From IMG/VR virus record IMGVR_UViG_3300008110_000075, positions 1 through 64,000 of that record: a stretch of 64,000 nucleotides of DNA; one strand, 5' to 3'. Below, piece by piece: positions 1-64,000 of this stretch. This DNA comes from a virus. The notes below the pieces were generated by a model. That model was not told the DNA's origin. It did not search any database and saw only the letters and a list, made by a program, of their open reading frames with translations. Made by a program: the position numbers and the translations under genes. Numbering within the stretch: position 1 is the first letter of the stretch; each line of letters starts with the position of its first letter.

Positions 1-595
1 TTTTGAAGTAACTATATTGACCTATGGTACATATATCAATTTTAGCACCTTTGTCTCTTCCTTTGCATCTTCCTAGAATGTCTCTATATAACTTCCAAAC
101 ATCTTTGTTTACACCAAAAACTTCGAATACCTGATACTTGTAGTCGCCATTGTCATATATCCCCAAGTATTTTATTCCACCTGAGGATTCCAACTTCTCG
201 ATATCATTTTGTGAAACAAAGTTATCTTTACCCTGTATTTCATCATAGACAATATTTCCTTCTCTAAGTTTAACAATCTCTTGCAAAAATTTCTTAACAT
301 CTTCGGCGGTCCTATACAGGTGAATGTCCTTGTATTCAAACTTTTTCTTATTTTTCTCGTATAGGTCGAAGTATTCTTTATACTTGTATACATCCTCGGC
401 TTTGATAATACCAGTTCCCACCTTCTTTGTGAGCCAACTCAATAAATAAAATTTGTTACCCGTAACTTCAACTATTTTATTGAAGTCATCTTCTGAAATG
501 GGCTTTCCCTCACCTACATATTTGTTTTTGAGATTGAGAACATTTTGGTCAACTTGTTCTTTTAATACTTTCCAAATGAGGGAGCGTAGTTCCAT
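1..595 (-). CDS. WCT-motif protein with capsid-leader-like N-terminus (3' end outside window)
   Basis: The reading frame is open from an ATG at 595 to the left edge (198 residues visible, no stop). It starts MELRSLIWKVLKEQ, a hydrophobic leader ending LKE before Q, like the other leader proteins here. The last visible residues contain an ICTI..YSYFK pattern that lines up with WCT.....YF..Y segments in the proteins at 23961-25721 and 40601-41923, so I place it in the same family, less surely because the W is I and the rest is missing. A TATTTATA box sits 4 nt before the start. Function unknown; inferred internal head protein. Confidence 0.6.
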   Translation of the reverse strand, partial: MELRSLIWKVLKEQVDQNVLNLKNKYVGEGKPISEDDFNKIVEVTGNKFYLLSWLTKKVGTGIIKAEDVYKYKEYFDLYEKNKKKFEYKDIHLYRTAEDVKKFLQEIVKLREGNIVYDEIQGKDNFVSQNDIEKLESSGGIKYLGIYDNGDYKYQVFEVFGVNKDVWKLYRDILGRCKGRDKGAKIDICTIGQYSYFK

Positions 596-599
596 GTTT

Positions 600-607
600 T
601 ATAAATA
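600..607 (-). promoter_or_regulatory. TATTTATA box, 4 nt before start codon
   Basis: The minus strand reads TATTTATA followed by four bases and the ATG at 595. It is one of nine boxes placed 3-5 nt before a start in this window. If it is a -10-type promoter the message would be almost leaderless; it could instead be an A/T-rich translation signal. Confidence 0.5.
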
Positions 608-613
608 CTTTGG

Positions 614-643
614 ACATAAAAAAACCCCCGATTTCTCGGGGGC
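614..643 (-). terminator. Intrinsic terminator
   Basis: An inverted repeat CCCCCGA/TCGGGGG is followed on the minus strand by a run of seven T. It ends transcription of the small gene at 650-757 before the leader gene at 595. Confidence 0.8.
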
Positions 644-649
644 CTTTAC

Positions 650-757
650 TTATTTCTTGATTTTAGAAACAAGCTTTAGAATATGTGGTCCCACCACAAC
701 TCCGACAACGACACCTAATAAAAAGTGCCAATGCCATAAAAATTCTAATTGTTCCAT
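650..757 (-). CDS. Small membrane protein (35 aa)
   Basis: ATG at 757 to TAA at 650, 35 residues. It has one hydrophobic segment with small residues (LLGVVVGVVVG) and a basic C-terminus (KLVSKIKK), as expected for a single-pass inner membrane protein. A terminator follows directly. No family recognised; the clean start, stop and terminator make it plausible as a real gene. Confidence 0.55.
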   Translation of the reverse strand: MEQLEFLWHWHFLLGVVVGVVVGPHILKLVSKIKK

Positions 758-787
758 AGTTTTTTAAAAGGTTTAATTTTGTTTAGA

Positions 788-1234
788 CTATAAATGATAG
801 TTCAGACCCAAACCTACAAGGTTGGAATGCTTACCATCTTTTACAGTTCTTAGAATTGATTGTTCTAAGCACCACTTCTTGTTTATCTTGTATCCAATGG
901 TAGGGACATAAGTAAATTGCCCTTTTTGTCCATCGAACAAAGTAACACCCCCGTCAAGACCAACATAAAGGTTCTTCTTAAGGTGCTTACGGTATCCAAC
1001 TAAAACAGGCATTCTTACAAAAGACGCCTTGTCTTGCATGAACTGGAAAGATACATTCAAATTCTTTTTATGAAAGTTAACTTTCTGACCCCATGCTTTG
1101 GAATCCCAACCAACATTTCCTGCTAACGGAGCGTTCACAGTTGCACCAACAGAGATATCCCATCCCTTTTTATCTTGTGCAAATGTTACTAGCGAACATA
1201 CGAGAGCAAAAAATAACAAAAATTGTTTCTTCAT
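788..1234 (-). CDS. Outer-membrane beta-barrel-like protein with signal peptide
   Basis: 148 residues. Residues 1-19 form a classical signal peptide (MKKQFLLFFALVCSLVTFAQ), with the ..FAQ ending common in Bacteroidota secreted proteins. The remainder alternates polar and hydrophobic residues in strand-like segments with Gly and aromatic girdles (YVPTIGYKINKKW, LVGLGLNYHL) and ends in an aromatic/Leu strand, the form of small porin/OmpA-type barrels. A phage product of this kind would be exported to the host outer membrane during infection, where it could mask a receptor; that role is inference. A TATTTATA element lies 20 nt upstream of the start. Confidence 0.7.
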   Translation of the reverse strand: MKKQFLLFFALVCSLVTFAQDKKGWDISVGATVNAPLAGNVGWDSKAWGQKVNFHKKNLNVSFQFMQDKASFVRMPVLVGYRKHLKKNLYVGLDGGVTLFDGQKGQFTYVPTIGYKINKKWCLEQSILRTVKDGKHSNLVGLGLNYHL

Positions 1235-1261
1235 TTTCGTTTTATTTAACGGTTTATAAAT

Positions 1262-1299
1262 AAAAAACCCATCTTCACCTACAACTAAGTTGAGATGGG
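1262..1299 (-). terminator. Intrinsic terminator
   Basis: CCCATCT/AGATGGG inverted repeat with a long loop, followed on the minus strand by TTTTTT. It ends the leader-protein operon that runs from 3043 to 1349. Confidence 0.65.
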
Positions 1300-1348
1300 A
1301 TGGGATTTATATTCTCTTATAAATATCTTTGAAAATCCGAAAATCGTC

Positions 1349-1666
1349 TTACATGAACCTTTTGACCCTGTAACCCATGTTACCCAAGTAATCCTTGAAA
1401 ACCTCTTTTGTTCCTGTTTTGGATAGGTTAAACATGATTTTTACGAGTTCGAAAAGTTGGTCAGTAACGAATAAAATTTGGTCACCTTTCTCATATGCCA
1501 TCTTGTTTTCCTTACCTTTTCCGAACAAGACTAGGTTGTTAGTTTCCTCAGGAGAATAGTCCTCAAGGTAACTGTCAAGAAATAAAAAAATCTTGTCATT
1601 TATTTTAGATTCTCCAACAATTCCAAGGAACTTGTTTAATCTATTTTCTGTGATGATGTATTTCAT
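1349..1666 (-). CDS. Leader-bearing small protein (MKYIITE family)
   Basis: 105 residues starting MKYIITENRLNKF. The first seven residues end in ITE and are nearly identical to those of the next two genes upstream, whereas the bodies differ. The body is predicted soluble and unrecognised. It is the last gene of a five-gene operon with overlapping ends (the start overlaps the preceding stop by 4 nt) and is followed by a terminator. By the shared leader I infer a packaged head protein processed after ITE; no enzymatic function can be read. Confidence 0.7.
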   Translation of the reverse strand: MKYIITENRLNKFLGIVGESKINDKIFLFLDSYLEDYSPEETNNLVLFGKGKENKMAYEKGDQILFVTDQLFELVKIMFNLSKTGTKEVFKDYLGNMGYRVKRFM

Positions 1667-1971
1667 GGCTCTACGAATTCCACCTTAACATTGAATTTAT
1701 TTTCGAACCATAGTTTAATTAAGAGTTTCATTTTTTCTTCACTCAAAGCAAACATATCGGTCATATTTTTTTGGAAGTGGCGGTTAACCCATAATCTTCC
1801 ATCTGTGTGGTCAAATTCCATAATGTCCTCCCAATCGTCTTCACCATCCCCAATTTGGTGAGATACTACAATATAAGGATGAAGTCGGTTAACAACCTTC
1901 CTTTCAATCAAATTGTTAAGGTAGTCGATAATAAACTGATTCAACCTATTTTCAGAAATAATGTATTTCAT
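1663..1971 (-). CDS. Leader-bearing small protein (MKYIISE family)
   Basis: 102 residues beginning MKYIISENRLNQFIIDYL. I chose the ATG at 1971, immediately after the previous gene's TAA at 1973-1975, because it places the conserved leader at the N-terminus; a longer frame upstream lies inside the neighbouring gene. The body has an acidic patch (GDGEDDWEDIMEFDH) that resembles the same region of the next upstream protein (DIGDGEFNLAD), so the two are probably diverged paralogues. Function unknown. Confidence 0.7.
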   Translation of the reverse strand: MKYIISENRLNQFIIDYLNNLIERKVVNRLHPYIVVSHQIGDGEDDWEDIMEFDHTDGRLWVNRHFQKNMTDMFALSEEKMKLLIKLWFENKFNVKVEFVEP

Positions 1972-1972
1972 A

Positions 1973-2326
1973 TTACTCGTCTTCATTTTGGTCTTCTTCA
2001 TGCATCCACTCAAAATTATCCATTGTGAGGGATTTATCATATCTCTCATTGAACCAATTTATTATGGTTTTGATGGCGTCGAGATTAGGAATTGAAAAAA
2101 GTTTAGTTAATTGAGTAACTAATCCATCACTAAGGTAAATCACTTCAAACTCTCTGTGTGGATGCATACTTGAATATTGAATTCTGTAAAGAATTTTGCT
2201 TGTATTATACTGTCCGTCTGCAAGATTAAACTCACCATCACCAATATCCCACTCCCACCAATCGATTGAATCAAGATAAGATAATATCAAATTTTTTAAC
2301 CTATTTTCTGTTATTACGTACTTCAT
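1973..2326 (-). CDS. Leader-bearing small protein (MKYVITE family)
   Basis: 117 residues beginning MKYVITENRLKNLILSYL, the same leader as the two downstream genes. The C-terminal half carries SIPNLDAIKTIINWFNERYD, similar in layout to MKLLIKLWFENKFNVK in the 1663-1971 protein, which supports a paralogous group. It overlaps the upstream gene by 26 nt. Function unknown; inferred head-packaged. Confidence 0.7.
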   Translation of the reverse strand: MKYVITENRLKNLILSYLDSIDWWEWDIGDGEFNLADGQYNTSKILYRIQYSSMHPHREFEVIYLSDGLVTQLTKLFSIPNLDAIKTIINWFNERYDKSLTMDNFEWMHEEDQNEDE

Positions 2327-2618
2327 GGTTAATATTTCTTATTGTTGCGGTGGCTGAATGAACGGGAACTCCAACCATATCCTCAACGAACTGTGCAAGT
2401 TGGTGTTTAAAAAAATGAAAATCAGGACCCATAGTTCTTTCGGTAACATAAAATATTGGATGAAGAATATAATAGGTTCCACCCATCATTGCTTTACCTT
2501 CTTCAATCGCAACCTCAGTTTTCATAACAGAGTTGTTTGTGAAAGTCTCAGCAACCTGTTTGATAATTTCTTTTATCCTATCGTTTTGTTGTTCTGTAAT
2601 AATATATCTTTTCATCAT
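2301..2618 (-). CDS. Leader-bearing small protein (KRYIITE)
   Basis: 106 residues starting MMKRYIITEQQNDRIKEII; the first ATG overlaps the upstream TGA (ATGA), indicating translational coupling. The leader ends ITE before Q. The body (FTNNSVMKTEVAIEEGKAM...) is not recognised. Part of the same operon of leader proteins. Confidence 0.68.
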   Translation of the reverse strand: MMKRYIITEQQNDRIKEIIKQVAETFTNNSVMKTEVAIEEGKAMMGGTYYILHPIFYVTERTMGPDFHFFKHQLAQFVEDMVGVPVHSATATIRNINHEVRNNRK

Positions 2619-3043
2619 ACTTTTGTCCAGGTCATTTCAAAAACCTCATATTCGAGTGGTGTTCCATAATAGGCAATATCCAAATTGAAATAAGATTTGA
2701 GGTCCTTATATACTTCCCTCTTGGCAAGTAAAGACCAATTCCTATCCTTCTTTTGTTTGCTGAAGTCAAAGTAAAATTTGATGTTTGGTCTTTGAATGGA
2801 GAAACCTTCATTTCCATAATGAGTTCCTTTCTCCCCAATCTCAATCTTCACCAACTCATCCCCAAACTTAACTTTAAAAAATTCTATAATCTTTGGAAGT
2901 ATACGTTCGATACGAACTTTGTAGTCCTTAATAAATTGAATTCTCTCCTCTTTTGAAAGTTCATGAAACTTCTCCACCCAATCAGGTGTGTCTGATGTCA
3001 AAACAATTGCCTCCCTTAATATTTTTTTGATGAGTTCTCTCAT
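2615..3043 (-). CDS. Leader-bearing protein (LIKKILRE)
   Basis: 142 residues, first gene of the leader operon. It starts MRELIKKILREAIVLTSDTPDW; ILRE before A fits the [I/L]xE rule. The body mixes basic helices (KEERIQFIKDYKVRIERI) with a strand-rich half (IKIEIGEKGTHYGNEGF) and is not recognised. A TATTTATA box lies 3 nt before the start. Confidence 0.7.
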   Translation of the reverse strand: MRELIKKILREAIVLTSDTPDWVEKFHELSKEERIQFIKDYKVRIERILPKIIEFFKVKFGDELVKIEIGEKGTHYGNEGFSIQRPNIKFYFDFSKQKKDRNWSLLAKREVYKDLKSYFNLDIAYYGTPLEYEVFEMTWTKV

Positions 3044-3046
3044 GAT

Positions 3047-3054
3047 TATAAATA
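3047..3054 (-). promoter_or_regulatory. TATTTATA box, 3 nt before start codon
   Basis: The minus strand reads GTATTTATA, three bases, then the ATG at 3043. It heads the five-gene leader-protein operon and lies just downstream of another gene's terminator, so an independent promoter is needed here. Confidence 0.55.
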
Positions 3055-3063
3055 CAAAACAAA

Positions 3064-3092
3064 ATAAAAAACCCCTCCTGATTGGAGAGGTT
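3064..3092 (-). terminator. Intrinsic terminator
   Basis: CCTCTCC/GGAGGGG stem with an AATCA loop, followed on the minus strand by TTTTTT. It separates the 52-residue gene from the leader operon. Confidence 0.7.
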
Positions 3093-3097
3093 TGAAA

Positions 3098-3256
3098 TTA
3101 ATTGGATGGTTTGTCTGATTCGATTTTATTAACAACGTCTTTGAGGTGTCTTAGTAAAAGCTCGTGGTCATAATCGTTTTTCTCACCATAAACTTTCAAT
3201 TGCCCTGAGACGTAGTCTAAAGAAAAAATCGCATCTTTTACTTCTTGTTTTGTCAT
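3098..3256 (-). CDS. Small hypothetical protein (52 aa)
   Basis: ATG at 3256 to TAA at 3098, 52 residues, charged and probably helical (MTKQEVKDAIFSLDYVSGQL...DHELLLRHLKDVVNKIE). It is bracketed by two terminators, so it is likely a monocistronic early-type gene. No family recognised. Confidence 0.6.
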   Translation of the reverse strand: MTKQEVKDAIFSLDYVSGQLKVYGEKNDYDHELLLRHLKDVVNKIESDKPSN

Positions 3257-3295
3257 AGTTTAAAATTATAAAAAATTATTTCAAATAAACCAAAT

Positions 3296-3321
3296 AAAAA
3301 AACCCCTCCTTATTGGAGGGG
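3296..3321 (-). terminator. Intrinsic terminator
   Basis: Perfect CCCCTCC/GGAGGGG stem with a short loop, followed on the minus strand by seven T; ends the gene at 3328-4077. Confidence 0.85.
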
Positions 3322-3327
3322 TTCTTA

Positions 3328-4077
3328 TTACATTGCTCGAAGGATTGCTTCAGTCTCACCATCCCACTTTTTGATTTGGGATTTAGGAACCCAAAAAGTC
3401 AATTCACCAATTTCTTCCACCCGACGAAGATAATCTTGACGGAATCTTTCTGCTTCTGAAGCGTCCTTGATATATTCCACACCCATATGACCCGCACAAA
3501 TCTTACCGAGACCAGTCAACATAGAGAACTCATCTGTGAGAGTCTTCATGCAACATGTACAAACCTTACCACGCTTGATAGTCAACTTACCTGTGAACTG
3601 TACCGCCTTTGGTGACACCGCCTTCACACGAGTGATGTCGATAAGGATGGGGTTAAACTGAAGACCGTAGGTCTCTTTGAGTTCCATACCCTTTTTACGA
3701 CCAAGTTTAATGGTCTCACCTTCGGTAGGCCAGTTCATACGAATGGTCTTCTCCTTATCTTCTTCCTTCTGAATCTGAGCCACAGCGGCTGAGATTTGCT
3801 TTGAGGTAAGTGTACCCCACTTCTGAAATTTGGAGGCGATGTCCTTTACGAAAGGGTTCTCGCCCTTGTAGTCAACGATACGCTTCACATCCTCAGGAAG
3901 CTCTTCCTTGTTGATAACCTTAACTTCAGAGTTAAGAGCCTTCTCGGTGGCTTCGAGTTGCTTTGGGGTTAAACCTCCCCACTTCTTGAGAGCGTCTTTC
4001 ATGTTGAGGATGAAACGGTTTTGACCTTGGTAGTTACGAACTTTGTCTTGAACTGAAACTTGGGTTGTGGTAGTCAT
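3328..4077 (-). CDS. DUF6011-like zinc-binding protein
   Basis: 249 residues from the ATG at 4077 (MTTTTQVSVQDKV); an upstream ATG at 4101 lies at the promoter and is less likely. The N-terminal half has two copies of a short motif, NRFILNMKDALKKWGGLTPKQ and NPFVKDIASKFQKWGTLTSKQ, about 60 residues apart. The C-terminal half has VCTCCMKTLTDEFSM..GLGKICAGH, which matches the C..C..LTD..S...G.GP.C pattern of DUF6011 zinc modules often found in phage and mobile-element proteins. TATCTTTG precedes it, suggesting early expression by host polymerase. Likely a nucleic-acid-binding protein; role unknown. Confidence 0.65.
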   Translation of the reverse strand: MTTTTQVSVQDKVRNYQGQNRFILNMKDALKKWGGLTPKQLEATEKALNSEVKVINKEELPEDVKRIVDYKGENPFVKDIASKFQKWGTLTSKQISAAVAQIQKEEDKEKTIRMNWPTEGETIKLGRKKGMELKETYGLQFNPILIDITRVKAVSPKAVQFTGKLTIKRGKVCTCCMKTLTDEFSMLTGLGKICAGHMGVEYIKDASEAERFRQDYLRRVEEIGELTFWVPKSQIKKWDGETEAILRAM

Positions 4078-4918
4078 GGTGGATGTGTTTTGTGAATACA
4101 AAGATAATCATTTCACAAAGTTTAAGTTGAGCATACCCTGCATCCCAAGAGTTGAGATGATTTTCATCGTTTGCCATAACTTGACGAAGTTCCATAGACC
4201 TTTCAACAAGTTCTGTTGCTTTATCTAATACTGCTTTTGCATCAGGAGAAAGTTTGTCGTAGATTCTTTCTTCACCAAATAGAATTTTGTGAACATAACG
4301 GTCTGAAGATGTCCTTGCGTCGTTGTAAAGTTCATCATATCCGTTTTGGTCCGCAAGTTCTTTCATCTTGTCTAAGGACATCCAAAAGAATTCGTTTTTT
4401 ATATCCCATAATTGGTCTTTGTATTCAACTTGACGAAGAGAAGATTGATTTGATTTAGACTCGAATAAAGAATAAACAACAGAATCATACTTGAATTGAT
4501 TGAACAATTCATGTTGTTCATTTGGAGCGAGATATTCGTCCTTTTCGTTTTTCCAATCTGCAGTAATCATTCTTCGAACTGAAAATAATAATAAAGACTC
4601 TATAAAATTTTTTTGAGTAACTGAAAATCCATGACCAACACTACAGGTGCTTGTAAACAAAGCGACATCTTCCATGCTCTTTCCTACATTGTTGGCGGTA
4701 GAAAGTAAATAACCAAAACTATTAGGTAATAGTGAACCATACCCTTTTTGTTTCACTTTCAGAGATGAAGAAAGTTGAGGAGCATCTTTCGCCCCTTTTA
4801 TTTGACCTTTCGCATAATCTTTTAGTGACTTGAGTTGGTCTGTATTATAAACAAATTTGGTTGATTTATTTTCTATTTGAAAATCTTTATTTAATTCAAG
4901 TAAATCGTATGTAAACAT
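4034..4918 (-). CDS. C-terminal half of a split DNA methyltransferase
   Basis: 294 residues from the ATG at 4918 (MFTYDLLELNKDF). The sequence corresponds to the target-recognition/C-terminal half of large phage adenine-specific methyltransferases: it carries features such as DEYLAPNEQH, WDIKNEFFWMS, YDELYNDARTSSDRYV and ENHLNSWDAGYAQLKL. The catalytic half is the next gene upstream, ending 25 nt away. A TATCTTTA element in that gap could give it its own promoter. The last 25 residues overlap the promoter and start of the next gene and look unlike the family, so the natural end may be shortened or altered. Probably acts with the upstream product. Confidence 0.65.
   Translation of the reverse strand: MFTYDLLELNKDFQIENKSTKFVYNTDQLKSLKDYAKGQIKGAKDAPQLSSSLKVKQKGYGSLLPNSFGYLLSTANNVGKSMEDVALFTSTCSVGHGFSVTQKNFIESLLLFSVRRMITADWKNEKDEYLAPNEQHELFNQFKYDSVVYSLFESKSNQSSLRQVEYKDQLWDIKNEFFWMSLDKMKELADQNGYDELYNDARTSSDRYVHKILFGEERIYDKLSPDAKAVLDKATELVERSMELRQVMANDENHLNSWDAGYAQLKLCEMIIFVFTKHIHHDYHNPSFSSRQSS
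4099..4106 (-). promoter_or_regulatory. Bacteroidota-type -7 element TATCTTTG
   Basis: TATCTTTG on the minus strand, 21 nt before the ATG at 4077. No clear TTTG -33 element is seen at the right distance. The element lies inside the 3' end of the preceding reading frame. Confidence 0.55.
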
Positions 4919-4943
4919 TTTGTTTTTTTTGTAAAGATAGGAC

Positions 4944-6428
4944 TTATTTTTTATTTGAGAAAATTGAAAATGAAAGTGCCCAAGAAGACACATCCGCGAA
5001 GTTGGATGAATCCATTATGTAACCTCCTGAAAATGAATATTCACCAAAAAAAAGTTTTCTAAATGTTTCGGAAGATGGTCCTGAAATCCATGTTAATGGA
5101 GAGAATATTGCAATATTCGTTTTGAACTCTTTTTGAATTCTATATATGAATTGAAGGTAGAGTTGTTGAGCCGAATTTCCCATTTTTTCTTTAACCATGA
5201 TTTCATTTATCTTAGTTTTACTTGCACCCGCCCTATCATGTCCCTCTTCTTTATAAGATGTTTTTTTCGAACCCGTGGTGTAGGGTGGATTCATCAATAC
5301 AATAATCTCCTTACCTCCCTCAATCGCATTTCTCAAACCAATAGGGAGTTTCTCATAATCATCATTCAAGAAGTCATATTGAAACTTAACCGCTTCAGGG
5401 TTATATCCCATTTGATTTGCAGTATCAATATCTGCCTGAATTAAAGTTGAACAATAAAGTTCTTTGAACTTATAATCACGGGTAAGATTCCCCGTCCCCC
5501 AAGCAGGGTCCCAAACAATATATTTTTCTTTCCAATCTTCACCGAACACTGATGTGATATATTCGTGGGCTTTGTCTACCCAAATTGAAGGTGTGAAGAA
5601 CTCACCTTGTTTACGACGAACAGTATCTTCAACAATGCGGTCAACAACAGCGGCTAACTTATGTTTCTGAGATGGCGTATAAGAAGACGAAAAGTGTCCG
5701 AAGAATGATTCGAAGGCTTCACGAGATACTACAGGAACCTCACCTAACGCCTTTGAAACAACTGTCTTTCTTTTCTTGACAGGGTGAAGATAGTTGTCGT
5801 CCTTGTTCACCAAAATTTGAACAAATAGATTCGCTCTTTCATTGGTAGTGAACTTATTTTTTACAAGAACTTTTTCATCAAAATAACGGAATACCTCTGT
5901 AATGTTTTTGTCCGTAACGAGAACTTTTCTTTGAACATTATCAGTGAGGTCTTTAACCTTTTGAATACACTCAGGAAAATGATGAGAATCATAGACGAAT
6001 GGTTTGATTGATTCGTCCTTCATCATGGTTAATACTAAATCAGTAATTGAATGAGCAGATGAGGGTGGAACACTCCAATCCAAATCCATTTCTAAATACT
6101 TAATGATATCATTGACATGTAATGTTAAGCACTCGTTTCTATCCCCGATGAAAATTGTAGATGGAGGAACAATTCCTTTATCGTAGAAACGCTTTACATA
6201 GAAAACAGATTGAGCAAGAACTTTTACAAGTTCAGATTTGTTTGACAAATTCAAATCATCTTTGAACTCCATAAGAGTTCTGACCTTGTGAGATTTGGAA
6301 ACTCCGAATCCATCGCATCCAAAAGGAGATGTGATTTCCATATCCTTGAATTTCTTTTTGAATTCGTGTCGGTAGGAATTTTCAACATCTTTTTCATTGA
6401 GGGCTATTGCCAAACTTTTGGACATCAT
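4944..6428 (-). CDS. DNA (adenine) methyltransferase, catalytic half
   Basis: 494 residues from ATG ATG at 6428 (MMSKSLAIALNEKD). The second half is a class-gamma type N6-adenine methyltransferase: GEFFTPSIWVDKA, a SAM-binding motif in VWDPAWGTGNLT and the catalytic NPPY in IIVLMNPPYTTG. It ends SWALSFSIFSNKK, a point at which relatives continue into a target-recognition domain; here that part is a separate gene (4034-4918). It could methylate phage DNA against host restriction. A TATTTATA box is 3 nt before the start and TATATTTG lies slightly further upstream. Confidence 0.8.
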   Translation of the reverse strand: MMSKSLAIALNEKDVENSYRHEFKKKFKDMEITSPFGCDGFGVSKSHKVRTLMEFKDDLNLSNKSELVKVLAQSVFYVKRFYDKGIVPPSTIFIGDRNECLTLHVNDIIKYLEMDLDWSVPPSSAHSITDLVLTMMKDESIKPFVYDSHHFPECIQKVKDLTDNVQRKVLVTDKNITEVFRYFDEKVLVKNKFTTNERANLFVQILVNKDDNYLHPVKKRKTVVSKALGEVPVVSREAFESFFGHFSSSYTPSQKHKLAAVVDRIVEDTVRRKQGEFFTPSIWVDKAHEYITSVFGEDWKEKYIVWDPAWGTGNLTRDYKFKELYCSTLIQADIDTANQMGYNPEAVKFQYDFLNDDYEKLPIGLRNAIEGGKEIIVLMNPPYTTGSKKTSYKEEGHDRAGASKTKINEIMVKEKMGNSAQQLYLQFIYRIQKEFKTNIAIFSPLTWISGPSSETFRKLFFGEYSFSGGYIMDSSNFADVSSWALSFSIFSNKK

Positions 6429-6431
6429 ATC

Positions 6432-6439
6432 TATAAATA
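6432..6439 (-). promoter_or_regulatory. TATTTATA box, 3 nt before start codon
   Basis: The minus strand reads TATTTATA, three bases, then ATGATG at 6428. A Bacteroidota-like TATATTTG lies just upstream at about 6446-6453, so this gene may have both promoter classes. Confidence 0.5.
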
Positions 6440-6467
6440 TTTGTGCAAATATAAGACACAAACCCTA

Positions 6468-7733
6468 TTATGCCAAAAGTTTTTTTCCTGCTCTTTCTCT
6501 ATGAAACTTTATTGCAAACCTGTGAACCTCTTCTTGAATAACTCCGAGAACGGACCAATCCATTGGATGTTGTTTACCATCAGTTGTATGAACGGTCTGT
6601 GACCTGTGTTTTTGGTCTTTCGAAATTGATATCAAATCAATCCTGTTGGTAAGTCCAAGAGACTCAAATACCTTCTTTGCAACGTTTAATTGACCAATTC
6701 CCCCATCAATTAGAACAAGGTCAGGTAGTTGACCCTTTTCATCCAAGAGTCTCTTAAAACGTCTGTAAACCACTTCCTCGAATGACAGACAATCATTACC
6801 ATTGTTTGACTCCTCACGAATGATATACTTACGGTATTCACTCTTGAGAGGTTTGTTATTCACATATCTTACAGAGGCCGCAACATTTGAGTCACCCTGA
6901 TTGTGTGAGTTGTCAAACGCCTCGATAATCAAAGGAAGATTTTTAAGACCCAAAACCTTTTTTATACCAAAGGCAATCTTGTTATATTTCCTTACACGGA
7001 TGGGTTCGAGTTTCTCTTCAAGTTTTTTGATTTGATTAACCCTGTTGAGGTAGTTGTCCGCCTTTTCGAACTCCAAGTTCTTGGCAAACTCATGCATTTT
7101 TCCTGTGAGAAACACCTTTAACATCTTATAATCAAGTTCGAATATCTTTCGAACAATTAATTGATACTTCAGATATTCAAGGTTCGATTCCAAGGCAATG
7201 CAGGGTGCGTTACAACGACCAATATGATACTCAAGACATGGTTTGAATTTACCTGCCCCGATGTTTTCTTGATTCAAAGTATAGGAACAAGTTCTAAGTG
7301 GAAGGATGTCGTTGATAAGTTCCATAACTTCATACGCCCTTTGACCTGAGGTGAAGTTGATTCCACAGGTGTCCTCACCTTTCCCATGAGTTATTTGAAG
7401 TTTGGAGTATGGTCCACCAGTCAAAGACAAATGCCAAGTTCTTGACTTATCATCTTTACCTTTGATGTTGAACTTGGGTTTGTAAATTTTGATGAGTTCT
7501 TCCTCCATGATGAGAGCCTCAGCCTCAGATGAAGCAATCTGATACTCAACGTCACGTATTTGTTCAACAAGGGTCCTTGTCTTCTTGTCATCGTGTTTCT
7601 TATTGAAATAAGACGCAACACGTTTGGGAAGGAACTTGGACATCCCCACATATATTACCTGGTCTTTGCCATCTTTGTAGATGTAACAACCAGGGTATTT
7701 GGGAGCTGATTTTATTTTTTCTTTGATGTCCAT
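6468..7733 (-). CDS. uvrC: UvrC-like excinuclease subunit
   Basis: 421 residues from the ATG at 7733 (MDIKEKIKSAPKYPGCY). Domains in order: GIY-YIG nuclease (PGCYIYKDG..VIYVGMS, about residues 12-90), the UvrC cysteine region (CLEYHIGRCNAPC), a UvrB-contact segment (LEFEKADNYLNRVNQIKKLEE), and the RNase-H-like C-terminal nuclease (IIEAFDNSHNQGDSNVAA, LPDLVLIDGGIGQLNVAK). Both nuclease centres appear intact. It is shorter than cellular UvrC (about 600 residues) and lacks the terminal helix-hairpin-helix pair. It could act with host UvrA/UvrB on phage DNA or independently. The start overlaps the upstream gene by 22 nt. Confidence 0.92.
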   Translation of the reverse strand: MDIKEKIKSAPKYPGCYIYKDGKDQVIYVGMSKFLPKRVASYFNKKHDDKKTRTLVEQIRDVEYQIASSEAEALIMEEELIKIYKPKFNIKGKDDKSRTWHLSLTGGPYSKLQITHGKGEDTCGINFTSGQRAYEVMELINDILPLRTCSYTLNQENIGAGKFKPCLEYHIGRCNAPCIALESNLEYLKYQLIVRKIFELDYKMLKVFLTGKMHEFAKNLEFEKADNYLNRVNQIKKLEEKLEPIRVRKYNKIAFGIKKVLGLKNLPLIIEAFDNSHNQGDSNVAASVRYVNNKPLKSEYRKYIIREESNNGNDCLSFEEVVYRRFKRLLDEKGQLPDLVLIDGGIGQLNVAKKVFESLGLTNRIDLISISKDQKHRSQTVHTTDGKQHPMDWSVLGVIQEEVHRFAIKFHRERAGKKLLA

Positions 7734-7942
7734 TCTTTTCTGTGTTTGTAAAACCAATAGGAGTGAATGATGATAACGCACGAATTTACAACAATTGTCG
7801 GACCTGCCGAAATTCCGAATCCATAAACTAACCAAAAAATTGCGCCAACCGTGTTGACCGCTCTAAGACGGAAAACGTCCTCAATTAGGAATGAACCTAA
7901 AATGAGGACGCTCCCGATATATCCATATATTTCCCACATCAT
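7712..7942 (-). CDS. Small YgjV-like membrane protein
   Basis: 76 residues with three hydrophobic segments (YGYIGSVLILGSFL, VGAIFWLVYGFGISAG, IVVNSCVIIIHSYWF) and the LRAVN.VGAIFW pattern seen in small YgjV-type membrane proteins. Integral inner membrane protein; function unknown. It is coupled to both neighbours: ATGA overlap with the upstream gene, 22-nt overlap with uvrC. Confidence 0.65.
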   Translation of the reverse strand: MMWEIYGYIGSVLILGSFLIEDVFRLRAVNTVGAIFWLVYGFGISAGPTIVVNSCVIIIHSYWFYKHRKEWTSKKK

Positions 7943-8394
7943 TTCGCGAATGCTTTATCTGCCCAAGTCTTTGCTCCAACCAATGTCCACAAGTTCATAT
8001 CACACATGTCAGGGAAACAAGTTCTCATGGTTCCAACGGTGATTACCTTTAAGAAACCAAGGTCGATTGAATACCACTTACCACCTTTTGTAGTGTAAAC
8101 GTTCATCCACTGACCGTATTCGTTCTTAACTTGAATGTTGACCAAAGAATTCTTGCCATATCCACGGATTACATCAACAGTTCCTTTGGTGTCGTGGATG
8201 TTGATAAACCCAGCTTTGCATTTGCCTGCGATGCGGAATTCATATTCTTTGTTGATATCTTTCAGGTGGTTTGAAACTGAAACGTCGAGAGATTTACCTT
8301 TAACGAAAGTTCTGAATGAACCGTAAAAAACGTCAGAAGAATAGGCGTTGTTGGTGTTGATGTTTACTGCGGGAAGGGTAGTGGTTTGTGTCAT
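7939..8394 (-). CDS. Hypothetical protein (151 aa)
   Basis: Starts at the ATG at 8394 (MTQTTTLPAVNINTNNAY), 18 nt after a TATCTTTG element; a longer frame would start inside the promoter. The sequence is rich in beta-type segments (YGSFRTFVKGKSLDVSVSN, YEFRIAGKCKAGFINIHD) with three Cys. No family recognised. Coupled to the next gene by a 4-nt overlap. Confidence 0.6.
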   Translation of the reverse strand: MTQTTTLPAVNINTNNAYSSDVFYGSFRTFVKGKSLDVSVSNHLKDINKEYEFRIAGKCKAGFINIHDTKGTVDVIRGYGKNSLVNIQVKNEYGQWMNVYTTKGGKWYSIDLGFLKVITVGTMRTCFPDMCDMNLWTLVGAKTWADKAFAK

Positions 8395-8413
8395 ATTGTT
8401 GTGTTTTGTTACA

Positions 8414-8421
8414 CAAAGATA
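8414..8421 (-). promoter_or_regulatory. Bacteroidota-type -7 element TATCTTTG
   Basis: TATCTTTG on the minus strand 19 nt before the ATG at 8394; probable early promoter for the 8394-6468 operon. Confidence 0.55.
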
Positions 8422-8451
8422 GGGAACCACAATTTACCAGCCAAATATATT

Positions 8452-8874
8452 TTAAACTTTATCACAAATGTGTGGTTGGAAACAAGCTTGTCCCCCACCT
8501 TCCACATATCCAATTCTTTCATTTATATTTGTTGAACGAAGGTATGGTGATTCTTGTCCACAGATTACACATCTGTCTTTCTCATCCATCTTTGGGTCTC
8601 CTTGGAGAACACATCCCAAATGGTCATATCCTACAAGATAATCATATTCAACTTCAGAAGTATCTTTACCACAGATTGAACAAGTCCAAGGTCGAATGAT
8701 TTTCTTTACACTTCCATCAGGAGCAATTTCCATCATGAAATGTTCATCATCTTGAGGAGGACCCTCAAGGTTTCTTCTTTCTTGCCAGTATTTGTTTCTT
8801 GCAAGACCACCAAGTTCGAAGTCGTTAGGTGTGTTTAGGATTTCTTCTGCTGTTAGTGTTACAGTGATTCCCAT
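8452..8874 (-). CDS. Zinc-finger-like protein (CxxC pairs)
   Basis: 140 residues. The C-terminal part has CSICGKDTSE and CVICGQESPYLR, two CxxC knuckles about 40 residues apart, with further Cys/His (DHLGC, CFQPHIC). A structural zinc site is likely. The N-terminus reads MGITVTLTAEEILNTPNDFE. No named family recognised; a nucleic-acid or protein-binding role is possible. Divergent from the gene at 8935, with 60 nt between. Confidence 0.6.
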   Translation of the reverse strand: MGITVTLTAEEILNTPNDFELGGLARNKYWQERRNLEGPPQDDEHFMMEIAPDGSVKKIIRPWTCSICGKDTSEVEYDYLVGYDHLGCVLQGDPKMDEKDRCVICGQESPYLRSTNINERIGYVEGGGQACFQPHICDKV

Positions 8875-8921
8875 ATGATTTGTTTTTTAAAAACTAAAGG
8901 AAAATATTCAAAAGACAAATC

Positions 8922-8929
8922 TATTTATA
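8922..8929 (+). promoter_or_regulatory. TATTTATA box, 5 nt before start codon
   Basis: TATTTATA then five bases and the ATG at 8935. Its presence supports that start over a longer in-frame one at 8875. Confidence 0.55.
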
Positions 8930-8934
8930 TTAAT

Positions 8935-9348
8935 ATGGAAAAATTTTCTAAAGAATGGAAATATAGATACAAAGAAACGCTTACGGAAAAGTTCAAGTAT
9001 CTTTTCCTAAGTGAAATGCACAAACACTTTGAGTTGATAAACCTCCAAGTGACAGACATTTCATATAATGGTGATGTAATGGAGGGAATGGATGTTGATG
9101 TCGAAATTGATTATCAGGGCGCTTGTGACGGAGACGCACACAGTGTTGGACATATGTTATCAATAATCTCAAACCAAGTGCATGAATTTTTTTTCAAACA
9201 CCAAATCGACCCAGTAACCTTTAAGTTTAAAGGAGGTGATGTTGATGGTTTAATTATTAATGACCCTATGATATTAGAATTCCATTACAAATTAGATGAA
9301 CTACATAAAGTTCTTTTATACATAACGATGAACTATGACCAACAGTAA
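8935..9348 (+). CDS. Hypothetical protein (137 aa)
   Basis: Starts MEKFSKEWKYRYKETLTEKF at 8935. The acidic middle (DVMEGMDVDVEIDYQGACDGDA) and hydrophobic end give a compact alpha/beta protein with no family I recognise. It overlaps the next gene by 14 nt and is first in a three-gene rightward operon. Confidence 0.6.
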   Translation: MEKFSKEWKYRYKETLTEKFKYLFLSEMHKHFELINLQVTDISYNGDVMEGMDVDVEIDYQGACDGDAHSVGHMLSIISNQVHEFFFKHQIDPVTFKFKGGDVDGLIINDPMILEFHYKLDELHKVLLYITMNYDQQ

Positions 9349-10192
9349 GATTTATAGATTAGCCAAAAGGATGTTTAGTGACTTTACTAAACCACCTCAG
9401 ACTCCAAATGATGTTTACAACACATTGACGGGAGAAAAAAACTATTGGGATTACTTTAAGTATATGGGTCCTGACAACTTCATTAAATTATGTATTGCCA
9501 CTTGGGGTGTTTCACAAAACATACCCCAAGAACAAATAGAAGAATGGTATGATAAAGTCTTTTTTGCAACAGTCTTTTCAACGGAAGACGAAACCTACTA
9601 CGATGAATGTGGTATGTGTGATGGAGGAGGACATGTACGATGTGATAACTGTAATGGAATAGGTGATTTGGAATGTGATGAGTGTGAGGGTGACCTTGAA
9701 GTCACTTGTCATTTTTGTGATGGTGATGGTAAAATAGATGGAGATGACGGACCTGAGGACTGTGATGAGTGCGAAGGTAAAGGACAAAGGGAGTGTGACG
9801 AATGTAATGGAACAGGTAAGGTTACATGTCACATATGTGGTGGTGATGGGGATGTATATTGTGATGATTGTAATGGTGATGGAAATCTCGAAACCGATGA
9901 AAAACTATTTGACATTCAATTTATAGTTTGTTGGAATAGAAACCTTTACGACTTATTCGAAATCAAAGAGGAAGAATTTGAAGAAGTTATACCAACAGAT
10001 AGATTCTATAATAGTAAATCTATAATTATACTCGGAGAAGTGACACAAGAACACGCTGAACTTTCTGATGAAGTAACCCCAGACCAAATATATTGTTTGG
10101 GACTTTATAATCAACTTCCAAATGTTAGATTTGAACCGAGAAAACCTAAATTCTTCACAACACCAAGTTGGGACATAAGCCATCTCCAATAA
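9335..10192 (+). CDS. DnaJ-type cysteine-rich repeat protein
   Basis: 285 residues. Residues about 89-185 hold a run of CxxC units with DnaJ-like spacing (CGMCDGGGHVRCDNCNGIG, CDECEGKGQRECDECNGTG, CHICGGDGDVYCDDCNGDG), giving ten CxxC motifs where DnaJ has four. There is no J domain. The flanks are a helical N-terminus (NSKIYRLAKRMFSD) and a strand-rich C-terminus. It should bind several zinc ions; a chaperone-like or scaffold role is possible. It is highly acidic between the cysteines. The substrate is unknown. Confidence 0.75.
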   Translation: MTNSKIYRLAKRMFSDFTKPPQTPNDVYNTLTGEKNYWDYFKYMGPDNFIKLCIATWGVSQNIPQEQIEEWYDKVFFATVFSTEDETYYDECGMCDGGGHVRCDNCNGIGDLECDECEGDLEVTCHFCDGDGKIDGDDGPEDCDECEGKGQRECDECNGTGKVTCHICGGDGDVYCDDCNGDGNLETDEKLFDIQFIVCWNRNLYDLFEIKEEEFEEVIPTDRFYNSKSIIILGEVTQEHAELSDEVTPDQIYCLGLYNQLPNVRFEPRKPKFFTTPSWDISHLQ

Positions 10193-10198
10193 TTTATA
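10191..10198 (+). promoter_or_regulatory. AATTTATA box, 4 nt before start codon
   Basis: A variant of the box (AATTTATATAG) just after the previous stop and four bases before the ATG at 10203. Confidence 0.4.
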
Positions 10199-10202
10199 TA
10201 GA

Positions 10203-10682
10203 ATGGATGTAAAATATTTTTTAAAGGTATTAGAAAAAGAGGGTTATCCAAATCCTGACATTCAATCTATTGCCAAGATGGTTGGATACAACTTAGATTA
10301 TTTTCTCCTTGGTATAAGAGACAGAGTTGGTGAGGAAGGTGTAATCGATTTTTGTGAAAAAGCAATAAATAAATTGCAAGGTGAAGATGGAGTCAGGGTT
10401 GACTTGGGTGGAGACGAATATTGTTACATAAAAATATTTCCACAATACTACGACGAGAGGGAATCGGAAAATGATGTGATTGCTAAAAGTAGTTGGGGCG
10501 ATTCAAACATATTGAGTTCAGACCCAGAAACAGGTGATGAGAGCTACTTTACAATTCAAGTAGTAATCGACAATACAGACATGGGTGGTTGGAGTGACTT
10601 GGACGAGTTATTGGACCACATCAAAGAACAAGCCTACAACATAGTATTCCAAAACTGTGGTTTCGGTGTTTGGTGGGAATAA
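10203..10682 (+). CDS. Hypothetical protein (159 aa)
   Basis: Starts MDVKYFLKVLEKEGYPNPD, ends GFGVWWE. Acidic, with a strand-rich middle (YCYIKIFPQYYDERESEND). No family recognised. Last gene of the rightward trio; convergent with the leftward operon at 11610-10752. Confidence 0.6.
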   Translation: MDVKYFLKVLEKEGYPNPDIQSIAKMVGYNLDYFLLGIRDRVGEEGVIDFCEKAINKLQGEDGVRVDLGGDEYCYIKIFPQYYDERESENDVIAKSSWGDSNILSSDPETGDESYFTIQVVIDNTDMGGWSDLDELLDHIKEQAYNIVFQNCGFGVWWE

Positions 10683-10710
10683 AAAAAAAAGGGGAGACCG
10701 AAGTCTCCCA
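10682..10710 (-). terminator. Intrinsic terminator for the leftward operon
   Basis: GGGAGAC/GTCTCCC stem with a CGAA/TTCG loop followed on the minus strand by ten T. It ends the 11610-10752 operon. Confidence 0.85.
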
Positions 10711-10751
10711 ATAGGGGCTGAACGGTTTTGCCAGCCACTCCACCACCAAGT

Positions 10752-11051
10752 TTAACGAACTTGGAAACCTTTTGGAAATAATGTGTTGGCTAAAGAGGTA
10801 AGAGCCTCAGAACTTAAATATCCAACAACATCATCGTTAGCTTCAGGTAAGTAATATTTTGTCACGAAATCACCAGTCTCACTGTCCATAATTGCAATTT
10901 CGAAATCATCTTTGAAATCACCATACAACCCTTGAGCACCCCCAACAATTGAGAGTCCAATTTTTCCATCAGTCATATATGTCTGACGTGCACCCTCAAC
11001 CATATTTCTATGGGGTTTGGAGTGTTCTATAATATTTTCAATCGTTATCAT
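10752..11051 (-). CDS. Conserved phage hypothetical (99 aa)
   Basis: Starts MITIENIIEHSKPHRNMVEG; a Gly-rich middle (GKIGLSIVGGAQGLYGDF) is followed by a strand-rich end. The sequence looks like a conserved small phage protein, but I cannot assign a function. It overlaps the upstream gene by 4 nt. Confidence 0.6.
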   Translation of the reverse strand: MITIENIIEHSKPHRNMVEGARQTYMTDGKIGLSIVGGAQGLYGDFKDDFEIAIMDSETGDFVTKYYLPEANDDVVGYLSSEALTSLANTLFPKGFQVR

Positions 11052-11332
11052 AATCCTTTGAGTAATTGTCTTAATTTGATTTCTAAAAGTTCTAATGTGT
11101 TCTTATCCTTTGCGGTTTTATTTGGTTTTTTCCTTAACGAATCTATGAGTTCCTGTATAAAATCAGATTCACTTTTCTCTTGAACCACTTCGGCGTCCTG
11201 TATGTCACCCATAGGTTCATCTGCAGGTGTGTAAGGTAAGGAGCTTTTTTGCCCTTTTTTCTCACCCAATTTATAGGCACCATAAACCAAGGCACCAACT
11301 GCTACTATTTTTACTAAATCACTGAATTTCAT
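11048..11332 (-). CDS. Membrane-anchored small protein (94 aa)
   Basis: One N-terminal membrane segment (FSDLVKIVAVGALVYGAYKLG) followed by a charged, probably cytoplasmic coil (SDFIQELIDSLRKKPNKTAK, LLEIKLRQLLKGL). No family recognised. It overlaps both neighbours by 4 nt. Confidence 0.6.
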   Translation of the reverse strand: MKFSDLVKIVAVGALVYGAYKLGEKKGQKSSLPYTPADEPMGDIQDAEVVQEKSESDFIQELIDSLRKKPNKTAKDKNTLELLEIKLRQLLKGL

Positions 11333-11610
11333 TTTGTTACCTCCGCTTCGATTTTAGATTTATTAATAAGATGGTCAGTTAAAGAATAGAAATCAAGTTT
11401 AGTCATAACAATTGAATTAACCAAATGTTTGTGTGGGATATGAACCAAGAAATCCACACCATTGAAGAAGGTTAAATCAGTTTTCATCTCAATTGAACTT
11501 TGAACCATTTTAAGAAAAAGTTTGAACTGAATTTGATTAACAAAAGTTTCATCCAAAAGGGTTCCGAAAGTTTCATGTAGAATTTTGATGTTGAGACCTG
11601 ACATGTTCAT
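11329..11610 (-). CDS. Conserved phage hypothetical (93 aa)
   Basis: Starts MNMSGLNIKILHETFGTLLDE; alternative start at the second Met. Contains FVNQIQFKLFLKMVQSSIEM and FFNGVDFLVHIPHKHL, typical of a small structured phage protein. Function unknown. First gene of the operon, with a complete Bacteroidota-type promoter upstream. Confidence 0.6.
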   Translation of the reverse strand: MNMSGLNIKILHETFGTLLDETFVNQIQFKLFLKMVQSSIEMKTDLTFFNGVDFLVHIPHKHLVNSIVMTKLDFYSLTDHLINKSKIEAEVTK

Positions 11611-11625
11611 ATTCTTTAATTTCTA

Positions 11626-11656
11626 CAAAGATAAACTTTTAAATTCAATTACCAAA
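11626..11656 (-). promoter_or_regulatory. Bacteroidota-type promoter (TTTG-N19-TATCTTTG)
   Basis: On the minus strand TTTG is followed after 19 nt by TATCTTTG, 15 nt before the ATG at 11610. Confidence 0.7.
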
Positions 11657-11705
11657 AAAAATTACATTTTGGCTCCGTTTTTCAATCCTGAATGAAACTT
11701 GTTTG

Positions 11706-11713
11706 TATTTATC
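11706..11713 (+). promoter_or_regulatory. TATTTATC box, 5 nt before start codon
   Basis: TATTTATC then five bases and the ATG at 11719; supports MSNPVIII as the true start. Confidence 0.5.
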
Positions 11714-11718
11714 TAAGT

Positions 11719-13657
11719 ATGTCAAATCCCGTTATAATTATTGGTCAACAAAGAATTGTAAAAAAAACTGAGAAAATTTCTTTTTCCAATCCTACTGACT
11801 CTGTCATAACAATAAATTATCAGAAGAGTTCGAATTTTCAGTGGGTTTACCAAGACGAAATACTACCTCAACAATCCAAAAGGATTTGGGCTGTTCCATC
11901 ATCAATACAAATTCCAAATTACTTTTCTGAGAATTTAGTTAGTCAAGATGACGGAGATATATTAAACATGATACAGACATATTCTTTGGGGGATGTTGTG
12001 AATGTCAACACCGAATCTTGTTATGTATATGAATACCCATATCCGTTTCCAGTCACTTTAAGAATTTCAAGTGAATATGCCTTACCACCCAACGTTAATA
12101 TAGATTATAGAATTGCAACATACAATCCTCCTTACATCGACCCAACAGTGTTCAACGGTATTCCTTGGACAAATTTAGTAACGAATTTTCAAGTTGGTGA
12201 GTGTCCCAATTATAACTTAGCAGGAACTGTTTATATCTCTTCTCCTTCTTTGGCTATCCAATATAGAGTGAGGGACTTATCTGACAATAGATTGAATTAC
12301 TATTACATTATTTACCCTGAAACCTGTTTCGGACCTGGAGAGGACCCTTGTAACATCAATTCAATACCTAGAATTTGGGACTTATTATTTTCTGGTTGTT
12401 CTATAGATGGTATTTCGATTTATTTATTTGAACCATCCCAAATTCCCTTCGCTCAAGATGTTTGGATGGTATTGAAATCTCCTCCAGGAAACATAACCAA
12501 CTGCACTACCCCAACTCCAACATCGACCGTTACACAAACACCAACCAACACTCAAACACCAACAAATACTTCTACACAAACTCCAACGCCAACTAACACT
12601 CAAACACCTACCAACACCTCTACCCCGACTCCAACGCCAACTAACACTCAAACACCTACCAACACTCAAACACCTACCAACACTCAAACACCTACACAGA
12701 CCCCTCCTGTTTACTATTATTCAGCTCTTCTATGTGGGGACCCATCTTTCTTGAGATATTTCCGTTCGTCGAATCCAAATTTAACCGACAGTTGTTCTGT
12801 AATTTACGGTTATTGTGATGAGGCACCTCATACTGAATGTGGGGGAGTTCCTCAATGTTTTGATAATGTAAGCCCTTCGGTTGTCGTGAATTCGAATGAT
12901 GTTTTAGAATGTTTCGATAGTTGTGAGTGTTGTCAGGGACTTTGTCCAACACCATCCCCAACTCCTACAATAAACCCGACCTCAACACCAACACCGACCA
13001 CGACACCATCTCTAACCCCTACATTGACCTCAACTCCTACATTAACTCCTACATCGACCTCGACCTCTACACCAACACCAACAACCAGTCCGACAGTCAC
13101 AGGCACACTTACTCCTACACCAACACAAACGAGACTTGCCGATTGTTATCAAAAAATTTATTTCGATGTAACATTAACTGAAACTTTTTTCAGTTACACA
13201 GATTGTTGTAGTGGAGAAGTAAATATCCTGAGCGTTGAAGCTGGTGTTGATTCTTGGGGTGCACCCGAGGGTTGTATAGAATATGGTTCAGTAACTGTTA
13301 TTTCAGGTGAGTTCAATAATTTGTATTATAATTCACCTTGTACCAACACAAACAGAACCAACAGTTACACAGTCTGTAACACCATCTCAAACACCTACGC
13401 AATCATTTGTATTTTACCCTTATTCAGTTACCTCAGGACAAACTTTTGTATCGATAGATTGTAATCCTGTTGTTTTAACTCAGACCTTATATGCCGCAGA
13501 ATCAAGTTGGTATACAATTACCAAATTTTATTCAGATTCAAACCTAACAACACCATACAATGGTAATGACTTGTATTATACCAACAACACTTTAGGTTCC
13601 TCCGATTGGTATAGAATCGCAACGAATGGTTCAATAACTGATAGCTACGGTTGTTAA
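11719..13657 (+). CDS. Pro/Thr-rich surface-type protein, frameshifted near 13343
   Basis: Starts MSNPVIIIGQQRIVKKTEK at 11719. A first domain of about 260 residues is followed by P/T-rich linkers made of TPTNTQTPTNT-like repeats (about 12505-12700), a Cys-rich domain, a second P/T linker (about 12945-13130), and another domain. Frame 1 continues to 13464, but from about 13343 the recognisable P/T linker (PTQTEPTVTQSVTPSQTPTQ) and a last domain continue in the +1 frame to TAA at 13657. One extra base near TGTACCA explains it. It could be a sequencing error, a real mutation, or programmed frameshifting. Linker-domain architecture suggests a virion decoration or fibre protein. Confidence 0.65.
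12505..12705 (+). repeat. Tandem P/T codon repeats
   Basis: Imperfect repeats of units such as ACTCAAACACCTACCAAC encode TNTQTP-type linkers. They are low-complexity coding repeats, not intergenic arrays. Confidence 0.8.
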
Positions 13658-13695
13658 AAAAACAAAAAACCCCACCAGTAGAAACTGACGGGGTT
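13655..13695 (-). terminator. Strong intrinsic terminator of the large RNA
   Basis: A 12-pair stem (AACCCCGTCAGT paired with ACTGGTGGGGTT, two G-U pairs, loop TTCT) followed on the minus strand by T6GT7. It marks the 3' end of the leftward non-coding transcript. Confidence 0.9.
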
Positions 13696-14660
13696 GGCAA
13701 AAAACTCTGAGAATACAAGTTTTGGTGAGAATCTTTGGAAGGATTATGATTTCCCTTCGTTTCCACTTCCTTTTGAGAAGTAATCCTCAGTCACGGTCAA
13801 TTAGATTAACCAATCCTTAAGTTGTGTACCACTCTCTCGTTACTCATCACTCTTCGAGGTTGCCACCCCAATTAATCCTTGCGGGATTAGAGAACTTTCA
13901 AGAAAATCCTGTCGGGCTTGGGACCCTTCAAGGCTAAGAACATCTCTTAACTATGTAGTGACCTGTCGCACACAACTGACGAGCACTTTTCCTTGTTTAA
14001 TTTTGAGTTTGTTAAACCTTAATTAACAAAGTTGGTTTACGGATGATGAAAGTAGCGGCCCGTCTGAAGCCATGCCATCTTTTGGACGACACGATACTAA
14101 GCTACTCTCTGAAGTCTCCCGACCTCCATATTTTGAGTCAACTTCATAACTAACCTCTTGGTAGAGAGAAAGTTAAGGTTCCATCAGCACCACCTGTTAT
14201 GAAACTTACCTTGTTCGGTGTTAAGCCAACTCTAATATTGAATCACGCAATTACTATGGTGGATGCCATAGTTTCTTACATTAATCCTTCAGGTTATTCT
14301 TATTGGTGTTCCCACCTCAATCAAACGACCCGTATCGCTTGATTACCCAACCACGTTCCCTACAGTGTCACCCTCAGTACTAAAGGTCAGATAATATCCT
14401 GATTGCCTACTCGAGTTCCCTTTCGGAAACCGCAGACCTCCCAAACCAGGGAGTTCCACTTTATACTATTTTCATAGTTTATTTAATGACCATAGGCGGC
14501 CAATATCTTGAACAGAATGTCTCAGAATAAACCCGAAGGTTTCATCATCAACTAACTGTGAAGATAATATCTTAATTCAAAGAACTTTCAAATTTAAAGG
14601 GAAGAAGAATCTTGACGACCATCCGAAGTTGGAACACTTACAACTCCTCCCCTTCAATTG
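13661..14660 (-). ncRNA. Giant structured non-coding RNA (about 1.0 kb)
   Basis: No credible protein frame exists here. On the minus strand the segment runs from an ideal promoter (-7 box 14666-14673) to a strong terminator. Many local hairpins are seen: CAATCAAGCGA/TCGTTTGATTG (11 pairs), AAACC-TTCG-GGTTT, GGTTTCC-GAAA-GGGAACT with a GNRA loop, CTCCC/GGGAG, TATGG/CCATA, GAGGTC-GGGA-GACTTC and TAATCC..GGATTA, with possible long-range pairs such as GTAGC/GCTAC and CATAAC/GTTATG. Size, ornate folding, phage setting and a tRNA-like neighbour resemble GOLLD or ROOL RNAs; I cannot confirm membership from sequence alone, so it may be a new class. Confidence 0.8.
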
Positions 14661-14665
14661 TTTCA

Positions 14666-14697
14666 CAAAGTTAAGACACGTTTTTGGAACTGTCAAA
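14666..14697 (-). promoter_or_regulatory. Promoter P2 of the large RNA (TTTG-N20-TAACTTTG)
   Basis: TTTG at 14694-14697 and TAACTTTG at 14666-14673 with 20 nt between, matching the Bacteroidota consensus closely. Expected transcription start is near 14660. Confidence 0.8.
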
Positions 14698-14814
14698 TCT
14701 TTTTGAAACTTTTTTTGACTTTTTCTGATTCGATTCTAATACCCCCCACTCTTAATGGGACAGGTTCAAATTCAGTCTTTGTCAAAGAACATACGACTCT
14801 CATCGTGTGTTTTA

Positions 14815-14846
14815 CAAAGATAAGAAGGTTTTTTTAAACTCTCAAA
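14815..14846 (-). promoter_or_regulatory. Upstream promoter P1 (TTTG-N20-TATCTTTG)
   Basis: TTTG at 14843-14846 and TATCTTTG at 14815-14822, again 20 nt apart. It would give a transcript carrying about 140 nt of extra 5' sequence in front of the large RNA, or a separate short RNA. Confidence 0.75.
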
Positions 14847-14858
14847 TCTTTTTTTTGT

Positions 14859-14930
14859 TGCGTCGCCTTGGAATCGAACCAAGCTAAGTGGGCTTATGAG
14901 ACCCATGGAACACCTTGCCCCCCGCCCGCA
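14859..14930 (-). tRNA. tRNA-like element, CAT anticodon (imperfect acceptor stem)
   Basis: On the minus strand an anticodon arm TGGGT-CTCATAA-GCCCA is followed by variable bases and a perfect T arm CTTGG-TTCGATT-CCAAG. A weak D arm (GGGG..TTCC) can be drawn. The acceptor strands (5' TGCGGGC, 3' GCGACGC) pair poorly in any register I tried. It may be a degenerate tRNA-Met/Ile, a tRNA mimic, or one whose 5' half is misplaced. Confidence 0.5.
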
Positions 14931-14941
14931 ATATAATGATT

Positions 14942-15002
14942 AACTCCTACTTACCCCTCGGTCACCTATCCACGTCATGCGCTGGTTGAACCAGCAGGAG
15001 TC
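14942..15002 (-). ncRNA. Structured element with tRNA-like closing stem
   Basis: GACTCCT and AGGAGTT form a 7-pair closing stem (one G-U) enclosing 47 nt with a GCTGG-TTCAA-CCAGC hairpin. There is no proper T arm at the 3' side, so it is not a normal tRNA. It sits between promoter P0 and the tRNA-like element and is probably co-transcribed. Confidence 0.4.
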
Positions 15003-15044
15003 ATCATTTCAATATTTTTAAGAACTATGTTGTTTTGAAAAAGA

Positions 15045-15094
15045 AGTCCCACAAATATACGGAGATTTTCTCAAATAACCAAATTCGTGGGACT
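15045..15094 (-). promoter_or_regulatory. Promoter P0 inside an 8-bp inverted repeat
   Basis: TTTG (15080-15083) and TATATTTG (15052-15059) are 20 nt apart. The promoter is bracketed by AGTCCCAC/GTGGGACT (15045-15052 and 15087-15094), a possible operator or structured 5' end. It would drive the tRNA-like elements leftward. Confidence 0.7.
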
Positions 15095-15213
15095 ATTATT
15101 TCGAGATTACTCTTTTATTCATCTCGAGTGTTTGGGGTGTTCGTCCTCTCGGACATGAACATATAAATATTCCGAAAAGTTCAAAAAGTAACCCTAAGAA
15201 AAAATATTTTTTT
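15095..15213. other. Intergenic region with two inverted repeats
   Basis: No gene seen. It contains CGAGAT/ATCTCG around 15111-15138 and GTTCGTCC/GGACATGAAC around 15140-15160, which may be terminator-like or processing hairpins for the tiny gene at 15214. Confidence 0.4.
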
Positions 15214-15318
15214 TTAGTGGTCCAAATCGTCAACCATTCTTCTGAGTTGTCTCATCATATCGAACCATCCTATGATTCCTATAACGATGACAAACATAAT
15301 TAAACCTAATACAATCAT
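15214..15318 (-). CDS. Tiny membrane protein (34 aa)
   Basis: The ATG overlaps the Nudix stop codon (ATGA), and the frame ends TAA at 15214. One hydrophobic helix (MIVLGLIMFVIVIGIIGWF) is followed by a charged tail (MMRQLRRMVDDLDH). Translational coupling supports it as real. Confidence 0.6.
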   Translation of the reverse strand: MIVLGLIMFVIVIGIIGWFDMMRQLRRMVDDLDH

Positions 15319-15734
15319 TGTAAAATAATTTCAGCTAATTTATACATATAGTCACCTGTGTTTTCAGCACGGATTTCATCGAAACTGAAATACTTCCAAT
15401 CAGTATGTTCTTCTCCGTCAATGGCTTTCTCGAAATCTGGTTCAATACATTCTTCAACAATTAACAAATACACATACATCAACCCTTTAACTTTTTTACC
15501 GTCACGAGTGTGTCTTGGAATGAGTCCAATAAAAGTAATTTCTTGGTCATCGATACTAACCGCTGTTTCTTCGAAAAATTCGCGTTTGGCACCTTCTTGT
15601 GTTGTTTCATTTTCTTCGAGTTTTCCACCTGGAATCGACCACATACCTGGGAAAGAACCGAGATTGTTTCTTTTACATAGTAAAACTTTATCCTTACATT
15701 TTACCATAATTCCTACATAGCTTTGTTGTTTCAT
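15315..15734 (-). CDS. Nudix hydrolase
   Basis: 139 residues. The Nudix box is complete: G in GGKLEE, then E..., and REFFEETA, matching GX5EX7REUXEE. MutT-like N-terminus (YVGIMVKCKDKVLLCKR) and WSIPGGKL strand are present. It hydrolyses a nucleoside diphosphate-linked substrate; the exact one (8-oxo-dGTP, ADP-ribose, capped RNA) cannot be read. Divergent from the DUF192 gene with only 14 nt between starts. Confidence 0.92.
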   Translation of the reverse strand: MKQQSYVGIMVKCKDKVLLCKRNNLGSFPGMWSIPGGKLEENETTQEGAKREFFEETAVSIDDQEITFIGLIPRHTRDGKKVKGLMYVYLLIVEECIEPDFEKAIDGEEHTDWKYFSFDEIRAENTGDYMYKLAEIILQ

Positions 15735-15736
15735 TG

Positions 15737-15744
15737 TATTTATT
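15737..15744 (+). promoter_or_regulatory. TATTTATT box, 4 nt before start codon
   Basis: TATTTATT then four bases and the ATG at 15749. The entire box is inside the 14-nt gap and the start of the opposite gene. Confidence 0.45.
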
Positions 15745-15748
15745 AAAT

Positions 15749-16096
15749 ATGATTGTTGAAATTAATGAAAATTATTTTAATGTTAAAACATTGGTTGACC
15801 CAAAATCCCAAGCTATTGGGATGATGAGAAGAAAATTCGATGATTCATTCAATGGTTTATTATTTTTAATGGGTGGTAAAAAACAATGTTTTTGGATGAA
15901 AAATTGTATCATCCCACTTGATATAATAATGATAAAAAATAATGTTATTGTCAATATACATCACGACTGTCCTCCTTGTTTAGAGGAACCTTGTCCGAGT
16001 TATTGTGGAAATGGAAATATCGTATTAGAACTCGAGGGTGGGACCTGTGAAATGTTAGGGATTGAAGCTGGAGATACGGTAGAATATATCTTCTAA
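15749..16096 (+). CDS. DUF192 family protein
   Basis: 115 residues starting MIVEINENYFNVKTLVDP. It has the DUF192 hallmarks: early repeats of GMMRRK, FWMKN..IPLDIIMI, and a C-terminal LELEGGTCEMLGIEAGDTV. An unusual Cys-rich loop, CPPCLEEPCPSYCGNG, replaces the usual short turn, possibly a metal site. Function of the family is not established. Convergent with the DHH gene (4-nt overlap of ends). Confidence 0.85.
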   Translation: MIVEINENYFNVKTLVDPKSQAIGMMRRKFDDSFNGLLFLMGGKKQCFWMKNCIIPLDIIMIKNNVIVNIHHDCPPCLEEPCPSYCGNGNIVLELEGGTCEMLGIEAGDTVEYIF

Positions 16097-18249
16097 ACTG
16101 TGAAATCTCTCACAAAAAATTTACTTGACCTCATTCTCAAAAATATTGTTTTTGGTTTCTCAGGCACTGTTCCAAAAAATGGTATTGTGGTTGAACCTAT
16201 ACTAATATCTGAAATACCACCTGCTTTAGCAACATCTACTGCAAAGGTTGCACAATTCGAATCACCACCCTCTGTCAAATCTATGAATGAGTAACTTCTT
16301 GGTTTACTAGCCTCGTTCACAGAGTCTGTGAAATTAGGTAATCTCATAACATTTGTCCACATTGTTAGATTTGGACCGTCTTTGAAAGTTTTGGCTTTAC
16401 AAGTTCTTGCAACATCACCAGCATTTGTGAAGTTTCCTTGTGAATCTATAGTCGCAATTTTCCCCATTTCAGTTTTCAAAACCTTTCCGTTTCCATCGTT
16501 ATCGTAAGGTCCAAACTCATATAATTTTACAATACCTGTATGGTCAACTAAAATACAACCTCCATGTCCAGTGGCATATATTTTGATTTCTCTCTTTCCA
16601 ACTTGTTCATTCAAACCTAAATAATCCTCTACCCACTCCAATGCTCTTCCGTGGAATGCTAATATGCGAGCAATCCAAGAATCTGTCATTGAAGGTCTAT
16701 ATTTCGGAAAAACAAAGAACATAAAAAAACCTGATTGATTTTTGTCTATGGGTTGAAGTGACTTAAAAACAAAATCATCCTTCTGTCTTGCAATTGATAA
16801 ACTTGGTACTCTAATGTCCCCCGAAGAGGGATTGTACTGTTCCTCCAATTTTGACTCAGATTGAGAAATTTTTTCCTTTAACTTTCTGAAGAAATCTGAA
16901 GCCAACATTTTTGTAAATTTTACATATGGTGCATCTTCTCTTTCAGGGTCATATCTATATTGACCTTCGGGTGGTCTTTTGGACCTACCAAGATAGTTCA
17001 ATCCACTTATATTCGTGATACACTTGTGACCTCCAGAGTTTGCGTTGATTAATTCCCAAGCACTTACATTAATATTATCTAAGATACTTTTTTCTTCATC
17101 TGTTAATGATGTAAATGGTTTTGACATCATTTCTTTAAGTCTATTCAAAGCCTCTTCTCCTCTTTCTTGTTCTGCAAATTTTTCACCATAAACCGCATTA
17201 AAATCCTCGAATGTAAACCCAACACTTTCAGGGTTAACACCTGTTTCACTAATCCATTTTATCGTTGATAACGGGACTTTTCTTTCCTTGAGTTGAGCTT
17301 CATACTTTGCAATGACCTCTTTAGCAATCTCTCCGAGATTAACACCTTTGAGCTTCCTTTCCTTTTTAAAAGGATTGCATGATACTTGAAGTAATCCCAT
17401 CGGCCATGCCATGATGAGAAAGTCTGCTTCAGGGTTATTTCTAAATGGGGTATACCTGTCATAAGAGCCAGGCTTAACCATACTACCTCCACCATATTGG
17501 TAAATGATATTATCTTCAACATGGGGAAATCCTTTCATTTGTTTTGCATAATCTTGTGCGTGTTTTTGTAGTTCTTCTGGTTTTGGTGCATTTGTATCTT
17601 TCATCCATGTTTTGATGTTACTAAGTATATTCATCAAAGATGGTTCTGAATTCATTACAAGTCGCTCCAAAAATCCTTTCTTGTTTTTGAATGCTAAAAT
17701 GAGTTTGTTTATAACGAAACCCAATAACATTTTGTTTCTTTGTAACGGCTTTTCTTTATCTAATCTAAAAAGATAATTGACTACCTCCTCGGGACTTATA
17801 TCTTGTCTAGCGAAATCTGCGGAGTCAACAGTGTTAATCAATAAAACGTCAGATGAGGGAAATAAATCTTTGGGTGAAATTATTTGTGAGATTGTTTCCA
17901 CGTTTGAACGTGCTTGTCTAAATGATTTCGAAGCACCTTTTTCCGCACCTATTTGTTTGTCATGATGGTCCGTGTGGATAACGAACATTGGTTTACCATG
18001 AGCAAAGTCAACCAAAACAGGCATGGTATCACCCTTAGCGTCATTCTTCTTAACCGCAAATTCTTTTTCCCCATATTGTATTACGTGAACATCTACCACA
18101 TCAATACCATTGTTCTCAAGGTATTTTTTCATCGCAATAGCAGTAGTTACACCATCTAAATCTTGGTGGAAATATATTTCAGCCTTCGGGTATCTTTTTC
18201 TTAATGCGGAAATATCTCTTAAACCTGTCTCAGTTATTAGGTTCTTCAT
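16093..18249 (-). CDS. Leader + DHH phosphoesterase + papain-like domain fusion
   Basis: 718 residues. MKNLITE before T is the leader. Residues about 25-330 are a DHH-type phosphoesterase: HQDLDG (28-33), VDFAHG (80-85), HTDHHD (92-97) and NTVDSADF (139-146) supply the metal-binding Asp/His set. The middle is helical. Residues about 555-718 look like a papain/NlpC-type fold: GHGGC with His 562, VKLYEFGPYD, and SNCATFAVD with Cys 666. A Cys-His peptidase or amidase is plausible but not certain. I infer an injected effector that acts on nucleotides and on a protein or peptidoglycan bond. It starts at the DUF5856 stop. Confidence 0.75.
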   Translation of the reverse strand: MKNLITETGLRDISALRKRYPKAEIYFHQDLDGVTTAIAMKKYLENNGIDVVDVHVIQYGEKEFAVKKNDAKGDTMPVLVDFAHGKPMFVIHTDHHDKQIGAEKGASKSFRQARSNVETISQIISPKDLFPSSDVLLINTVDSADFARQDISPEEVVNYLFRLDKEKPLQRNKMLLGFVINKLILAFKNKKGFLERLVMNSEPSLMNILSNIKTWMKDTNAPKPEELQKHAQDYAKQMKGFPHVEDNIIYQYGGGSMVKPGSYDRYTPFRNNPEADFLIMAWPMGLLQVSCNPFKKERKLKGVNLGEIAKEVIAKYEAQLKERKVPLSTIKWISETGVNPESVGFTFEDFNAVYGEKFAEQERGEEALNRLKEMMSKPFTSLTDEEKSILDNINVSAWELINANSGGHKCITNISGLNYLGRSKRPPEGQYRYDPEREDAPYVKFTKMLASDFFRKLKEKISQSESKLEEQYNPSSGDIRVPSLSIARQKDDFVFKSLQPIDKNQSGFFMFFVFPKYRPSMTDSWIARILAFHGRALEWVEDYLGLNEQVGKREIKIYATGHGGCILVDHTGIVKLYEFGPYDNDGNGKVLKTEMGKIATIDSQGNFTNAGDVARTCKAKTFKDGPNLTMWTNVMRLPNFTDSVNEASKPRSYSFIDLTEGGDSNCATFAVDVAKAGGISDISIGSTTIPFFGTVPEKPKTIFLRMRSSKFFVRDFTV

Positions 18250-18620
18250 TAATATTTCAGAGTCAACAAGTATTTCGATTTATTAATCAAACCTAACATT
18301 TCATCTCTTAGATTCAATAAATCTGTATCATATCTCGAGTCCAATTGGTCAGAGATTCCAACTAAAAATTCTGTGATTCCGTCCATGAAATTCTGAATAC
18401 TTAACTTACTGATGTCTTGAAACATCAATCCAAACTCAGGTTCAAATTCAGGTCTACCATACTTTCCCATCATGGTTTCAGTGAACTCATCAATGAGACC
18501 ATCTAATCCCTCATAAATTGCACCGTAGGTTTTATGTTTTGCATCACCAAACGTCTGCCAGTGTAAAAATCTCCATTGAATTTGGATTTGGACTAATTTT
18601 TTTATCAATTCTTCTTTCAT
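18249..18620 (-). CDS. DUF5856-like ferritin-fold protein
   Basis: 123 residues, all-helical. LHWQTFGDAKHKTYGAIYEGLDGLIDEFTE has the HW...H...E pattern of the ferritin/Dps-like DUF5856 family. The metal-ligand type residues look kept. Operonic between two leader proteins, but itself lacks an obvious leader (MKEELIKKLVQIQIQWRF). Could protect DNA or be a capsid component; role unknown. Confidence 0.75.
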   Translation of the reverse strand: MKEELIKKLVQIQIQWRFLHWQTFGDAKHKTYGAIYEGLDGLIDEFTETMMGKYGRPEFEPEFGLMFQDISKLSIQNFMDGITEFLVGISDQLDSRYDTDLLNLRDEMLGLINKSKYLLTLKY

Positions 18621-18635
18621 ATAATTTAAATATTA

Positions 18636-19850
18636 CTAAGGTAAAGGATTTAACGAACCCGAAAACATATTACTAAACATGTTTTGAACTGGATTATTTT
18701 CTTTCGGTTTTTCAGATGAACTTTGAGGTTTGTAAGCACCAGAACCAAAAAGAGGTTGAATTTGCCCATACCCTACTTTACCTGAACCACCATCTTGACC
18801 TGCATCAGCGTTTATTGCTTGGTTAAAGTCCGACTCAAAATTATTTTGAGCTTCTTCTGTTTTATTATAGTTTTCCATATTTTTCAGAAGTTCGTCTTCA
18901 CCAATTTTAGCCGCCAATTCATCGGGTCCGACAAAATTTGCAATATTCATATAATCTAATAATCCCATCCACCATTTTGTTTGTCTCATTAAACTTCTTA
19001 CGGATGCATTTCTATTCAATAGTTGAGGCATTCCTCTGAAAACACTTTTCCAAGACAAAATTCCTTTGGTTGTTCTATAACCTGAAAATAAACCTGGTGC
19101 TTCTTTAGCTAGTTTGGTAAGTTCTTCGAGTGCCGCTAGTTGTTTAGCTTTTGACCATACTCCAACAGATGTAGTTGCAGTTTTCAATCCTGTCATACCC
19201 CTCACTATTTCTTGACCTGTTTTTCTCAAAGGTGCTGTTGCTTTATTATAATTAGCGAATAAATCAAACCATTGTAAAACAGTTTTCTTTAACCCTCCCA
19301 TCAATGGCATCGGAACTCTTTCGATATATCCTCTTAACTTACCAGCGATTTTACTGAAAGCTGAAACAAATCTTCCTGTCACACCACCCATCGCGGTTAT
19401 ATTATCAAGCATTTTAGCCGCTTCGGCTGTTTTTCCTGCTTCAACCAAGGCGGTAACTTTTCTCAAATTCTTCACGCCAGGACCACCAATTTTGAGGGCT
19501 GCCATCATAGGTTTGGCAACGATGTCTCCAGCATATGGTAAAGCTGAAATGATTGATAATAATCCGAATAATTTATCTCCTTGTTTCAAATAAGAGATAC
19601 CGTTTACTAAATCAACTACCCCTGTTGGGTCAAAAATTCCAACGATATCACCAAGGGTGTTATACCACTTTGCTTCGTTTACTAATTTACCCTTTGATGG
19701 ATATAGAACACACAGTGTTTCGACGATTTGTTTTTTTTCCTCTTTGGAAAACTTTGACCAACTTTCTTCGGCAAGCCTATAATTGTCTTGCTTGAGAATT
19801 TCTAAATTCAAAAGTTGGAGTTGTTTTTCAGAAATTATAAATTCTGCCAT
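18636..19850 (-). CDS. Leader-bearing protein with pre-toxin-like hydrophobic region
   Basis: 404 residues. The start MAEFIISEKQLQLLN gives a leader ending ISE. Residues about 65-115 (GDIVGIFDPTGVVDLVNGIS, FGLLSIISALPYAGDIV) resemble the hydrophobic pre-toxin modules found before toxic domains in polymorphic toxins and in phage injected proteins. Further helices with Gly-rich segments follow; the C-terminal 80 residues are low-complexity (SSSEKPKENNPVQNMFSNMF). It may insert into or cross the host membrane during DNA entry. No enzymatic motif is seen. Confidence 0.65.
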   Translation of the reverse strand: MAEFIISEKQLQLLNLEILKQDNYRLAEESWSKFSKEEKKQIVETLCVLYPSKGKLVNEAKWYNTLGDIVGIFDPTGVVDLVNGISYLKQGDKLFGLLSIISALPYAGDIVAKPMMAALKIGGPGVKNLRKVTALVEAGKTAEAAKMLDNITAMGGVTGRFVSAFSKIAGKLRGYIERVPMPLMGGLKKTVLQWFDLFANYNKATAPLRKTGQEIVRGMTGLKTATTSVGVWSKAKQLAALEELTKLAKEAPGLFSGYRTTKGILSWKSVFRGMPQLLNRNASVRSLMRQTKWWMGLLDYMNIANFVGPDELAAKIGEDELLKNMENYNKTEEAQNNFESDFNQAINADAGQDGGSGKVGYGQIQPLFGSGAYKPQSSSEKPKENNPVQNMFSNMFSGSLNPLP

Positions 19851-19863
19851 GGATACTTTTTCT

Positions 19864-19871
19864 TATAAATA
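19864..19871 (-). promoter_or_regulatory. TATTTATA box, 13 nt before start codon
   Basis: TATTTATA on the minus strand upstream of the ATG at 19850, directly downstream of another gene's terminator; it would drive the 19850-16093 operon. Confidence 0.5.
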
Positions 19872-19881
19872 TCCCTCGGAT

Positions 19882-19907
19882 ATAAAAAAAGGAGGTTAGA
19901 CCTCCTT
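19882..19907 (-). terminator. Intrinsic terminator overlapping the methyltransferase stop
   Basis: AAAAGGAGGT-CTA-ACCTCC followed on the minus strand by seven T. It ends the 22.3-19.9 kb operon. Confidence 0.85.
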
Positions 19908-20759
19908 TTCAAAATCAAGTTCTGGTTGATTTTTTTTATCTATAAAATGTTGAACTCTTTTTCGAGCGACTTCCGCATAATTAGGACTGAGTTCAATCCC
20001 TATCCACCTTCTATCTAATATCTCTGCCGCACATGCACTTGTTCCACTTCCCATGAATGGGTCAAGAACCAAATCGTTCTTATAGGTTAATATTTTTATG
20101 GCTTTCGCTGGAATATCCATTGAGAAGGTTGCCTTGGTAAGTTGTTTTGTATCAGCGAAATAGTCCCATTGACCATATACTAAATCCATAAACTCACGTT
20201 TTTGCTCCTCAGTATACATTGTCTTATTTCTTTTTTTTCCATCCTCACTCTCGATTTCCTCAACAACTCCAACCCATTGCGGCTCCCCCTTAATCTTTTT
20301 GATTCTATCTTTTTTATATGCTAAAATCACACATTCTTTCGGATTGTAGATATAAGGAGAGGACGGTGACATCCATGAGCCCCAAGCAGTGGTCTTACTT
20401 CTATGTGGTGAGTTTTCATTCAGGTCAACCAGTCCGTAAAACTTATAACCAATTTTTTGCATGATTGACCATAATTCCGAAACCATGAAAATTCTCCCAC
20501 CTTTATCTTGTCTATTGATTTCATAAGGTATGTTCAGGGCAATTCTTCCGTCGTCTTTCAAAAGTCTGAAAGCTTGGGTCAACCATTTTTTTGAAAATTC
20601 CTTGTAATCTTCAAATTGAACGTCGTCGTCATGAACATCGTATTCGATTCCAACACCATACGGTGGTGATGTTACAATTAAATCAATTGATTTCTCAGGT
20701 AGGGTCTTCATGACTTCAACACAATCTCCTTGAGTTATTTTTCTTATATAATTTTCCAT
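19896..20759 (-). CDS. Site-specific DNA methyltransferase (TSPPY type)
   Basis: 287 residues. The catalytic motif IVTSPPYG is near the N-terminus and the SAM motif DPFMGSGTSACAA near the C-terminus, the beta-class order used by N4-cytosine and some N6-adenine methylases. TSPPY favours N4-cytosine. GIEYDVHDDD and RIALNIPYEIN are typical. Start overlaps the preceding stop (TAATG). No cognate nuclease nearby, so probably an anti-restriction or regulatory methylase. Confidence 0.9.
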   Translation of the reverse strand: MENYIRKITQGDCVEVMKTLPEKSIDLIVTSPPYGVGIEYDVHDDDVQFEDYKEFSKKWLTQAFRLLKDDGRIALNIPYEINRQDKGGRIFMVSELWSIMQKIGYKFYGLVDLNENSPHRSKTTAWGSWMSPSSPYIYNPKECVILAYKKDRIKKIKGEPQWVGVVEEIESEDGKKRNKTMYTEEQKREFMDLVYGQWDYFADTKQLTKATFSMDIPAKAIKILTYKNDLVLDPFMGSGTSACAAEILDRRWIGIELSPNYAEVARKRVQHFIDKKNQPELDFEKEV

Positions 20760-21160
20760 TACAACTTTCCCTCTTGTTTCATTTGTTCTCTAATCTTTGT
20801 TGCAGAGATATCATGAATGTCCTGAGGTGGAACATGTTCAATAATATCATAACCTACTCCTCTTCCAAAATTGACAGATTCAATATCGGGTATGACAATT
20901 ACTTTTACCGTTTGGTCACTGAGCAATTGCCATAATTCTTTTTTTATGTTCGCCTCAACTTCTTGAGCGGAAAAAGGATTTTTTTCATCAGGGGCAATAT
21001 CCCTAATACAAATCAAAACATTTTTACCTTCGTTGAGTCTTTGGTCAATCAACCATCTGTGTCCAGCATGCCACGGTTGCCATCTTCCGATAAACATGGA
21101 ATACTGTTTTGCCCCCGTGTTTTTTAACTTAGGGTCACCCTCTACGTGAATTTTTTGCAT
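20759..21160 (-). CDS. Adenylyl/cytidylyltransferase-like nucleotidyltransferase
   Basis: 133 residues. MFIGRWQPWHAGHRWLIDQ carries the HxGH-type nucleotidyltransferase motif (HAGH) and DISATKIREQM the second nucleotide-binding motif. Family members join a nucleotide to a phosphorylated substrate (NMN, glycerol phosphate, phosphopantetheine). Overlaps the APS-kinase-like gene by 26 nt, so they probably act in sequence. Substrate unknown. Confidence 0.85.
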   Translation of the reverse strand: MQKIHVEGDPKLKNTGAKQYSMFIGRWQPWHAGHRWLIDQRLNEGKNVLICIRDIAPDEKNPFSAQEVEANIKKELWQLLSDQTVKVIVIPDIESVNFGRGVGYDIIEHVPPQDIHDISATKIREQMKQEGKL

Positions 21161-21584
21161 AGTCTAAAACTTTTTTTGCAGATACCTCAACACTTTCATT
21201 TGTGGTGTCGATACTAAGATATCTTTCGGTAGGTGCCTCATATTCTTTAACAAAGAAACTTTCTCTTCCTCTTACCTCTGTTGTATGAATATAAACCTCA
21301 ACCATATTATCCCCCATCTTCTGTTTGAACTTGTCTCGTTGGTCTTTGTAAGGGGAAACCAACGATACTAATACATCTTTACCTTTGTTGTGAAGGTATT
21401 GAGCGATTTGTTGTGCGAGTTCTATGTTCTTTCTTCTCCCTGTTTCAGAATAATCTTTATTATCGAATAAATCTCTTAGGTCATCACCGTCGATATGAAA
21501 TATTCTATGGTCTCTAATGTCCAAGATTTCGTTACAGATTGTTGTTTTGCCAGCACCAGGCTGTCCTGTTAACCAGTATATCAT
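21135..21584 (-). CDS. Adenylylsulfate (APS) kinase-like P-loop kinase
   Basis: 149 residues. Walker A is GQPGAGKTT at the N-terminus; HIDGDDLRDLF, GRRKNIELAQQIA and VLVSLVSPYKDQR follow the CysC pattern. CysC phosphorylates APS; many phage and capsule-locus relatives phosphorylate other small molecules. Coupled to the nucleotidyltransferase, suggesting a two-step kinase/nucleotidylation pathway. Confidence 0.85.
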   Translation of the reverse strand: MIYWLTGQPGAGKTTICNEILDIRDHRIFHIDGDDLRDLFDNKDYSETGRRKNIELAQQIAQYLHNKGKDVLVSLVSPYKDQRDKFKQKMGDNMVEVYIHTTEVRGRESFFVKEYEAPTERYLSIDTTNESVEVSAKKVLDYAKNSRRG

Positions 21585-21763
21585 TTTTTGTCCTCCAATT
21601 GTTTTATTCTCAATTCATTAACGAATGATGAACCCATCCAAAGAAGTGTAATGAACTGCCAAGTAAAGTCTTTACCATCAATAAAAGAAAGTATTATCGA
21701 ACCTATCACACCAATAAAACCTAACAAGAAACAGGTCTTTGCTAGTAAACTCAATTTATTCAT
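21581..21763 (-). CDS. Two-helix membrane protein (60 aa)
   Basis: Two hydrophobic segments (AKTCFLLGFIGVIGSIILSF, WQFITLLWMGSSF) and a charged end (NELRIKQLEDKK). Overlaps both neighbours by a few bases. Function unknown. Confidence 0.6.
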   Translation of the reverse strand: MNKLSLLAKTCFLLGFIGVIGSIILSFIDGKDFTWQFITLLWMGSSFVNELRIKQLEDKK

Positions 21764-21983
21764 TTTCTAAATTTTGTATTTTTCGGTTTAAGTAAAATGA
21801 AGCCTTTTTGAGGTCTTCTAATTCTTTTGAAGAATCTTTTTTACCGGCTCTTGCAACGTATTTGACTACATTGAAGAGATATGCATCTTTGTGTAACTCC
21901 CAAGCCTCACAAACTTTAATCACCTCGTAAGGATTTTCTTCTCCACCATAATGATTCGGGTGGTTTACCATTTCTTTACTCAT
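21756..21983 (-). CDS. DUF3310 family protein
   Basis: 75 residues: NHPNHYGGEENPYEVIKV, AYLFNVVKYVARAGKKD and ELEDLKKASFYLNRKI fit DUF3310, a small helical family frequent in phages and often suggested to be nucleotide-related. Start shares its A with the preceding TAA (TAATG). Confidence 0.85.
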   Translation of the reverse strand: MSKEMVNHPNHYGGEENPYEVIKVCEAWELHKDAYLFNVVKYVARAGKKDSSKELEDLKKASFYLNRKIQNLENE

Positions 21984-22171
21984 TATCTAGCATTTAAAGT
22001 TGAATCTGAGATTTGACTGTGATTTGTGGGATATGAATCCAATTCTTTTTTTATGAACTCTTCTTGGATGTGATTTTGATTTTCATAGTTAACCAAATAA
22101 ATTATAATTGTTACCCAAGAAGCTAACAAAATAGACAAGTATATTTTAAGTCCATCATCTAATTTGTTCAT
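21983..22171 (-). CDS. Small membrane protein (62 aa)
   Basis: I chose the ATG at 22171 because it overlaps the preceding TGA (ATGA); an earlier ATG at 22186 is in frame. One membrane helix (IYLSILLASWVTIIIYLV) and a polar tail. Function unknown. Confidence 0.6.
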   Translation of the reverse strand: MNKLDDGLKIYLSILLASWVTIIIYLVNYENQNHIQEEFIKKELDSYPTNHSQISDSTLNAR

Positions 22172-22293
22172 TTTTTTGAGCCCCATTTGTTTTCCATGTA
22201 TTCAATATATCTATGAGTCTTATTTCCATTATACAACATCCATACAATGTAATAGTCAAACCACCAATCTATTTTTTTTAATATTTTTTTCAA
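22168..22293 (-). CDS. Small conserved-looking protein, TTG start (41 aa)
   Basis: TTG at 22293, TGA at 22168. Sequence KKILKKIDWWFDYYIVWMLY then NGNKTHRYIEYMENKWGSKK, aromatic-rich and basic. The coupled ATGA overlap with the next gene supports it. Function unknown. Confidence 0.55.
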   Translation of the reverse strand: MKKILKKIDWWFDYYIVWMLYNGNKTHRYIEYMENKWGSKK

Positions 22294-22298
22294 TGTAA

Positions 22299-22487
22299 TT
22301 AAATTTCTTCTACGTTTTGAACGTGAAAGTCTTCACCTCCTGATGTTTCTTTTTGCCAATGGTCGTCATTGTCATCAATCTCACCACTCTCAACCATTTC
22401 GATTGCCTCATCTTCAGTCTCGGCTTCAACGGTGTAGGTGACATATTCATCAATAGTTCTCACACCTACGATTGTGAATCTTTTCAT
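22299..22487 (-). CDS. Small acidic protein (62 aa)
   Basis: MKRFTIVGVRTIDEYVTYTV then EAETEDEAIEMVESGEIDDN: a beta-beta-alpha layout resembling small phage proteins with a repeated strand and an AEDEAIE helix. Function unknown. Confidence 0.6.
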   Translation of the reverse strand: MKRFTIVGVRTIDEYVTYTVEAETEDEAIEMVESGEIDDNDDHWQKETSGGEDFHVQNVEEI

Positions 22488-22488
22488 A

Positions 22489-22704
22489 TTATAAAAAGTA
22501 TTTTTGTAATGTTTCTAATTTATCATCGGCATCCACCAACATTTGGAGTGCTTCTTCAGCATTTTTATAGAAATCTCCTGTAGAGTGGTCTCCAATTCCT
22601 GATGCATGATTTGATAACAATTCCAAAGTAAGTAATGCTTTGGCTTTTTGTGCTTCAGCTTCTAAACGAAGCATTTCGATTAAATGATTCTTAACGTTTC
22701 CCAT
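22489..22704 (-). CDS. Conserved small helical phage protein (71 aa)
   Basis: Helical throughout, with HASGIGDHSTGDFYKNAEEA in the middle, a segment that looks strongly conserved-type. Start overlaps the upstream stop by one base. Function unknown. Confidence 0.6.
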   Translation of the reverse strand: MGNVKNHLIEMLRLEAEAQKAKALLTLELLSNHASGIGDHSTGDFYKNAEEALQMLVDADDKLETLQKYFL

Positions 22705-22937
22705 TATTGTTTGTTTTTATGTTTTTCAGATTTTTGACCCTTCTTGTAGGGTTTCTTTTCTACTTGTTCGGTTACTTGCTCTGTAGTTTTAGTTTTACGG
22801 TTTACAAGTTTCCATTCTGATTTGGGAATATATGCCCACATACTCCCAACCATGTTGTAAGCGGTTTTGTCATCAACTCTTTTGATGTCACCGACCTCAA
22901 CGTCTTTCGATGCTTTTAAAGCTTTAATACACTTCAT
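22704..22937 (-). CDS. Small basic protein (77 aa)
   Basis: N-terminal strand-rich half (KDVEVGDIKRVDDKTAYNMV) and a Lys-rich C-terminus (KKPYKKGQKSEKHKNKQ) that could contact nucleic acid. Overlaps the upstream gene by 14 nt. Confidence 0.6.
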   Translation of the reverse strand: MKCIKALKASKDVEVGDIKRVDDKTAYNMVGSMWAYIPKSEWKLVNRKTKTTEQVTEQVEKKPYKKGQKSEKHKNKQ

Positions 22938-23136
22938 TGGTTTTTTCCTCCATGTTTTTTATAGTTAATAGAATTTCTTTTTCGTTTTTTCCACTTTTGT
23001 AATATTCATAAACTTTTGAACTCAGTTCATCTTCAAAAATTAACATATCACTTTTTCCATAATAATCTTTAAGACTATTGTTTTCAAGTGCTTTCAATGT
23101 GTATTCAGCTGAAATAATTCTTTTGTTGAATCCCAT
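22924..23136 (-). CDS. Small hypothetical protein (70 aa)
   Basis: MGFNKRIISAEYTLKALENN, acidic helical body (MLIFEDELSSKVYEYYKSG). No family recognised; operonic. Confidence 0.6.
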   Translation of the reverse strand: MGFNKRIISAEYTLKALENNSLKDYYGKSDMLIFEDELSSKVYEYYKSGKNEKEILLTIKNMEEKTNEVY

Positions 23137-23154
23137 AAAACAAAAATAATAATT

Positions 23155-23934
23155 TTATAGTTCAGAGTCAAAATTATTTATTTTTTCTAAATTAACAATC
23201 TGAAAAACGTATGCCATTATTTTTCTTTTCATTATGGGTAAGAAAGTTTCCTCCATTGGGAAATCATTCGTGGACTTCAATTCAAAAATAGGTAAATCTT
23301 TAAAATGTTCTTCTTCATTCCAAGTTGAGAAGGTTTCTATAATTGAGTTCAACGTTACATCACTTGGTAATGTGTTGTATATGAGGTTTAAATAAATTTT
23401 ACTATTGAAATTCTCGTTCTCGGGTTTTTTTATTTCATATTCCCAAATGAAAATTTCATTCAAGGATTTTTTGAAATAGTAAACATACCCCTTCCCCGCG
23501 GCTAAATTATTTTTATTTCTTTTGAGACTGAGGTCCATGTGGTCGTAAGCCATGTTCCAAATTGACTTAGCCATATTGAAGGCGTCAAATAATTTGTTAC
23601 CAGAATATTTGATTGTCTTGTCAAGTTCATTGGATTCAGAATCACTTAATTGTCTTGGTTTTTTTTGAACCAATTCTTTAAGAAGAATCTCATCATCACA
23701 TGACTCGAATGTCTTATTTGTAAGTAGTAACCTATTTTCTTTGACAAGTGATTGTATGTTAGCCAAATGAAGTGAAAGTTCTACAAAGTCAGGATAAATT
23801 TGTAGATTGTTGAAATTGTTTTCGCACTTCTGAAGGTAATCCAATAAAGTATATTTGTTGTATTCGAAGTCAACAGGTTTTTTCAACATCCAATCGGGCT
23901 TCAATCTGAACGGTTGTTTCTTTTGTCTAGCCAT
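23155..23934 (-). CDS. Hypothetical protein (259 aa)
   Basis: Starts MARQKKQPFRLKPDWMLKKP, a basic N-terminus followed by a mostly helical body (WNMAYDHMDLSLKRNKNN). No leader, no motif I recognise. Lies 26 nt downstream of the WCT-motif gene and upstream of the small-gene cluster. Confidence 0.6.
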   Translation of the reverse strand: MARQKKQPFRLKPDWMLKKPVDFEYNKYTLLDYLQKCENNFNNLQIYPDFVELSLHLANIQSLVKENRLLLTNKTFESCDDEILLKELVQKKPRQLSDSESNELDKTIKYSGNKLFDAFNMAKSIWNMAYDHMDLSLKRNKNNLAAGKGYVYYFKKSLNEIFIWEYEIKKPENENFNSKIYLNLIYNTLPSDVTLNSIIETFSTWNEEEHFKDLPIFELKSTNDFPMEETFLPIMKRKIMAYVFQIVNLEKINNFDSEL

Positions 23935-23960
23935 AACAAAAAGATAATTTATTATAACTA

Positions 23961-25721
23961 TTAATCAATTCTCATTACGTAAAACCATTGGTCTTGAATT
24001 TTCACCTCATCAGCATTCCCATCGTAAGAATTAAGTGTTTGCCCAAATCCATCAGCATCTATCACCCCTTGTATAAATTCATCTTTGTCTATAAATTGTT
24101 CCCAGTCAATCCCATGCTCATTTAAAAAACCTTCGGGGTCTCTCATAACATCATCAACTAATTCATCAACTTTTTCTTCAACCAAATCATCAGGGAATTC
24201 TCCATCAGGGTCGTTCTCAATATCATCGATTTCATCCTGATATTCTACTATCAATTCACTTAGTTCATCTATTTTATCTTGAATCGAATCATCATCTCCC
24301 CCGTCCCCAATTAGTTCCTCAAATCTCTCAATTTCTACTTCGGTTCTTTTTATTCTCATTTTGAGAATTTCGATTTCTTCTTTTTGTTTGGAAGATAATT
24401 GTCTCTCACTTTCATCCAAATAAACCTCAGGATTTTGATATACATCGTCCCCTAAGTAGTCTCTTGCATAGTCCGCGACTTGTTCATCGTCAATGAAACC
24501 TCTCGCAAACCCACTACTGAAACCGCCATAACCAATATCGTCAATTAATGAATCCACCCTTTCCTCACAACTTGATTGCATTTCACCCTCCGTTCCCACC
24601 GCATATTTTCTATCACTCAAACCTGCATCTATTACCTCAAATTCCGTGCAATCATAATACTCTCCTGTGGGTATTATGTTGTATACATCAATTTTTTCCT
24701 CTAATTCATTCAACTCATCCTCTAAGTCACTGATTTCGTCTAAAATGTCTGTTTCTACTTCCTCACTATTATCGTATTGGTTTTTAAGTCTCTCGATTTC
24801 ATCTTTAAGTCTCTGAATTTCTATTCTGTCCTCATTTGTCAACGCTGAAACGTCACTTGTGTCAACCAACCAATCTAAAAGGGCGTGGGCTTTCAAACCC
24901 TCTTCAGGACAATCGGGACCAAGAGCCCATTCATTTTCCATCCTTCTCTCCTCAGCATCGTCTCTCATTTGCCTTAATATTCTTGCTTGTCTTAGTGCTT
25001 CTTGTCTCTCTTTTTCTTTTTTCGCGGCTTCTTTGTCATTAAAAATCTTTATTTGTTCAGAATACTCTGAGTTCATGTATTCAGTTATCTGATTAATTAT
25101 CTCATTGTATTTAGCGGTGCCCACATGAGCAGGATATATATTTGTTTGTTGGTCTGTGGCCGTGAAAAAACTTTTGTTACCGTCAAATTTGTTGAGCAAG
25201 GCTACTTTGTAGAATGGGTCAGATGAATCAGCACTTCTATCTAAAATATAAAACAATTTACCCTCTGTGTTATAATAATTGAATTGGTGGTCTGAACTTG
25301 CCACGGTGCACCACTTTGTTCCTTTACCGTAATAGCATGAAGCCTGATGTGTTTGAGGATTCACAACAAAAAATCTTCCATCATCGAAAACAACTTTACC
25401 ACCCTCAACTTGTTTATAATCTCTTCTTGGTCTGTTCGCATATTTTTGTAATTCATCACTGAGTTCGGAAACACTTTTATATGAATTAATATCAGTTTTA
25501 GGTAGGTTTGATGAAATCTTATCAAATTCTCTAAGTTTTCTGACTAAGTCTTGAAAGTTAGATTCAAAGTTCATCACCTCAAAGTTTTTGGCAACCCAAT
25601 CCCAAAATTTTTGAGGAACGTTATCAATGATTTTTTTCAATTGCTCCTCAGAAAATTTCGTTCCATACTTAGCTTTGAGTTCTTCTGATTTGTTTTCTAA
25701 TATTAATTCTAAAATTTTCAT
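23961..25721 (-). CDS. Leader-bearing WCT-motif protein with long acidic coil
   Basis: 586 residues from the ATG at 25721 (a TTG one codon earlier is possible). MKILELILE before N is the leader. Residues about 128-160 contain CYYGKGTKWCTVASSDHQF then FYILDRS, the WCT motif (W137-C138-T139). Residues about 225-300 and 420-470 are charged coiled coil with three DEL/DEI-rich segments; the C-terminus (DEVKIQDQWFYVMRID) is strand-like. Shared WCT domain with 41923 and 595 genes suggests one effector family with different tails. Function unknown. TATTTATT lies 12 nt upstream. Confidence 0.75.
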   Translation of the reverse strand: MKILELILENKSEELKAKYGTKFSEEQLKKIIDNVPQKFWDWVAKNFEVMNFESNFQDLVRKLREFDKISSNLPKTDINSYKSVSELSDELQKYANRPRRDYKQVEGGKVVFDDGRFFVVNPQTHQASCYYGKGTKWCTVASSDHQFNYYNTEGKLFYILDRSADSSDPFYKVALLNKFDGNKSFFTATDQQTNIYPAHVGTAKYNEIINQITEYMNSEYSEQIKIFNDKEAAKKEKERQEALRQARILRQMRDDAEERRMENEWALGPDCPEEGLKAHALLDWLVDTSDVSALTNEDRIEIQRLKDEIERLKNQYDNSEEVETDILDEISDLEDELNELEEKIDVYNIIPTGEYYDCTEFEVIDAGLSDRKYAVGTEGEMQSSCEERVDSLIDDIGYGGFSSGFARGFIDDEQVADYARDYLGDDVYQNPEVYLDESERQLSSKQKEEIEILKMRIKRTEVEIERFEELIGDGGDDDSIQDKIDELSELIVEYQDEIDDIENDPDGEFPDDLVEEKVDELVDDVMRDPEGFLNEHGIDWEQFIDKDEFIQGVIDADGFGQTLNSYDGNADEVKIQDQWFYVMRID

Positions 25722-25808
25722 CAAGTTTTCTTTAATAAATATCTTTTTTTAATTATAATTGGTTGGAAGTAATATTTATATAAATAAAAACTAAAAAATC
25801 TTTTTACC

Positions 25809-25988
25809 ATGGGATGCGGATGTAAAAACAAACAGAATACCTCGCCTGAAGCTCAAAAGCTAGCTCAAGAGGCAGTTCAAAAAACAATTATGACCAAAAA
25901 TCAAGAATTGAAAGAAACAGTTAAAAAAACTGTTGAAAAATATTATAACACCAACAAAGGACAAACTAACGGATACATTAGGGACTAA
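25809..25988 (+). CDS. Small MGCGCK protein (59 aa)
   Basis: MGCGCKNKQNTSPEAQKLAQ... a Cys pair followed by a long amphipathic helix (VQKTIMTKNQELKETVKKTV). A TATTTATATAAATA element lies 28-36 nt upstream and a terminator follows. Conserved-type small phage protein; function unknown. Confidence 0.65.
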   Translation: MGCGCKNKQNTSPEAQKLAQEAVQKTIMTKNQELKETVKKTVEKYYNTNKGQTNGYIRD

Positions 25989-26013
25989 TATGTCCACTTC
26001 ACAAAAAAATAAT

Positions 26014-26041
26014 TCAAGGGACAAAATTTGTCCCTTTTTTT
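26014..26041 (+). terminator. Intrinsic terminator
   Basis: AAGGGACAAA-ATT-TGTCCCTT stem then T7 on the plus strand; ends the MGCGCK gene, just before the next box. Confidence 0.88.
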
Positions 26042-26042
26042 G

Positions 26043-26050
26043 TATTTATA
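26043..26050 (+). promoter_or_regulatory. TATTTATA box, 4 nt before start codon
   Basis: TATTTATA then TGAT and the ATG at 26055, immediately after the terminator's T run. Supports 26055 as the start and an independent promoter for the metallopeptidase operon. Confidence 0.6.
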
Positions 26051-26054
26051 TGAT

Positions 26055-27065
26055 ATGGAAAATGAATATTCTATACGTGGTTTCTTGGAATCATTCAATA
26101 ATAATGACTTGGATGTAAAAAAATATTTTGGTGATTATGAAACATGGTTCAATGTGTTGAAGAAAAGAGGTTTGATGGGTGAAATCGACCCGAAGAATGC
26201 TGCGGGTTCCGAAGATTGGCAAAATGAATATCTTTTGTGGTTATACGATAATGATAGAGAAAAATATTACAAATGGATGAATGAGATTTTATCTGATGTT
26301 GTAATAGAAGGTAAAGATGTTTATTGGCAAGGTGACAGAGTTGATTTAGCAATTTTATTTTGTGATGATAGAAGAGACGGTCCGAGTAGAGATACAATTG
26401 AAAGTATTTTAGTTGGTGAGGATGTTTTCGAACCTTATTGGGACACAACCGATGATGTTTACAGAGATGTCATTGAAGAACTAACCAAAGAGAATTTAGA
26501 AATTTTTAAAGAAAGGATTGTTAAAGAATTATCAGGTCAACAGTTGAGTCCTGATACGGAAGAAATGGAGTTAATAGCCACTGAGCAAGGACATGAAAAT
26601 TATTGGACTATAGATTCAGAAAATGTGACGAGAATAATCGACGATGAGGAGTCCATGAATAGTTTACTAAAAGATGAGCTTGCCGATGTAAAATCTGATT
26701 TATACTCTGTTCATTCTAATTCATATAATTCTGCTTACGAAAGTGAGGTATATAATAGCATTTTCAATAAATTGGATGAATATTTCAACACCGAAAAAAA
26801 ACAATGGATAAATGTTCCCCACCCATACAAAAAAGAAACTGTGGTTGAAAAATTCAAAATACCAATATATGATTTCGAAGGTATCGTGAATGATTTTTTA
26901 CATTCTAACAAAGGTTATGGAAATTCAGGAACACTTGATTACCATGGAAGTTTTATAGAAATAATTAGGGAAGAAAAGGATTGTCTCAGATTGTGGTTTC
27001 CTGATTACCCTGACTCAAGATTGCTTGACAAAAACATAAATGAAATATTTTCTGATTATTTTTAA
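26055..27065 (+). CDS. Hypothetical acidic protein heading the metallopeptidase operon
   Basis: 336 residues starting MENEYSIRGFLESFNNNDL. The N-terminus has GFLE before S, close to but not matching the leader rule. The body is acidic with WQGDRVDLAILFCDDRRDGP and FEPYWDTTDDVYRDVIEELT. Its last codon overlaps the next start. I recognise no family; co-expression with two metallopeptidase-like proteins suggests the same virion-related pathway. Confidence 0.65.
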   Translation: MENEYSIRGFLESFNNNDLDVKKYFGDYETWFNVLKKRGLMGEIDPKNAAGSEDWQNEYLLWLYDNDREKYYKWMNEILSDVVIEGKDVYWQGDRVDLAILFCDDRRDGPSRDTIESILVGEDVFEPYWDTTDDVYRDVIEELTKENLEIFKERIVKELSGQQLSPDTEEMELIATEQGHENYWTIDSENVTRIIDDEESMNSLLKDELADVKSDLYSVHSNSYNSAYESEVYNSIFNKLDEYFNTEKKQWINVPHPYKKETVVEKFKIPIYDFEGIVNDFLHSNKGYGNSGTLDYHGSFIEIIREEKDCLRLWFPDYPDSRLLDKNINEIFSDYF

Positions 27066-27847
27066 TGGCTTACGTAAAATACATATTAGTTGAACAAAGA
27101 GGCTTTACTCCAAGAAAAACTCCTCCACCAAACATCAAAAATATTTTATCCCAAATAGAACTTTTCGAGATGTATCCAAAGATTTTTGCTCTTGTCATCA
27201 AAGACGACAAATTAAGAGCAAGAGTTTTTATGAGGTATCAGGAGTTTTATGAGTCAGATTCCGAGACATTTAGAGGAAAAGGTTTCAAATGGTATGACTA
27301 CGTGAAACATTACAAGAAAAAGACCAAGAAAGATTATTTCTCTTATCATGAAGATTGGGCAGGTTATAATATCCCTTGTAACTCAATTGAATCTTGTATG
27401 AAAGTTATTCCAGACGTAAATTTTTATGATTTGATAATGTTTAGTGTAATAGATACGATTAGAACGTTAGTAGGTGGAGAGGATTTCTATTTAATTGGTA
27501 TTGACCAAAGTAATGGTGAAGACCCTTCACTTATTTTTCACGAAGTAGCACATGGTCTTTGGTTTTCATCTCCAATTTATAAGAACAAACAAATGAAAAA
27601 CATAGAAAGACTCGAGCCAAATGTAAGAGAATCGGTAGCAAGAAAAATAACTGGTATGGGATATGGAGAAAATGTGGTAGATGATGAGATTCAAGCCTAT
27701 TTATCTACAGGGATAGGAGATAACATGACAAGAATCAAAAACATCAAACAAGCTCAATTACCTTTCAAACAAGTATTTGATTCTTATACAGGTAAAATCA
27801 AACCTAATAAAATAAACATAGATTGGAGGACTGATTTGAATGCCTAA
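27065..27847 (+). CDS. Leader-bearing zinc-metallopeptidase-like protein (HEVAH)
   Basis: 260 residues. MAYVKYILVE before Q is the leader. SLIFHEVAHGLWF carries the zinc-binding HExxH at residues 159-163, with a candidate third ligand in VVDDEIQAYLS about 50 residues later (gluzincin-like layout). The N-terminal 90 residues are basic and aromatic. I infer a peptidase packaged in the head and injected, or a maturation peptidase. Ends overlap the next gene by 8 nt. Confidence 0.75.
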   Translation: MAYVKYILVEQRGFTPRKTPPPNIKNILSQIELFEMYPKIFALVIKDDKLRARVFMRYQEFYESDSETFRGKGFKWYDYVKHYKKKTKKDYFSYHEDWAGYNIPCNSIESCMKVIPDVNFYDLIMFSVIDTIRTLVGGEDFYLIGIDQSNGEDPSLIFHEVAHGLWFSSPIYKNKQMKNIERLEPNVRESVARKITGMGYGENVVDDEIQAYLSTGIGDNMTRIKNIKQAQLPFKQVFDSYTGKIKPNKINIDWRTDLNA

Positions 27848-28691
27848 ATTCATCAACATATTATCCGATATTTTATCTGAAGCTAAAAGATATAAATTCA
27901 CACCTGAATTACTACAAAAAATTAATTCGGTCGTAGAAAACCTTTGGAATGACCGAAACAAAAATTACGGTAATAAGAAAGAGGTTGTTGATGTTATCCC
28001 CTTCAAAACTGCAAATGGTGTTGACGGTTTGGTAAAAGTGATTGTTAATCCAAGATTGAAATACTTGGGATTTATGGGAACTAAACCGAGTAAATCTTAT
28101 GACCCCGCAGACATTTATATCGAGGTAAATCCAAAATATTACGAATCTAAGAAAAATCTTTATCTTACAATCTATCATGAGATGATACACGCCAGTGACC
28201 CAACTCAAAGTAGTTCTTGGTCTCCAAAATATATGTTGAGCTATGATGAAAAGTCTGATGAAAAGTATTGGGGTCATCCAATAGAATTCTTTGCGATATC
28301 AAATGAGTTCTTGGAAGGTCTTGTAAGAGAATTTGAAAGAAGAGCAAAAAGATTAAGAAAAATTGAAAACAAAGAGATTTTGGATAAGTCTTTGAAAAAT
28401 ATTCTCAACTATTTTGCCAAGGGTGAGCCATTAAATAAGCTCAGTCAAGACATTCTTTTCAGAATCAATGACGAACACGTAGGACAAGATTCATTCAAAG
28501 TTCTTAAGAATCTGACCGCAGATATGCCCCATTTGGCGGACTTACTTCCTGAAAGAGGTGAGGAACCATATTATTTACACTATGTCGAATTGATTAAGAA
28601 ATTTAATCCTGAAATATGGAAAAAGTTCCTAAGTATGTTCTACAATACAACTTTCGAGATTAGAGACATTATCAACAAAAACTATAAATAA
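27840..28691 (+). CDS. Leader-bearing zinc-metallopeptidase-like protein (HEMIH)
   Basis: 283 residues. MPKFINILSDILSE before A is the leader. LYLTIYHEMIHASDPTQ has HExxH at residues 113-117, preceded by the strand DIYIEVNP typical of zincins; a downstream HPIEFFAIS may provide the third ligand. The C-terminal 130 residues are helical. It differs in sequence from its neighbour, so the pair is probably two enzymes and not a duplicate. Confidence 0.75.
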   Translation: MPKFINILSDILSEAKRYKFTPELLQKINSVVENLWNDRNKNYGNKKEVVDVIPFKTANGVDGLVKVIVNPRLKYLGFMGTKPSKSYDPADIYIEVNPKYYESKKNLYLTIYHEMIHASDPTQSSSWSPKYMLSYDEKSDEKYWGHPIEFFAISNEFLEGLVREFERRAKRLRKIENKEILDKSLKNILNYFAKGEPLNKLSQDILFRINDEHVGQDSFKVLKNLTADMPHLADLLPERGEEPYYLHYVELIKKFNPEIWKKFLSMFYNTTFEIRDIINKNYK

Positions 28692-28697
28692 AAAAAA

Positions 28698-28720
28698 GGG
28701 ATTTTTAAATCCCTTTTTTT
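28698..28720. terminator. Bidirectional terminator
   Basis: AAAAAAAGGGATTT-TTAAATCCCTTTTTTT is a near-perfect palindrome with A and T runs on both sides, placed between convergent operons. Confidence 0.85.
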
Positions 28721-31047
28721 CCGCTTGCTAACATTTCCAATTTTTCTAATTTCCTTTCATGGAAATCTAAAAGGGTGGATTGTTCTTTGATTGCCTCTAA
28801 ACAAGCTGATATAATCGTTTCAAATCTTATTGATAACATTGTGGTTTCTGGGTCTTCATAAACGAGTTCAGGAAATACCAACTGCAACTCTTGTGCAATA
28901 AAACCTATCTGAAGTAACTCGGGTCTTTCATCATCTTTTATTAGATGGTAGGAAACACCTCTAGTCTTTAATATTTTGTCCAAACTATCTGTAATTGGTC
29001 TGATATTAGTTTTGAACCTTAAATCCGATGGTCCAGGTGCACCTGATGCACCTTGTGCCCCTGTTGGTCCTGTGCCACCTTGTGGACCAGTTCCACCACC
29101 TCCACCTTGAGCACCTTGTGGACCTGTTCCTCCTGTTCCACCACCAGTCCCTTGAGCACCTTGATTACCCGTAGGACCGGTTGGTCCTCCAGGACCTTGA
29201 GCACCTTGTGCACCTTGGTTTCCATTACCTTGTGATGGACCTTGGGCTCCTTGAGAACCAGTTCCACCTCCTCCACCAGGAGGTCCTGTGTGACCTTGAG
29301 CTCCCTGTGGACCTCGGTTACCCGTTGGTCCGCCAGGACCCTGAGCACCTTGTGCTCCGCCAGGACCCTGAGCACCTTGTCCACCTTGAGAACCTTGAGC
29401 TCCTTGAGCTCCTGTTGCACCACCACCACCTTGAGAACCTTGTCCTCCCTGTGAACCTTGGGCTCCTTGGTTTCCACCACTGCCTTGAGCTCCTTGCGCA
29501 CCTTGTCCTCCTGCCGGTCCTTGTGCTCCTTGGTTACCTTTACCACCTTGAGCTCCTTGCGCACCTTGTCCTCCTGCCGGTCCTTGTGCTCCTTGGGCTC
29601 CTCCTGGGCCTTGAGCTCCTTGCGCACCTTGTCCTCCTGTTGGTCCCTGAGCTCCTTGGTTACCTTTACCACCTTGTGCTCCTTGAGCACCTTGTCCTCC
29701 TTGAGAACCTTGTGAACCTGTGGCACCTACAGGCCCCTGTGCTCCTTGTGCTCCCTGTCCACCTTGTGAACCTTGACCACCTTTGGCACCTTGTGAACCT
29801 TGTCCTCCTTGAGCTCCTTGTCCACCTGTTGGTCCTTGTGCTCCTTGATTACCACCCGAACCTTGCGCTCCTTGAGCTCCTTGTCCACCTGTTGGTCCTG
29901 TAGCACCCTTACCACCTTGAGAACCTTGTCCTCCTTGAGCTCCTTGTCCACCTGTTGGTCCTTGAGCTCCTTGATTACCACCCGAACCTTGCGCTCCTTG
30001 AGCTCCTTGTCCACCCTGTGAGCCTTGGGAACCTGTGGCACCCGCAGAACCTACTGGACCTTGTGCTCCTTGGCCTCCCTGCGAACCTTGTGAGCCCGTG
30101 GCCCCTTGTGCACCTACTGGCCCTTGAGCTCCCTGTCCACCTTGTGAACCTTGGGAACCTGTGGCTCCTGCTGAACCAACGGGACCCTGAGCTCCCTGTC
30201 CACCTTGTGAACCTTGTGAACCTATGGCACCTTGTGAACCTTGTCCACCTTGAGCTCCTTGTCCTCCCTGTGAACCTTGGGAACCTGTAGCTCCTTGTGA
30301 CCCAACTGGTCCTTGTGCTCCTTGACCTCCTTGTGACCCTTGGGAACCAACCGCTCCCTGAGAACCTGTGGCACCTTGAGCACCTTGACCTCCTTGTGAA
30401 CCCTGAGAACCTGTAGCACCTTGTGACCCTACCGGCCCTTGAGCACCTTGTCCACCTTGTGAACCCTGAGAACCGACCGCTCCCTGTGAACCTGTGGCAC
30501 CTTGAGCACCTTGACCTCCTTGTGAACCCTGAGAACCAGTATCGCCTTGTGCACCTATTGCACCCTGAGCACCTTGACCACCTTGTGCGCCTTGTGGACC
30601 TACAGCACCTTGGGAACCTTGTGAGCCAGTAATACCTTGAGCCCCTGTTGGACCTTGTGCTCCTTGACCCCCTTGTGAACCTTGAGCACCTTGACCACCT
30701 GTCACTCCCTGGGAACCTTGATTTCCTTGAGCACCTTGTCCCCCTTGAAAACCAATACTACCTTGAGCACCAGTTGGTTCTCTATTACCAACCCATCCTG
30801 TAGAGTTGATAAGTGTTCCTGCTGAATTTTTTAAACTAGTTGTTATCTTGAGGTTACTATTGTAAGTTACAAATGAAGGTTTATCACTTCTCCAAGCAAG
30901 ATAAACAATATTACTATTATCTGTCCAATGCAAATGTAGTAGTGGTGAATCGTCTTCAAGCTTCAAATATGTTGAGGTTGAGCCAGAATCAACGAATTCG
31001 ACCGTGGGAAACGCATAATCAGGATATATTATTATATTTTCAGACAC
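28705..31047 (-). CDS. Collagen-like tail fibre with S74 chaperone end (1)
   Basis: 780 residues, GTG start that overlaps the previous gene. Residues 1-90 are a beta-rich head ([10 protein letters not shown]...). Residues about 92-660 are Gly-X-Y repeats dominated by GAQ, GSQ and GGQ in place of the animal-type GPP. The last 110 residues are an intramolecular chaperone of the S74 type: [20 protein letters not shown], then [16 protein letters not shown] and a coiled coil. The chaperone trimerises the fibre and is usually cleaved off. Role: receptor-binding or side fibre. Confidence 0.88.
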
Positions 31048-33469
31048 TTAAATTATCTTTTAAAATTTTTATTCTCTCCATTATTGAGATTATTCTTTTC
31101 TGTTGTTCTTGAAGTGCACCAATACCCAAACTTACCATAAGACCATATTCAACTGATTTAAAGCCCTCCTCGTCTGTCCAAACAACTTCTGGGACGATAT
31201 CTTCAATTTGCTGTGCAATAAAACCTATTGTTTCACCAGTAAATGCACTTGGAAGAGATATTGCACGGTTCATTGATATTTTAGGATGGTCAACCCATTC
31301 GAATCTAACACCCTCAATACCTTTAACTTTTTCTAATACATTTGTTAAGGATTGAATATTATCTTTAAGTCTTTGGTCTGAAGGTGGACCCTGAGCTCCT
31401 TGAGCTCCTTGACCTCCTGTTGGACCAGTTCCACCCTGAGGACCTGTAGGTCCTACGTTACCTTGAGCACCTTGACCACCTTGGCCCCCACCTGAACCTG
31501 TAGCACCTTGGGCACCTTGACCCCCTTGACCACCACCCGAGCCTTGAGCCCCTTGGGCTCCCGTAGCTCCTGGTCCTCCACCAGGCCCCACTGCTCCTTG
31601 GGCACCTTGTCCTCCTGTTCCTCCTGTAGGTCCTGTTGGTCCCTGTGCTCCTTGGAATCCTGTTGCACCTCCCCCTCCTGTTCCACCTTGAGCCCCAACA
31701 GGACCCTGAGCGCCTTGAGCTCCCTGAGCACCACCCTGTGCTCCTTGAGCACCTGTGGAACCACCTCCACCTTGGCTTCCTTGAGCACCTGTAGTTCCAC
31801 CTTGAGCTCCTTGAGCACCTGTTGGTCCTTGAGCACCTTGGTTACCTTGTGCACCTTGGTTACCACCTTGAGCTCCTTGGGCTCCTTGTGAACCTTGGAC
31901 ACCAGGAGCACCTTGTGCACCCGTATTTCCTCCTTGGGCTCCTTGAGCTCCTTGTGAACCTTGGACACCAGGAGCACCTTGTGCACCTGTTGAAGCTCCT
32001 TGAGCTCCCTGAGCCCCTTGAGAGCCCTGAACACCAGGAGCTCCCTGTGCTCCCGTTGAACCACCTTGAGCTCCTTGGGCTCCTTGGGCACCCTGATTAC
32101 CTGTCGCACCTTGGGCACCTGTTGAACCACCTTGAGCACCCTGTGAACCTTGTGCCCCTTGTGCTCCAGTATTACCTTGAGCTCCTGTATTGGCTCCTTG
32201 TGCTCCTTGAGCACCTTGTGGTCCTTGTGCACCTTGGTTTCCTTGTGCACCTGTATTGGCTCCTTGTGCTCCTTGAGAGCCTTGAGCTCCTTGAGCACCT
32301 GTATTACCTTGAGCTCCTGTATTGGCTCCTTGTGCACCTTGAGCACCTTGTGGTCCTTGTGCACCTTGGTTTCCTTGTGCACCTGTTGAAGCACCCTGTG
32401 CACCTTGCGCTCCCTGTCCTCCTTGTGAGCCTTGACCACCTTGAGCACCTGTTGTTCCTCCTTGGGCTCCTTGTGCTCCTGTTCCACCTTGAGCTCCTTG
32501 ACCTCCTTGTGCCCCCGTGGTTCCCCCTTGGGCTCCTTGAGCACCCTGTCCTCCTTGTGAACCTTGAGCTCCTTGGGCTCCTGTTGTTCCTCCTTGTGCT
32601 CCTTGAGAACCTTGTGCACCTTGTGCTCCAGTTGAACCCTGAGCACCTGTTGTTCCTCCTTGAGCTCCTTGAGCTCCTTGTCCTCCTTGTGCCCCCTGTG
32701 CACCCTGAGCACCTGTTGTTCCTCCTTGGGCTCCTTGTGCACCTTGTCCTCCTTGGGCTCCTTGTGCACCCTGAGCACCTGTATTAGCTCCCTGAGCTCC
32801 TTGTGAACCCTGTCCTCCTTGTGCTCCTTGAGCTCCTTGAGCACCAATTGTTCCACCTTGAGCACCTTGAGCACCTTGTCCTCCTTGTGCACCTTGTGAA
32901 CCCTGAGCACCTGTGTTAGCTCCTTGAGCACCTTGAGCTCCTTGACCACCTTGAGCTCCTTGACCACCTTGAGCTCCCGTATCCGCTCCTTGAGCTCCCT
33001 GTGCTCCCTGTCCACCCGTAGCACCTTGAGCTCCTTGAGGTCCTATCGAACCTTGTGAACCTTGAGCACCTACATTTCCTATTGCTCCCTTAGCACCTTG
33101 AGAACCTTGCGCTCCTTGAGCACCTATTGACCCCTGAGAGCCTGTAGTTCCTGAAGCACCTTGTGCTCCTTGAGCACCGGTAAATCCAGATATACCCTCA
33201 GCAGGTCCTACCCATTCGCCAACTTCATTAATCATTTCTATACCACCCACATACAATCCATATATTCCTCCGGTGACCTTTGCACCATCAACGAGTAATT
33301 CAGCTCCGATAGTTGCTATGTTACTTTTTGTTGTTGATGAAACTTGGATATTTCCAGAACCATTAACAGATAATTGTATTTTGTCCGCGGATGAAATCCC
33401 TTCAAATTCCATATGAGGGTTAGGGTTTCCACCACTTTTACCATTGGGATATATTATAACGTCAGACAT
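31040..33469 (-). CDS. Collagen-like tail fibre with S74 chaperone end (2)
   Basis: 809 residues, ATG sharing a base with the previous TAA. Head domain about 1-100 ([14 protein letters not shown]), then Gly-X-Y repeats with regular four-residue interruptions (GANT, GGTT, GAST) roughly every 22 residues, then the S74 end [19 protein letters not shown] and [16 protein letters not shown]. Paralogue of its two neighbours; the shared heads (IIIYP/VIIYP/LIVP) point to the same attachment site on the virion. Confidence 0.88.
31520..33010 (-). repeat. 66-bp period coding repeat in collagen-like fibre 2
   Basis: Units of six Gly-X-Y triplets plus one four-residue break (22 residues, 66 bp) recur many times, the first ones near the 5' end of the repeat region being the most regular. 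They are prone to expansion and contraction by recombination or slippage. Confidence 0.75.
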
Positions 33470-36093
33470 TAATTAAGAAGGTTTTCAAGTTCATTTATTT
33501 GTTTTTCGATATCTGATATAAATACTTGTTGCTCTTTAATACCTTCAATCAAAACGGCGTTCATTCTATTATATTCAACAGTATAAAAACCATCAGAACC
33601 GATTTTAACTACTGTCGGGAAAAATTCTTTAACATTTTGAGCTATCAGACCAATCGAGTGAAGCTTGTTATTGTTTAATCTTTTAATGTAATCGCTTTTC
33701 GTCAACTTTTCATTCCAATCGTATTCTACGACTCTAAGTTCAAGAATTTTTTCAAGTGTATTATCAAGTGATTTAACATTATATTTGACTCTTCTATCAG
33801 AGCAGCTGCCCCCGTATGTAAAATAACCATTGAAGTTAGTAGAACCATAATACAAATATGTAACACCAATCGTAATTGAACCATAGGTCCACTGAAATGT
33901 TGAGTTTTGACAAGTTGTAACATCTGAAGCGAGTTGGATGCTAAAATTTGCTTGCCAGTTAATATCTTGGGAATAAACTGTTCTGTTTTGACATGCCCCC
34001 GCGTTTACACAAATGGCGTAATAAGAATCACCACATAGATTCTGAACAAAACAAGAGGTGAACGAGCCAGGTCCTGTTGCACCTTGTGCACCTTGGGCTC
34101 CTTGTCCTCCCGTAGGACCCGTAGGACCCGTAGGACCACCCGACCCTTGTGCACCTTGGTTACCCGTAGGACCAGTAGGACCACCTGGTCCTTGTGCACC
34201 TTGGTTACCTTGAGGTCCTGTTACACCTGGTGCACCTTGAGCACCTTGACCTCCGTTTGGACCTTTCGGTCCAGCAGCTCCTTGCGCCCCTTGGCTACCC
34301 GTAGCACCCCCACCACCTTGAGGACCTTGAGCACCTTGAGCACCCTGACCTCCTGTTCCACCTTGTGGTCCTGGAGCACCTTGAGCACCTTGATTTCCTG
34401 TTGCTCCTTGTGCACCTGGATGACCTGTAGCACCCTTACCACCCTGTGAACCCTGAGCACCTGTTGCTCCCTGAGGACCAATTGCACCTGTATTACCCCC
34501 TGCACCTTGTGCACCTTGTGGTCCTGTGGCACCTTGTGCTCCTGGATGTCCTGTTCCTCCACCAGAACCTGTTGGACCTTGTGGTCCTGTGGCTCCCTGT
34601 GCTCCTGGATGTCCTGTTCCTCCACCTGAACCTTGAGGACCTTGTGGTCCTGTGGCTCCTTGTGCTCCTGGATGTCCTGTTCCTCCACCCGAACCTGTTG
34701 GACCTTGTGGTCCTGTGGCTCCTTGTGCTCCTGTATGACCAACGGCACCTTGAGCACCTTGAGGTCCTGTTGGTCCTGTTGCTCCTTGAGCTCCTGGATG
34801 TCCTGTGGCTCCTTGAGCACCCGTCGAACCTGCATTACCTGTAGCACCTTGAGCACCAGGGTGACCTGTGTTTCCTGTTGGCCCCTGTGCACCTTGTGGT
34901 CCTGTAGCACCTTGAGCACCCGCATGACCCGTCGCACCTTGTGCCCCAGTAGAACCAGCATTCCCCGTAGCACCTTGTGCACCTGGATGACCTGTATTTC
35001 CTGTTGGTCCCTGTGCTCCTTGTGGTCCTGTAGCACCCTGAGCACCAGCATGACCCGTCGCACCTTGTGGTCCTTGAGCCCCTTGAGGACCTGTAGCACC
35101 TTGAGGTCCTACTGCACCTGTAGAACCTGTAGGTCCTTGTGCACCTGTATTACCTGTGGCTCCTTGTGGGCCAACATTTCCTTGTGCTCCTGTATTACCT
35201 TGTGCTCCTGTGTTACCTGTGGCTCCTTGTGGTCCTACGTTACCTGTAGCCCCGGTAGCTCCCTGAGCCCCTGTGTTACCTGTGGCCCCTTGTGGTCCAA
35301 CATTTCCTTGTGCTCCTGTATTACCTTGTGCTCCTGTATTACCTGTGGCCCCTTGTGGACCAACATTTCCTTGTGCTCCTGTATTACCTTGTGCTCCTGT
35401 GTTACCTGTAGCTCCTTGAGCACCTGTATGACCCTGTGCACCTGTATTTCCTTGTGCTCCTGTATTACCTGTGGCCCCTTGTGGTCCAACATTTCCTTGA
35501 GCTCCCGTGTTACCTTGCGCTCCTGTGTTACCTGTGGCTCCTTGTGCACCTGTATTACCCTGTGCACCTGTATTTCCTTGTGCACCGGTATTTCCCGTGG
35601 CTCCTTGTGCACCTGTATTACCCTGTGCACCCTGGGTTGTGCCTTTAGCACCCTGTGCCCCTTGGGGTCCAACCTGACCTTGTGCACCTGTATCACCTTG
35701 TGCACCTTGTATTCCTTGTAACCCTTGTGCACCCAAATTTCCCTGTGCACCCGTATCACCCTGTGCACCTGTATTGCCCTGCGCACCTTGGTGACCCTGA
35801 GCCCCTTGAGCTCCTGCAATACCTGTGGTTGGTCCAATCCAATCCAAAGTTCCATCAATTACTTGAACTGAGTCAATAGCAAAATAATCAGAAACATTAA
35901 GCGTTACAACACCAATTGTTTGGCTAGAACGGTCAATAACTAATTGATTAGTAACTGATGCTGAGCTAAGATTAATCTTACCCGTTGGCACAACTCTCCA
36001 AACACTTGTTCCACTGTTAACCCAATTTATATAAGGGACTCTGTCTGGTGTTCTAGAAATGGAATTACTCGGAACTATTAAAATATCACCCAT
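33469..36093 (-). CDS. Collagen-like tail fibre with extra domain and S74 chaperone end (3)
   Basis: 874 residues, first of the three. Head about 1-90 ([15 protein letters not shown]), Gly-X-Y region rich in [12 protein letters not shown], then an additional Cys-containing beta domain of about 75 residues ([20 protein letters not shown]...) not found in the other two, then S74 end [20 protein letters not shown] and [16 protein letters not shown]. The extra domain is a candidate receptor-binding tip. A TATTTATATAAATA element lies about 19 nt upstream of the start and would drive all three genes. Confidence 0.88.
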
Positions 36094-36112
36094 GAATGTT
36101 TTTTTCTATTTA

Positions 36113-36120
36113 TATAAATA
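36113..36120 (-). promoter_or_regulatory. TATTTATA box upstream of fibre operon
   Basis: Minus strand TATTTATATAAATA about 19-25 nt before the ATG at 36093; longer spacing than the tight boxes. Confidence 0.45.
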
Positions 36121-36193
36121 CAAGTTGAATAGAATTTGTATTCATTTTTATTTTGGAAAATTTTATAATTGACACTATTATAATTATTAATTT

Positions 36194-36907
36194 ATGACAT
36201 TAAAAAAAATAGGTAGCAAATCTTACGTTGTAAACTTACTTTCAGACTACATTCTTTCTGAGATATCAACTGAAGAGAACTCAATAATAAAAGTAATCGA
36301 CTGTGGTAATTTTTTTGTTATCAAAGGAAAAACCACTTCAAAAGAAGTTTTATTTTTACCAAACATAATTTCTAAATTTAATGAGAGATTCGAAATACCC
36401 TCTAAACTCACCCATACAATTGACTTAATTGAATATGATTCTGATTTACCTGATGTAAAGTCAATTTCCCACACATACCACAGTAATACCTCCAACTGTT
36501 CATATAATCAAACCGAAATCGAAAAAAATGAGATTTCCGAAGAAACTGATGAATTAGTATACGTTTCTTCATTTCCCCACGGTTATTCCCTAACTCAGGG
36601 TAGATTACTTTATTATTATGGGAAAAAAATATTCTACAACATTCCATCCAATTACCTTGTCACGAGTTTGGAATTTCATCTAACAAATGAGAGAAATGAT
36701 GAAAATGAATTTGGATTCAGCGTTTACGATGGATTTTACAAAACAAAGGATGAAGTGCTTCGTTCTGCGGTCTTAGATATATTTGATTTCAATATGGAGC
36801 CAATCGCCAAAGAAATAAAAAAAGTGGATTGGAGTATCGAACTCACAGACCCACTTTACGAATATGATTTTTTGAAAGAAAAGGTTGAGGGATTTATTAT
36901 TATATAA
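36194..36907 (+). CDS. Hypothetical protein (237 aa)
   Basis: MTLKKIGSKSYVVNLLSDYI then IIKVIDCGNFFVIKGKTTSK, a layout loosely like the N-terminal repeat of S-adenosylmethionine synthetase (helix, then strand with G-T-T-S), but no catalytic motifs are clear. The rest is acidic. Function unknown. Convergent with the glutaredoxin gene (8-nt overlap). Confidence 0.55.
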   Translation: MTLKKIGSKSYVVNLLSDYILSEISTEENSIIKVIDCGNFFVIKGKTTSKEVLFLPNIISKFNERFEIPSKLTHTIDLIEYDSDLPDVKSISHTYHSNTSNCSYNQTEIEKNEISEETDELVYVSSFPHGYSLTQGRLLYYYGKKIFYNIPSNYLVTSLEFHLTNERNDENEFGFSVYDGFYKTKDEVLRSAVLDIFDFNMEPIAKEIKKVDWSIELTDPLYEYDFLKEKVEGFIII

Positions 36908-37199
36908 TACCTAATTTTTTTCTGTGTCCTTGTATAATTTGAATTGCCTCAGTTAATTCATTATAATTTCTTTCTGGAGCATATAAATGAGGTTCATAAT
37001 CTTTATCGTCACCTTCGATAATCATCAAAGCTGGAACCATGTCATTTTCCGTCACTTCAGAATACATATTATATTCTTTGGAATACTCATCGATGTCTCG
37101 TTCAAAGAAGTCTATGTTTTCGGTTCTCAACATTTTTTTGAATTCATCACAATGAGGACATCCTTTCATTGTGTATACTATAACGTTTAAATTTTTCAT
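36900..37199 (-). CDS. Glutaredoxin-like protein
   Basis: 99 residues. VIVYTMKGCPHCDEFKKML has the CPHC active site after the first strand, and NDMVPALMI supplies the cis-Pro. Thiol-disulfide exchange, possibly as electron donor for ribonucleotide reductase. Follows the thioredoxin gene by one base. Confidence 0.88.
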   Translation of the reverse strand: MKNLNVIVYTMKGCPHCDEFKKMLRTENIDFFERDIDEYSKEYNMYSEVTENDMVPALMIIEGDDKDYEPHLYAPERNYNELTEAIQIIQGHRKKLGII

Positions 37200-37200
37200 T

Positions 37201-37524
37201 TTAATCTAAAAGATTTAATACTTCGGGTGCAGTCATGACACCAGGTTTAGAAAACACCTCTTTACCTTCTTTAAATATTTTAATTGTTGGAACACTTCTG
37301 ATTTGAAGTTCGTTTACGACATACTCTCTATCGGAATCAATATCCAACTTATAGATTGAATACTTGGGTGAACTTGTTGACTCACTAATCAGGGATTCGT
37401 TCACCTTTTCGAGATTGTATAACATTATTTTACAAGGTCCGCACCATGTTGCAAACAAATCCAATACAAAATTTTCTCCGTTGTTAATTTTTTGTTTAAG
37501 TTGTTCCGTTGTTATCTGTTCCAT
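37201..37524 (-). CDS. Thioredoxin
   Basis: 107 residues. LDLFATWCGPCKIML has the canonical WCGPCK site, VPTIKIFKEGKEV the cis-Pro loop. Length fits thioredoxin. Overlaps the upstream gene by 29 nt. Likely reduces phage or host ribonucleotide reductase or assists as a polymerase factor. Confidence 0.93.
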   Translation of the reverse strand: MEQITTEQLKQKINNGENFVLDLFATWCGPCKIMLYNLEKVNESLISESTSSPKYSIYKLDIDSDREYVVNELQIRSVPTIKIFKEGKEVFSKPGVMTAPEVLNLLD

Positions 37525-37855
37525 CTTTGAAGGGTTTTAAAAGTTGAGTTGTTAAAAAAACAAGTTCTTTAAATTGTTCAGGTTTATAATAAATAGTGAG
37601 TCCAAACTCATCTTCTCCATTTACGTTTATTGTATTAACTTGAAGATAGAACTTTTGAGCTGTTTCGTAAATGACTTCCTCCCATTTAGCTTTGCCTCGG
37701 TTGGAAACTACTCCTCTCTCATAAACTCTCTTAAGTTTTTTTTCATCCAAATACTTGATTAAATCATCTGGATATCTGTGAAAATCCAAAAGGGAAAAAA
37801 TACCTTCTTTTTTTTCTAATTGATTAATAAAATCTGGTTTACCTAAAAATCCCAT
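37496..37855 (-). CDS. Hypothetical protein (119 aa)
   Basis: MGFLGKPDFINQLEKKEGIF..., with a strand-rich second half (FYLQVNTINVNGEDEFGLTI). No family recognised. Overlaps both neighbours. Confidence 0.6.
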   Translation of the reverse strand: MGFLGKPDFINQLEKKEGIFSLLDFHRYPDDLIKYLDEKKLKRVYERGVVSNRGKAKWEEVIYETAQKFYLQVNTINVNGEDEFGLTIYYKPEQFKELVFLTTQLLKPFKDGTDNNGTT

Positions 37856-39456
37856 GTGTAATAATTGTTTGTTGTTTTTCTCTCAGTCCAAATCAAGTTT
37901 CCATCATCATCAAAATGAGAACCTGAGGAAAGTTTGATTCCGTTGTTACAAACTTTTTCTATCGAGACTGTTTCGAATTTTTTATCCTCAAAGCAAGATA
38001 AGACAACTTCATCTAATTTCAATAGAACCTTACTCCAAGATGAATCAAGTTTTTGATTGAATTTTCCTAAAGTTTGAACTCTATCCACATGTATTTTGTC
38101 TATATTTTTCAGAAAAACAATTCTATATTCAATCGTTGCTCTTTCTGTGGAATCAATTGAATTTTTTCTAAGTGAAATTATCATGGAACCCGCTTTACCA
38201 ATATATCCTTTTACACAGTTGGATTGATTAAAACTTTCATGATTATATTCTTCACTAGTTTTCAATAAGACAGGAAAAAAATCATCTAAAGGTTTTTCGA
38301 TTCTGTCATAAAAATACTCAGGATAAAGTCTTATGTAAGACCCTTTACGATAATGGTCCAATTTATCAGTCCAATCCAAGTGTTCTGCTTGGAATTTATT
38401 GTAATCATTACCATCAGTCGTCCACCTTGTTTCAGTCTCACCGAATTCTTTTAAGGAAGTGTAGGTTCTTACATGGTCATTAAATGTCCAATTGTTCATT
38501 GTGTCATTGAGAATCATTCCTTTAAAAACAGAATAAACTTTTTTCAATTCTTCGTTGGAAAGATAATTTTTGAAATTATCAGGTATTGATATGGATTTCC
38601 CTTGAGAACTTAGAATTTCTTTGATGATATCACCATCTTGATTTAACCAATCCTCTCCGAATAATTTCTTAGCACAAGTATAAAGTTCAACATTGAGAAA
38701 ATTTACTTCATGTAGATATTTTTTAAGTTTTTTTCCTTTAAAACTCCAAACTTGCATAAATGTATCAACAATTTTCTTGTCATTTTTTTTCAAGATTTTT
38801 CTGTAATCCTTACCCCACATGAAATTCACATAAATCCAAAAATTATTTGGATACTTGAAACCCTTTTTGTCCAAATAGAATTTCATTAATTTTTCATCAT
38901 TATCCAATTTATCCAAATTTAAATCTATTCTTTCGAAGAATTTATTAGCAACTTCGAAAATAACCTCAGATGAGTTGTCACAAAAATTGGAGAGATGATT
39001 TTTGATACTTGACAGTATAGAGGAAAAAGGGTTATTAGGAAAATAATTTCTTCGTATGGATTTAGTGAATTTTTTTTTCTTTTGGTAATTGTGCAAATAT
39101 CCTCTATAAAAATCGCCCGTCTTTTTGTTTACGGTTAGAAATTCAACATTTTTAGAGACTTTGAACCATGGCTTCCCAACCCCTCTGGCCTTTCCACCAT
39201 AGAAAAATTTCAAGGATAATTTATCATCTTTTTCTTCAATTACAATCATACTGTAATACCTGTTTACAGCATAGATGGGGTTGGCAAAATTCTTTACGAA
39301 TGTTTCCTCATCGTGAAATTTGTTTTCAATTACGAATAAAGGATGTCTCAAGTCCTCTGTTTCTCCAAAAACTATATTCCTCTCATTCAAAGATGAGTGG
39401 TCTCTATATTTTTCAGAAATGAATTTTGTAAAATTTACTTTATAGATTTCAGTCAT
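37843..39456 (-). CDS. PcfJ-like protein
   Basis: 537 residues. The C-terminal third contains SFNQSNCVKGYIGKAGSMII then SLRK, the CV..Y......I.SLR pattern of PcfJ-like proteins known from mobile elements and phages. The N-terminal part is basic and helical. The N-terminus (MTEIYKVNFTKFISEKYRDH) also contains FISE before K, but its TATATTTG promoter looks early, so I do not count it as a leader protein. Function of PcfJ is unknown. Confidence 0.65.
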   Translation of the reverse strand: MTEIYKVNFTKFISEKYRDHSSLNERNIVFGETEDLRHPLFVIENKFHDEETFVKNFANPIYAVNRYYSMIVIEEKDDKLSLKFFYGGKARGVGKPWFKVSKNVEFLTVNKKTGDFYRGYLHNYQKKKKFTKSIRRNYFPNNPFSSILSSIKNHLSNFCDNSSEVIFEVANKFFERIDLNLDKLDNDEKLMKFYLDKKGFKYPNNFWIYVNFMWGKDYRKILKKNDKKIVDTFMQVWSFKGKKLKKYLHEVNFLNVELYTCAKKLFGEDWLNQDGDIIKEILSSQGKSISIPDNFKNYLSNEELKKVYSVFKGMILNDTMNNWTFNDHVRTYTSLKEFGETETRWTTDGNDYNKFQAEHLDWTDKLDHYRKGSYIRLYPEYFYDRIEKPLDDFFPVLLKTSEEYNHESFNQSNCVKGYIGKAGSMIISLRKNSIDSTERATIEYRIVFLKNIDKIHVDRVQTLGKFNQKLDSSWSKVLLKLDEVVLSCFEDKKFETVSIEKVCNNGIKLSSGSHFDDDGNLIWTERKTTNNYYTWDF

Positions 39457-39463
39457 TAGTATA

Positions 39464-39471
39464 CAAATATA
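39464..39471 (-). promoter_or_regulatory. TATATTTG element close to start codon
   Basis: Bacteroidota-type -7 box ending 7 nt before the ATG at 39456, so the transcript would be nearly leaderless. Confidence 0.55.
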
Positions 39472-39473
39472 AT

Positions 39474-39500
39474 AAAAAAAGAAGGGAGAAAACTCCCTTC
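39474..39500 (-). terminator. Intrinsic terminator
   Basis: GAAGGGAG-TTTT-CTCCCTTC then T7 on the minus strand; ends the DUF932 gene. Confidence 0.88.
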
Positions 39501-39505
39501 AAAAA

Positions 39506-40261
39506 TTAACCACAATATGATTCAGCCAATTCCCAAAGACCGGTGTTGATTTTATTAATGGTTTGGAAGTTTTTCAATTCCTTCATTGTAACCAAACGAC
39601 CTCTCTTGGATTGATATTTAGTTCCACCACGGACAAATTTTTCTTGAATCACATTAAAGACTTTCCAAACAGAATTACCGCTATCAGCATCTCTCTCGGG
39701 ACGAAGTAATTCTTCAACGTTTATTGAGGTAGGAACTGAACCTTTTTCCCAACGAAGGAGGGATGCCTTATTCATCATATCAATTGTTCTTTCTTCGTTG
39801 AGTTCTGTCGTTTCCATACGACCTACAGCTCTTTGGATAAGTGGGAGACGGTCAGCGAACTCATCAGTGATTTGACGAACAACCCCCATGTCAACACGCA
39901 TATGTTTAACAGAAATACTGTCAGCAACTGATGTTGGAACAGTAAGACCATTTGAGCAAACCAAACGGAAAAGACCGGCGCTCACTGAAAAGGTGCTCAT
40001 GCCATTGTGTGAATTTCGAATCACTGCCTCAACCAATGAATCTCCGACTTGAGGTAATTCTCCATTTCTTAAACGTAGTTCGTGACTCGAAAAACGACCT
40101 TGACCTATTTGTTTTGCGGAATAGAGTCTCCAACCTTCACGGTCAAAATTTTCCAAAATTTCCATGGTTGGAACGAAGGTATACTTCTCAGACATTTTAG
40201 GGTCTGCACTTGTAGAGAAAACGGCGGGAACTGTGTTACGAATAGAATCGAGTGTAATCAT
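39506..40261 (-). CDS. DUF932 family protein
   Basis: 251 residues. LVEAVIRNSHNGMSTFSVSA then GLFRLVCSNGLTV is the core signature of the phage/plasmid DUF932 family; KHMRVDMGVVRQITDEFAD is also typical. Function unknown; usually an abundant early phage or plasmid protein. Monocistronic between TATCTTTG and a terminator. Confidence 0.9.
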   Translation of the reverse strand: MITLDSIRNTVPAVFSTSADPKMSEKYTFVPTMEILENFDREGWRLYSAKQIGQGRFSSHELRLRNGELPQVGDSLVEAVIRNSHNGMSTFSVSAGLFRLVCSNGLTVPTSVADSISVKHMRVDMGVVRQITDEFADRLPLIQRAVGRMETTELNEERTIDMMNKASLLRWEKGSVPTSINVEELLRPERDADSGNSVWKVFNVIQEKFVRGGTKYQSKRGRLVTMKELKNFQTINKINTGLWELAESYCG

Positions 40262-40279
40262 GTTTATTAATTTAGATTA

Positions 40280-40287
40280 CAAAGATA
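40280..40287 (-). promoter_or_regulatory. Bacteroidota-type -7 element TATCTTTG
   Basis: TATCTTTG 18 nt before the ATG at 40261; overlaps the end region of the upstream operon. Confidence 0.6.
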
Positions 40288-40311
40288 CAGTATTAATTTG
40301 AATTACAAAAA

Positions 40312-40590
40312 TTAATTTAAACAAACTAGACCAAATTTAGTCTTGAAGAAAGGTGCAAATAATTCTTTAGTTTCGATTGGTTTCTGATTAAGCTCTCTAC
40401 ACACGTCAATGAGTTGTTTCTGAGTTAAACTAACCTCTTTACCATTTTCGATATTATCAAAGGCTACCTCACGAATCTTTACATAAAATTCTTCTTCCTT
40501 GTCTTTTGGAATAAGATTAAATAAGTCTTTTGGATTTTCCTTGAAAAACTTGACGATGTTATTCATATATATGTCAACATCTACGCTCAT
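40312..40590 (-). CDS. Conserved small phage protein (92 aa)
   Basis: Starts at 40590 (MSVDVDIYMNNIVKFFKENP). It has DKEEEFYVKIREVAFDN and VSLTQKQLIDVCRELNQ, and ends TKFGLVCLN. The layout looks like a conserved helical phage protein; function unknown. A longer frame upstream is inside the WCT gene and is rejected. Confidence 0.65.
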   Translation of the reverse strand: MSVDVDIYMNNIVKFFKENPKDLFNLIPKDKEEEFYVKIREVAFDNIENGKEVSLTQKQLIDVCRELNQKPIETKELFAPFFKTKFGLVCLN

Positions 40591-40600
40591 AGTGAAATGA

Positions 40601-41923
40601 TTATTCCTCACCTTCCAAATCCCACATATTGTTACCCATGTCACTACCTTTTCTTTTGATACATTCAGGAACTTGACAATTGTCACTTCCTTTCAGATTA
40701 ATAAAGAAAAGACTCGGCATGTTACACACACATTCAGGGATAGAAGTAAGTTGTTTGTTATTAATAAGTGCTAAGAACTTCAACTTTGGTAATTCACAAA
40801 TTGAATCGGGCACAGTTTCAACACAATTATCAAGTAATATCATTCTCAAGTCTTTGAATCTAGAAATCGATTCAGGAATGTTAATAATAATATTATTTTT
40901 GTCTCTATTTTGGATTTGAAATTCAGTCAAGGTAGATGGTAAGTTATCTATCAAATCGTCTAAACCATAAAGGGCAATGAATTTTCCAATTGCACCATGA
41001 GAAAAACTATCAATAACAAGTTTTTCACCTCCAACAGTCAAACCTTTTGCAAATTCTGGTTTGAATAACGGTTTCAATTCAGACATTCTTCCATTGAGTA
41101 GCCCAACTAAATCTTGTTGACGGTCATCCTTGTCCATAAATTGATTGGATGGGAAATGGAATTGAAATCTTTCAACAGGTAAACCTGTTTCAGAGGCTTT
41201 GTTAGGGTCATTTGGATTGAACACAACATATAATGGACCGTCCTTAATATATCTATCAAACCAAGACAATCCAGGTGCAGAAGTGCACCATCTAGTCTCT
41301 CTATTATTTCCACCGTAAAAACATGCGGCTTCTTTTCCTGATAAACCCTTGTCTTCAATCTTAATCACTCTCCAATCTTCACCGTCATACATGAGTTCAG
41401 CACCAGGGTGAACTTCGGCAGTTTTTCTTTCTGCTTTAGTTGTTGTTGCCATCGTAAGGTCGAAGTCTTTAACTTCGTCATACAATTGGTCAGGAGTCAA
41501 CTTCATTATATCCCTTTTTTCCAAAGGAATACGTTTGTAAAATCTTCCGAATTTCTTCAAATCATCTGTAACCTTATACAGGTCTTCCAAGAATGTTTCC
41601 TTTACTTGAGCAAGTTCTCTTTCATAACCCGTATCACCAGGTTGTCTTTCAGTCTTAACGTTCAAGAAACTTTTGATGAGCCAGTTAACATACTTACCTG
41701 CCTTTATTTTTTCAAGTTCTTTGGAGTCTGCACTCTCAGGGTCAACGTTATTTAATTTAGTGGTAGGGTCTGCCTGCACCAATTTTAAAAATTCAGCCAC
41801 GGTCATCTTGGGCTTTTGTTTTTTTCCCTTCTTGTCTTCAGTAGGTTTTGTTAAAGCATTTCTCAAAATCTCAAATCTTGATTGCTCCAACAAAATATCT
41901 TTAAGTAATGATGTAAATTTCAT
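40601..41923 (-). CDS. Leader-bearing WCT-motif protein with leucine-rich repeats
   Basis: 440 residues. MKFTSLLKDILLE before Q is the leader. Residues about 195-250 hold AACFYGGNNRETRWCTSAPG, SWFDRYIKDGPLYVVFN (W212-C213-T214), the WCT motif. Residues about 320-430 form leucine-rich repeats (ISRFKDLRMILLDNC, ICELPKLKFLALINN, VCNMPSLFFINLKG) with conserved Cys in the P-x-x-I/V-C loops. Leucine-rich repeats bind proteins, so a targeting tail on an injected effector is plausible. Function unknown. Confidence 0.78.
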   Translation of the reverse strand: MKFTSLLKDILLEQSRFEILRNALTKPTEDKKGKKQKPKMTVAEFLKLVQADPTTKLNNVDPESADSKELEKIKAGKYVNWLIKSFLNVKTERQPGDTGYERELAQVKETFLEDLYKVTDDLKKFGRFYKRIPLEKRDIMKLTPDQLYDEVKDFDLTMATTTKAERKTAEVHPGAELMYDGEDWRVIKIEDKGLSGKEAACFYGGNNRETRWCTSAPGLSWFDRYIKDGPLYVVFNPNDPNKASETGLPVERFQFHFPSNQFMDKDDRQQDLVGLLNGRMSELKPLFKPEFAKGLTVGGEKLVIDSFSHGAIGKFIALYGLDDLIDNLPSTLTEFQIQNRDKNNIIINIPESISRFKDLRMILLDNCVETVPDSICELPKLKFLALINNKQLTSIPECVCNMPSLFFINLKGSDNCQVPECIKRKGSDMGNNMWDLEGEE

Positions 41924-41967
41924 CTACCACGAATTTATTAATAAATATATTGATTACACAAAAATAA

Positions 41968-42807
41968 CTAATAATTCAATATCAAGAGCTCTTCACCCAT
42001 ATTTTGTTTCGTCCCTTTTTTCGCAGCAGCTGCTTTAGCAAACTTCTTCTTTTCCCATCTGAATCTATCTGTTGAATACCATTGACTTAAAAGGTCAAAA
42101 TCGTAGTAAGATAAACTAAACTTACTTTGGACTGAATTCAACACATTTGCCAATCTTTCGTGGTCTGCTCTGTCGAAATCATGGTTGGAATAGTAATTTT
42201 CAGTTTTCCAATATGGTGGGTCCAAGTAAATATAAGTTGACGGGGAGTCGTATTTCTCTATAACCTTTTGGAAATCCATATTTTCAACATGAGTAATCTT
42301 ATTAAAGTGTTCGACCCATTTTGGATTAGATAGTTTGTCTCTGAAAGACAAATATTTTGAACGATACTTTCCCTTCAAATCTATAAAGTTAGAAGTTTCA
42401 GGTTTACTTCCACTGAACACTTGAGTGACAATGTAAACGTATTTTGCAGCAACTTCGTAGTCAGGGTAATTTATAGTAAATCCCGATGAAAATAATTCAG
42501 TTTGATACTCTCTGAATCTATCCTTGTAACTTATGTCTGTAACTAATTTACCAAACTCTTGAACCGGTATGGTGTCCAAAACTCTTTGGAGTTCAGCAGG
42601 ATTCTGAACACATTGAAATAGATTGTAGTTTAGTGGGTTGAAGTCATTGTAGACCACTCGTTTGAGGTTTGTGAATTTTTCTAAATTCATGTTGAAATAA
42701 CACCAAAACATTCCCCCGAATGTTTCGACATATGTTTCCATATCCTCAGGATAGTATTCGACTATCCATTTTCCAATTTTTGATTTTCCTCCGATATAAC
42801 TTAACAT
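41968..42807 (-). CDS. Dam-like DNA adenine methyltransferase (D12 class)
   Basis: 279 residues. MLSYIGGKSKIGKWIVEYYP (N-terminal GGK SAM motif), VETFGGMFWCYFN, VVYNDFNPLNYN and YIYLDPPYWKTENYY (catalytic DPPY) define the D12 alpha class. N6-adenine methylation of phage DNA. A TATATTTC element directly abuts the start. Confidence 0.92.
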   Translation of the reverse strand: MLSYIGGKSKIGKWIVEYYPEDMETYVETFGGMFWCYFNMNLEKFTNLKRVVYNDFNPLNYNLFQCVQNPAELQRVLDTIPVQEFGKLVTDISYKDRFREYQTELFSSGFTINYPDYEVAAKYVYIVTQVFSGSKPETSNFIDLKGKYRSKYLSFRDKLSNPKWVEHFNKITHVENMDFQKVIEKYDSPSTYIYLDPPYWKTENYYSNHDFDRADHERLANVLNSVQSKFSLSYYDFDLLSQWYSTDRFRWEKKKFAKAAAAKKGTKQNMGEELLILNY

Positions 42808-42843
42808 ATAAGAAATATAATAAAAAAAATCAAAAAAGCAAAT

Positions 42844-43020
42844 TTAGTTATAACAATTTTTGTAAGGTCTACATGAAGCTTTCTGAGTAAATCCCATATC
42901 TGAGCATGATGTAGATTTACAATATGATTTACTATATTTCCTTGGTTTCTTAAATTTCTTTTGTTCTTTCTCGTCCAAATATTGGTAAAGAACTCTTTTA
43001 ATAATTTGTTCCAAAATCAT
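42844..43020 (-). CDS. Small Cys-rich basic protein (58 aa)
   Basis: MILEQIIKRVLYQYLDEKEQ with a possible ILE leader before Q, then a basic, Cys-rich end: SKSYCKSTSCSDMGFTQKAS followed by CRPYKNCYN. That block looks like a conserved small phage motif. A TATTTATA box lies 3 nt before the start. Function unknown; likely virion-associated. Confidence 0.65.
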   Translation of the reverse strand: MILEQIIKRVLYQYLDEKEQKKFKKPRKYSKSYCKSTSCSDMGFTQKASCRPYKNCYN

Positions 43021-43023
43021 AAT

Positions 43024-43031
43024 TATAAATA
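43024..43031 (-). promoter_or_regulatory. TATTTATA box in a 10-bp divergent gap
   Basis: Box three bases before the ATG at 43020; its last base is the A of the opposite gene's ATG at 43031. Confidence 0.55.
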
Positions 43032-43171
43032 TGGCATGTAGTAGTTGTAAATCAAATCGTCCAATAAATAGAGTTAAATGGGGCGTGTTAATTTTAGGAA
43101 GTTATATTGTTTTCTCATCTGTTTACGGAACAATCGAAATATTCAAAATTATAATAGAATTTTTTAAATAG
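43031..43171 (+). CDS. Small CxxC membrane protein (46 aa)
   Basis: MACSSCKSNRPINRVKWGVL then a membrane segment (ILGSYIVFSSVYGTIEIF). Conserved-type tiny phage protein. Convergent with dnaJ (8-nt overlap of ends). Function unknown. Confidence 0.6.
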   Translation: MACSSCKSNRPINRVKWGVLILGSYIVFSSVYGTIEIFKIIIEFFK

Positions 43172-44084
43172 GTCTCTCGAATTTCAAATTGAGTTTAACA
43201 TAAAAATCACCACCTTTATATCCTTTTCCTCTTAATCTTAAAGGTTTAGATGTGTCTATTATTTTTGGTGCTTGTAAATTTAAATCACCATCTGGATGTG
43301 GAATTAAAAATTTATCATTTTGTATTTGTTCCAAATTCAGTGTCAAATTATAAACCAAATCTGAATTAATCTTTTCAAACCCATCTTTCGGGACCATTTC
43401 CACTTGAATTACCAAATCCCCCATACCTCCGTTTTTGAAATCACCCAAGTTTGGTAGTTTGAGAAACTGTCCACTATCAATACCTTGTGGGACTTTGACC
43501 CTAATGCTATGAATGGTCTGACTTGTTCCTTTTCCACCACACAAATAACACCTTTCAACTAAAATGGTTCCTTGACCATTGCAGTTCCCGCAAATTGTCC
43601 TTATTTGTTGAACCATGAATCCTGTCCCAAATGTTTTGATAAAGAAACCTTGACCACCGCAAGACCCACAGGTTTGATGCTGGCCCCCGTTACCTTGACA
43701 AGAATTACACGGAATATCTCTACTATATTGAATTTCCTTTTCCCCACCCAAATAGGATTCAATTGGTGAAACTTGAAGTCTCACAACTTTGTCTGGTGCA
43801 TGCCTCGGTCTTTGTCCTTGGAAATGAGGATTGCGACCAAACATGTTATCAAAGAAACTCTCAAAATTGGTTCCTTGATATGGGTTGGACTTTTGATTAT
43901 TATACTGAGCTCTTTTTTCTCTGTCTCCCAAAACTTCGTAAGCTTCGTTTATCTCTTTAAATTTTTCAGCACCATCGGGATTGATGTCAGGATGAAATCT
44001 TTTTGAGAGGTTTCTGTAACTCTTTTTGATTTCATCTTCTGAGGCATTCTCTTCAACTTCTAGAATTTTGTAGTAATTTTTCAT
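43164..44084 (-). CDS. dnaJ: DnaJ-like co-chaperone
   Basis: 306 residues. J domain with HPD (KRFHPDINPDGAEKFKEINE, residues about 1-65), short Gly/Phe region, zinc domain with four CxxCxGxG-type units (CNSCQGNG, CGSCGGQG, CGNCNGQG, CYLCGGKG), and substrate-binding C-terminal domains (VKVPQGIDSGQFLKLP, LRLRGKGYKGGDFYV). It is a truncated but complete-looking DnaJ that would recruit host DnaK for phage protein folding or replication. Its ATG is 2 bp from the divergent start at 44087. Confidence 0.95.
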   Translation of the reverse strand: MKNYYKILEVEENASEDEIKKSYRNLSKRFHPDINPDGAEKFKEINEAYEVLGDREKRAQYNNQKSNPYQGTNFESFFDNMFGRNPHFQGQRPRHAPDKVVRLQVSPIESYLGGEKEIQYSRDIPCNSCQGNGGQHQTCGSCGGQGFFIKTFGTGFMVQQIRTICGNCNGQGTILVERCYLCGGKGTSQTIHSIRVKVPQGIDSGQFLKLPNLGDFKNGGMGDLVIQVEMVPKDGFEKINSDLVYNLTLNLEQIQNDKFLIPHPDGDLNLQAPKIIDTSKPLRLRGKGYKGGDFYVKLNLKFERPI

Positions 44085-44086
44085 AT

Positions 44087-44731
44087 ATGGCTAATTACCT
44101 CGTGGTATTATTCAAGGATAAAAAAAAGAAAAGAATAATAAATAAGTTTATCACCCCTTCCAAGGCTAAGGATTTTTTCAACAAAAAAATGAAAGAATCC
44201 AGTGACGTAATTTTTGATGTAAAATATGAATCAGGAAAGGAAGTCGACTATGAAATGGGTATAATACATATGAGTTCAAAACAAGAAGTGCCAATCTATC
44301 TAACCGACGATTTGGGTAGAAATTTGAGAGTAAAACTTGATGAACCTGGTATGACATTGATTTTAATATCTCCATACAAAAAGGAGGAAAAGGTTTTCGA
44401 CATTCAAACGAAAAAGAAGATAGAAGTCCAAAGGTTGATAAAAACTTATTTGAAGGGCGAAGGTGTAAAAATGATATCAATGTTGAATAATAAGGTTATC
44501 ATTCAAGATGAGGAAAAAGTCTTTTTGTTCACTTTGAAAAATGAATCAGAAGCATCACGTTTTATTGATTGTCTATCAAATTACTTTTGGAAAATCAAAA
44601 GGGGTGATTGTCTGTTTGTTAAGGACTTTTCTAAACCACAGAAAAAATACTTATATCAATTGTTGGAAAATAAAGGATTTGATAAGTCCATCTTATACAG
44701 AAGATTTACTTCTCTTCCTCATCAAGAATAA
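44087..44731 (+). CDS. Hypothetical protein (214 aa)
   Basis: MANYLVVLFKDKKKKRIINKF..., alpha/beta with a conserved-type segment FWKIKRGDCLFVKDFSKPQK. No family recognised. Two bases from the dnaJ start and convergent with 44706-44936 (26-nt overlap of ends). Confidence 0.65.
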   Translation: MANYLVVLFKDKKKKRIINKFITPSKAKDFFNKKMKESSDVIFDVKYESGKEVDYEMGIIHMSSKQEVPIYLTDDLGRNLRVKLDEPGMTLILISPYKKEEKVFDIQTKKKIEVQRLIKTYLKGEGVKMISMLNNKVIIQDEEKVFLFTLKNESEASRFIDCLSNYFWKIKRGDCLFVKDFSKPQKKYLYQLLENKGFDKSILYRRFTSLPHQE

Positions 44732-44936
44732 AGTGAAATTCAGTTCCTGAGATGTCTATTGAAAATTGTTTGTGATGTCTTTCAATCTCTCTGAAATGAT
44801 TAATGACTTTGGTATATTCTTCCTTTTTCAGCTCGAATATCATTGTTGCTTTTCCGACAAAAACGTTTTGACAAGCGTCGGCAATCAAAGCTAACTTTTC
44901 TAATTCCCCAAAATCAGTATTTTTATTTTCTGCCAT
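44706..44936 (-). CDS. Small hypothetical protein (76 aa)
   Basis: MAENKNTDFGELEKLALIAD, then ACQNVFVGKATMIFELKKEE and IDISGTEFHFILDEEEK. Looks like a conserved small alpha/beta phage protein. Overlaps the upstream gene by 37 nt. Confidence 0.6.
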   Translation of the reverse strand: MAENKNTDFGELEKLALIADACQNVFVGKATMIFELKKEEYTKVINHFREIERHHKQFSIDISGTEFHFILDEEEK

Positions 44937-45088
44937 AAGGTTAGTTTTTTTGGTTTGGGAAATATGTCTTCTTTATTCAACTTTTTTATTTGACGTATGA
45001 AGCTTTCTTTTTCCCTTTCCAATTCTTTTTTATCCTTCGCTTTCTCGCTGTTCAGCCATTGTAATATCTTCTCCTGTCTCTGACTCAT
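44900..45088 (-). CDS. Small basic helical protein (62 aa)
   Basis: MSQRQEKILQWLNSEKAKDK... with a hydrophobic end KLTLWQKIKILILGN, a pattern that suggests membrane contact. Overlaps the upstream gene by 59 nt in another frame. Confidence 0.55.
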   Translation of the reverse strand: MSQRQEKILQWLNSEKAKDKKELEREKESFIRQIKKLNKEDIFPKPKKLTLWQKIKILILGN

Positions 45089-45479
45089 CGTTAATTTCTA
45101 ATTCAGTTTGTTCTAATTCGAAATCGAAATATAATGTTTTAAGTTTATCTAAATCAGTCTTTTCGAAAGTTTCTTTCAACTGTTCTATTGTATGTTTGAA
45201 AAGTTTTTCTTTGATTTCTTTTTCTTTATTCAATTTAATTATTTTTGAAATCTTAGACAAGGTAGAAGAGGTGTTGGCCTCATCCAAGGGTGTAACGAAC
45301 GAAATCCCTTTTTTATTGGAATCCTCTGTTTCGAAAGAAACTACTTGTCCTTCCTCAACCATACTCTTTGGAATTACCCATTTAGAAGGAAACTCTATGT
45401 CGAAACTCAAATAGGTTTTGAGCTTCCTGATTGAACGTATGTATTCAATGAACGGGGCTATTTCTTTGTAAAAACTCAT
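45030..45479 (-). CDS. Hypothetical protein (149 aa)
   Basis: MSFYKEIAPFIEYIRSIRKL, FPSKWVIPKSMVEEGQVVSF, then a helical acidic C-terminus. Conserved-type phage protein without recognisable domain. Overlaps the upstream gene by 4 nt. Confidence 0.6.
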   Translation of the reverse strand: MSFYKEIAPFIEYIRSIRKLKTYLSFDIEFPSKWVIPKSMVEEGQVVSFETEDSNKKGISFVTPLDEANTSSTLSKISKIIKLNKEKEIKEKLFKHTIEQLKETFEKTDLDKLKTLYFDFELEQTELEINDESETGEDITMAEQRESEG

Positions 45480-45664
45480 TTCGTAATAAGATATGTTATT
45501 ATGTAACTCAACGATAAACCTAAGAAGATAAGTTCCCTGTTACTATAAACCATTGGTTTTGGTTCTTTTTGTAACAGGGCGCTTAAAAATTTTGTGACAT
45601 TTTTTAATGTTACTAATATTGTGAAAACAAATATAAAAATATATATCGTTTCAATATTATGCAT
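45476..45664 (-). CDS. Two-helix membrane protein (62 aa)
   Basis: Start MHNIETIYIFIFVFTILVTL at 45664, overlapping the histone-like stop by 8 nt; second segment ELIFLGLSLSYIITYLI. Integral membrane, function unknown. Confidence 0.6.
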   Translation of the reverse strand: MHNIETIYIFIFVFTILVTLKNVTKFLSALLQKEPKPMVYSNRELIFLGLSLSYIITYLITK

Positions 45665-45839
45665 TATCCTCTGTCTTTTTGTGTTCAAGAATTTCACCTC
45701 TGAGTTTCTGTAAAAGAGCTTTCAATTCTTGTGCAGATTTTCTTGCTCTTGTTCCCGCACTCTTATTTCCTTTGAAAAACTTTGTTGTGTCAACTGAAAG
45801 TAGTTCGGTCAATTCTTTGATTTTTTCTAATGTTTCCAT
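45657..45839 (-). CDS. Histone H1-like DNA-binding protein
   Basis: 60 residues. METLEKIKELTELLSVDTTK then FFKGNKSAGTRARKSAQELK and ALLQKLRGEI match the small Bacteroidota histone H1-like proteins (KGNK.AGTRARK.LQELK). Likely binds and condenses DNA, either phage DNA in the head or the host nucleoid. First gene of its operon. Confidence 0.85.
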   Translation of the reverse strand: METLEKIKELTELLSVDTTKFFKGNKSAGTRARKSAQELKALLQKLRGEILEHKKTEDNA

Positions 45840-45919
45840 TTTTCTATGGTTATAGTTGTTTATTAATAGTTATAATATTAACTTTTTTACGTCTGGTGTA
45901 AATAGAATCAAGATTTTTT

Positions 45920-46387
45920 TCAAATCATATTTTTTTCCATTAACTTATATAGCTCGGTCAGTATGTCCAAGTCAGACTTACTAAAATCTTTTTCGACATC
46001 AAAAACATCATTGAGGAATTTGGGTATTGACATTTTTACGTTATCTTGTTGTTGATTATAAAAACTGTCTGAAAAAAATTCTTTGAAATACTCTTTGTGG
46101 TCCCCTTCTCTGTTTATTTTAATATTTTCCGCTAGAAAATTCTCTAATAATTTATTCCAACACCACTCGAAATGTTTTTCTTTATCTTCTTGCGAAAGGT
46201 AAATCTTAGTTTCACCCTCGGTGTCTCCCATATAAGTGTTGATAATAATATGGTTTAAACTTTTGAATAGGTCACCATATAGCTCAATCTTTTCATAACT
46301 CATGTTATGAGTATTGAACCAAATCAAAACTTCATCTTTAGGTATTGTCTTGGACATCCAATTAAAAAAATTCTCCATAGAGTTCAT
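45920..46387 (-). CDS. Hypothetical protein (155 aa)
   Basis: MNSMENFFNWMSKTIPKDEV, helical, with no recognised family. Separate from its neighbours by short gaps, so its transcription may be independent. Confidence 0.6.
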   Translation of the reverse strand: MNSMENFFNWMSKTIPKDEVLIWFNTHNMSYEKIELYGDLFKSLNHIIINTYMGDTEGETKIYLSQEDKEKHFEWCWNKLLENFLAENIKINREGDHKEYFKEFFSDSFYNQQQDNVKMSIPKFLNDVFDVEKDFSKSDLDILTELYKLMEKNMI

Positions 46388-46426
46388 CTATGGAGAATAT
46401 AATAAATTAAATTTCAATGTGAATTT

Positions 46427-47890
46427 TTACTGAGTCTTTCTGTCGTAACTAATAAGATTTTTCATCTTTTCCATTTCTTCAGAAATTATTTTTGATTTCT
46501 TGTCCTCAGTTGATTCTAATTGGTTGAATATTTTTGCAGATTTTTCAGTTGATGATTTTATTTTTTTGAGACTTCCAGTTGACTTGGTCTCACCTGCAAC
46601 GTCTACAGGTTGAGGTTGTCTTTTATAAGATGCGTTTTGTTGTTCTGCACCGTATAGGTTGTCCTTATAATTTTTCATGAACTTTTCACCTACCTCACTC
46701 GGGACCACGTTACCTAACGCTTTACCATCTTTGTCCTTGACAGCATTACCTGTTTTTGAATTTCCTTTCAAATACATTTCGATTTTTTCATCTTCAGGTT
46801 TGATTTCATCATAAACAAGATTTGTCATACCAGGGTATGCGAATGCATCAATATATTCATCGACTGCTTCAGACGGATGATACTTTTTTGTTTTTTCTTT
46901 CATACCTGAAAGGTCATAATTACTCTCTGGAAACGCCTCAGGGTTTTCACTAAATTCACCATTCGAACCTGATTTGAGATAATCCTTCATTTTTTTCACA
47001 ACACTCTTAGCATAATCTTCATTTTCTTTTTTCGACGCGTTAAGAGCTTTCATTGTTTTTTTCAAACCTTCGGGTTCTTTCTTTGAGATGTTTGATTTTT
47101 CCTTTTTTTCTTTTTGCTCGATGACAATATTTTCAATCAAATCTATAAGTTCATTTTCAGTGAAAACGATTTTATTTTCATTTTCCTTTATTCCTTTGAG
47201 GGTCAGAACTAAATTAACTTGTTTCAAAGTTTTTAAGTCCGAAGAAGACAATTTTTTATCCCCTTCAGCTTTCTTCATTAATTCTTTTTTCAATGATTTC
47301 AATTTTGATTGAGGAATTTTCTCATCATCTGGGACATTCAATTTCTTGTGAAGTGCACCTTTTTTAATATCAGTTTTTTGAATCCATTTTTTTTCAGATT
47401 CTTTAGTTTCTTTTTTGTGATTACATTTACAATTCATCATACCACACTTCGCACACTTCTTACCTTTAGATTCTTTAACATGATATTTTTTTCCATCTAC
47501 TTCAAAAGAATCTCTTCCGTCTTTTTTAGCATCCGCTAAAGCCCCTGTAAAAGCATTTCCTTCTTCAGTCTCAGCTTCTTCTTCTAAACCTTTCATGATT
47601 CTAATTTTCATTGGACCATATTTGTCCTTATACATGTCGAAAAATTTCTTACCTTCTTCACCAGGTGCAAACCAATTAGTTTTTTCACCAAATTTTTGGA
47701 ACATAGGTTCGAACTCATCGTATTCTTCTTCATCAAAATCGAAATCAAAATCTCCTATATGAGCTCTATCTTTTTCATCAAACCAACCATGTTCATCGCT
47801 AAATGAACCAAATATTTTGTTTTTGAGGTTAGCTTTCATTTTATTGTCTTCCAATCCTTTACCAACGTAAGTTGGTTCATTCTGAGACAA
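46427..47890 (-). CDS. Large acidic/lysine-rich head-associated-type protein
   Basis: 487 residues from a TTG start (SQNEPTYVGKGLEDNKMKAN). Very charged; has CAKCGMMNCKCNHKK, a possible metal site, and internal [I/L/V]xE segments (NKIVFTENELIDLIENIVIE). Sections such as AFTGALADAKKDGRDSFEVD look like proteins found beside head genes of T4-like Bacteroidota phages. A short leader-like frame (47836-47967) overlaps its 5' end in the other frame, so its true N-terminus may come from there by a frameshift. Possible scaffold or core protein. Confidence 0.6.
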   Translation of the reverse strand: MSQNEPTYVGKGLEDNKMKANLKNKIFGSFSDEHGWFDEKDRAHIGDFDFDFDEEEYDEFEPMFQKFGEKTNWFAPGEEGKKFFDMYKDKYGPMKIRIMKGLEEEAETEEGNAFTGALADAKKDGRDSFEVDGKKYHVKESKGKKCAKCGMMNCKCNHKKETKESEKKWIQKTDIKKGALHKKLNVPDDEKIPQSKLKSLKKELMKKAEGDKKLSSSDLKTLKQVNLVLTLKGIKENENKIVFTENELIDLIENIVIEQKEKKEKSNISKKEPEGLKKTMKALNASKKENEDYAKSVVKKMKDYLKSGSNGEFSENPEAFPESNYDLSGMKEKTKKYHPSEAVDEYIDAFAYPGMTNLVYDEIKPEDEKIEMYLKGNSKTGNAVKDKDGKALGNVVPSEVGEKFMKNYKDNLYGAEQQNASYKRQPQPVDVAGETKSTGSLKKIKSSTEKSAKIFNQLESTEDKKSKIISEEMEKMKNLISYDRKTQ

Positions 47891-47967
47891 TGTTTAACCT
47901 TGCTCTCGATTTCCTCATTGAGGATTTTAGAAATAAGATTGTCAATATGTTTTTGAAACTTGTCCAT
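47836..47967 (-). CDS. Short leader-like frame overlapping the next gene (43 aa)
   Basis: MDKFQKHIDNLISKILNEEI... carries ILNE before E, fitting the leader rule, and has a TATTTATA box 15 nt upstream. It overlaps the 46427-47890 frame by 55 nt. Either a separate small protein or the leader of the large protein joined by a one-base shift. Confidence 0.5.
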   Translation of the reverse strand: MDKFQKHIDNLISKILNEEIESKVKHCLRMNQLTLVKDWKTIK

Positions 47968-47982
47968 TATGTGTGTTTTTAA

Positions 47983-47990
47983 TATAAATA
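47983..47990 (-). promoter_or_regulatory. TATTTATA box
   Basis: TATTTATA on the minus strand 15 nt before the ATG at 47967, and partly inside the end of the preceding operon. Confidence 0.45.
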
Positions 47991-47993
47991 TCT

Positions 47994-49199
47994 TTATTTT
48001 GGTCTTTTATTAATTTTCTCAAACTCGTGCTCCAATATTGTGATAATAACATTTTCACTGATTTTGAATTTTTTGGAAATTGATTTTATTGCTTCTTTTA
48101 CAGACTCATTTTTCGTAATTTTCAAAGCATTTATGTCACCCTGATTACAATATGGGAATTTCGTGCATTTCTTTTTTACTTTTACAAATGAACCACCAGG
48201 GACTTGGGTTTTCCTACTTGGCCCCCAATCTTTTTTCTTTGTGGATTTAGCCCACATTGCAGGTGTTTCATAACCACCAACTGAACCCGAACCTGTCGCT
48301 TCTTTTGTTTCAGCCTTTTCAATACCATTGAGGCCCATTGCATTTACTGCAATACCCTCTTTAAGTTTTGGAGTTTCAGCAAAACTCTTTCTTAGAAAAT
48401 CACTGTCTTTAAATGCAATAGGACCCGCAAATGCCCCTGATGAACCTGACCCTGTCGCCTCCTTATTTTCAATTTTTTTTCCCAACCCACACTTTTGAAA
48501 AAAGTCATCGTAATCAAACTTTACACCTTCTTTCTTAAATTTTTGAACCATGTTTTTAGCAACCTTCATCTTATTTCCTTTATCATTAATTTGATTCAGA
48601 ATTTCAATGATTCCGTCCACCATATCTTTATCATTACCTTTCAACTCCTTATCTACTTTTTCATTCGTTTTCTCTTTGCCAGGTCTACCCCACTTTCTTT
48701 TCTTGATGTAAGGGTCATCTTTCGTTACATTGGGTAAACCGAAGTTAAACTCCTTATATCCTTGTTTGTATTTCGCTCTCTTCTTAAAATCGATATAGTC
48801 TTTATCGGCTTGTAAATCTGTCGCAAATTGTCTTTTTGCGGTAACTTTATCGTCCTCCTTAGTTTCTATTTTACTCAACTTAGAATAATATTTTGGGTCT
48901 TCATATAAGTGGTCCATAGCGATTTCTTTGGCCATGTTCTTATCCTTGGTGTGTTCAGTCTCAATTTTGACTCCTTTAAGAAATTCATGTGTAAGTTTTT
49001 TGACATCAACCTTGTGTTTGTGAGCAATGTCACCCAAACTCATTTTATCTGCCTTACCACCCTCTAGTTTCTCTTCTTTAAATGATTGTTTCAATCTAGT
49101 TGCATCTTTCATAGTTGAGGAATTCAACTTTACATTTGGTTGTGTTGTGAAAGCCTTGTCTATGGCTTTTTTGAATTGTTCTGCAGCATTAAATCCCAT
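47994..49199 (-). CDS. DUF5661-containing head-associated-type protein
   Basis: 401 residues. HKHKVDVKKLTHEFLKGVKI, MAKEIAMDHLYEDPKYYSKL form a DUF5661-like domain (residues about 55-110). Two ATGSGS-type Gly/Ser motifs (ATGSGSSGAFAGP, ATGSGSVGGYETPAMW) and KKCTKFPYCNQGDINALKI follow. The combination resembles proteins encoded beside head genes in T4-like Bacteroidota phages. Probably a virion or prohead component. Confidence 0.65.
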   Translation of the reverse strand: MGFNAAEQFKKAIDKAFTTQPNVKLNSSTMKDATRLKQSFKEEKLEGGKADKMSLGDIAHKHKVDVKKLTHEFLKGVKIETEHTKDKNMAKEIAMDHLYEDPKYYSKLSKIETKEDDKVTAKRQFATDLQADKDYIDFKKRAKYKQGYKEFNFGLPNVTKDDPYIKKRKWGRPGKEKTNEKVDKELKGNDKDMVDGIIEILNQINDKGNKMKVAKNMVQKFKKEGVKFDYDDFFQKCGLGKKIENKEATGSGSSGAFAGPIAFKDSDFLRKSFAETPKLKEGIAVNAMGLNGIEKAETKEATGSGSVGGYETPAMWAKSTKKKDWGPSRKTQVPGGSFVKVKKKCTKFPYCNQGDINALKITKNESVKEAIKSISKKFKISENVIITILEHEFEKINKRPK

Positions 49200-49200
49200 G

Positions 49201-49446
49201 TTAAGCGTTTTTCAATCTAGGTTCCCAATAACCTCTGTTGGTCCACATGAACTGGTAAAATTCACGGAACATCCTAAGAGTTATATCTTTTATATCACCT
49301 TCGAGTTTTCCTTTTTTGATTTCTTTTCTTATTGTATCAAGAAGTTTATCCTCGAATTGTTTGACAGTATTATTCTGCATAAAGTTTCTAACCTCCTTGC
49401 GGACTAATGTTTCAATTTCTTTTATTTCTGAATTTGTAAATGCCAT
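49201..49446 (-). CDS. Conserved small phage protein (81 aa)
   Basis: MAFTNSEIKEIETLVRKEVR, EDKLLDTIRKEIKKGKLEGD, FREFYQFMWTNRGYWEPRL: helical with a C-terminal aromatic patch, strongly of conserved-phage type. Probably structural, next to head-type genes. It starts right at the spanin-like stop. Confidence 0.65.
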   Translation of the reverse strand: MAFTNSEIKEIETLVRKEVRNFMQNNTVKQFEDKLLDTIRKEIKKGKLEGDIKDITLRMFREFYQFMWTNRGYWEPRLKNA

Positions 49447-49856
49447 TATTTGGTTATTAAAAAGAACGTTAATACAGCAATCAGACCTGTGCCAAGGATA
49501 GAATTGAATTTACTTTTTACTTTCTCTTTCTTCAAATCAAATTCTAATTTTTTTGAATATCTTTCCATGATATCAAACTTTTGTTTCTCAGAATCAATTA
49601 TTGTGAGATAATTCGTTTCTTTTGCTCTAAGAATTGTAATAACGCTGTCCTTGAGTCCTACTTTTTTCTCGGTTTCAATAAGTTGGAATTCAGTGAGTTT
49701 CAATTGTGCCTTTGCAGAATCTCCACTTATTAAGTCTTTCATTATTTGCTTAACCACAGGTAAGGGAAAACACTTTTCAGTCTTACTTGTATCTATCTGT
49801 GAAAAAGCTATCGACTTCACGAGAAGTAAGCTTATCAATATTGCTAATTTTTTCAT
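49446..49856 (-). CDS. Secreted coiled-coil protein, spanin-partner candidate
   Basis: 136 residues from MKKLAILISLLLVKSIAFSQ, a signal peptide. Then CFPLPVVKQIMKDLISGDSA, a long coiled coil, and a C-terminal membrane helix (ILGTGLIAVLTFFLITK). It overlaps the preceding membrane coiled-coil gene by 74 nt in another frame, the typical spanin arrangement. Inferred role: outer-membrane disruption at lysis. Confidence 0.65.
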   Translation of the reverse strand: MKKLAILISLLLVKSIAFSQIDTSKTEKCFPLPVVKQIMKDLISGDSAKAQLKLTEFQLIETEKKVGLKDSVITILRAKETNYLTIIDSEKQKFDIMERYSKKLEFDLKKEKVKSKFNSILGTGLIAVLTFFLITK

Positions 49857-50145
49857 GATAAATTTCTTTGACAATTGTTTTTTGATTTTTTATTTTGCCG
49901 ATAGTTTGGTCTACTTTTTCAATTTCATTGTTGAAATCAGAAATCTTGTTTTCCAATTTCAAATTATCTTCGTGAAGTTGCTTAATAACAACATTGAGTG
50001 AATCAAGTTGTTGTTTTTGGTCGGCAGCCATTTGGACCCTTGGTGTCAGGAAAAATATTAAATAATAAAGGATGAACAATCCGAAAATAACTTTAAGGAT
50101 TGTTATGTAATGTTTCTTTAAGAAATTTAGAATTTTACTAATCAT
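49783..50145 (-). CDS. Membrane-anchored coiled-coil, i-spanin candidate
   Basis: 120 residues: one N-terminal membrane helix (ILKVIFGLFILYYLIFFL) followed by a coiled coil (LNVVIKQLHEDNLKLENKIS), the layout of inner-membrane spanins. The partner gene is nested in its 3' end. Confidence 0.65.
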   Translation of the reverse strand: MISKILNFLKKHYITILKVIFGLFILYYLIFFLTPRVQMAADQKQQLDSLNVVIKQLHEDNLKLENKISDFNNEIEKVDQTIGKIKNQKTIVKEIYHEKISNIDKLTSREVDSFFTDRYK

Positions 50146-50146
50146 A

Positions 50147-50713
50147 TTAAATTGGTGATTCTTTTGTTTTCTTTCTACTCGCCAAAACTTTACCCCATTT
50201 GGATTTGAATTTTTGGTAGAATTGTTGAAGTTTATTAATTAAATCCAGAAATTCTTGGTCAACCTTAACCATTTGTCCATTGATATAAATTCCACTATCT
50301 TCCCCAATTGTGAAGATAAATTCCAAGTCTTCATCAATTAATTTCCCAGACCATTCAACATTATTTTGATAAACATTCAAGACATTGAAATCTACAAGGT
50401 CAGAAACCTCTTCTACGAATTCATCCATGGTTTCTTGGAATGCAACTTTATCGTCTGTTGTAATATCCAATTCACTTCTGTCCTTACCATGAAGGGCTAA
50501 GATTCCACCTGAAATTCTATATTTCTGAGTTTTGTCTTCAGGTGTTGGTTTTTCACCTTTCTCTTCATCAGAAACCGCAGTATCATATTGATTGTCTCTT
50601 TCAATCCTTTTTTCAAGGTCTTTGGCGACATTGATTTGTGTCTCTTGTTCGAATATCAGTCTCGATTTTTTCAAAAGAGATTTGATTTCATCGTATCTTT
50701 CTTCGTTAAGCAT
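50147..50713 (-). CDS. Leader-like N-terminus, acidic head-associated-type protein
   Basis: 188 residues from the ATG at 50713, which overlaps the amidase stop (alternative ATG at 50722). MLNEERYDEIKSLLKKSRLI then FEQE: IFE before Q fits the leader rule, 18 residues in. The body (KYRISGGILALHGKDRSELD) is acidic and beta-rich; ends basic (KWGKVLASRKKTKESPI). Possible prohead core protein. Confidence 0.6.
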   Translation of the reverse strand: MLNEERYDEIKSLLKKSRLIFEQETQINVAKDLEKRIERDNQYDTAVSDEEKGEKPTPEDKTQKYRISGGILALHGKDRSELDITTDDKVAFQETMDEFVEEVSDLVDFNVLNVYQNNVEWSGKLIDEDLEFIFTIGEDSGIYINGQMVKVDQEFLDLINKLQQFYQKFKSKWGKVLASRKKTKESPI

Positions 50714-51311
50714 ATTGTTCATTTTCAAAATATTTTTGTAAGGTCTCGAATTGAAATGAAGGATTTAGGTCCGTATACATTGTGTCGATATTACTCCTTG
50801 AAATTATTCCCTCCCAATCAGTAATCCCATCGATTTTTGTGTTATGACCTATTGACCTCAGTTTTATGTTAAGCGACTCTCCTAGCATTTTACACAGTTC
50901 AGCTGTTGATTCCATTTGAATGTCAGTGTAAGGTTGCCAAAAAAAGTAGTCTCTCCATTTTTTTTCATAAACCTTGTCATTATAAATACTTCCAATCCAG
51001 TTAATATAATGATTGGTTAATGGTTTCTTTTCCAACCATCCAAGGTTCTCAAGACATATTATGACTGAGTTCTTATTGATTTGTTCCTTAGGAAATATGT
51101 TCGAATGACCTAACTCTGGTAGAAGTTGTAAAACCTCACCCTTTCTTGTTACAACGTAGTTTGGGATTTTATCATATTGTCCATTATATCTAAATTTAAG
51201 GGAGACCAGGAATTCCCCGACCTCCCTTGAAGTATGACATAATATTATTTGATTTTTTTTCTTTTGTTTCCCAATCGGTTTGAAGTTTCCGTATTTTTGG
51301 ATTTTAAGCAT
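50706..51311 (-). CDS. N-acetylmuramoyl-L-alanine amidase (endolysin-type)
   Basis: 201 residues. The Amidase_2/PGRP fold is visible: ILCHTSREVGEFLVS with the first His, PNYVVTRKGEVLQLLPELG, SVIICLENLGWL, and RSIGHNTKIDGITDWEGI with the later His/Asp set. No signal peptide, so access to the wall would need a holin. Sits in the lysis cassette and is coupled to the following leader-like gene. Confidence 0.85.
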   Translation of the reverse strand: MLKIQKYGNFKPIGKQKKKNQIILCHTSREVGEFLVSLKFRYNGQYDKIPNYVVTRKGEVLQLLPELGHSNIFPKEQINKNSVIICLENLGWLEKKPLTNHYINWIGSIYNDKVYEKKWRDYFFWQPYTDIQMESTAELCKMLGESLNIKLRSIGHNTKIDGITDWEGIISRSNIDTMYTDLNPSFQFETLQKYFENEQYA

Positions 51312-52023
51312 CTCTTCTCAAATAACTCAATACCTTTTTATTATTAGTTTCTTTAACTGAGGGTGTTTCATCATAAACAATTGGTTCTTGTAGGTTTCCA
51401 AACTTTTGTTCATTTAGTTTCCTCAGTTCTTCTTCAAGTTTTTTTAATTCATCTTCAGTTGGAGTGAATTTTTCTTTTTCGATTTCGGCCTCTTTCAGTC
51501 CAGCTTGTTTACTCAATTCTTCTATATCCAAGTCGAAATTATTGACCGGTAGTTTTCTTTTTTCTTCCTCTTCGAATTTCACAAGCATGTGTAGGAACGA
51601 TAAGGATATCAATGGTAACATACCACCTGCGAACAAAGCCAAGAATCTTTTGTGTCCAACGAGGTCACCAGATTCTACACCTAAAAATGAAACGATGGGG
51701 TCAACCATATCAACCCAATCTTTGAAAGATTCGCTGTTTATATCAATATATTGATATGCAAAAAATATGTTTCCAATGAATTGTATCAACGTAACAATGA
51801 TGAATGGGAAATATACTTTTTTACCCATTTGAGCCGCAATTGCGGCTAACGCTGATAAAGCAGCGATTTCAATCCCTATTGAAAGATATATCGACCAACT
51901 CAATGGATTAGAAATACCATACCAAGTTGTTACGTGAGAAATGGAAACAATAGCAACCGTAATAATCGGAACCAAGAAGGCAACGTATATTAGGGTTTTA
52001 AAGTTTTTTTGTATCCAGTTCAT
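51304..52023 (-). CDS. Multi-pass membrane protein with cytoplasmic coil; holin candidate
   Basis: 239 residues. Four hydrophobic segments in the first 140 residues (LIYVAFLVPIITVAIVSI, IYLSIGIEIAALSALAAIAA, FPFIIVTLIQFIGNIFFA, FLALFAGGMLPLISLSFL), then an acidic coiled C-terminus. Next to the amidase, so a holin or lysis regulator is possible; size is larger than a usual holin. Confidence 0.55.
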   Translation of the reverse strand: MNWIQKNFKTLIYVAFLVPIITVAIVSISHVTTWYGISNPLSWSIYLSIGIEIAALSALAAIAAQMGKKVYFPFIIVTLIQFIGNIFFAYQYIDINSESFKDWVDMVDPIVSFLGVESGDLVGHKRFLALFAGGMLPLISLSFLHMLVKFEEEEKRKLPVNNFDLDIEELSKQAGLKEAEIEKEKFTPTEDELKKLEEELRKLNEQKFGNLQEPIVYDETPSVKETNNKKVLSYLRRDA

Positions 52024-52304
52024 TATTTTTTATTTAATTTTTTTATTTCTTCTTCGATTTCAGTTTGTCTTCTTACATCAAGAAGTTTTCTATCTGTCGC
52101 TTGAATCATTCTTTTTTCAGCCTCAAGACCTGAAATCTTAAGTTCCTTATTCAACTCGGTTTTAGTATAAGTTGAATCTTTTATTGCTCTTATTTCTGAT
52201 TTAATCCTACTTAAATCTCTTGAATCTCCACATCCCTTAAAAAAGGTTAATACCGCAATTACCAATACGATAACTGTGAAATTGTTTTGAATAAATTTTT
52301 TCAT
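52023..52304 (-). CDS. Membrane-anchored coiled-coil protein (93 aa)
   Basis: N-terminal helix NFTVIVLVIAVLTFFKGCG followed by a charged coil (LSRIKSEIRAIKDSTYTKTE). The GC near the helix end could be a lipobox-like site, but the leader is long. A second spanin or lysis regulator is possible. Starts at the next gene's TAA overlap. Confidence 0.55.
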   Translation of the reverse strand: MKKFIQNNFTVIVLVIAVLTFFKGCGDSRDLSRIKSEIRAIKDSTYTKTELNKELKISGLEAEKRMIQATDRKLLDVRRQTEIEEEIKKLNKK

Positions 52305-52355
52305 AATTTTATAATTTTAATACAACTTAGATTTATAATTTTAATATCATAAAAA

Positions 52356-52387
52356 TATAAAAGGTGTATCTAATAAATACACCCTTT
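52356..52387 (-). terminator. Terminator of the sigma-factor operon
   Basis: GGTGTAT..GATACACC stem with TTTATTA loop followed on the minus strand by TTTTATATTTTT. Confidence 0.7.
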
Positions 52388-52395
52388 ACCTTTAA

Positions 52396-53193
52396 TTACA
52401 TGTAGTCGAACAAACTACCCGTTTCATTCCTAAGTTTTCTGAGGGCTTTTTCTTTGATTTGTCTAACCCTTTCCTTAGTTAAATCAAAGTCATTACCAAT
52501 ATCTTCTAATGTTCTTGTTGAGCCAGATAACCCGAAATAATCTTGGATGATTACCTTTTCTCTTTCATCGAGAACATCGAGAAGTGAAAGTAATTTATCT
52601 TTAAGTGTTTGCTCTGAAGAAAGTCCTGAGTCCGCACTTTCAGCATTTGGATTTGGAACAACATCCAAAAGCGTATCTCCCTCTTCGTTAAGTGGGCTAT
52701 CCAAGTTCACAATAGATGGTAGGTTGAGAAACTTCTCAGGAAGTTCAGTCCCCACCTTGTCAAGTTCTTTTTTCGCCTTATGTAGTTCTTGAACCACATT
52801 TACTGGTAGTCGAATTGTTCTAGCATTTTCATTCAAGGATTGAAGTATGGATTGTCTAATCCACCACACAGCGTATGATATGAATCTAAGATTTTTTGAC
52901 CAATCAAAATTCTCAATCGCTTTCATAAGACCATAATTACCTTCAGCGATAAGGTCAGGTAAATCTAACCCTTGGTTTTGATATTGTTTGGAAACAGTAA
53001 TCACAAACCTTAAGTTACCCTCGAGAATTTCTTTTTTTATTTCTTCCTTCTCTTGGATTGAGATTCTACCTGATAACATTTTTCTAGAAAGTTCTCTTTC
53101 TCTCTCTACCGTCATTACCTTAAGTTTTCTTACTTCTTTAAGGTAGGCGTTAATTTCTTCCTGATTAATTGGGATTACACTTTTTTCCTTCAT
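52396..53193 (-). CDS. RNA polymerase sigma factor (RpoD-like)
   Basis: 265 residues. Region 1.2 (INQEEINAYLKEVRKLKVMT), region 2 (NLRFVITVSKQYQNQGLDLP, FISYAVWWIRQSILQSLNE), a shortened region 3, and region 4 (YFGLSGSTRTLEDIGNDFDL, TKERVRQIKEKALRKL). It is close to primary sigma factors of Bacteroidota but shorter than RpoD. It should bind host core polymerase and redirect it to phage promoters; the TATTTATA class is a candidate target. Monocistronic-looking with its own terminator. Confidence 0.93.
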   Translation of the reverse strand: MKEKSVIPINQEEINAYLKEVRKLKVMTVERERELSRKMLSGRISIQEKEEIKKEILEGNLRFVITVSKQYQNQGLDLPDLIAEGNYGLMKAIENFDWSKNLRFISYAVWWIRQSILQSLNENARTIRLPVNVVQELHKAKKELDKVGTELPEKFLNLPSIVNLDSPLNEEGDTLLDVVPNPNAESADSGLSSEQTLKDKLLSLLDVLDEREKVIIQDYFGLSGSTRTLEDIGNDFDLTKERVRQIKEKALRKLRNETGSLFDYM

Positions 53194-53196
53194 AGA

Positions 53197-53715
53197 TTAA
53201 TTTTTACTATAACTCTTTAATATATCTTTTTCGAACTCTGTAAGATTTTCAAACCCTTTGTCAATCATCTTGTCCAAAATTTGGTCTAAGGATGGTTTAG
53301 GAAACAGGTTATTCTTTTCACCCAAAAGTAATGCCACAAAATCGTCATCTTCCTCTTCGTCCATGAAATCTAAATTCCTTTTAATTCTATTAAGGTCGAT
53401 ATTCATCTCAACGTCATCACTTGAATTTTCTAAGTCTAAAAGATGACTTTCTATTTCTTTCGGCATAGACAATGTCATATTGTCATGTAATTCTGTCAGA
53501 ATAAATGCTTCGGTTATACCATAGAGAATTCCACGGATGTATTCAAATATTTCACTTTTTTCAACCTCAGAGGCAAAATGGAATATCAAAATACCGTTTG
53601 TGTGTTGGAATTTCATGTGAGGTGAGTCAACAATAGGGGTTAATGATAGTGCTAACTCTTGACACATCTTCTCGTTTTCGAATTTACCAATTACTGATAA
53701 AATGTATTTTTTCAT
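53197..53715 (-). CDS. Hypothetical protein with Bacteroidota-type C-terminal motif
   Basis: 172 residues. The body is acidic with NIDLNRIKRNLDFMDEEEDD. The end, LDQILDKMIDKGFENLTEFE then KDILKSYSKN, resembles a short C-terminal helix pair often seen in Bacteroidota proteins. TATATTTG directly abuts the start. Immediately upstream of the sigma factor, so possibly a regulator or anti-sigma, but this is a guess. Confidence 0.6.
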   Translation of the reverse strand: MKKYILSVIGKFENEKMCQELALSLTPIVDSPHMKFQHTNGILIFHFASEVEKSEIFEYIRGILYGITEAFILTELHDNMTLSMPKEIESHLLDLENSSDDVEMNIDLNRIKRNLDFMDEEEDDDFVALLLGEKNNLFPKPSLDQILDKMIDKGFENLTEFEKDILKSYSKN

Positions 53716-53719
53716 AAAG

Positions 53720-53727
53720 CAAATATA
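53720..53727 (-). promoter_or_regulatory. TATATTTG element 4 nt before start codon
   Basis: Box then CTTT and the ATG at 53715; would give a leaderless or nearly leaderless sigma-operon mRNA. Confidence 0.55.
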
Positions 53728-53729
53728 GG

Positions 53730-54269
53730 TTAAACTCTCTTGGATAATCCAACTATTTGATAAAAATCTTTTTTTCCTTCACAATACTCTTTTACCAAAG
53801 TAAGTAGCCCGCGAAACATAAAAGCATCATCTGATTGTTTTTCACACTTTGAAAAAAGTTCAACAAATGCTGTAATTGTTTCAACTGTATAATACCCATG
53901 ACCCCTAAGTTGAGAGTGTTTATTACCCATAACTTGTGGGTGTTTCAAATCGTATGTATTTCTTTCTTGAATAGATGAGAACTTTTCGGACTCATCGTAG
54001 ATTTTTATGAGGTCATTAACAAAACTATATAGATAGTTCATTTTGAAAACTGAACTATGAGACCCTTTAACCAATAAGTCAACTATCCAATGTGTGTGAG
54101 ATGGGGTTCTCAACCTTTTTCCCTCTTCTTTATACTTAACCACAAAATCAAGCTCGGGGTTTTGACCTCGTTCGCCTTGATAAATAGCAACTTCTGTAAC
54201 TAAGTCAGTTTTCCAAACTTTGATTGGGTGATGTTCAACCCCTATTTTCTTGAATGTTAAATGTTTCAT
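53730..54269 (-). CDS. Hypothetical protein (179 aa)
   Basis: MKHLTFKKIGVEHHPIKVWK... contains RTPSHTHWIVDLLVKGSHSS and VMGNKHSQLRGHGYYTVETI, both His-rich. A metal-dependent enzyme or nucleic-acid protein is possible; no family recognised. Overlaps the upstream gene by 4 nt. Confidence 0.6.
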   Translation of the reverse strand: MKHLTFKKIGVEHHPIKVWKTDLVTEVAIYQGERGQNPELDFVVKYKEEGKRLRTPSHTHWIVDLLVKGSHSSVFKMNYLYSFVNDLIKIYDESEKFSSIQERNTYDLKHPQVMGNKHSQLRGHGYYTVETITAFVELFSKCEKQSDDAFMFRGLLTLVKEYCEGKKDFYQIVGLSKRV

Positions 54270-54742
54270 AGATATACTCTTCCTTTTTTTCCTGAATGTT
54301 GTTCATACCATTTACCTTCATTATCCAACCATACGTAAGGGTCTGAAGGGTCTTCGGACCACCCATATTTTTGATAAAATTCAGGTTCTTTTTTCAAAAG
54401 ATTGGCACGGTGAGATGAATGAAATCTTTCGTTTCCAATGAATGGTGGTATAATAACATCATTCTCAATGTATTGTTCAAAACTCATCGTATTCTTGAAT
54501 CCTCGACAAATCCATTCTGCAATTGAATAATTCATATACAATTTCAACGCAGGGACATAGTCTCTCCACATAACCGTGCAAGGATGGTTTAACCAACCTT
54601 TGTATGGTGTTCCATCTAACTTAGGCCTACGGGTGATTGCTGATATTATTTGATAAGTTTCAACTCTTTGTTTACCGAGACGTTTGTTGTCGAGGGATTT
54701 AAGAGATTTTCTCATATCGGAATATGGTAAGAAAATTTGCAT
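54266..54742 (-). CDS. MSMEG_6728-like protein (pyrimidine-dimer glycosylase-type)
   Basis: 158 residues from the ATG at 54742 (MQIFLPYSDMRKSLKSLDNK). RLGKQRVETYQII, GWLNHPCTVMWRDY, NERFHSSHRANLL and EWYEQHSG-type segments match the family; RLGKQRVE is diagnostic. Some relatives are annotated as pyrimidine-dimer DNA glycosylases, so a repair role beside the recombination genes is plausible. The exact activity is uncertain. Confidence 0.75.
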   Translation of the reverse strand: MQIFLPYSDMRKSLKSLDNKRLGKQRVETYQIISAITRRPKLDGTPYKGWLNHPCTVMWRDYVPALKLYMNYSIAEWICRGFKNTMSFEQYIENDVIIPPFIGNERFHSSHRANLLKKEPEFYQKYGWSEDPSDPYVWLDNEGKWYEQHSGKKGRVYL

Positions 54743-54770
54743 GCTGCAATGATACTGAATATTTTTACAA

Positions 54771-55541
54771 TTACAAAATTTGGTCCAACTTAATAATAAG
54801 TTCATTTTTGGGTATACTTCTTGGACCTGTAGTATCACCTGAACTAAATTGAATTTGTGATATTAAACGTTGAGCTGTTTGAGGGTCTTCGACTCTAAGA
54901 AAATAATGTGAAGTAATTGATACATCTGTATCAGTGAAAACATCTCCAGCATTGATACCAACTCTTCTGATTGCTAAATTCGCATGTTGTTTTGTGGTGA
55001 AAGTAAATTTTGTGGGAGAAAGTTTTATTTCTTTCTCTCTAAGAACTTCGGTTTTTTTCAAGATAACCCAAACACATGGGACCATGAAATCTTTTCCTTC
55101 GAACGTAAAAATATCCTCAGTTAAATCCTGAATTAATGAAACCTCAAAGTTGAGAGGAATCTTGTCAATCATTGACCTTTTTTTGAAACCTTTGGGTAAT
55201 ATGAATGCGATTGTGTCTGCGTGAAGACAACACTTTTTTATAAATTTTAATGCAAGACTTGAATTTCTCCCAAATGGAGGATTACCAAAGAAAAGCACTT
55301 TACGATTCCCCAAGAAACTTAAATCCTTAGTCAAAAAATTACATTGTTCTATATCATCAGACTTAGGTTCAATGTCGTAGGCTATTTTGTCTTGGTGTTC
55401 CGCCAAATGAAAAAAAACACCCTCTCCTGCCGATGGCTCTATGATTGTATCATAATCAGTTAGATTCAGAGTCTCTAAACACCTTCGAGCGACCTCAGAT
55501 TTTGTATAAAATTGGTCTAAACCATACTTACTTTTTGACAT
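54771..55541 (-). CDS. N6-adenine DNA methyltransferase (NPPF type), R-M partner
   Basis: 256 residues. IIEPSAGEGVFFHLAE (SAM motif), VLFFGNPPFGRNSSLALKFI (catalytic NPPF) and FILPKGFKKRSMI define a gamma-class adenine methylase. N-terminal QFYTKSEVARRCLETL is typical. Its start overlaps the end of the nuclease-like gene by 14 nt, forming a restriction-modification pair. Confidence 0.88.
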   Translation of the reverse strand: MSKSKYGLDQFYTKSEVARRCLETLNLTDYDTIIEPSAGEGVFFHLAEHQDKIAYDIEPKSDDIEQCNFLTKDLSFLGNRKVLFFGNPPFGRNSSLALKFIKKCCLHADTIAFILPKGFKKRSMIDKIPLNFEVSLIQDLTEDIFTFEGKDFMVPCVWVILKKTEVLREKEIKLSPTKFTFTTKQHANLAIRRVGINAGDVFTDTDVSITSHYFLRVEDPQTAQRLISQIQFSSGDTTGPRSIPKNELIIKLDQIL

Positions 55542-56046
55542 AATCTAAAAAAGTTTCCAAGTTTTTGTAAGAAACCGCAGATTGTATTCTACGTTGGGTT
55601 TTATGGTCTCTTTTGAATCTAGGTTGAACGATTCTTTCTTCACCCCACTTTTCTTTCCACTCTTTTACTTCAGACTTCCAAGTGGTATCGTAGTCATAAC
55701 TATTGGAAACAACATTTTTAATCCAATGTTTAAGTTCTTCGAAGTGTTCCCAAGTGAATAACTCTTTCCATTTTTCAACGTCTACTAATATAACTTTTTC
55801 TTCAACAATGTTTGATTTTTTACCTTTCCAAACACCATACATTAAATAGAAGTCTTTATCTCTCGATACATTATTGAATATATCGGCCAAGGGAATTTCC
55901 GAATTTTGTTTGAAGGTTTTAACTACACATGGGGTTCCATCTTGACGATAGGCATCCCAAATACCCGTGTAGTTATCATCTGAAGATAGGTTATATCTTT
56001 CACAGAGTTGTCTTTGGTAATCAAAACCGTGACCTTGTCTTTCCAT
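55528..56046 (-). CDS. Restriction-endonuclease-like protein
   Basis: 172 residues. YTGIWDAYRQDGTPCVVKTF gives a Asp...xxK arrangement of the PD-(D/E)xK type, followed by DFYLMYGVWKGKKSNIVEEK and VEKWKELFTWEHFEELKHWI, a layout seen in restriction-enzyme-like proteins of large DNA viruses. The acidic residue before K is V-V-K, so the catalytic Glu is not obvious. Coupled to the adenine methylase. Confidence 0.65.
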   Translation of the reverse strand: MERQGHGFDYQRQLCERYNLSSDDNYTGIWDAYRQDGTPCVVKTFKQNSEIPLADIFNNVSRDKDFYLMYGVWKGKKSNIVEEKVILVDVEKWKELFTWEHFEELKHWIKNVVSNSYDYDTTWKSEVKEWKEKWGEERIVQPRFKRDHKTQRRIQSAVSYKNLETFLDYVKK

Positions 56047-56064
56047 ATCGCAAATGTATGGCTT

Positions 56065-58443
56065 TTATTGAGAAACTTTAGAAATATTTTCCGTTTTTGA
56101 AATTCTAACCACATTATTAGCCCAATTGTTTACCAAAGGATTGTGCGTGATAACAAAAATCTTCTCGAAGTATTCTCTCATCTTAGAAAAAAACTCCCCT
56201 ACCATTTCTAAGTTTTCGTTTGAAATCTTACCAAAAACTTCGTCCCATACAATAATGTTTGGTTTTGGTAATGAACACACTTTTGACAACACGGCTCTTA
56301 GTGCCATAGCAGCTATCGTTCTTTCATAACCAGACCCTGATGTCATTGGTTTTTCGATTCCAGTTGAATTATCAATCATCATGAATTCTACCTCATTTTT
56401 ATCGTTAATTCTTATTTCAAGATTGAAATAACAAGAATCCATGAGGAGTCTTTGAAGTTCTTGATTGATTAACGGCATCATCGTCTTCATTATAATTTTC
56501 GAGATACCATTTTTACCAAATACCTCCAAATATATCTTATATATTTTTTCCCTTTCAAACTCCTCGGTAATTGTTTGAATCATTTCGAGATTCTTATCGA
56601 TTTGTTGTTTGAGGTTTTTTATTTGAAGTTGGTTAGATGTTATAGTTCTTTCGTAATCTCTCTTCTCATTAATTAAATCGTCTATCCTCATTCCCGCCTT
56701 CACTAACTGAGCATCAATATCATTGTTCTTTTTAATCTTATCTTGAACTTCTTCATATCTTGTCAGTTTGTCTTGAGCTTGCTCGAGTTTAAGTTTCGTA
56801 GACTCCAAAGACAATTCATACTTTTCTTTTATGAGTTTGTTTCTTTCATACTCATCAAAGTCTTTTTTCAGTTGGGTGAAAGACTGTTCTTTTTTTTCTA
56901 AATCTCCGATTTCTTTTCTGAATTCCCTGACAAGTTTTTTATATCCTTCTAACTGTTCTATTTTTTTCTTTGTTAGGGATGCCTCCATTAATTTGATTCC
57001 GCAGTGCTCGCACTGGATTCCATCCCCATACTTTTCTATCAATTCTTGTATTTCTTCAACTTTATTTTCTGCTAACACCAACTCACCATTTCTCGATTTG
57101 ATTACATCTTTCACCGCGTCGTGTTGGTCTTCATGATAGAACTCTTTGGGCTCAATAATCTTAACTTCGTTTATTTGAGTTTGAATCGACTTAGATGAAT
57201 TTTTGAAGTTTTCTATTTCTGTCTTGAGAGTATTTGGATTTAGTCTAACAAGTTCTTGGTCTATGTCGTTATGCTTGGATTTAAGAAGATTTTCTTTATA
57301 ATCTTGACCCTTTTGAAGCCTGTTATCAACATCTTTCATTTTTTCCTGAGAATCGATAATTTGACTGTCGAGAACTTTTATTTCTTCATTTGACTCTGAA
57401 TTGTTTTGCTTCAAAGTTTCAGTATTATATACATTGGACAACATACCTTTAGAAAAGTCAGAATAAATTTCTTTACCTGTTTCTTCTTTTTTCTTCAGGA
57501 ATTCGAGCCCCAAAAATCTACTCAACACTTGTCCACGTGCTGTTGGCTTTGCCTCCAATAAATCCTCTAAATTCGAAGCGGTAGTCACAATGGTCATCAA
57601 AAAGTCATCGATATTACCTATCGATTTTTTGATGAAGTCCTCAGTCTCTCTCCTTTGTTCACCAGTGAAGTTTTGAAGTTGTCCATCAGCGAGTTTTTTG
57701 AAAAACTCCAATTCAGTTTTAACATTCCATTCTCCTGACTTAGCCTTTTTTCTTTCAATTTGTCTTGCAATAACATATTCCTCACCATCAATAACAATTT
57801 CACCTCTAACGGTTACTTTGTTTTTGTCAGAAAAACGGTTAAAGATTTCCTCTGCTTTCTGTGTTTTGGTTGTTGAGTTAAAGAATAAGAACAATAATAA
57901 ATCTACCGTCAATACAGTTTTTCCTCCAAAGTTTGGTGGGTCAGATTCAACTACTGTGATACCATTACACTTGTCAAAATCAATTACTTGATTTTCCCCG
58001 TAAGAAAGAAAGTTACTAAACTCTATCTTTTTGATATACCATCTCTTGAAGGGGGTTACTTCGACCTCATTTATCAACATTCTATTTTCAACCGCTAAGT
58101 CGATATTCATGACTTGGTCAAAATACTGATGTTGGTTTTTAGATTCCAAGAAATTTCTGACCAACTCTCTGAGATAGTTTTGGTCCATGATATTCATGGT
58201 AACATCTATAGTTTGCTGGGTATCGTCTGTTGTTTTTACTTTGGTAATTACATTTACGTTTGTTGAGGCATACTTCTTCATGAAGTATTGCTTAACAGAC
58301 TTGATTCTTTCTTGTGTAAAATTTTCAGAAGAGTCTTCCCAAATCACTTGAATGTAAGGGTTATCCAAAGCTGAAGTATCGAGTTTGTGTGACATCTCTT
58401 TGTAGTTAAATTCTGGTTTTGGATTGAACAAATCCCATTTCAT
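56065..58443 (-). CDS. Recombination endonuclease ATPase subunit (gp46, SbcC/Rad50-like)
   Basis: 792 residues. Walker A region in SDPPNFGGKTVLTVDLLLFL (about residue 180), long coiled coil with a zinc hook GIQCEHCGIKLME in the centre, ABC signature TSGSGYERTIAAMALRA and Walker B PNIIVWDEVFGKI near the end. Works with the gp47-like nuclease to resect ends and for host DNA degradation. N-terminal 150 residues before the ATPase are extra relative to T4. Confidence 0.95.
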   Translation of the reverse strand: MKWDLFNPKPEFNYKEMSHKLDTSALDNPYIQVIWEDSSENFTQERIKSVKQYFMKKYASTNVNVITKVKTTDDTQQTIDVTMNIMDQNYLRELVRNFLESKNQHQYFDQVMNIDLAVENRMLINEVEVTPFKRWYIKKIEFSNFLSYGENQVIDFDKCNGITVVESDPPNFGGKTVLTVDLLLFLFFNSTTKTQKAEEIFNRFSDKNKVTVRGEIVIDGEEYVIARQIERKKAKSGEWNVKTELEFFKKLADGQLQNFTGEQRRETEDFIKKSIGNIDDFLMTIVTTASNLEDLLEAKPTARGQVLSRFLGLEFLKKKEETGKEIYSDFSKGMLSNVYNTETLKQNNSESNEEIKVLDSQIIDSQEKMKDVDNRLQKGQDYKENLLKSKHNDIDQELVRLNPNTLKTEIENFKNSSKSIQTQINEVKIIEPKEFYHEDQHDAVKDVIKSRNGELVLAENKVEEIQELIEKYGDGIQCEHCGIKLMEASLTKKKIEQLEGYKKLVREFRKEIGDLEKKEQSFTQLKKDFDEYERNKLIKEKYELSLESTKLKLEQAQDKLTRYEEVQDKIKKNNDIDAQLVKAGMRIDDLINEKRDYERTITSNQLQIKNLKQQIDKNLEMIQTITEEFEREKIYKIYLEVFGKNGISKIIMKTMMPLINQELQRLLMDSCYFNLEIRINDKNEVEFMMIDNSTGIEKPMTSGSGYERTIAAMALRAVLSKVCSLPKPNIIVWDEVFGKISNENLEMVGEFFSKMREYFEKIFVITHNPLVNNWANNVVRISKTENISKVSQ

Positions 58444-58445
58444 TA

Positions 58446-58631
58446 TTATTGAGGTGTTGTTGTTAGACCTGATGTTTGAGCATCTTTCTTCTTCATTTCC
58501 TCTATCTGTAGTTTCATTTGTTCCTCAAACAATTTTTGCATAACATTTTTTTGTGCATTGATTTGAGTGTTTCTTGATTGAACTCTTTTTCTGTGAGCCT
58601 TTGCTCCACCTCTTTTTTTTGACGTTCCCAT
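58446..58631 (-). CDS. Small basic protein (61 aa)
   Basis: MGTSKKRGGAKAHRKRVQSR then a helix with QKNVMQKLFEEQMKLQIEEM. The basic N-terminus suggests nucleic-acid contact. Lies between the gp46- and gp47-type genes. Function unknown. Confidence 0.6.
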   Translation of the reverse strand: MGTSKKRGGAKAHRKRVQSRNTQINAQKNVMQKLFEEQMKLQIEEMKKKDAQTSGLTTTPQ

Positions 58632-58634
58632 TTT

Positions 58635-58988
58635 TTAATTGTTTTGTTGTGGTCTATTTTGTTCAAACCACTCGATTATTGAATTAATTGCCCATACAGA
58701 ACCAGAAGCCAACATCCCATCAAAAAACCACGATACAAATGGTGATACTTCAAGTATAGTATGAACTGGTGAATATAAGAAAATTCCGAAGAAAAATCCA
58801 ACCCAAGTTGGTGTGCACATCATACATTTCAACATATCGGATAAGAAAACCCAAAATCCATTGAATAGTGTATGCTCGCTTGCCGCCAATTTGTTTATTT
58901 TATTTCTCGGTCCGTTGAAAATGCTCCCATAAACCAAGATGTTGCTTATTCCATAAGTCATTATCATCCATAAAATTAATTGTGTCAT
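58635..58988 (-). CDS. Small membrane protein with CMMC motif (117 aa)
   Basis: Three or four hydrophobic segments (ILWMIMTYGISNILVYGSIF, FLSDMLKCMMCTPTWVGFFF, FVSWFFDGMLASGSVWAINS). The DMLKCMMCTPTW pattern recalls small membrane proteins of the DUF1360 type. Function unknown. Confidence 0.6.
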   Translation of the reverse strand: MTQLILWMIMTYGISNILVYGSIFNGPRNKINKLAASEHTLFNGFWVFLSDMLKCMMCTPTWVGFFFGIFLYSPVHTILEVSPFVSWFFDGMLASGSVWAINSIIEWFEQNRPQQNN

Positions 58989-58994
58989 AAAATA

Positions 58995-59810
58995 TTATTT
59001 ATAAAGATTATCATCAAGATTCGAGCCCCTCAAGAACATTGCTTTTTTATCTTCTTGGAACTTTTGAATATCTTGAATTGTTTTTTCGTATTCTTTTATT
59101 TTTTTGTCTTTTTCTATGTTGTCTTGTTTTAGTTTCTGAACTGTATTCTGTAAAGCATCCAGTTTAGGTTGTAAATCCCCTCCTGTGACTTTTTCAATCA
59201 CCACTTCTTTGATGACCTCAATTGGAATTTCTTTAGTAACCTCCACTATTTTTTCCTGTATCACAACTTTGTCAACAGGGATTTCTTTTACAACTTCAAC
59301 AATCTTTGGTGGTTGATTTTCCAACTGTTGTATTTTGAACAACAACTCATTTATTTGAGTATCGTCTGAAACTTTTACGATTTTTTCAATCACTTTTTCA
59401 ACAGGCACCTCTTTTACTATTTCTTTGACCACAACTTTTTCAACAGGGATTTCTTTGATTACCTCGACCACATTTTCAACTACCTTTTCAATTGGAATTT
59501 CTTTTATGACCTCAACAATTTTTTCTACAATAACCTCTTTGATAACTTCGACTGGTTTTTCAATCTCCACATATTCAATTTTGACAACTTCTTTTTCAAT
59601 TTCCACCGGTATCTCAACTCTCTTTACAACTTCTTTGATGACTTCTTTTTCGGTCACTTTTGGTCCAGCATTTAACAAACCATATCTTTCAATGTTGAAT
59701 CCAGTTGTAAAGGATTCCTTGACAACTGAGCTTATAAGTAAATCGTTGAGATTACAATAAGAAACCAATTCTTTAAGTTCATCTTTGGAAAGATTAAGTT
59801 TAACTTCCAT
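58995..59810 (-). CDS. Repetitive charged coil protein (EVIKEIPVEKV repeats)
   Basis: 271 residues. Residues about 55-200 are built from VEVIKEIPVEKVVEKIVEVI-like repeats of about 11-13 residues, seen many times with substitutions. Flanks are a helical N-terminus and a C-terminal coil (LQNTVQKLKQDNIEKDKKIK). The repeat would form an extended rod. Adjacent to gp47, possibly linked to recombination; unknown function. Confidence 0.65.
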   Translation of the reverse strand: MEVKLNLSKDELKELVSYCNLNDLLISSVVKESFTTGFNIERYGLLNAGPKVTEKEVIKEVVKRVEIPVEIEKEVVKIEYVEIEKPVEVIKEVIVEKIVEVIKEIPIEKVVENVVEVIKEIPVEKVVVKEIVKEVPVEKVIEKIVKVSDDTQINELLFKIQQLENQPPKIVEVVKEIPVDKVVIQEKIVEVTKEIPIEVIKEVVIEKVTGGDLQPKLDALQNTVQKLKQDNIEKDKKIKEYEKTIQDIQKFQEDKKAMFLRGSNLDDNLYK

Positions 59811-59811
59811 C

Positions 59812-60591
59812 TTAATAATTAACTAACTTTTCAGTTCCCTTCTCTAAATTATCAATTGAATTAATATAGAATGAAAGGAAAGGTTTAGGGTTAGGTAAAT
59901 CAATGAAAGTGTATTCGTCTTTTTCGATTTCGTATACTCCGTATCCGTGTTTCCTTACTGTTTCACCAAAGTTTTGTTGTATAGTGGAACCAATCATATA
60001 AGCTTTCTTACCACCAGGTATGTCAAATATCTGCCTTTTGTGAATATCGCCACATAGAACTAAATCACACCCTTTGAATTTGTTCGAATCGAAACCATCC
60101 TCAAACTTATAACCAATATCAGTGTATAATCCTTGAACGGGTCCATGAAATAAACCTATATTAATTCTTTCTGACTTTTTTATTTCAGGTGGAATGTTAT
60201 GCTCCATGAGAGAGAACACACACCAATTAATATTATCATCCTCATAAACACCTCTGTTTTTGAAATAAGAAATGTTTTCGTTTTTGAGTGAGTCTATTAT
60301 CGGTGTCAATGCATCGAGACGAGTGTTGTTGTTTTCCAAAAAATCATGATTACCGATAATTACAATTGTTTTTGTTATTTCAGCACATTGAGCCAAAACC
60401 CAAGCAACAAATTCAACCAATTCAGGTGTCATTTGATTTTTGGAGTGAACCAAGTCACCTGTGAATACAATTCTATCAGGCGCAAGAGCTTTCCACTCGC
60501 TAAGTGCTTGCATCAAAATCCCACGATAAAGTTCGTGGTCTTTGAACAACCTAATATGAAGGTCAGAAAAATGGACTAATTTTTTAATCAT
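59812..60591 (-). CDS. Recombination endonuclease subunit (gp47, SbcD/Mre11-like)
   Basis: 259 residues. Metallophosphoesterase motifs in order: VHFSDLHIRLF, IVFTGDLVHSKNQM, TIVIIGNHDFLENN, GLFHGPVQ, LCGDIHKRQ. Two-metal nuclease partner of the gp46-like ATPase. Shorter than cellular SbcD, as in phages. Confidence 0.95.
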   Translation of the reverse strand: MIKKLVHFSDLHIRLFKDHELYRGILMQALSEWKALAPDRIVFTGDLVHSKNQMTPELVEFVAWVLAQCAEITKTIVIIGNHDFLENNNTRLDALTPIIDSLKNENISYFKNRGVYEDDNINWCVFSLMEHNIPPEIKKSERINIGLFHGPVQGLYTDIGYKFEDGFDSNKFKGCDLVLCGDIHKRQIFDIPGGKKAYMIGSTIQQNFGETVRKHGYGVYEIEKDEYTFIDLPNPKPFLSFYINSIDNLEKGTEKLVNY

Positions 60592-60820
60592 TAATTAATG
60601 ATTTTGTTTCTTCTTCAAATGGATTAAATCCTTTATTAACATGTCCACAACTATCACACTTTGTTACTGAGAAGGGAACATTTGTGTCTTCTCGGGAACC
60701 TGTCATCAGTGCAGGAACTCTTTTTAGAAGTAATACTTCACGGAAAAAAATCCCACCACAGTTCTCACACTTGACGTTGTCACATTGTCTCAAATCAATT
60801 TTTGGGGTTAAATCTTGCAT
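60584..60820 (-). CDS. Small zinc-ribbon protein (78 aa)
   Basis: CDNVKCENCGGIFFREVLLL and FSVTKCDSCGHVNKGFNPFE give two CxxC pairs 38 residues apart, a zinc ribbon. Possibly a replication or transcription accessory. Overlaps gp47 by 8 nt. Confidence 0.75.
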   Translation of the reverse strand: MQDLTPKIDLRQCDNVKCENCGGIFFREVLLLKRVPALMTGSREDTNVPFSVTKCDSCGHVNKGFNPFEEETKSLIND

Positions 60821-60851
60821 ACAGTTTTTATTTAAAATATAGTAAAAATTA

Positions 60852-61694
60852 TTATTTATTCAAATATTTTTTGATGTCCATACCCATCACAGTTTCGATT
60901 ACTTTTTTTGGAACTCTGAACTCTTCAAATTGTGTATCTTCTCTGAGATGTGCAATAATACAACCATAAACTTTGATATTTTCATATTTGGAACCCTTTA
61001 ACATTTTCAATAAGAGTTTTCCATAAAGAGGTAATTGAACAAAATAATGTCCCAAGGCATTATTCGGTAATTCCTCGAAAGGTTCATACATTCTTTCTGT
61101 GTAATCATTTTCAAGGAAGTTTTTTGGTTTATTTGTTTTCCAATCTGTAATTAACAATCCGAAGTCATTTTTATTAACATTATGGGTTAACCATACTTTA
61201 TCAGGTTGACCCGTATAACCAAGTTCAGGGTCTCCGAGAACCATCTCGGTATCTAACAATACAACTTCTCTTTGTTCCAATAAATCCAAATATCTTTTAC
61301 CCGCAACTATCATTTTATCACTTTTCATGAGTTGGGTTAAATCGCATTCGAAAACAGGTTTTCTAACCTCTTTATAGGAACCATATCTCTTAATGGCTTC
61401 TTCTTCCAAAACGAAGTGCACTCTACTTCCCAAATTCGTGGAATAAGAACCAGCTGCCGCCCATTCCTCGATAAGTTGTTGTTGTTTTTCAGGGTCACCA
61501 CCAGCTTTATTATACGCAGCTTCCTCGGTGGGAAATGGCTTATAAAAATGTTTCAAGACTTTCGAAACTGATGGCCAACTTGTCTTACCATCCATTGTGT
61601 ATATATGTTTTTCTTCTTGGAAAGTAAGACCTAATTCGTCTTGTCTTCGGGAAATTATTTCCCTTAATTCATTGGCTACGTTACTTAATTTCAT
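60852..61694 (-). CDS. PD-(D/E)xK exonuclease (RecB-like)
   Basis: 280 residues. The core is visible: GSRVHFVLEEEAIKRYGSYK (helix with Glu), LGYTGQPDKVWLTH (catalytic Asp), DFGLLITDWKTNKPK (DxK) and VQLPLYGKLLLKML. Likely a single-strand or 5' exonuclease acting with the recombination and primase genes. Its start overlaps the primase end. Confidence 0.9.
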   Translation of the reverse strand: MKLSNVANELREIISRRQDELGLTFQEEKHIYTMDGKTSWPSVSKVLKHFYKPFPTEEAAYNKAGGDPEKQQQLIEEWAAAGSYSTNLGSRVHFVLEEEAIKRYGSYKEVRKPVFECDLTQLMKSDKMIVAGKRYLDLLEQREVVLLDTEMVLGDPELGYTGQPDKVWLTHNVNKNDFGLLITDWKTNKPKNFLENDYTERMYEPFEELPNNALGHYFVQLPLYGKLLLKMLKGSKYENIKVYGCIIAHLREDTQFEEFRVPKKVIETVMGMDIKKYLNK

Positions 61695-62598
61695 AATAGA
61701 ATTCTTCGATGTTACCTTTCAAATCACAAACGTCTTTGTCTTTAGGTAATTTAACAATTTTTATTTTATTATACAAACGACCTCCATTCAGTTCGTGATA
61801 CATTTTGAGACCGTCATCCCAAGCATCACCATCGACACATATTGTAATATTTCCATTTGCCCTTGTATAAAGGGTTTCGAAAATGAGTTTACTCATTTTT
61901 TTACCAAGCATCACTAACGGGTTTGGAAGAAAGAATGAGTCAAAGGCACCTTCTACGAGGTATATTTCCTTATCCCAATCAATTAGTTTTTCATTGAATA
62001 TGATTTCGTCTTTAGGGACTGAAGCAGGATTTTTGTATTTCATCTTTTTATTAACCCATGCTCTACCAACAAAATAATTCAAGACACCTTCTTTGTCAAA
62101 AGACGGTATAATTACTCTATATGCAAAATCTCCTTGAACCGTATATCCAATCTTATATTTTTCAATCATTTCATCTGATATACCACGAGATTGAAGGTAT
62201 TTGTAAGCTTCAATATGAGGAATGAATCTAGGATTTGAATCTTTAAATAAAGTGAACCCTTCAGGTAGTCTTAATCTGAGTCTTTTTTTATCCTCCTGTT
62301 TGAACTCTTCGGGTTTGATAAGATTGTAAACTTTCTTTTGTTGTTTTGTTGCATGTCCATCGAAAAGTTTACCCAAGGGTCCGTGTGTTCCGTGAGTTTC
62401 ACCACAAGCCCAACATTTGTAAACGTGTCGGATATAGTTAATCTCAAGGTTTCCTTTACCGTCTCCTTTATCCAAACCTTTTTCATCCGCACAGACAGGG
62501 CAGTCAAAAGATATTTGCCCCTTTGATTCATAGTGCTGATTAGGTTCACCTAAAAAATCACTAAGGAGTTCAACTAAAACCTCTATTTCATCACTCAT
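61681..62598 (-). CDS. DNA primase (DnaG-type)
   Basis: 305 residues. Zinc site CPVCADEKG and CWACGETHG, linker, then Toprim core with KEIYLVEGAFDSFFLPN (Glu) and NITICVDGDAWDDG (DxD). Length fits phage primases (T4 gp61 342 aa). Primes lagging strands with a helicase encoded outside. Coupled by ATGA to the preceding small membrane gene. Confidence 0.93.
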   Translation of the reverse strand: MSDEIEVLVELLSDFLGEPNQHYESKGQISFDCPVCADEKGLDKGDGKGNLEINYIRHVYKCWACGETHGTHGPLGKLFDGHATKQQKKVYNLIKPEEFKQEDKKRLRLRLPEGFTLFKDSNPRFIPHIEAYKYLQSRGISDEMIEKYKIGYTVQGDFAYRVIIPSFDKEGVLNYFVGRAWVNKKMKYKNPASVPKDEIIFNEKLIDWDKEIYLVEGAFDSFFLPNPLVMLGKKMSKLIFETLYTRANGNITICVDGDAWDDGLKMYHELNGGRLYNKIKIVKLPKDKDVCDLKGNIEEFYYEIK

Positions 62599-62756
62599 AT
62601 GTCGATATCTTTAGGTGCTTCTGCCACAACGTGTTTTCTCCACCATTTTTTTACCGGATGATTTTCATCAAAATTTTTTTCTATGAAACCAGCAAAAATG
62701 AAGAAAACGACCGTTATAATAAGAAGCGTGACCCAAATGTAAAAAAATATTATCAT
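62595..62756 (-). CDS. Small membrane protein (53 aa)
   Basis: Both ends are ATGA overlaps with neighbours. One strong membrane helix (MIIFFYIWVTLLIITVVFFI) followed by a basic, polar tail (FDENHPVKKWWRKHVVAEAP). Function unknown. Confidence 0.65.
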   Translation of the reverse strand: MIIFFYIWVTLLIITVVFFIFAGFIEKNFDENHPVKKWWRKHVVAEAPKDIDI

Positions 62757-63121
62757 TTCCAAATAATTTTCTTAATCAAATCATAATAGGGTATTTCAAT
62801 ATCGAAATACTTTAAGTAAGTTTTAACATCAAAAAAAATGTTTCGTCTTATGAATCGATTGACTTTAATTTTTGAAACTCTTCCCCCATTTGGAAAAACG
62901 TCAGTCATGACTGAAGAACTATACCAATCTTTTTTCCTATTATAGTGAACGAAAATTTGCCCTTCGAATATTATATCTACTTCTTCGAGGTGAGAGTATG
63001 AACGGTAGTTTTTGATTGTAAAAGTTCCTTTGAGTTGTGAGTTGGATATGGGTATCTTGTTACCAAATTTTTTTACAACTTTGGAAATTGACTTTGTGTG
63101 TGGTGTTCTCAACATGTGCAT
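62753..63121 (-). CDS. Hypothetical protein (122 aa)
   Basis: MHMLRTPHTKSISKVVKKFG, basic with strand-rich middle (IIFEGQIFVHYNRKKDWYSS). No family recognised; TATCTTTG directly abuts the start, early-type gene of the replication block. Confidence 0.6.
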   Translation of the reverse strand: MHMLRTPHTKSISKVVKKFGNKIPISNSQLKGTFTIKNYRSYSHLEEVDIIFEGQIFVHYNRKKDWYSSSVMTDVFPNGGRVSKIKVNRFIRRNIFFDVKTYLKYFDIEIPYYDLIKKIIWK

Positions 63122-63125
63122 ACCA

Positions 63126-63133
63126 CAAAGATA
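63126..63133 (-). promoter_or_regulatory. TATCTTTG element 4 nt before start codon
   Basis: Box then four bases and the ATG at 63121; a Bacteroidota-type -7 box with a leaderless geometry. Confidence 0.55.
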
Positions 63134-63149
63134 TGCTTTGTTCTTTAAA

Positions 63150-63752
63150 TCACCAAATTTCTTTCATCTTCATGTAACCTAGTGCTGCACAGTAAGCGTC
63201 TGTTTGGTCGAAGTTTTCTTTTTTAAGGGTGTTGTTTTTTGTGTATAACCAAGTAATTTGTGGTTCTCTTTTCGCAATCAACTCCCATATGATAACTTTT
63301 TTATCTATGTCTTTAGGAAAACCCCCGAACAATACAAATTTACCTTTATCATTTTTCTGAACTAAGTGTGGGAATGCAAATTTTCTTGAGTTGTAAGTAG
63401 ACATAAATTCAGGAACTACTCCTAAGATATCATACACTTCTTTACAAATCAAAGTGTTGAACCTCATAAGAGTTCCAACCGTATACACGTTGTTTGAATT
63501 AAGTAGTGGTTCCTCGATAATGACATTTTGGATTCCTAATCCTACATATTCAGAAAGTTTGTTCCTAAAAATGCCCGATTTGAGAATGAGTTCCTCGATT
63601 TTATTTTCACTTTTTGGTTTTGGGACCGGTGAAATATGTGTAAGTTCTAATAAATTTTTTGATTCAATATCAAACAAAGCCCATCCAATAGTTTTGGTGG
63701 ACACATCCAATCCTAAAATCTTAGGGGAGTCTTTAACAATATTTTTAGCCAT
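63150..63752 (-). CDS. RuvC-like Holliday junction resolvase
   Basis: 200 residues. RNase-H-fold catalytic set: ILGLDVSTKTIGWALFD (Asp), NVIIEEPLL (Glu), and KKENFDQTDAYCAALGYMKM (DxxD). Other conserved parts: VGTLMRFNTLICKEVYD, STYNSRKFAFP. Resolves recombination junctions before packaging. Starts 1 nt after the upstream stop. Confidence 0.92.
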   Translation of the reverse strand: MAKNIVKDSPKILGLDVSTKTIGWALFDIESKNLLELTHISPVPKPKSENKIEELILKSGIFRNKLSEYVGLGIQNVIIEEPLLNSNNVYTVGTLMRFNTLICKEVYDILGVVPEFMSTYNSRKFAFPHLVQKNDKGKFVLFGGFPKDIDKKVIIWELIAKREPQITWLYTKNNTLKKENFDQTDAYCAALGYMKMKEIW

Positions 63753-63753
63753 A

Positions 63754-64000
63754 TTAAAAATCTAATTTCACTACGTATTGTTGAATACCTTGTCTCAATT
63801 CGGGAGACTGTAGCTTAGATATAACAATAAGGTCTTTATTGGAATCGTAAAGACCAATTTCGGTAACATATGAAGTAGTTCCACTTGTCCATGTTGGGTT
63901 AGAAGTGTTAGTGAATTGATTTCTTCCCAAATTTATCAAGTATCTCATCTCATATATTGTTGCCGAAATATCTGTTGTGAAATTACCATAGAAGTAATAC
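63754..64000 (-). CDS. C-terminal part of a virion structural protein (5' end outside window)
   Basis: The frame stays open to the right edge (82 residues visible). The end reads TSYVTEIGLYDSNKDLIVIS then KLQSPELRQGIQQYVVKLDF. A segment ending ..TEIGLYD.N..LIAIAKL is common near the C-terminus of phage baseplate or tail proteins. The exact protein is not identifiable. Confidence 0.6.
   Translation of the reverse strand, partial: YYFYGNFTTDISATIYEMRYLINLGRNQFTNTSNPTWTSGTTSYVTEIGLYDSNKDLIVISKLQSPELRQGIQQYVVKLDF

Follow-up and report, generated by a model that had tools for sequence, protein, structure and literature searches.

Proteins that phages inject together with their DNA are hard to find, and most are of unknown function. 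The window analysed here, a stretch of 64,000 nucleotides, is a piece of a jumbo-phage genome represented by a ~321-kb record (G003); the window's own record is a fragment of 155,783 bases. It raises the question of why so many of its proteins begin with a short leader ending in [I/L]xE, which the original prediction took as the mark of proteins packaged in the head, trimmed and injected with the DNA. We found the motif within the first 25 residues of 15/15 open frames at the predicted starts (Table 1), and the proposed set of tagged proteins holds and is larger than was stated. At the level of sequence, the shared leaders, the enrichment of [I/L]xE, some kept junctions, a prohead protease with its head module and a shared upstream element suggest that the leaders are T4-like capsid-targeting propeptides, whose cargo would be cut by an S77 protease and probably ejected into the next cell; we regard this explanation as highly probable.

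Leader-bearing genes in the window

Table 1. Leaders ending in [I/L]xE in the window (↓, putative cut; similarity, whether called by leader similarity)
Leader	Position (strand)	Gene and product	Class	Similarity	Other features	TATTTAT
MELRSLIWKVLKE↓Q	557..595 (-)	MORN-repeat protein, exits left window end		not called		601-607
MKYIITE↓	1646..1666 (-)	1349-1666	B	called		
MKYIISE↓	1951..1971 (-)	1663-1971	B	called	second site NLIE, residue 23	
MKYVITE↓	2306..2326 (-)	1973-2326	B	called		
MMKRYIITE↓	2592..2618 (-)	2301-2618	B	called	second site IKE, residue 17	
MRELIKKILRE↓	3011..3043 (-)	2615-3043	E	called		3048-3054, upstream of the gene run that includes this gene
MKNLITE↓	18229..18249 (-)	16093-18249, DHH + TseH-like protein			homologues compared	
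MAEFIISE↓	19827..19850 (-)	18636-19850	B-like			19865-19871
MKILELILE↓	25695..25721 (-)	23961-25721, GTKWCT protein				25735-25741
MAYVKYILVE↓Q	27065..27094 (+)	27065-27847			HEVAH inside (zinc-peptidase-like motif)	
MPKFINILSDILSE↓A	27840..27881 (+)	27840-28691			HEMIH inside	
MKFTSLLKDILLE↓Q	41885..41923 (-)	40601-41923, TRWCT + leucine-rich-repeat protein		called		41941-41947
MILEQIIKRVLYQYLDE↓	42970..43020 (-)	42844-43020		called		43025-43031
MDKFQKHIDNLISKILNE↓	47914..47967 (-)	frame broken in window record, 595 aa in G003		called		47984-47990
MNNMLNEERYDEIKSLLKKSRLIFE↓Q	50648..50722 (-)	50147-50722			G056 orthologue has [I/L]xE sites too	

Eight of the 15 window proteins were called as carriers by the similarity of their leaders to those of unrelated proteins of other contigs, and for those at 18249, 25721 and 50713 (proteins are named here by their predicted start) homologues exist whose leaders or sites differ. 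For the proteins at 595, 27065 and 27840 the basis is their own sequence and upstream element alone; 27065 and 27840 are the weakest-supported rows, and in single proteins, these two above all, the [I/L]xE could still be due to chance. The 27065 protein has no homologue in the sets compared for orthologues. The 27840 gene lies downstream of gene 26055, whose TATTTAT is at 26043-26049, and its product gave weak SprT-like and M91 matches below the cut-off; a PDB search with this protein returned photolyases at E=0.2 only, which we took as chance. The leader at 19850 passed the first version of the similarity test and fell below the threshold in the repeat, and the product of its gene has no homologue in isolates. 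In G056, the homologue of the 25721 protein (32% identity) bears a class A leader instead, while that of the 41923 protein shows IVE↓N. The predicted structure of the WCT protein has a mean pLDDT of 48.7.

Four of the predicted genes had to be amended in part. For the leader at 43020, we judge an LDE at residue 17 to be a likelier site than the ILE at residue 4. The frame at 47967 runs for only 43 codons in the window, since ~247 bases of the 321-kb record are missing from the window record at 47891. The gene that starts at 595, which is truncated here, encodes 521 aa in the 321-kb record. The true start of the gene placed at 50713 is possibly 50722, which would give a second site at residue 25. 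Finally, some of the predicted sites, the ITE and ISE at residue 7, may mark the beginning of a helix, the true cut then lying at a second [I/L]xE downstream.

Enrichment of [I/L]xE near N-termini

An [I/L]xE by itself often falls close to a protein's start by chance: 38/88 window-equivalent genes hold one, where shuffling gives a mean of 27.9 (p=0.006), so that the window alone is only suggestive. Over the whole 321-kb record, the expectation that the motif would exceed that of shuffled proteomes was borne out: 181/384 proteins carry it near the N-terminus, compared with a mean of 122.2 (about one-third of N-termini) and a top value of 147 in 500 shuffles. The sharpest position peaks were at residue 7 (20 versus 4.3, p=2e-8) and residue 9 (21 versus 4.3, p=4e-9), and allowing V in the motif weakened the signal.

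On other leader-bearing contigs (1246 genes, matched ORFs left out) the total was 988 versus 413, with peaks at residue 7 (137 versus 15.9), residue 9 (85) and residue 22 (58), compared with 237 versus 199 in 657 genes of control contigs. Across the 321-kb record and these contigs, the peaks fall at residues 5-23. Six of the 120 test stretches had been removed because their contig names showed them to be the same phage, and 69 of the 70 control loci were used; the remaining one, L086, showed the test pattern too and was kept in the test set. L037 and L092, which are also the same phage, were removed only from the non-redundant counts and the site-conservation test, and the figures hardly changed. 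Once redundant proteins and stretches of the same phage were taken out, the 782 genes left gave 612 versus 263, including 82 versus 10.1 at residue 7 (p=9e-47), and the excess in 580 control genes was slight (218 versus 176). In the other-contig comparison, [I/L]xEQ was raised to 94 versus 13.7, and no enrichment was seen for [I/L]xDQ (4 versus 4.2), [FYWM]xEQ (10 versus 12.2) or [I/L]xQQ. [I/L]xKQ was raised as well (30 versus 14.4), which counts against the cut-site reading.

Leader classes, carriers and their junctions

We distinguished leader classes A-E; the shared classes include K(I/V)IRLTESDLxRIVKRVIKEQ and MKYIITESQL. A class A regex matched 15/384 proteins of the 321-kb record, 75/1246 of the other contigs and 2/657 of the control, and a class B regex 13/384, 89/1246 and 4/657, respectively; 8/102 class B members have K or Q at residue 7. 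Carriers were called by matching N-termini against sets of 600 from test and 600 from control proteins, with those of homologous body excluded. This gave 57 proteins in the 321-kb genome, of which 10 without a site were removed (5 of them signal-peptide-like), leaving 47 carriers defined by leader similarity plus site; this list replaces a first one of 53, which included signal peptides. As the test also catches signal peptides, and 6 site-bearing proteins matched control N-termini instead, the list of 47 may include false carriers.

The description of the bodies as unrelated is nearly, not strictly, right: only two homologous pairs were found among the 47 carriers (BLAST E<=1e-3), and the window's two WCT carriers, 25721 and 41923, look distantly related. 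The same leaders were found on other bodies in related phages, as had been anticipated, and many metagenome contigs of the leader clade are among the matches listed. The leaders appear from their sequences to be modular: in each genome, several classes are swapped among ~40-50 cargo proteins, most of them unrelated. Phages of >600 kb have a leader dialect of their own, MK(H/Y)(L/I)KxYxxFE-like, and a regex for it was absent in G056, G012 and the control and matched 1/384 and 2/1246 proteins elsewhere. In the isolate Flavobacterium phage immuto_2-6A (MW353175, host Flavobacterium sp. LMO8; 150,000 of 160,410 bases examined) the overall excess of [I/L]xE is modest (83 versus 57.7), and two small leader families are present. 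Its candidate carriers, at record positions 1803, 25061, 111675, 117631 and 118632, have leaders of the form F(D/N)L(K/R)xFL(V/T)EN(K/R)L or MKKQILSEQF(K/R)RM. Short-peptide tblastn with the leaders gave no match in isolates, for which low-complexity masking or the short length may be responsible.

Some orthologous bodies exchange leaders yet keep the [I/L]xE junction, for example VLRE↓ALGVP, VLRE↓AVGIP and LLNE↓AVGVP, and in the DHH proteins the junction [I/L]xE↓[ST]G(L/I)RDI is found in 5/5 aligned sequences (the 18249 protein and four relatives). Conservation of the N-terminal site across orthologues of the 47 carriers is only suggestive, at 50/91 versus 34/83 for internal sites (p=0.07, with hand-added carriers and same-phage stretches left out); a larger set gave 68/122 versus 63/168 but is biased by the choice of nine hand-added carriers.

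Prohead protease and head module

The gp21-like protease expected elsewhere in the genome is encoded in the full 321-kb record, and not in the window's own record fragment. It is an S77 (gp21-type) prohead protease by its matches to Pfam Peptidase_S77 (77.4 bits, cut-off 27), phrog_207 (E=6.1e-43) and the solved prohead protease PDB 5jbl (E=3.7e-13), and its motifs ELNHP and G(I/V)SSRG are found in 17/17 sequences (14 distinct). The genome also has a T4-type head module, with a major capsid protein (MCP; phrog_138, E=7.2e-65), a portal (phrog_213, E=3.4e-63) and a TerL (phrog_2, E=7.9e-41). The boundary LINE↓(A/S) of the capsid protein is invariant in 16/16 sequences (14 distinct). A protein with a net charge of -87 is called scaffold-like from its position and charge only, having no PHROG match. 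In a scan of 50 of the 73 test contigs of at least 30 kb, S77 was present in 10/10 test contigs of at least 190 kb and 8/18 of 100-190 kb, and in 4/4 and 2/5 control contigs, respectively. Since control contigs of at least 190 kb also have S77, this co-occurrence is not discriminating.

Proposed role of the leaders and alternatives

In the mechanism that we propose, leader genes would be transcribed late, with TATTTAT as the putative late promoter; leader genes have this upstream element in common with head and tail genes, and replication-like genes lack it. The leader, of ~7-25 residues and usually hydrophobic, weakly basic and amphipathic, would, we infer, dock its protein on the prohead's acidic scaffold core. 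By analogy, the S77 prohead protease (T4 gp21 type) would then cleave after [I/L]xE and free the body inside the head, and the packaged bodies would remain with the DNA and probably be ejected into the next cell.

A variant of this scheme, which we consider unlikely though worth weighing, is that the leaders do target the head and are cut, with the proteins acting mainly in assembly or inside the virion and not as delivered effectors. The T4 core proteins gp22, gp67 and gp68 are gp21 substrates and non-effectors (PMC9026906), and many of the carriers are small proteins of ~100 aa with no assigned function. However, the cargo includes a C39 peptidase, a YkuD L,D-transpeptidase, PPK2 and the DHH + TseH-like protein, which have no obvious use in assembly, together with HExxH proteins, WCT proteins and many of no known kind; moreover, 35/47 carriers lie at 176-242 kb, apart from the head module at ~95-120 kb.

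It is considerably less probable that the leader is a plain, uncut N-terminal helix serving another localisation (membrane, tail or replication compartment). Class A is strongly amphipathic (helical moment 0.711 versus 0.325 when shuffled; class B, 0.438 versus 0.279), and starts such as LTESD and ITESQ resemble helix caps as generally known; the Glu in LTESDL/ITESQL is possibly kept as a helix start, which counts against the cut-site reading. An uncut helix, on the other hand, leaves unexplained why P3 I/L and P1 E persist at swapped junctions and why the same rule governs the invariant MCP boundary.

The leaders could also be a DNA or mRNA signal, such as a promoter tail or translation enhancer, that incidentally codes for similar residues, which we find very improbable. 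TATTTA[TA] does lie within 30 nt before the start in 33/47 carriers, compared with 7/27 head, 8/31 tail, 0/28 replication-like and 65/337 other genes and 2/384 null windows. Outside the similarity-called carriers, [I/L]xE is not associated with this element (23/62 versus 95/269, p=0.88), so that many bare sites are due to chance. Codons of class A are shared somewhat above expectation (375/645 versus 304), so that some leaders may be recent copies. In class B, by contrast, codons look freely drawn (457/984 same-codon pairs versus 446 expected), and its sequences point to conservation at the protein rather than the DNA level. The residues themselves are what is conserved (P3 I/L and P1 E, with P2 freer) at a distance that varies from residue 7 to 25, and the near-variants of the motif are either not enriched or, for [I/L]xKQ, far less so than [I/L]xEQ. 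Chance, that is, hand-picked cases of a motif common in E- and I-rich proteins, is refuted for the set by the position peaks and by the control excess, which as given above is only slight.

Relation to known systems

If leaders work as capsid-targeting propeptides, a sequence rule marks ~40-50 candidate injected proteins per genome; many uncharacterised phage genes would then become testable host-takeover or anti-defence factors, and several natural packaging tags would be supplied. We lean slightly towards a broader view, in which this jumbo-phage clade, probably of Bacteroidota, would use a general delivery code whereby any leader-tagged protein is loaded, trimmed and injected, giving ~40-50 effectors per virion, with a parallel code in the >600-kb phages. 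Were this true, injected proteins would be predictable from sequence alone across metagenomes. Our literature search, which covered only a minority of subscription papers and no bioRxiv preprints, found no description of these leaders or of so large a tagged set.

DarA/Hdf of phage P1 and other anti-restriction proteins are reportedly head-borne accessories linked to DNA ejection (PMC12810830); the leader proteins are likened to them by description only, as head-borne accessory proteins. In phiKZ and SPN3US, also jumbo phages, a divergent gp21-like protease processes many head proteins, including inner-body proteins, and cuts them after E (PMC9026906, PMC5694885). The propeptides of SPN3US gps 50, 53 and 54, however, exceed 100 residues (PMC5694885), far from the peak positions here. 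One protein of ten scanned matched phiKZ_IP, at 18.5 bits under a cut-off of 27; with only this sub-threshold match, the label 'pre-toxin-like' given to some cargo is not supported.

The closest parallel is the capsid-targeting sequence of T4 (IPI-III and Alt; gp21), where differing bodies likewise begin with a short propeptide, 10-20 residues long, that ends in L/I-x-E (PMC9026906, PMC5694885, PMC12373910). An S77 protease, a T4-type portal, MCP and terminase, and accessory cargo are common to both. Compared by eye, the T4 leader quoted in the original prediction is unlike classes A-E and is resembled only by the leaders of DHH homologues in two >600-kb phages. Unlike in T4, several leader classes occur here in one genome, and Q most often follows the second site. 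T4 Ip1-3 disarm restriction enzymes, and related phages are reported to have at least 10 Ips (both from PMC12373910); where T4 has IPI-III and Alt as carriers, this phage would have ~40-50 per genome.

Genomic context of the window

The window comprises bases 1–64000 of a 155,783-base virus record. Because it shares long aligned blocks at 99.96–100% identity with the 321,283-base record G003, and the protein from 18636–19850 is 100% identical in seven IMG/VR contigs, the longest of 321 kb, the window is a fragment of a jumbo phage. The remainder of the 155,783-base record matches G003 at identities as low as 92.9%. Head genes were not found in the parts of that record scanned (20 proteins against PHROGs, the whole record for S77), but are present in the long records. 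By capsid and sheath, the closest isolates include Flavobacterium phages, hence our guess of a Bacteroidota host. One gene of the window is broken by a gap relative to G003, which reflects either genuine variation or how the two records were assembled, and repeat-rich genes stand out in composition or strand (table).

Features of the window and of related phage records
Feature	Position	Remark
DHH protein	window 18249	missed by the carrier test
HExxH proteins	window 27065, 27840	
WCT-motif proteins	window 25721, 41923	
Polyphosphate kinase 2	G003:165560-166666	PF03976, E=1.4e-70; begins with a candidate leader
L,D-transpeptidase (YkuD)	G003:235955-236626	class B leader MKYIITKSQLAKLQE/Q
N-termini resembling signal peptides, with Q at the end	G003:126060, 160867, 167239, 172156, 239530	239530 = window 788-1234
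TATTTAT(A) element, examples	window 3048-3054, 19865-19871, 25735-25741, 43025-43031	precedes many window genes; close before starts of leader, head and tail genes
Gap relative to G003	window 47891	~247 bases missing; breaks the gene starting at 47967
Long collagen-like protein	window 33469-36093	GAQGxTG repeats
Collagen-like protein with two long neighbours	window 28705-36093	neighbours' DNA repeatedly self-matching; G+C ~48–51% vs ~34% around
Long TPTPTNTQTPT repeats	window 11692-13464	+ strand among mostly - strand genes
S77 frame of a 249-kb control phage	G008:C1:181494-181811	two TAG codons

N-terminal sites and leader classes

The original prediction was that short leaders ending in [I/L]xE send unrelated proteins into the head, and the site lies within the first 25 residues of 15/15 proteins it listed. 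The bare motif is expected by chance in about one third of N-termini and is weak evidence by itself. In the window-equivalent genes it occurs in 38/88 (27.9 expected, p=0.006), and the predicted enrichment over shuffles was borne out in the whole of G003, with 181 of 384 genes, called by a custom script that combines a hexamer model with dynamic programming rather than by a standard gene finder, compared to a mean of 122.2 (500 shuffles, maximum 147). The sites concentrate chiefly at residues 7, 9, 10, 13 and 23; allowing V at P3 lowers the enrichment, and [ILV]xEQ is found within the first 30 residues of 40 G003 proteins (6.8 expected). A second jumbo phage, G056, has 252 sites versus 121.9 expected, and the S77-bearing control phage G012 has 159 versus 123.8.

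When G003 N-termini were compared with those of other phages, leaving out body homologues and same-phage stretches, 59 scored ≥42 against other leader-bearing contigs and 10 against control contigs, which match the altered pattern MKYIIT[N/D]. Fifty-seven scored higher with the test set, and the 47 of these with [I/L]xE at residues 4–26 are termed carriers; they include two pairs with homologous bodies. Five of the ten dropped site-less N-termini are signal-peptide-like. Such N-termini ending in Q, e.g. MKKQFLLFFALVCSLVTFAQ, form a separate shared N-terminus also caught by the similarity test. As six site-bearing proteins are closer to control N-termini, a handful of the carriers may be false; the test also misses some leader proteins.

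The leaders fall into several classes, labelled A–E by us. Class A has the consensus K(I/V)(I/V)RLTESDL(T/V)R(I/L)VKRV(I/L)(K/N)E(Q/N). Of its 90 members matched by regex in G003 and other contigs, a few of them chance cases or class B overlaps, 80 have E at the first site and 71 have it at the second. Class B has the consensus MKY(L/I)ITES(Q)L, with E as the site residue in 88/102. Further families, recognised by eye, are MNL(Q/H)ENIxRIKxMMG, MNRS(Y/F)SKIRHIQE and a short MxxLIKKILRE type.

Leaders in other phages

Leaders were also expected elsewhere, and the MKYIITE DNA pattern is indeed present in viral contigs, in no fewer than 120 stretches, with up to six per stretch among the matches listed, compared to 70 stretches with one match each for the control pattern. 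Among the matches listed, 137 leader matches in 114 stretches are called gene starts, versus 6 in 69 for the control. In neighbouring genes (pattern-matched genes excluded, matches listed), [I/L]xE ends at residue 7 in 137 cases versus 15.9 expected and occurs in 988 versus 413 overall, with 237 versus 199 in control genes. After removal of same-phage stretches, the non-redundant counts among the matches listed are 612 versus 263 in 782 genes (residue 7, 82 versus 10.1), and 218 versus 176 in 580 control genes. Because these contigs were selected for containing one leader protein, the counts show clustering of leaders in the same phages, not their overall frequency.

Leader exchange and junctions

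In examples picked by eye, related bodies stand behind different leaders with the junction kept. The DHH protein and four relatives read LITE/TGLRDI, LILE/SGLRDI, LIKE/SGIRDI, LLNE/SGLRDI and LIKE/SGLRDI (slash, candidate cut), and homologues in two >600-kb phages have a different leader (MISKYNQFINE/EVGL, MLRKYGQFINE/EVGF). In a second family, LLNE/AVGVP behind a class B leader aligns with VLRE/ALGVP and VLRE/AVGIP, which suggests that class B is cut at the second [I/L]xE. One WCT protein of the window starts with MKILELILE, whereas its G056 homologue (32% identity) bears a class A leader. Over all carriers, N-terminal sites were kept in 50/91 versus 34/83 internal ones (p=0.07), and in other proteins in 86/196 versus 157/365; an earlier larger difference, 68/122 versus 63/168, took in nine hand-added carriers.

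Conservation of the leaders, most clearly in class B, is at the protein level rather than the DNA level. Between pairs of proteins, the same codon is used at identical residues in 457/984 cases in class B (446 expected from genome usage; 23 proteins, loose pattern) and in 375/645 in class A (304 expected; 11 proteins), so class A retains some trace of copying and class B none.

Cargo

Among 20 hand-chosen larger candidates, five gave Pfam matches above cut-off (MORN_2, PG_binding_1, PPK2, Peptidase_C39 and YkuD) and the remainder none. Of the DHH/papain-like cargo predicted, a TseH-like match passes the cut-off and the DHH match falls below it, both on one window protein. Relatives of the polyphosphate kinase 2 bear other leaders.

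Protease and head module

The gp21-like protease sought in the full genome is encoded as a Peptidase_S77 protein (phrog_207; E=3.7e-13 to PDB 5jbl, 'Prohead core protein protease'). Its module also encodes the major head protein, portal, large terminase and an acidic scaffold-like protein of net charge -87. In sixteen further stretches, selected around S77 matches and some near-identical to one another, protease, portal and scaffold-like homologues are found in 16/16 and the capsid protein in 15/16, the remaining stretch ending earlier. ELNHP and G(I/V)SSRG are kept in 17/17 proteases, and LINE/(A/S) at residue 60 in 16/16 capsid proteins (14 distinct sequences each), a position that resembles the T4 gp23 boundary. 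The control phage G008, with TAG codons in its S77 frame, may translate TAG as a sense codon.

An upstream element

TATTTA[TA] lies ≤30 nt before the start of 33/47 carriers, 7/27 head-region, 8/31 tail-region and 0/28 replication-like genes, groups set by genome position rather than expression data (36/53, 6/26, 8/32 and 0/28 with an earlier carrier list), and in 2/384 null windows; widening to 70 nt adds one replication-like gene. In other contigs it precedes 93/160 class A/B leaders and 305/1086 other genes, versus 23/651 non-leader genes of control contigs, and the pattern is weaker in G056 (10/23 versus 84/357, p=0.044). No association with the [I/L]xE site was seen outside the similarity-called carriers. 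The element is likely a late promoter of this phage clade.

Proposed route and comparison with known systems

Leader genes would likely be expressed late. The leader probably docks onto the acidic core; the class A helical moment exceeds that of shuffles (0.711 versus 0.325). Cutting after [I/L]xE would likely follow, and the bodies would probably be retained with the DNA and then ejected.

Other leader codes may exist. Two >600-kb phages, L222 and L223 (LR745206, LR756502), have a different repeated N-terminus, MK(H/Y)(L/I)KxYxxFE-like, matched by regex in 4/54 and 10/64 called genes, respectively, which is possibly a parallel leader code; their S77-like match is weak (20–23 bits, below cut-off). 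The Flavobacterium phage immuto isolate (MW353175; L275–L277) has small leader families: three of its proteins share F(D/N)L(K/R)xFL(V/T)EN(K/R)L, and two share MKKQILSEQF(K/R)RM.

The kind of system proposed is already known from T4, where cleavage is reported to follow L/I-x-E and leaders are 10–20 residues long (PMC9026906, PMC5694885). What is new here is the scale, the several leader classes in one genome and the clade: T4 internal cargo comprises IPI–III and Alt, with at least ten Ips reported among related phages (PMC9026906, PMC12373910), whereas we estimate some 40–50 leader proteins per genome here.
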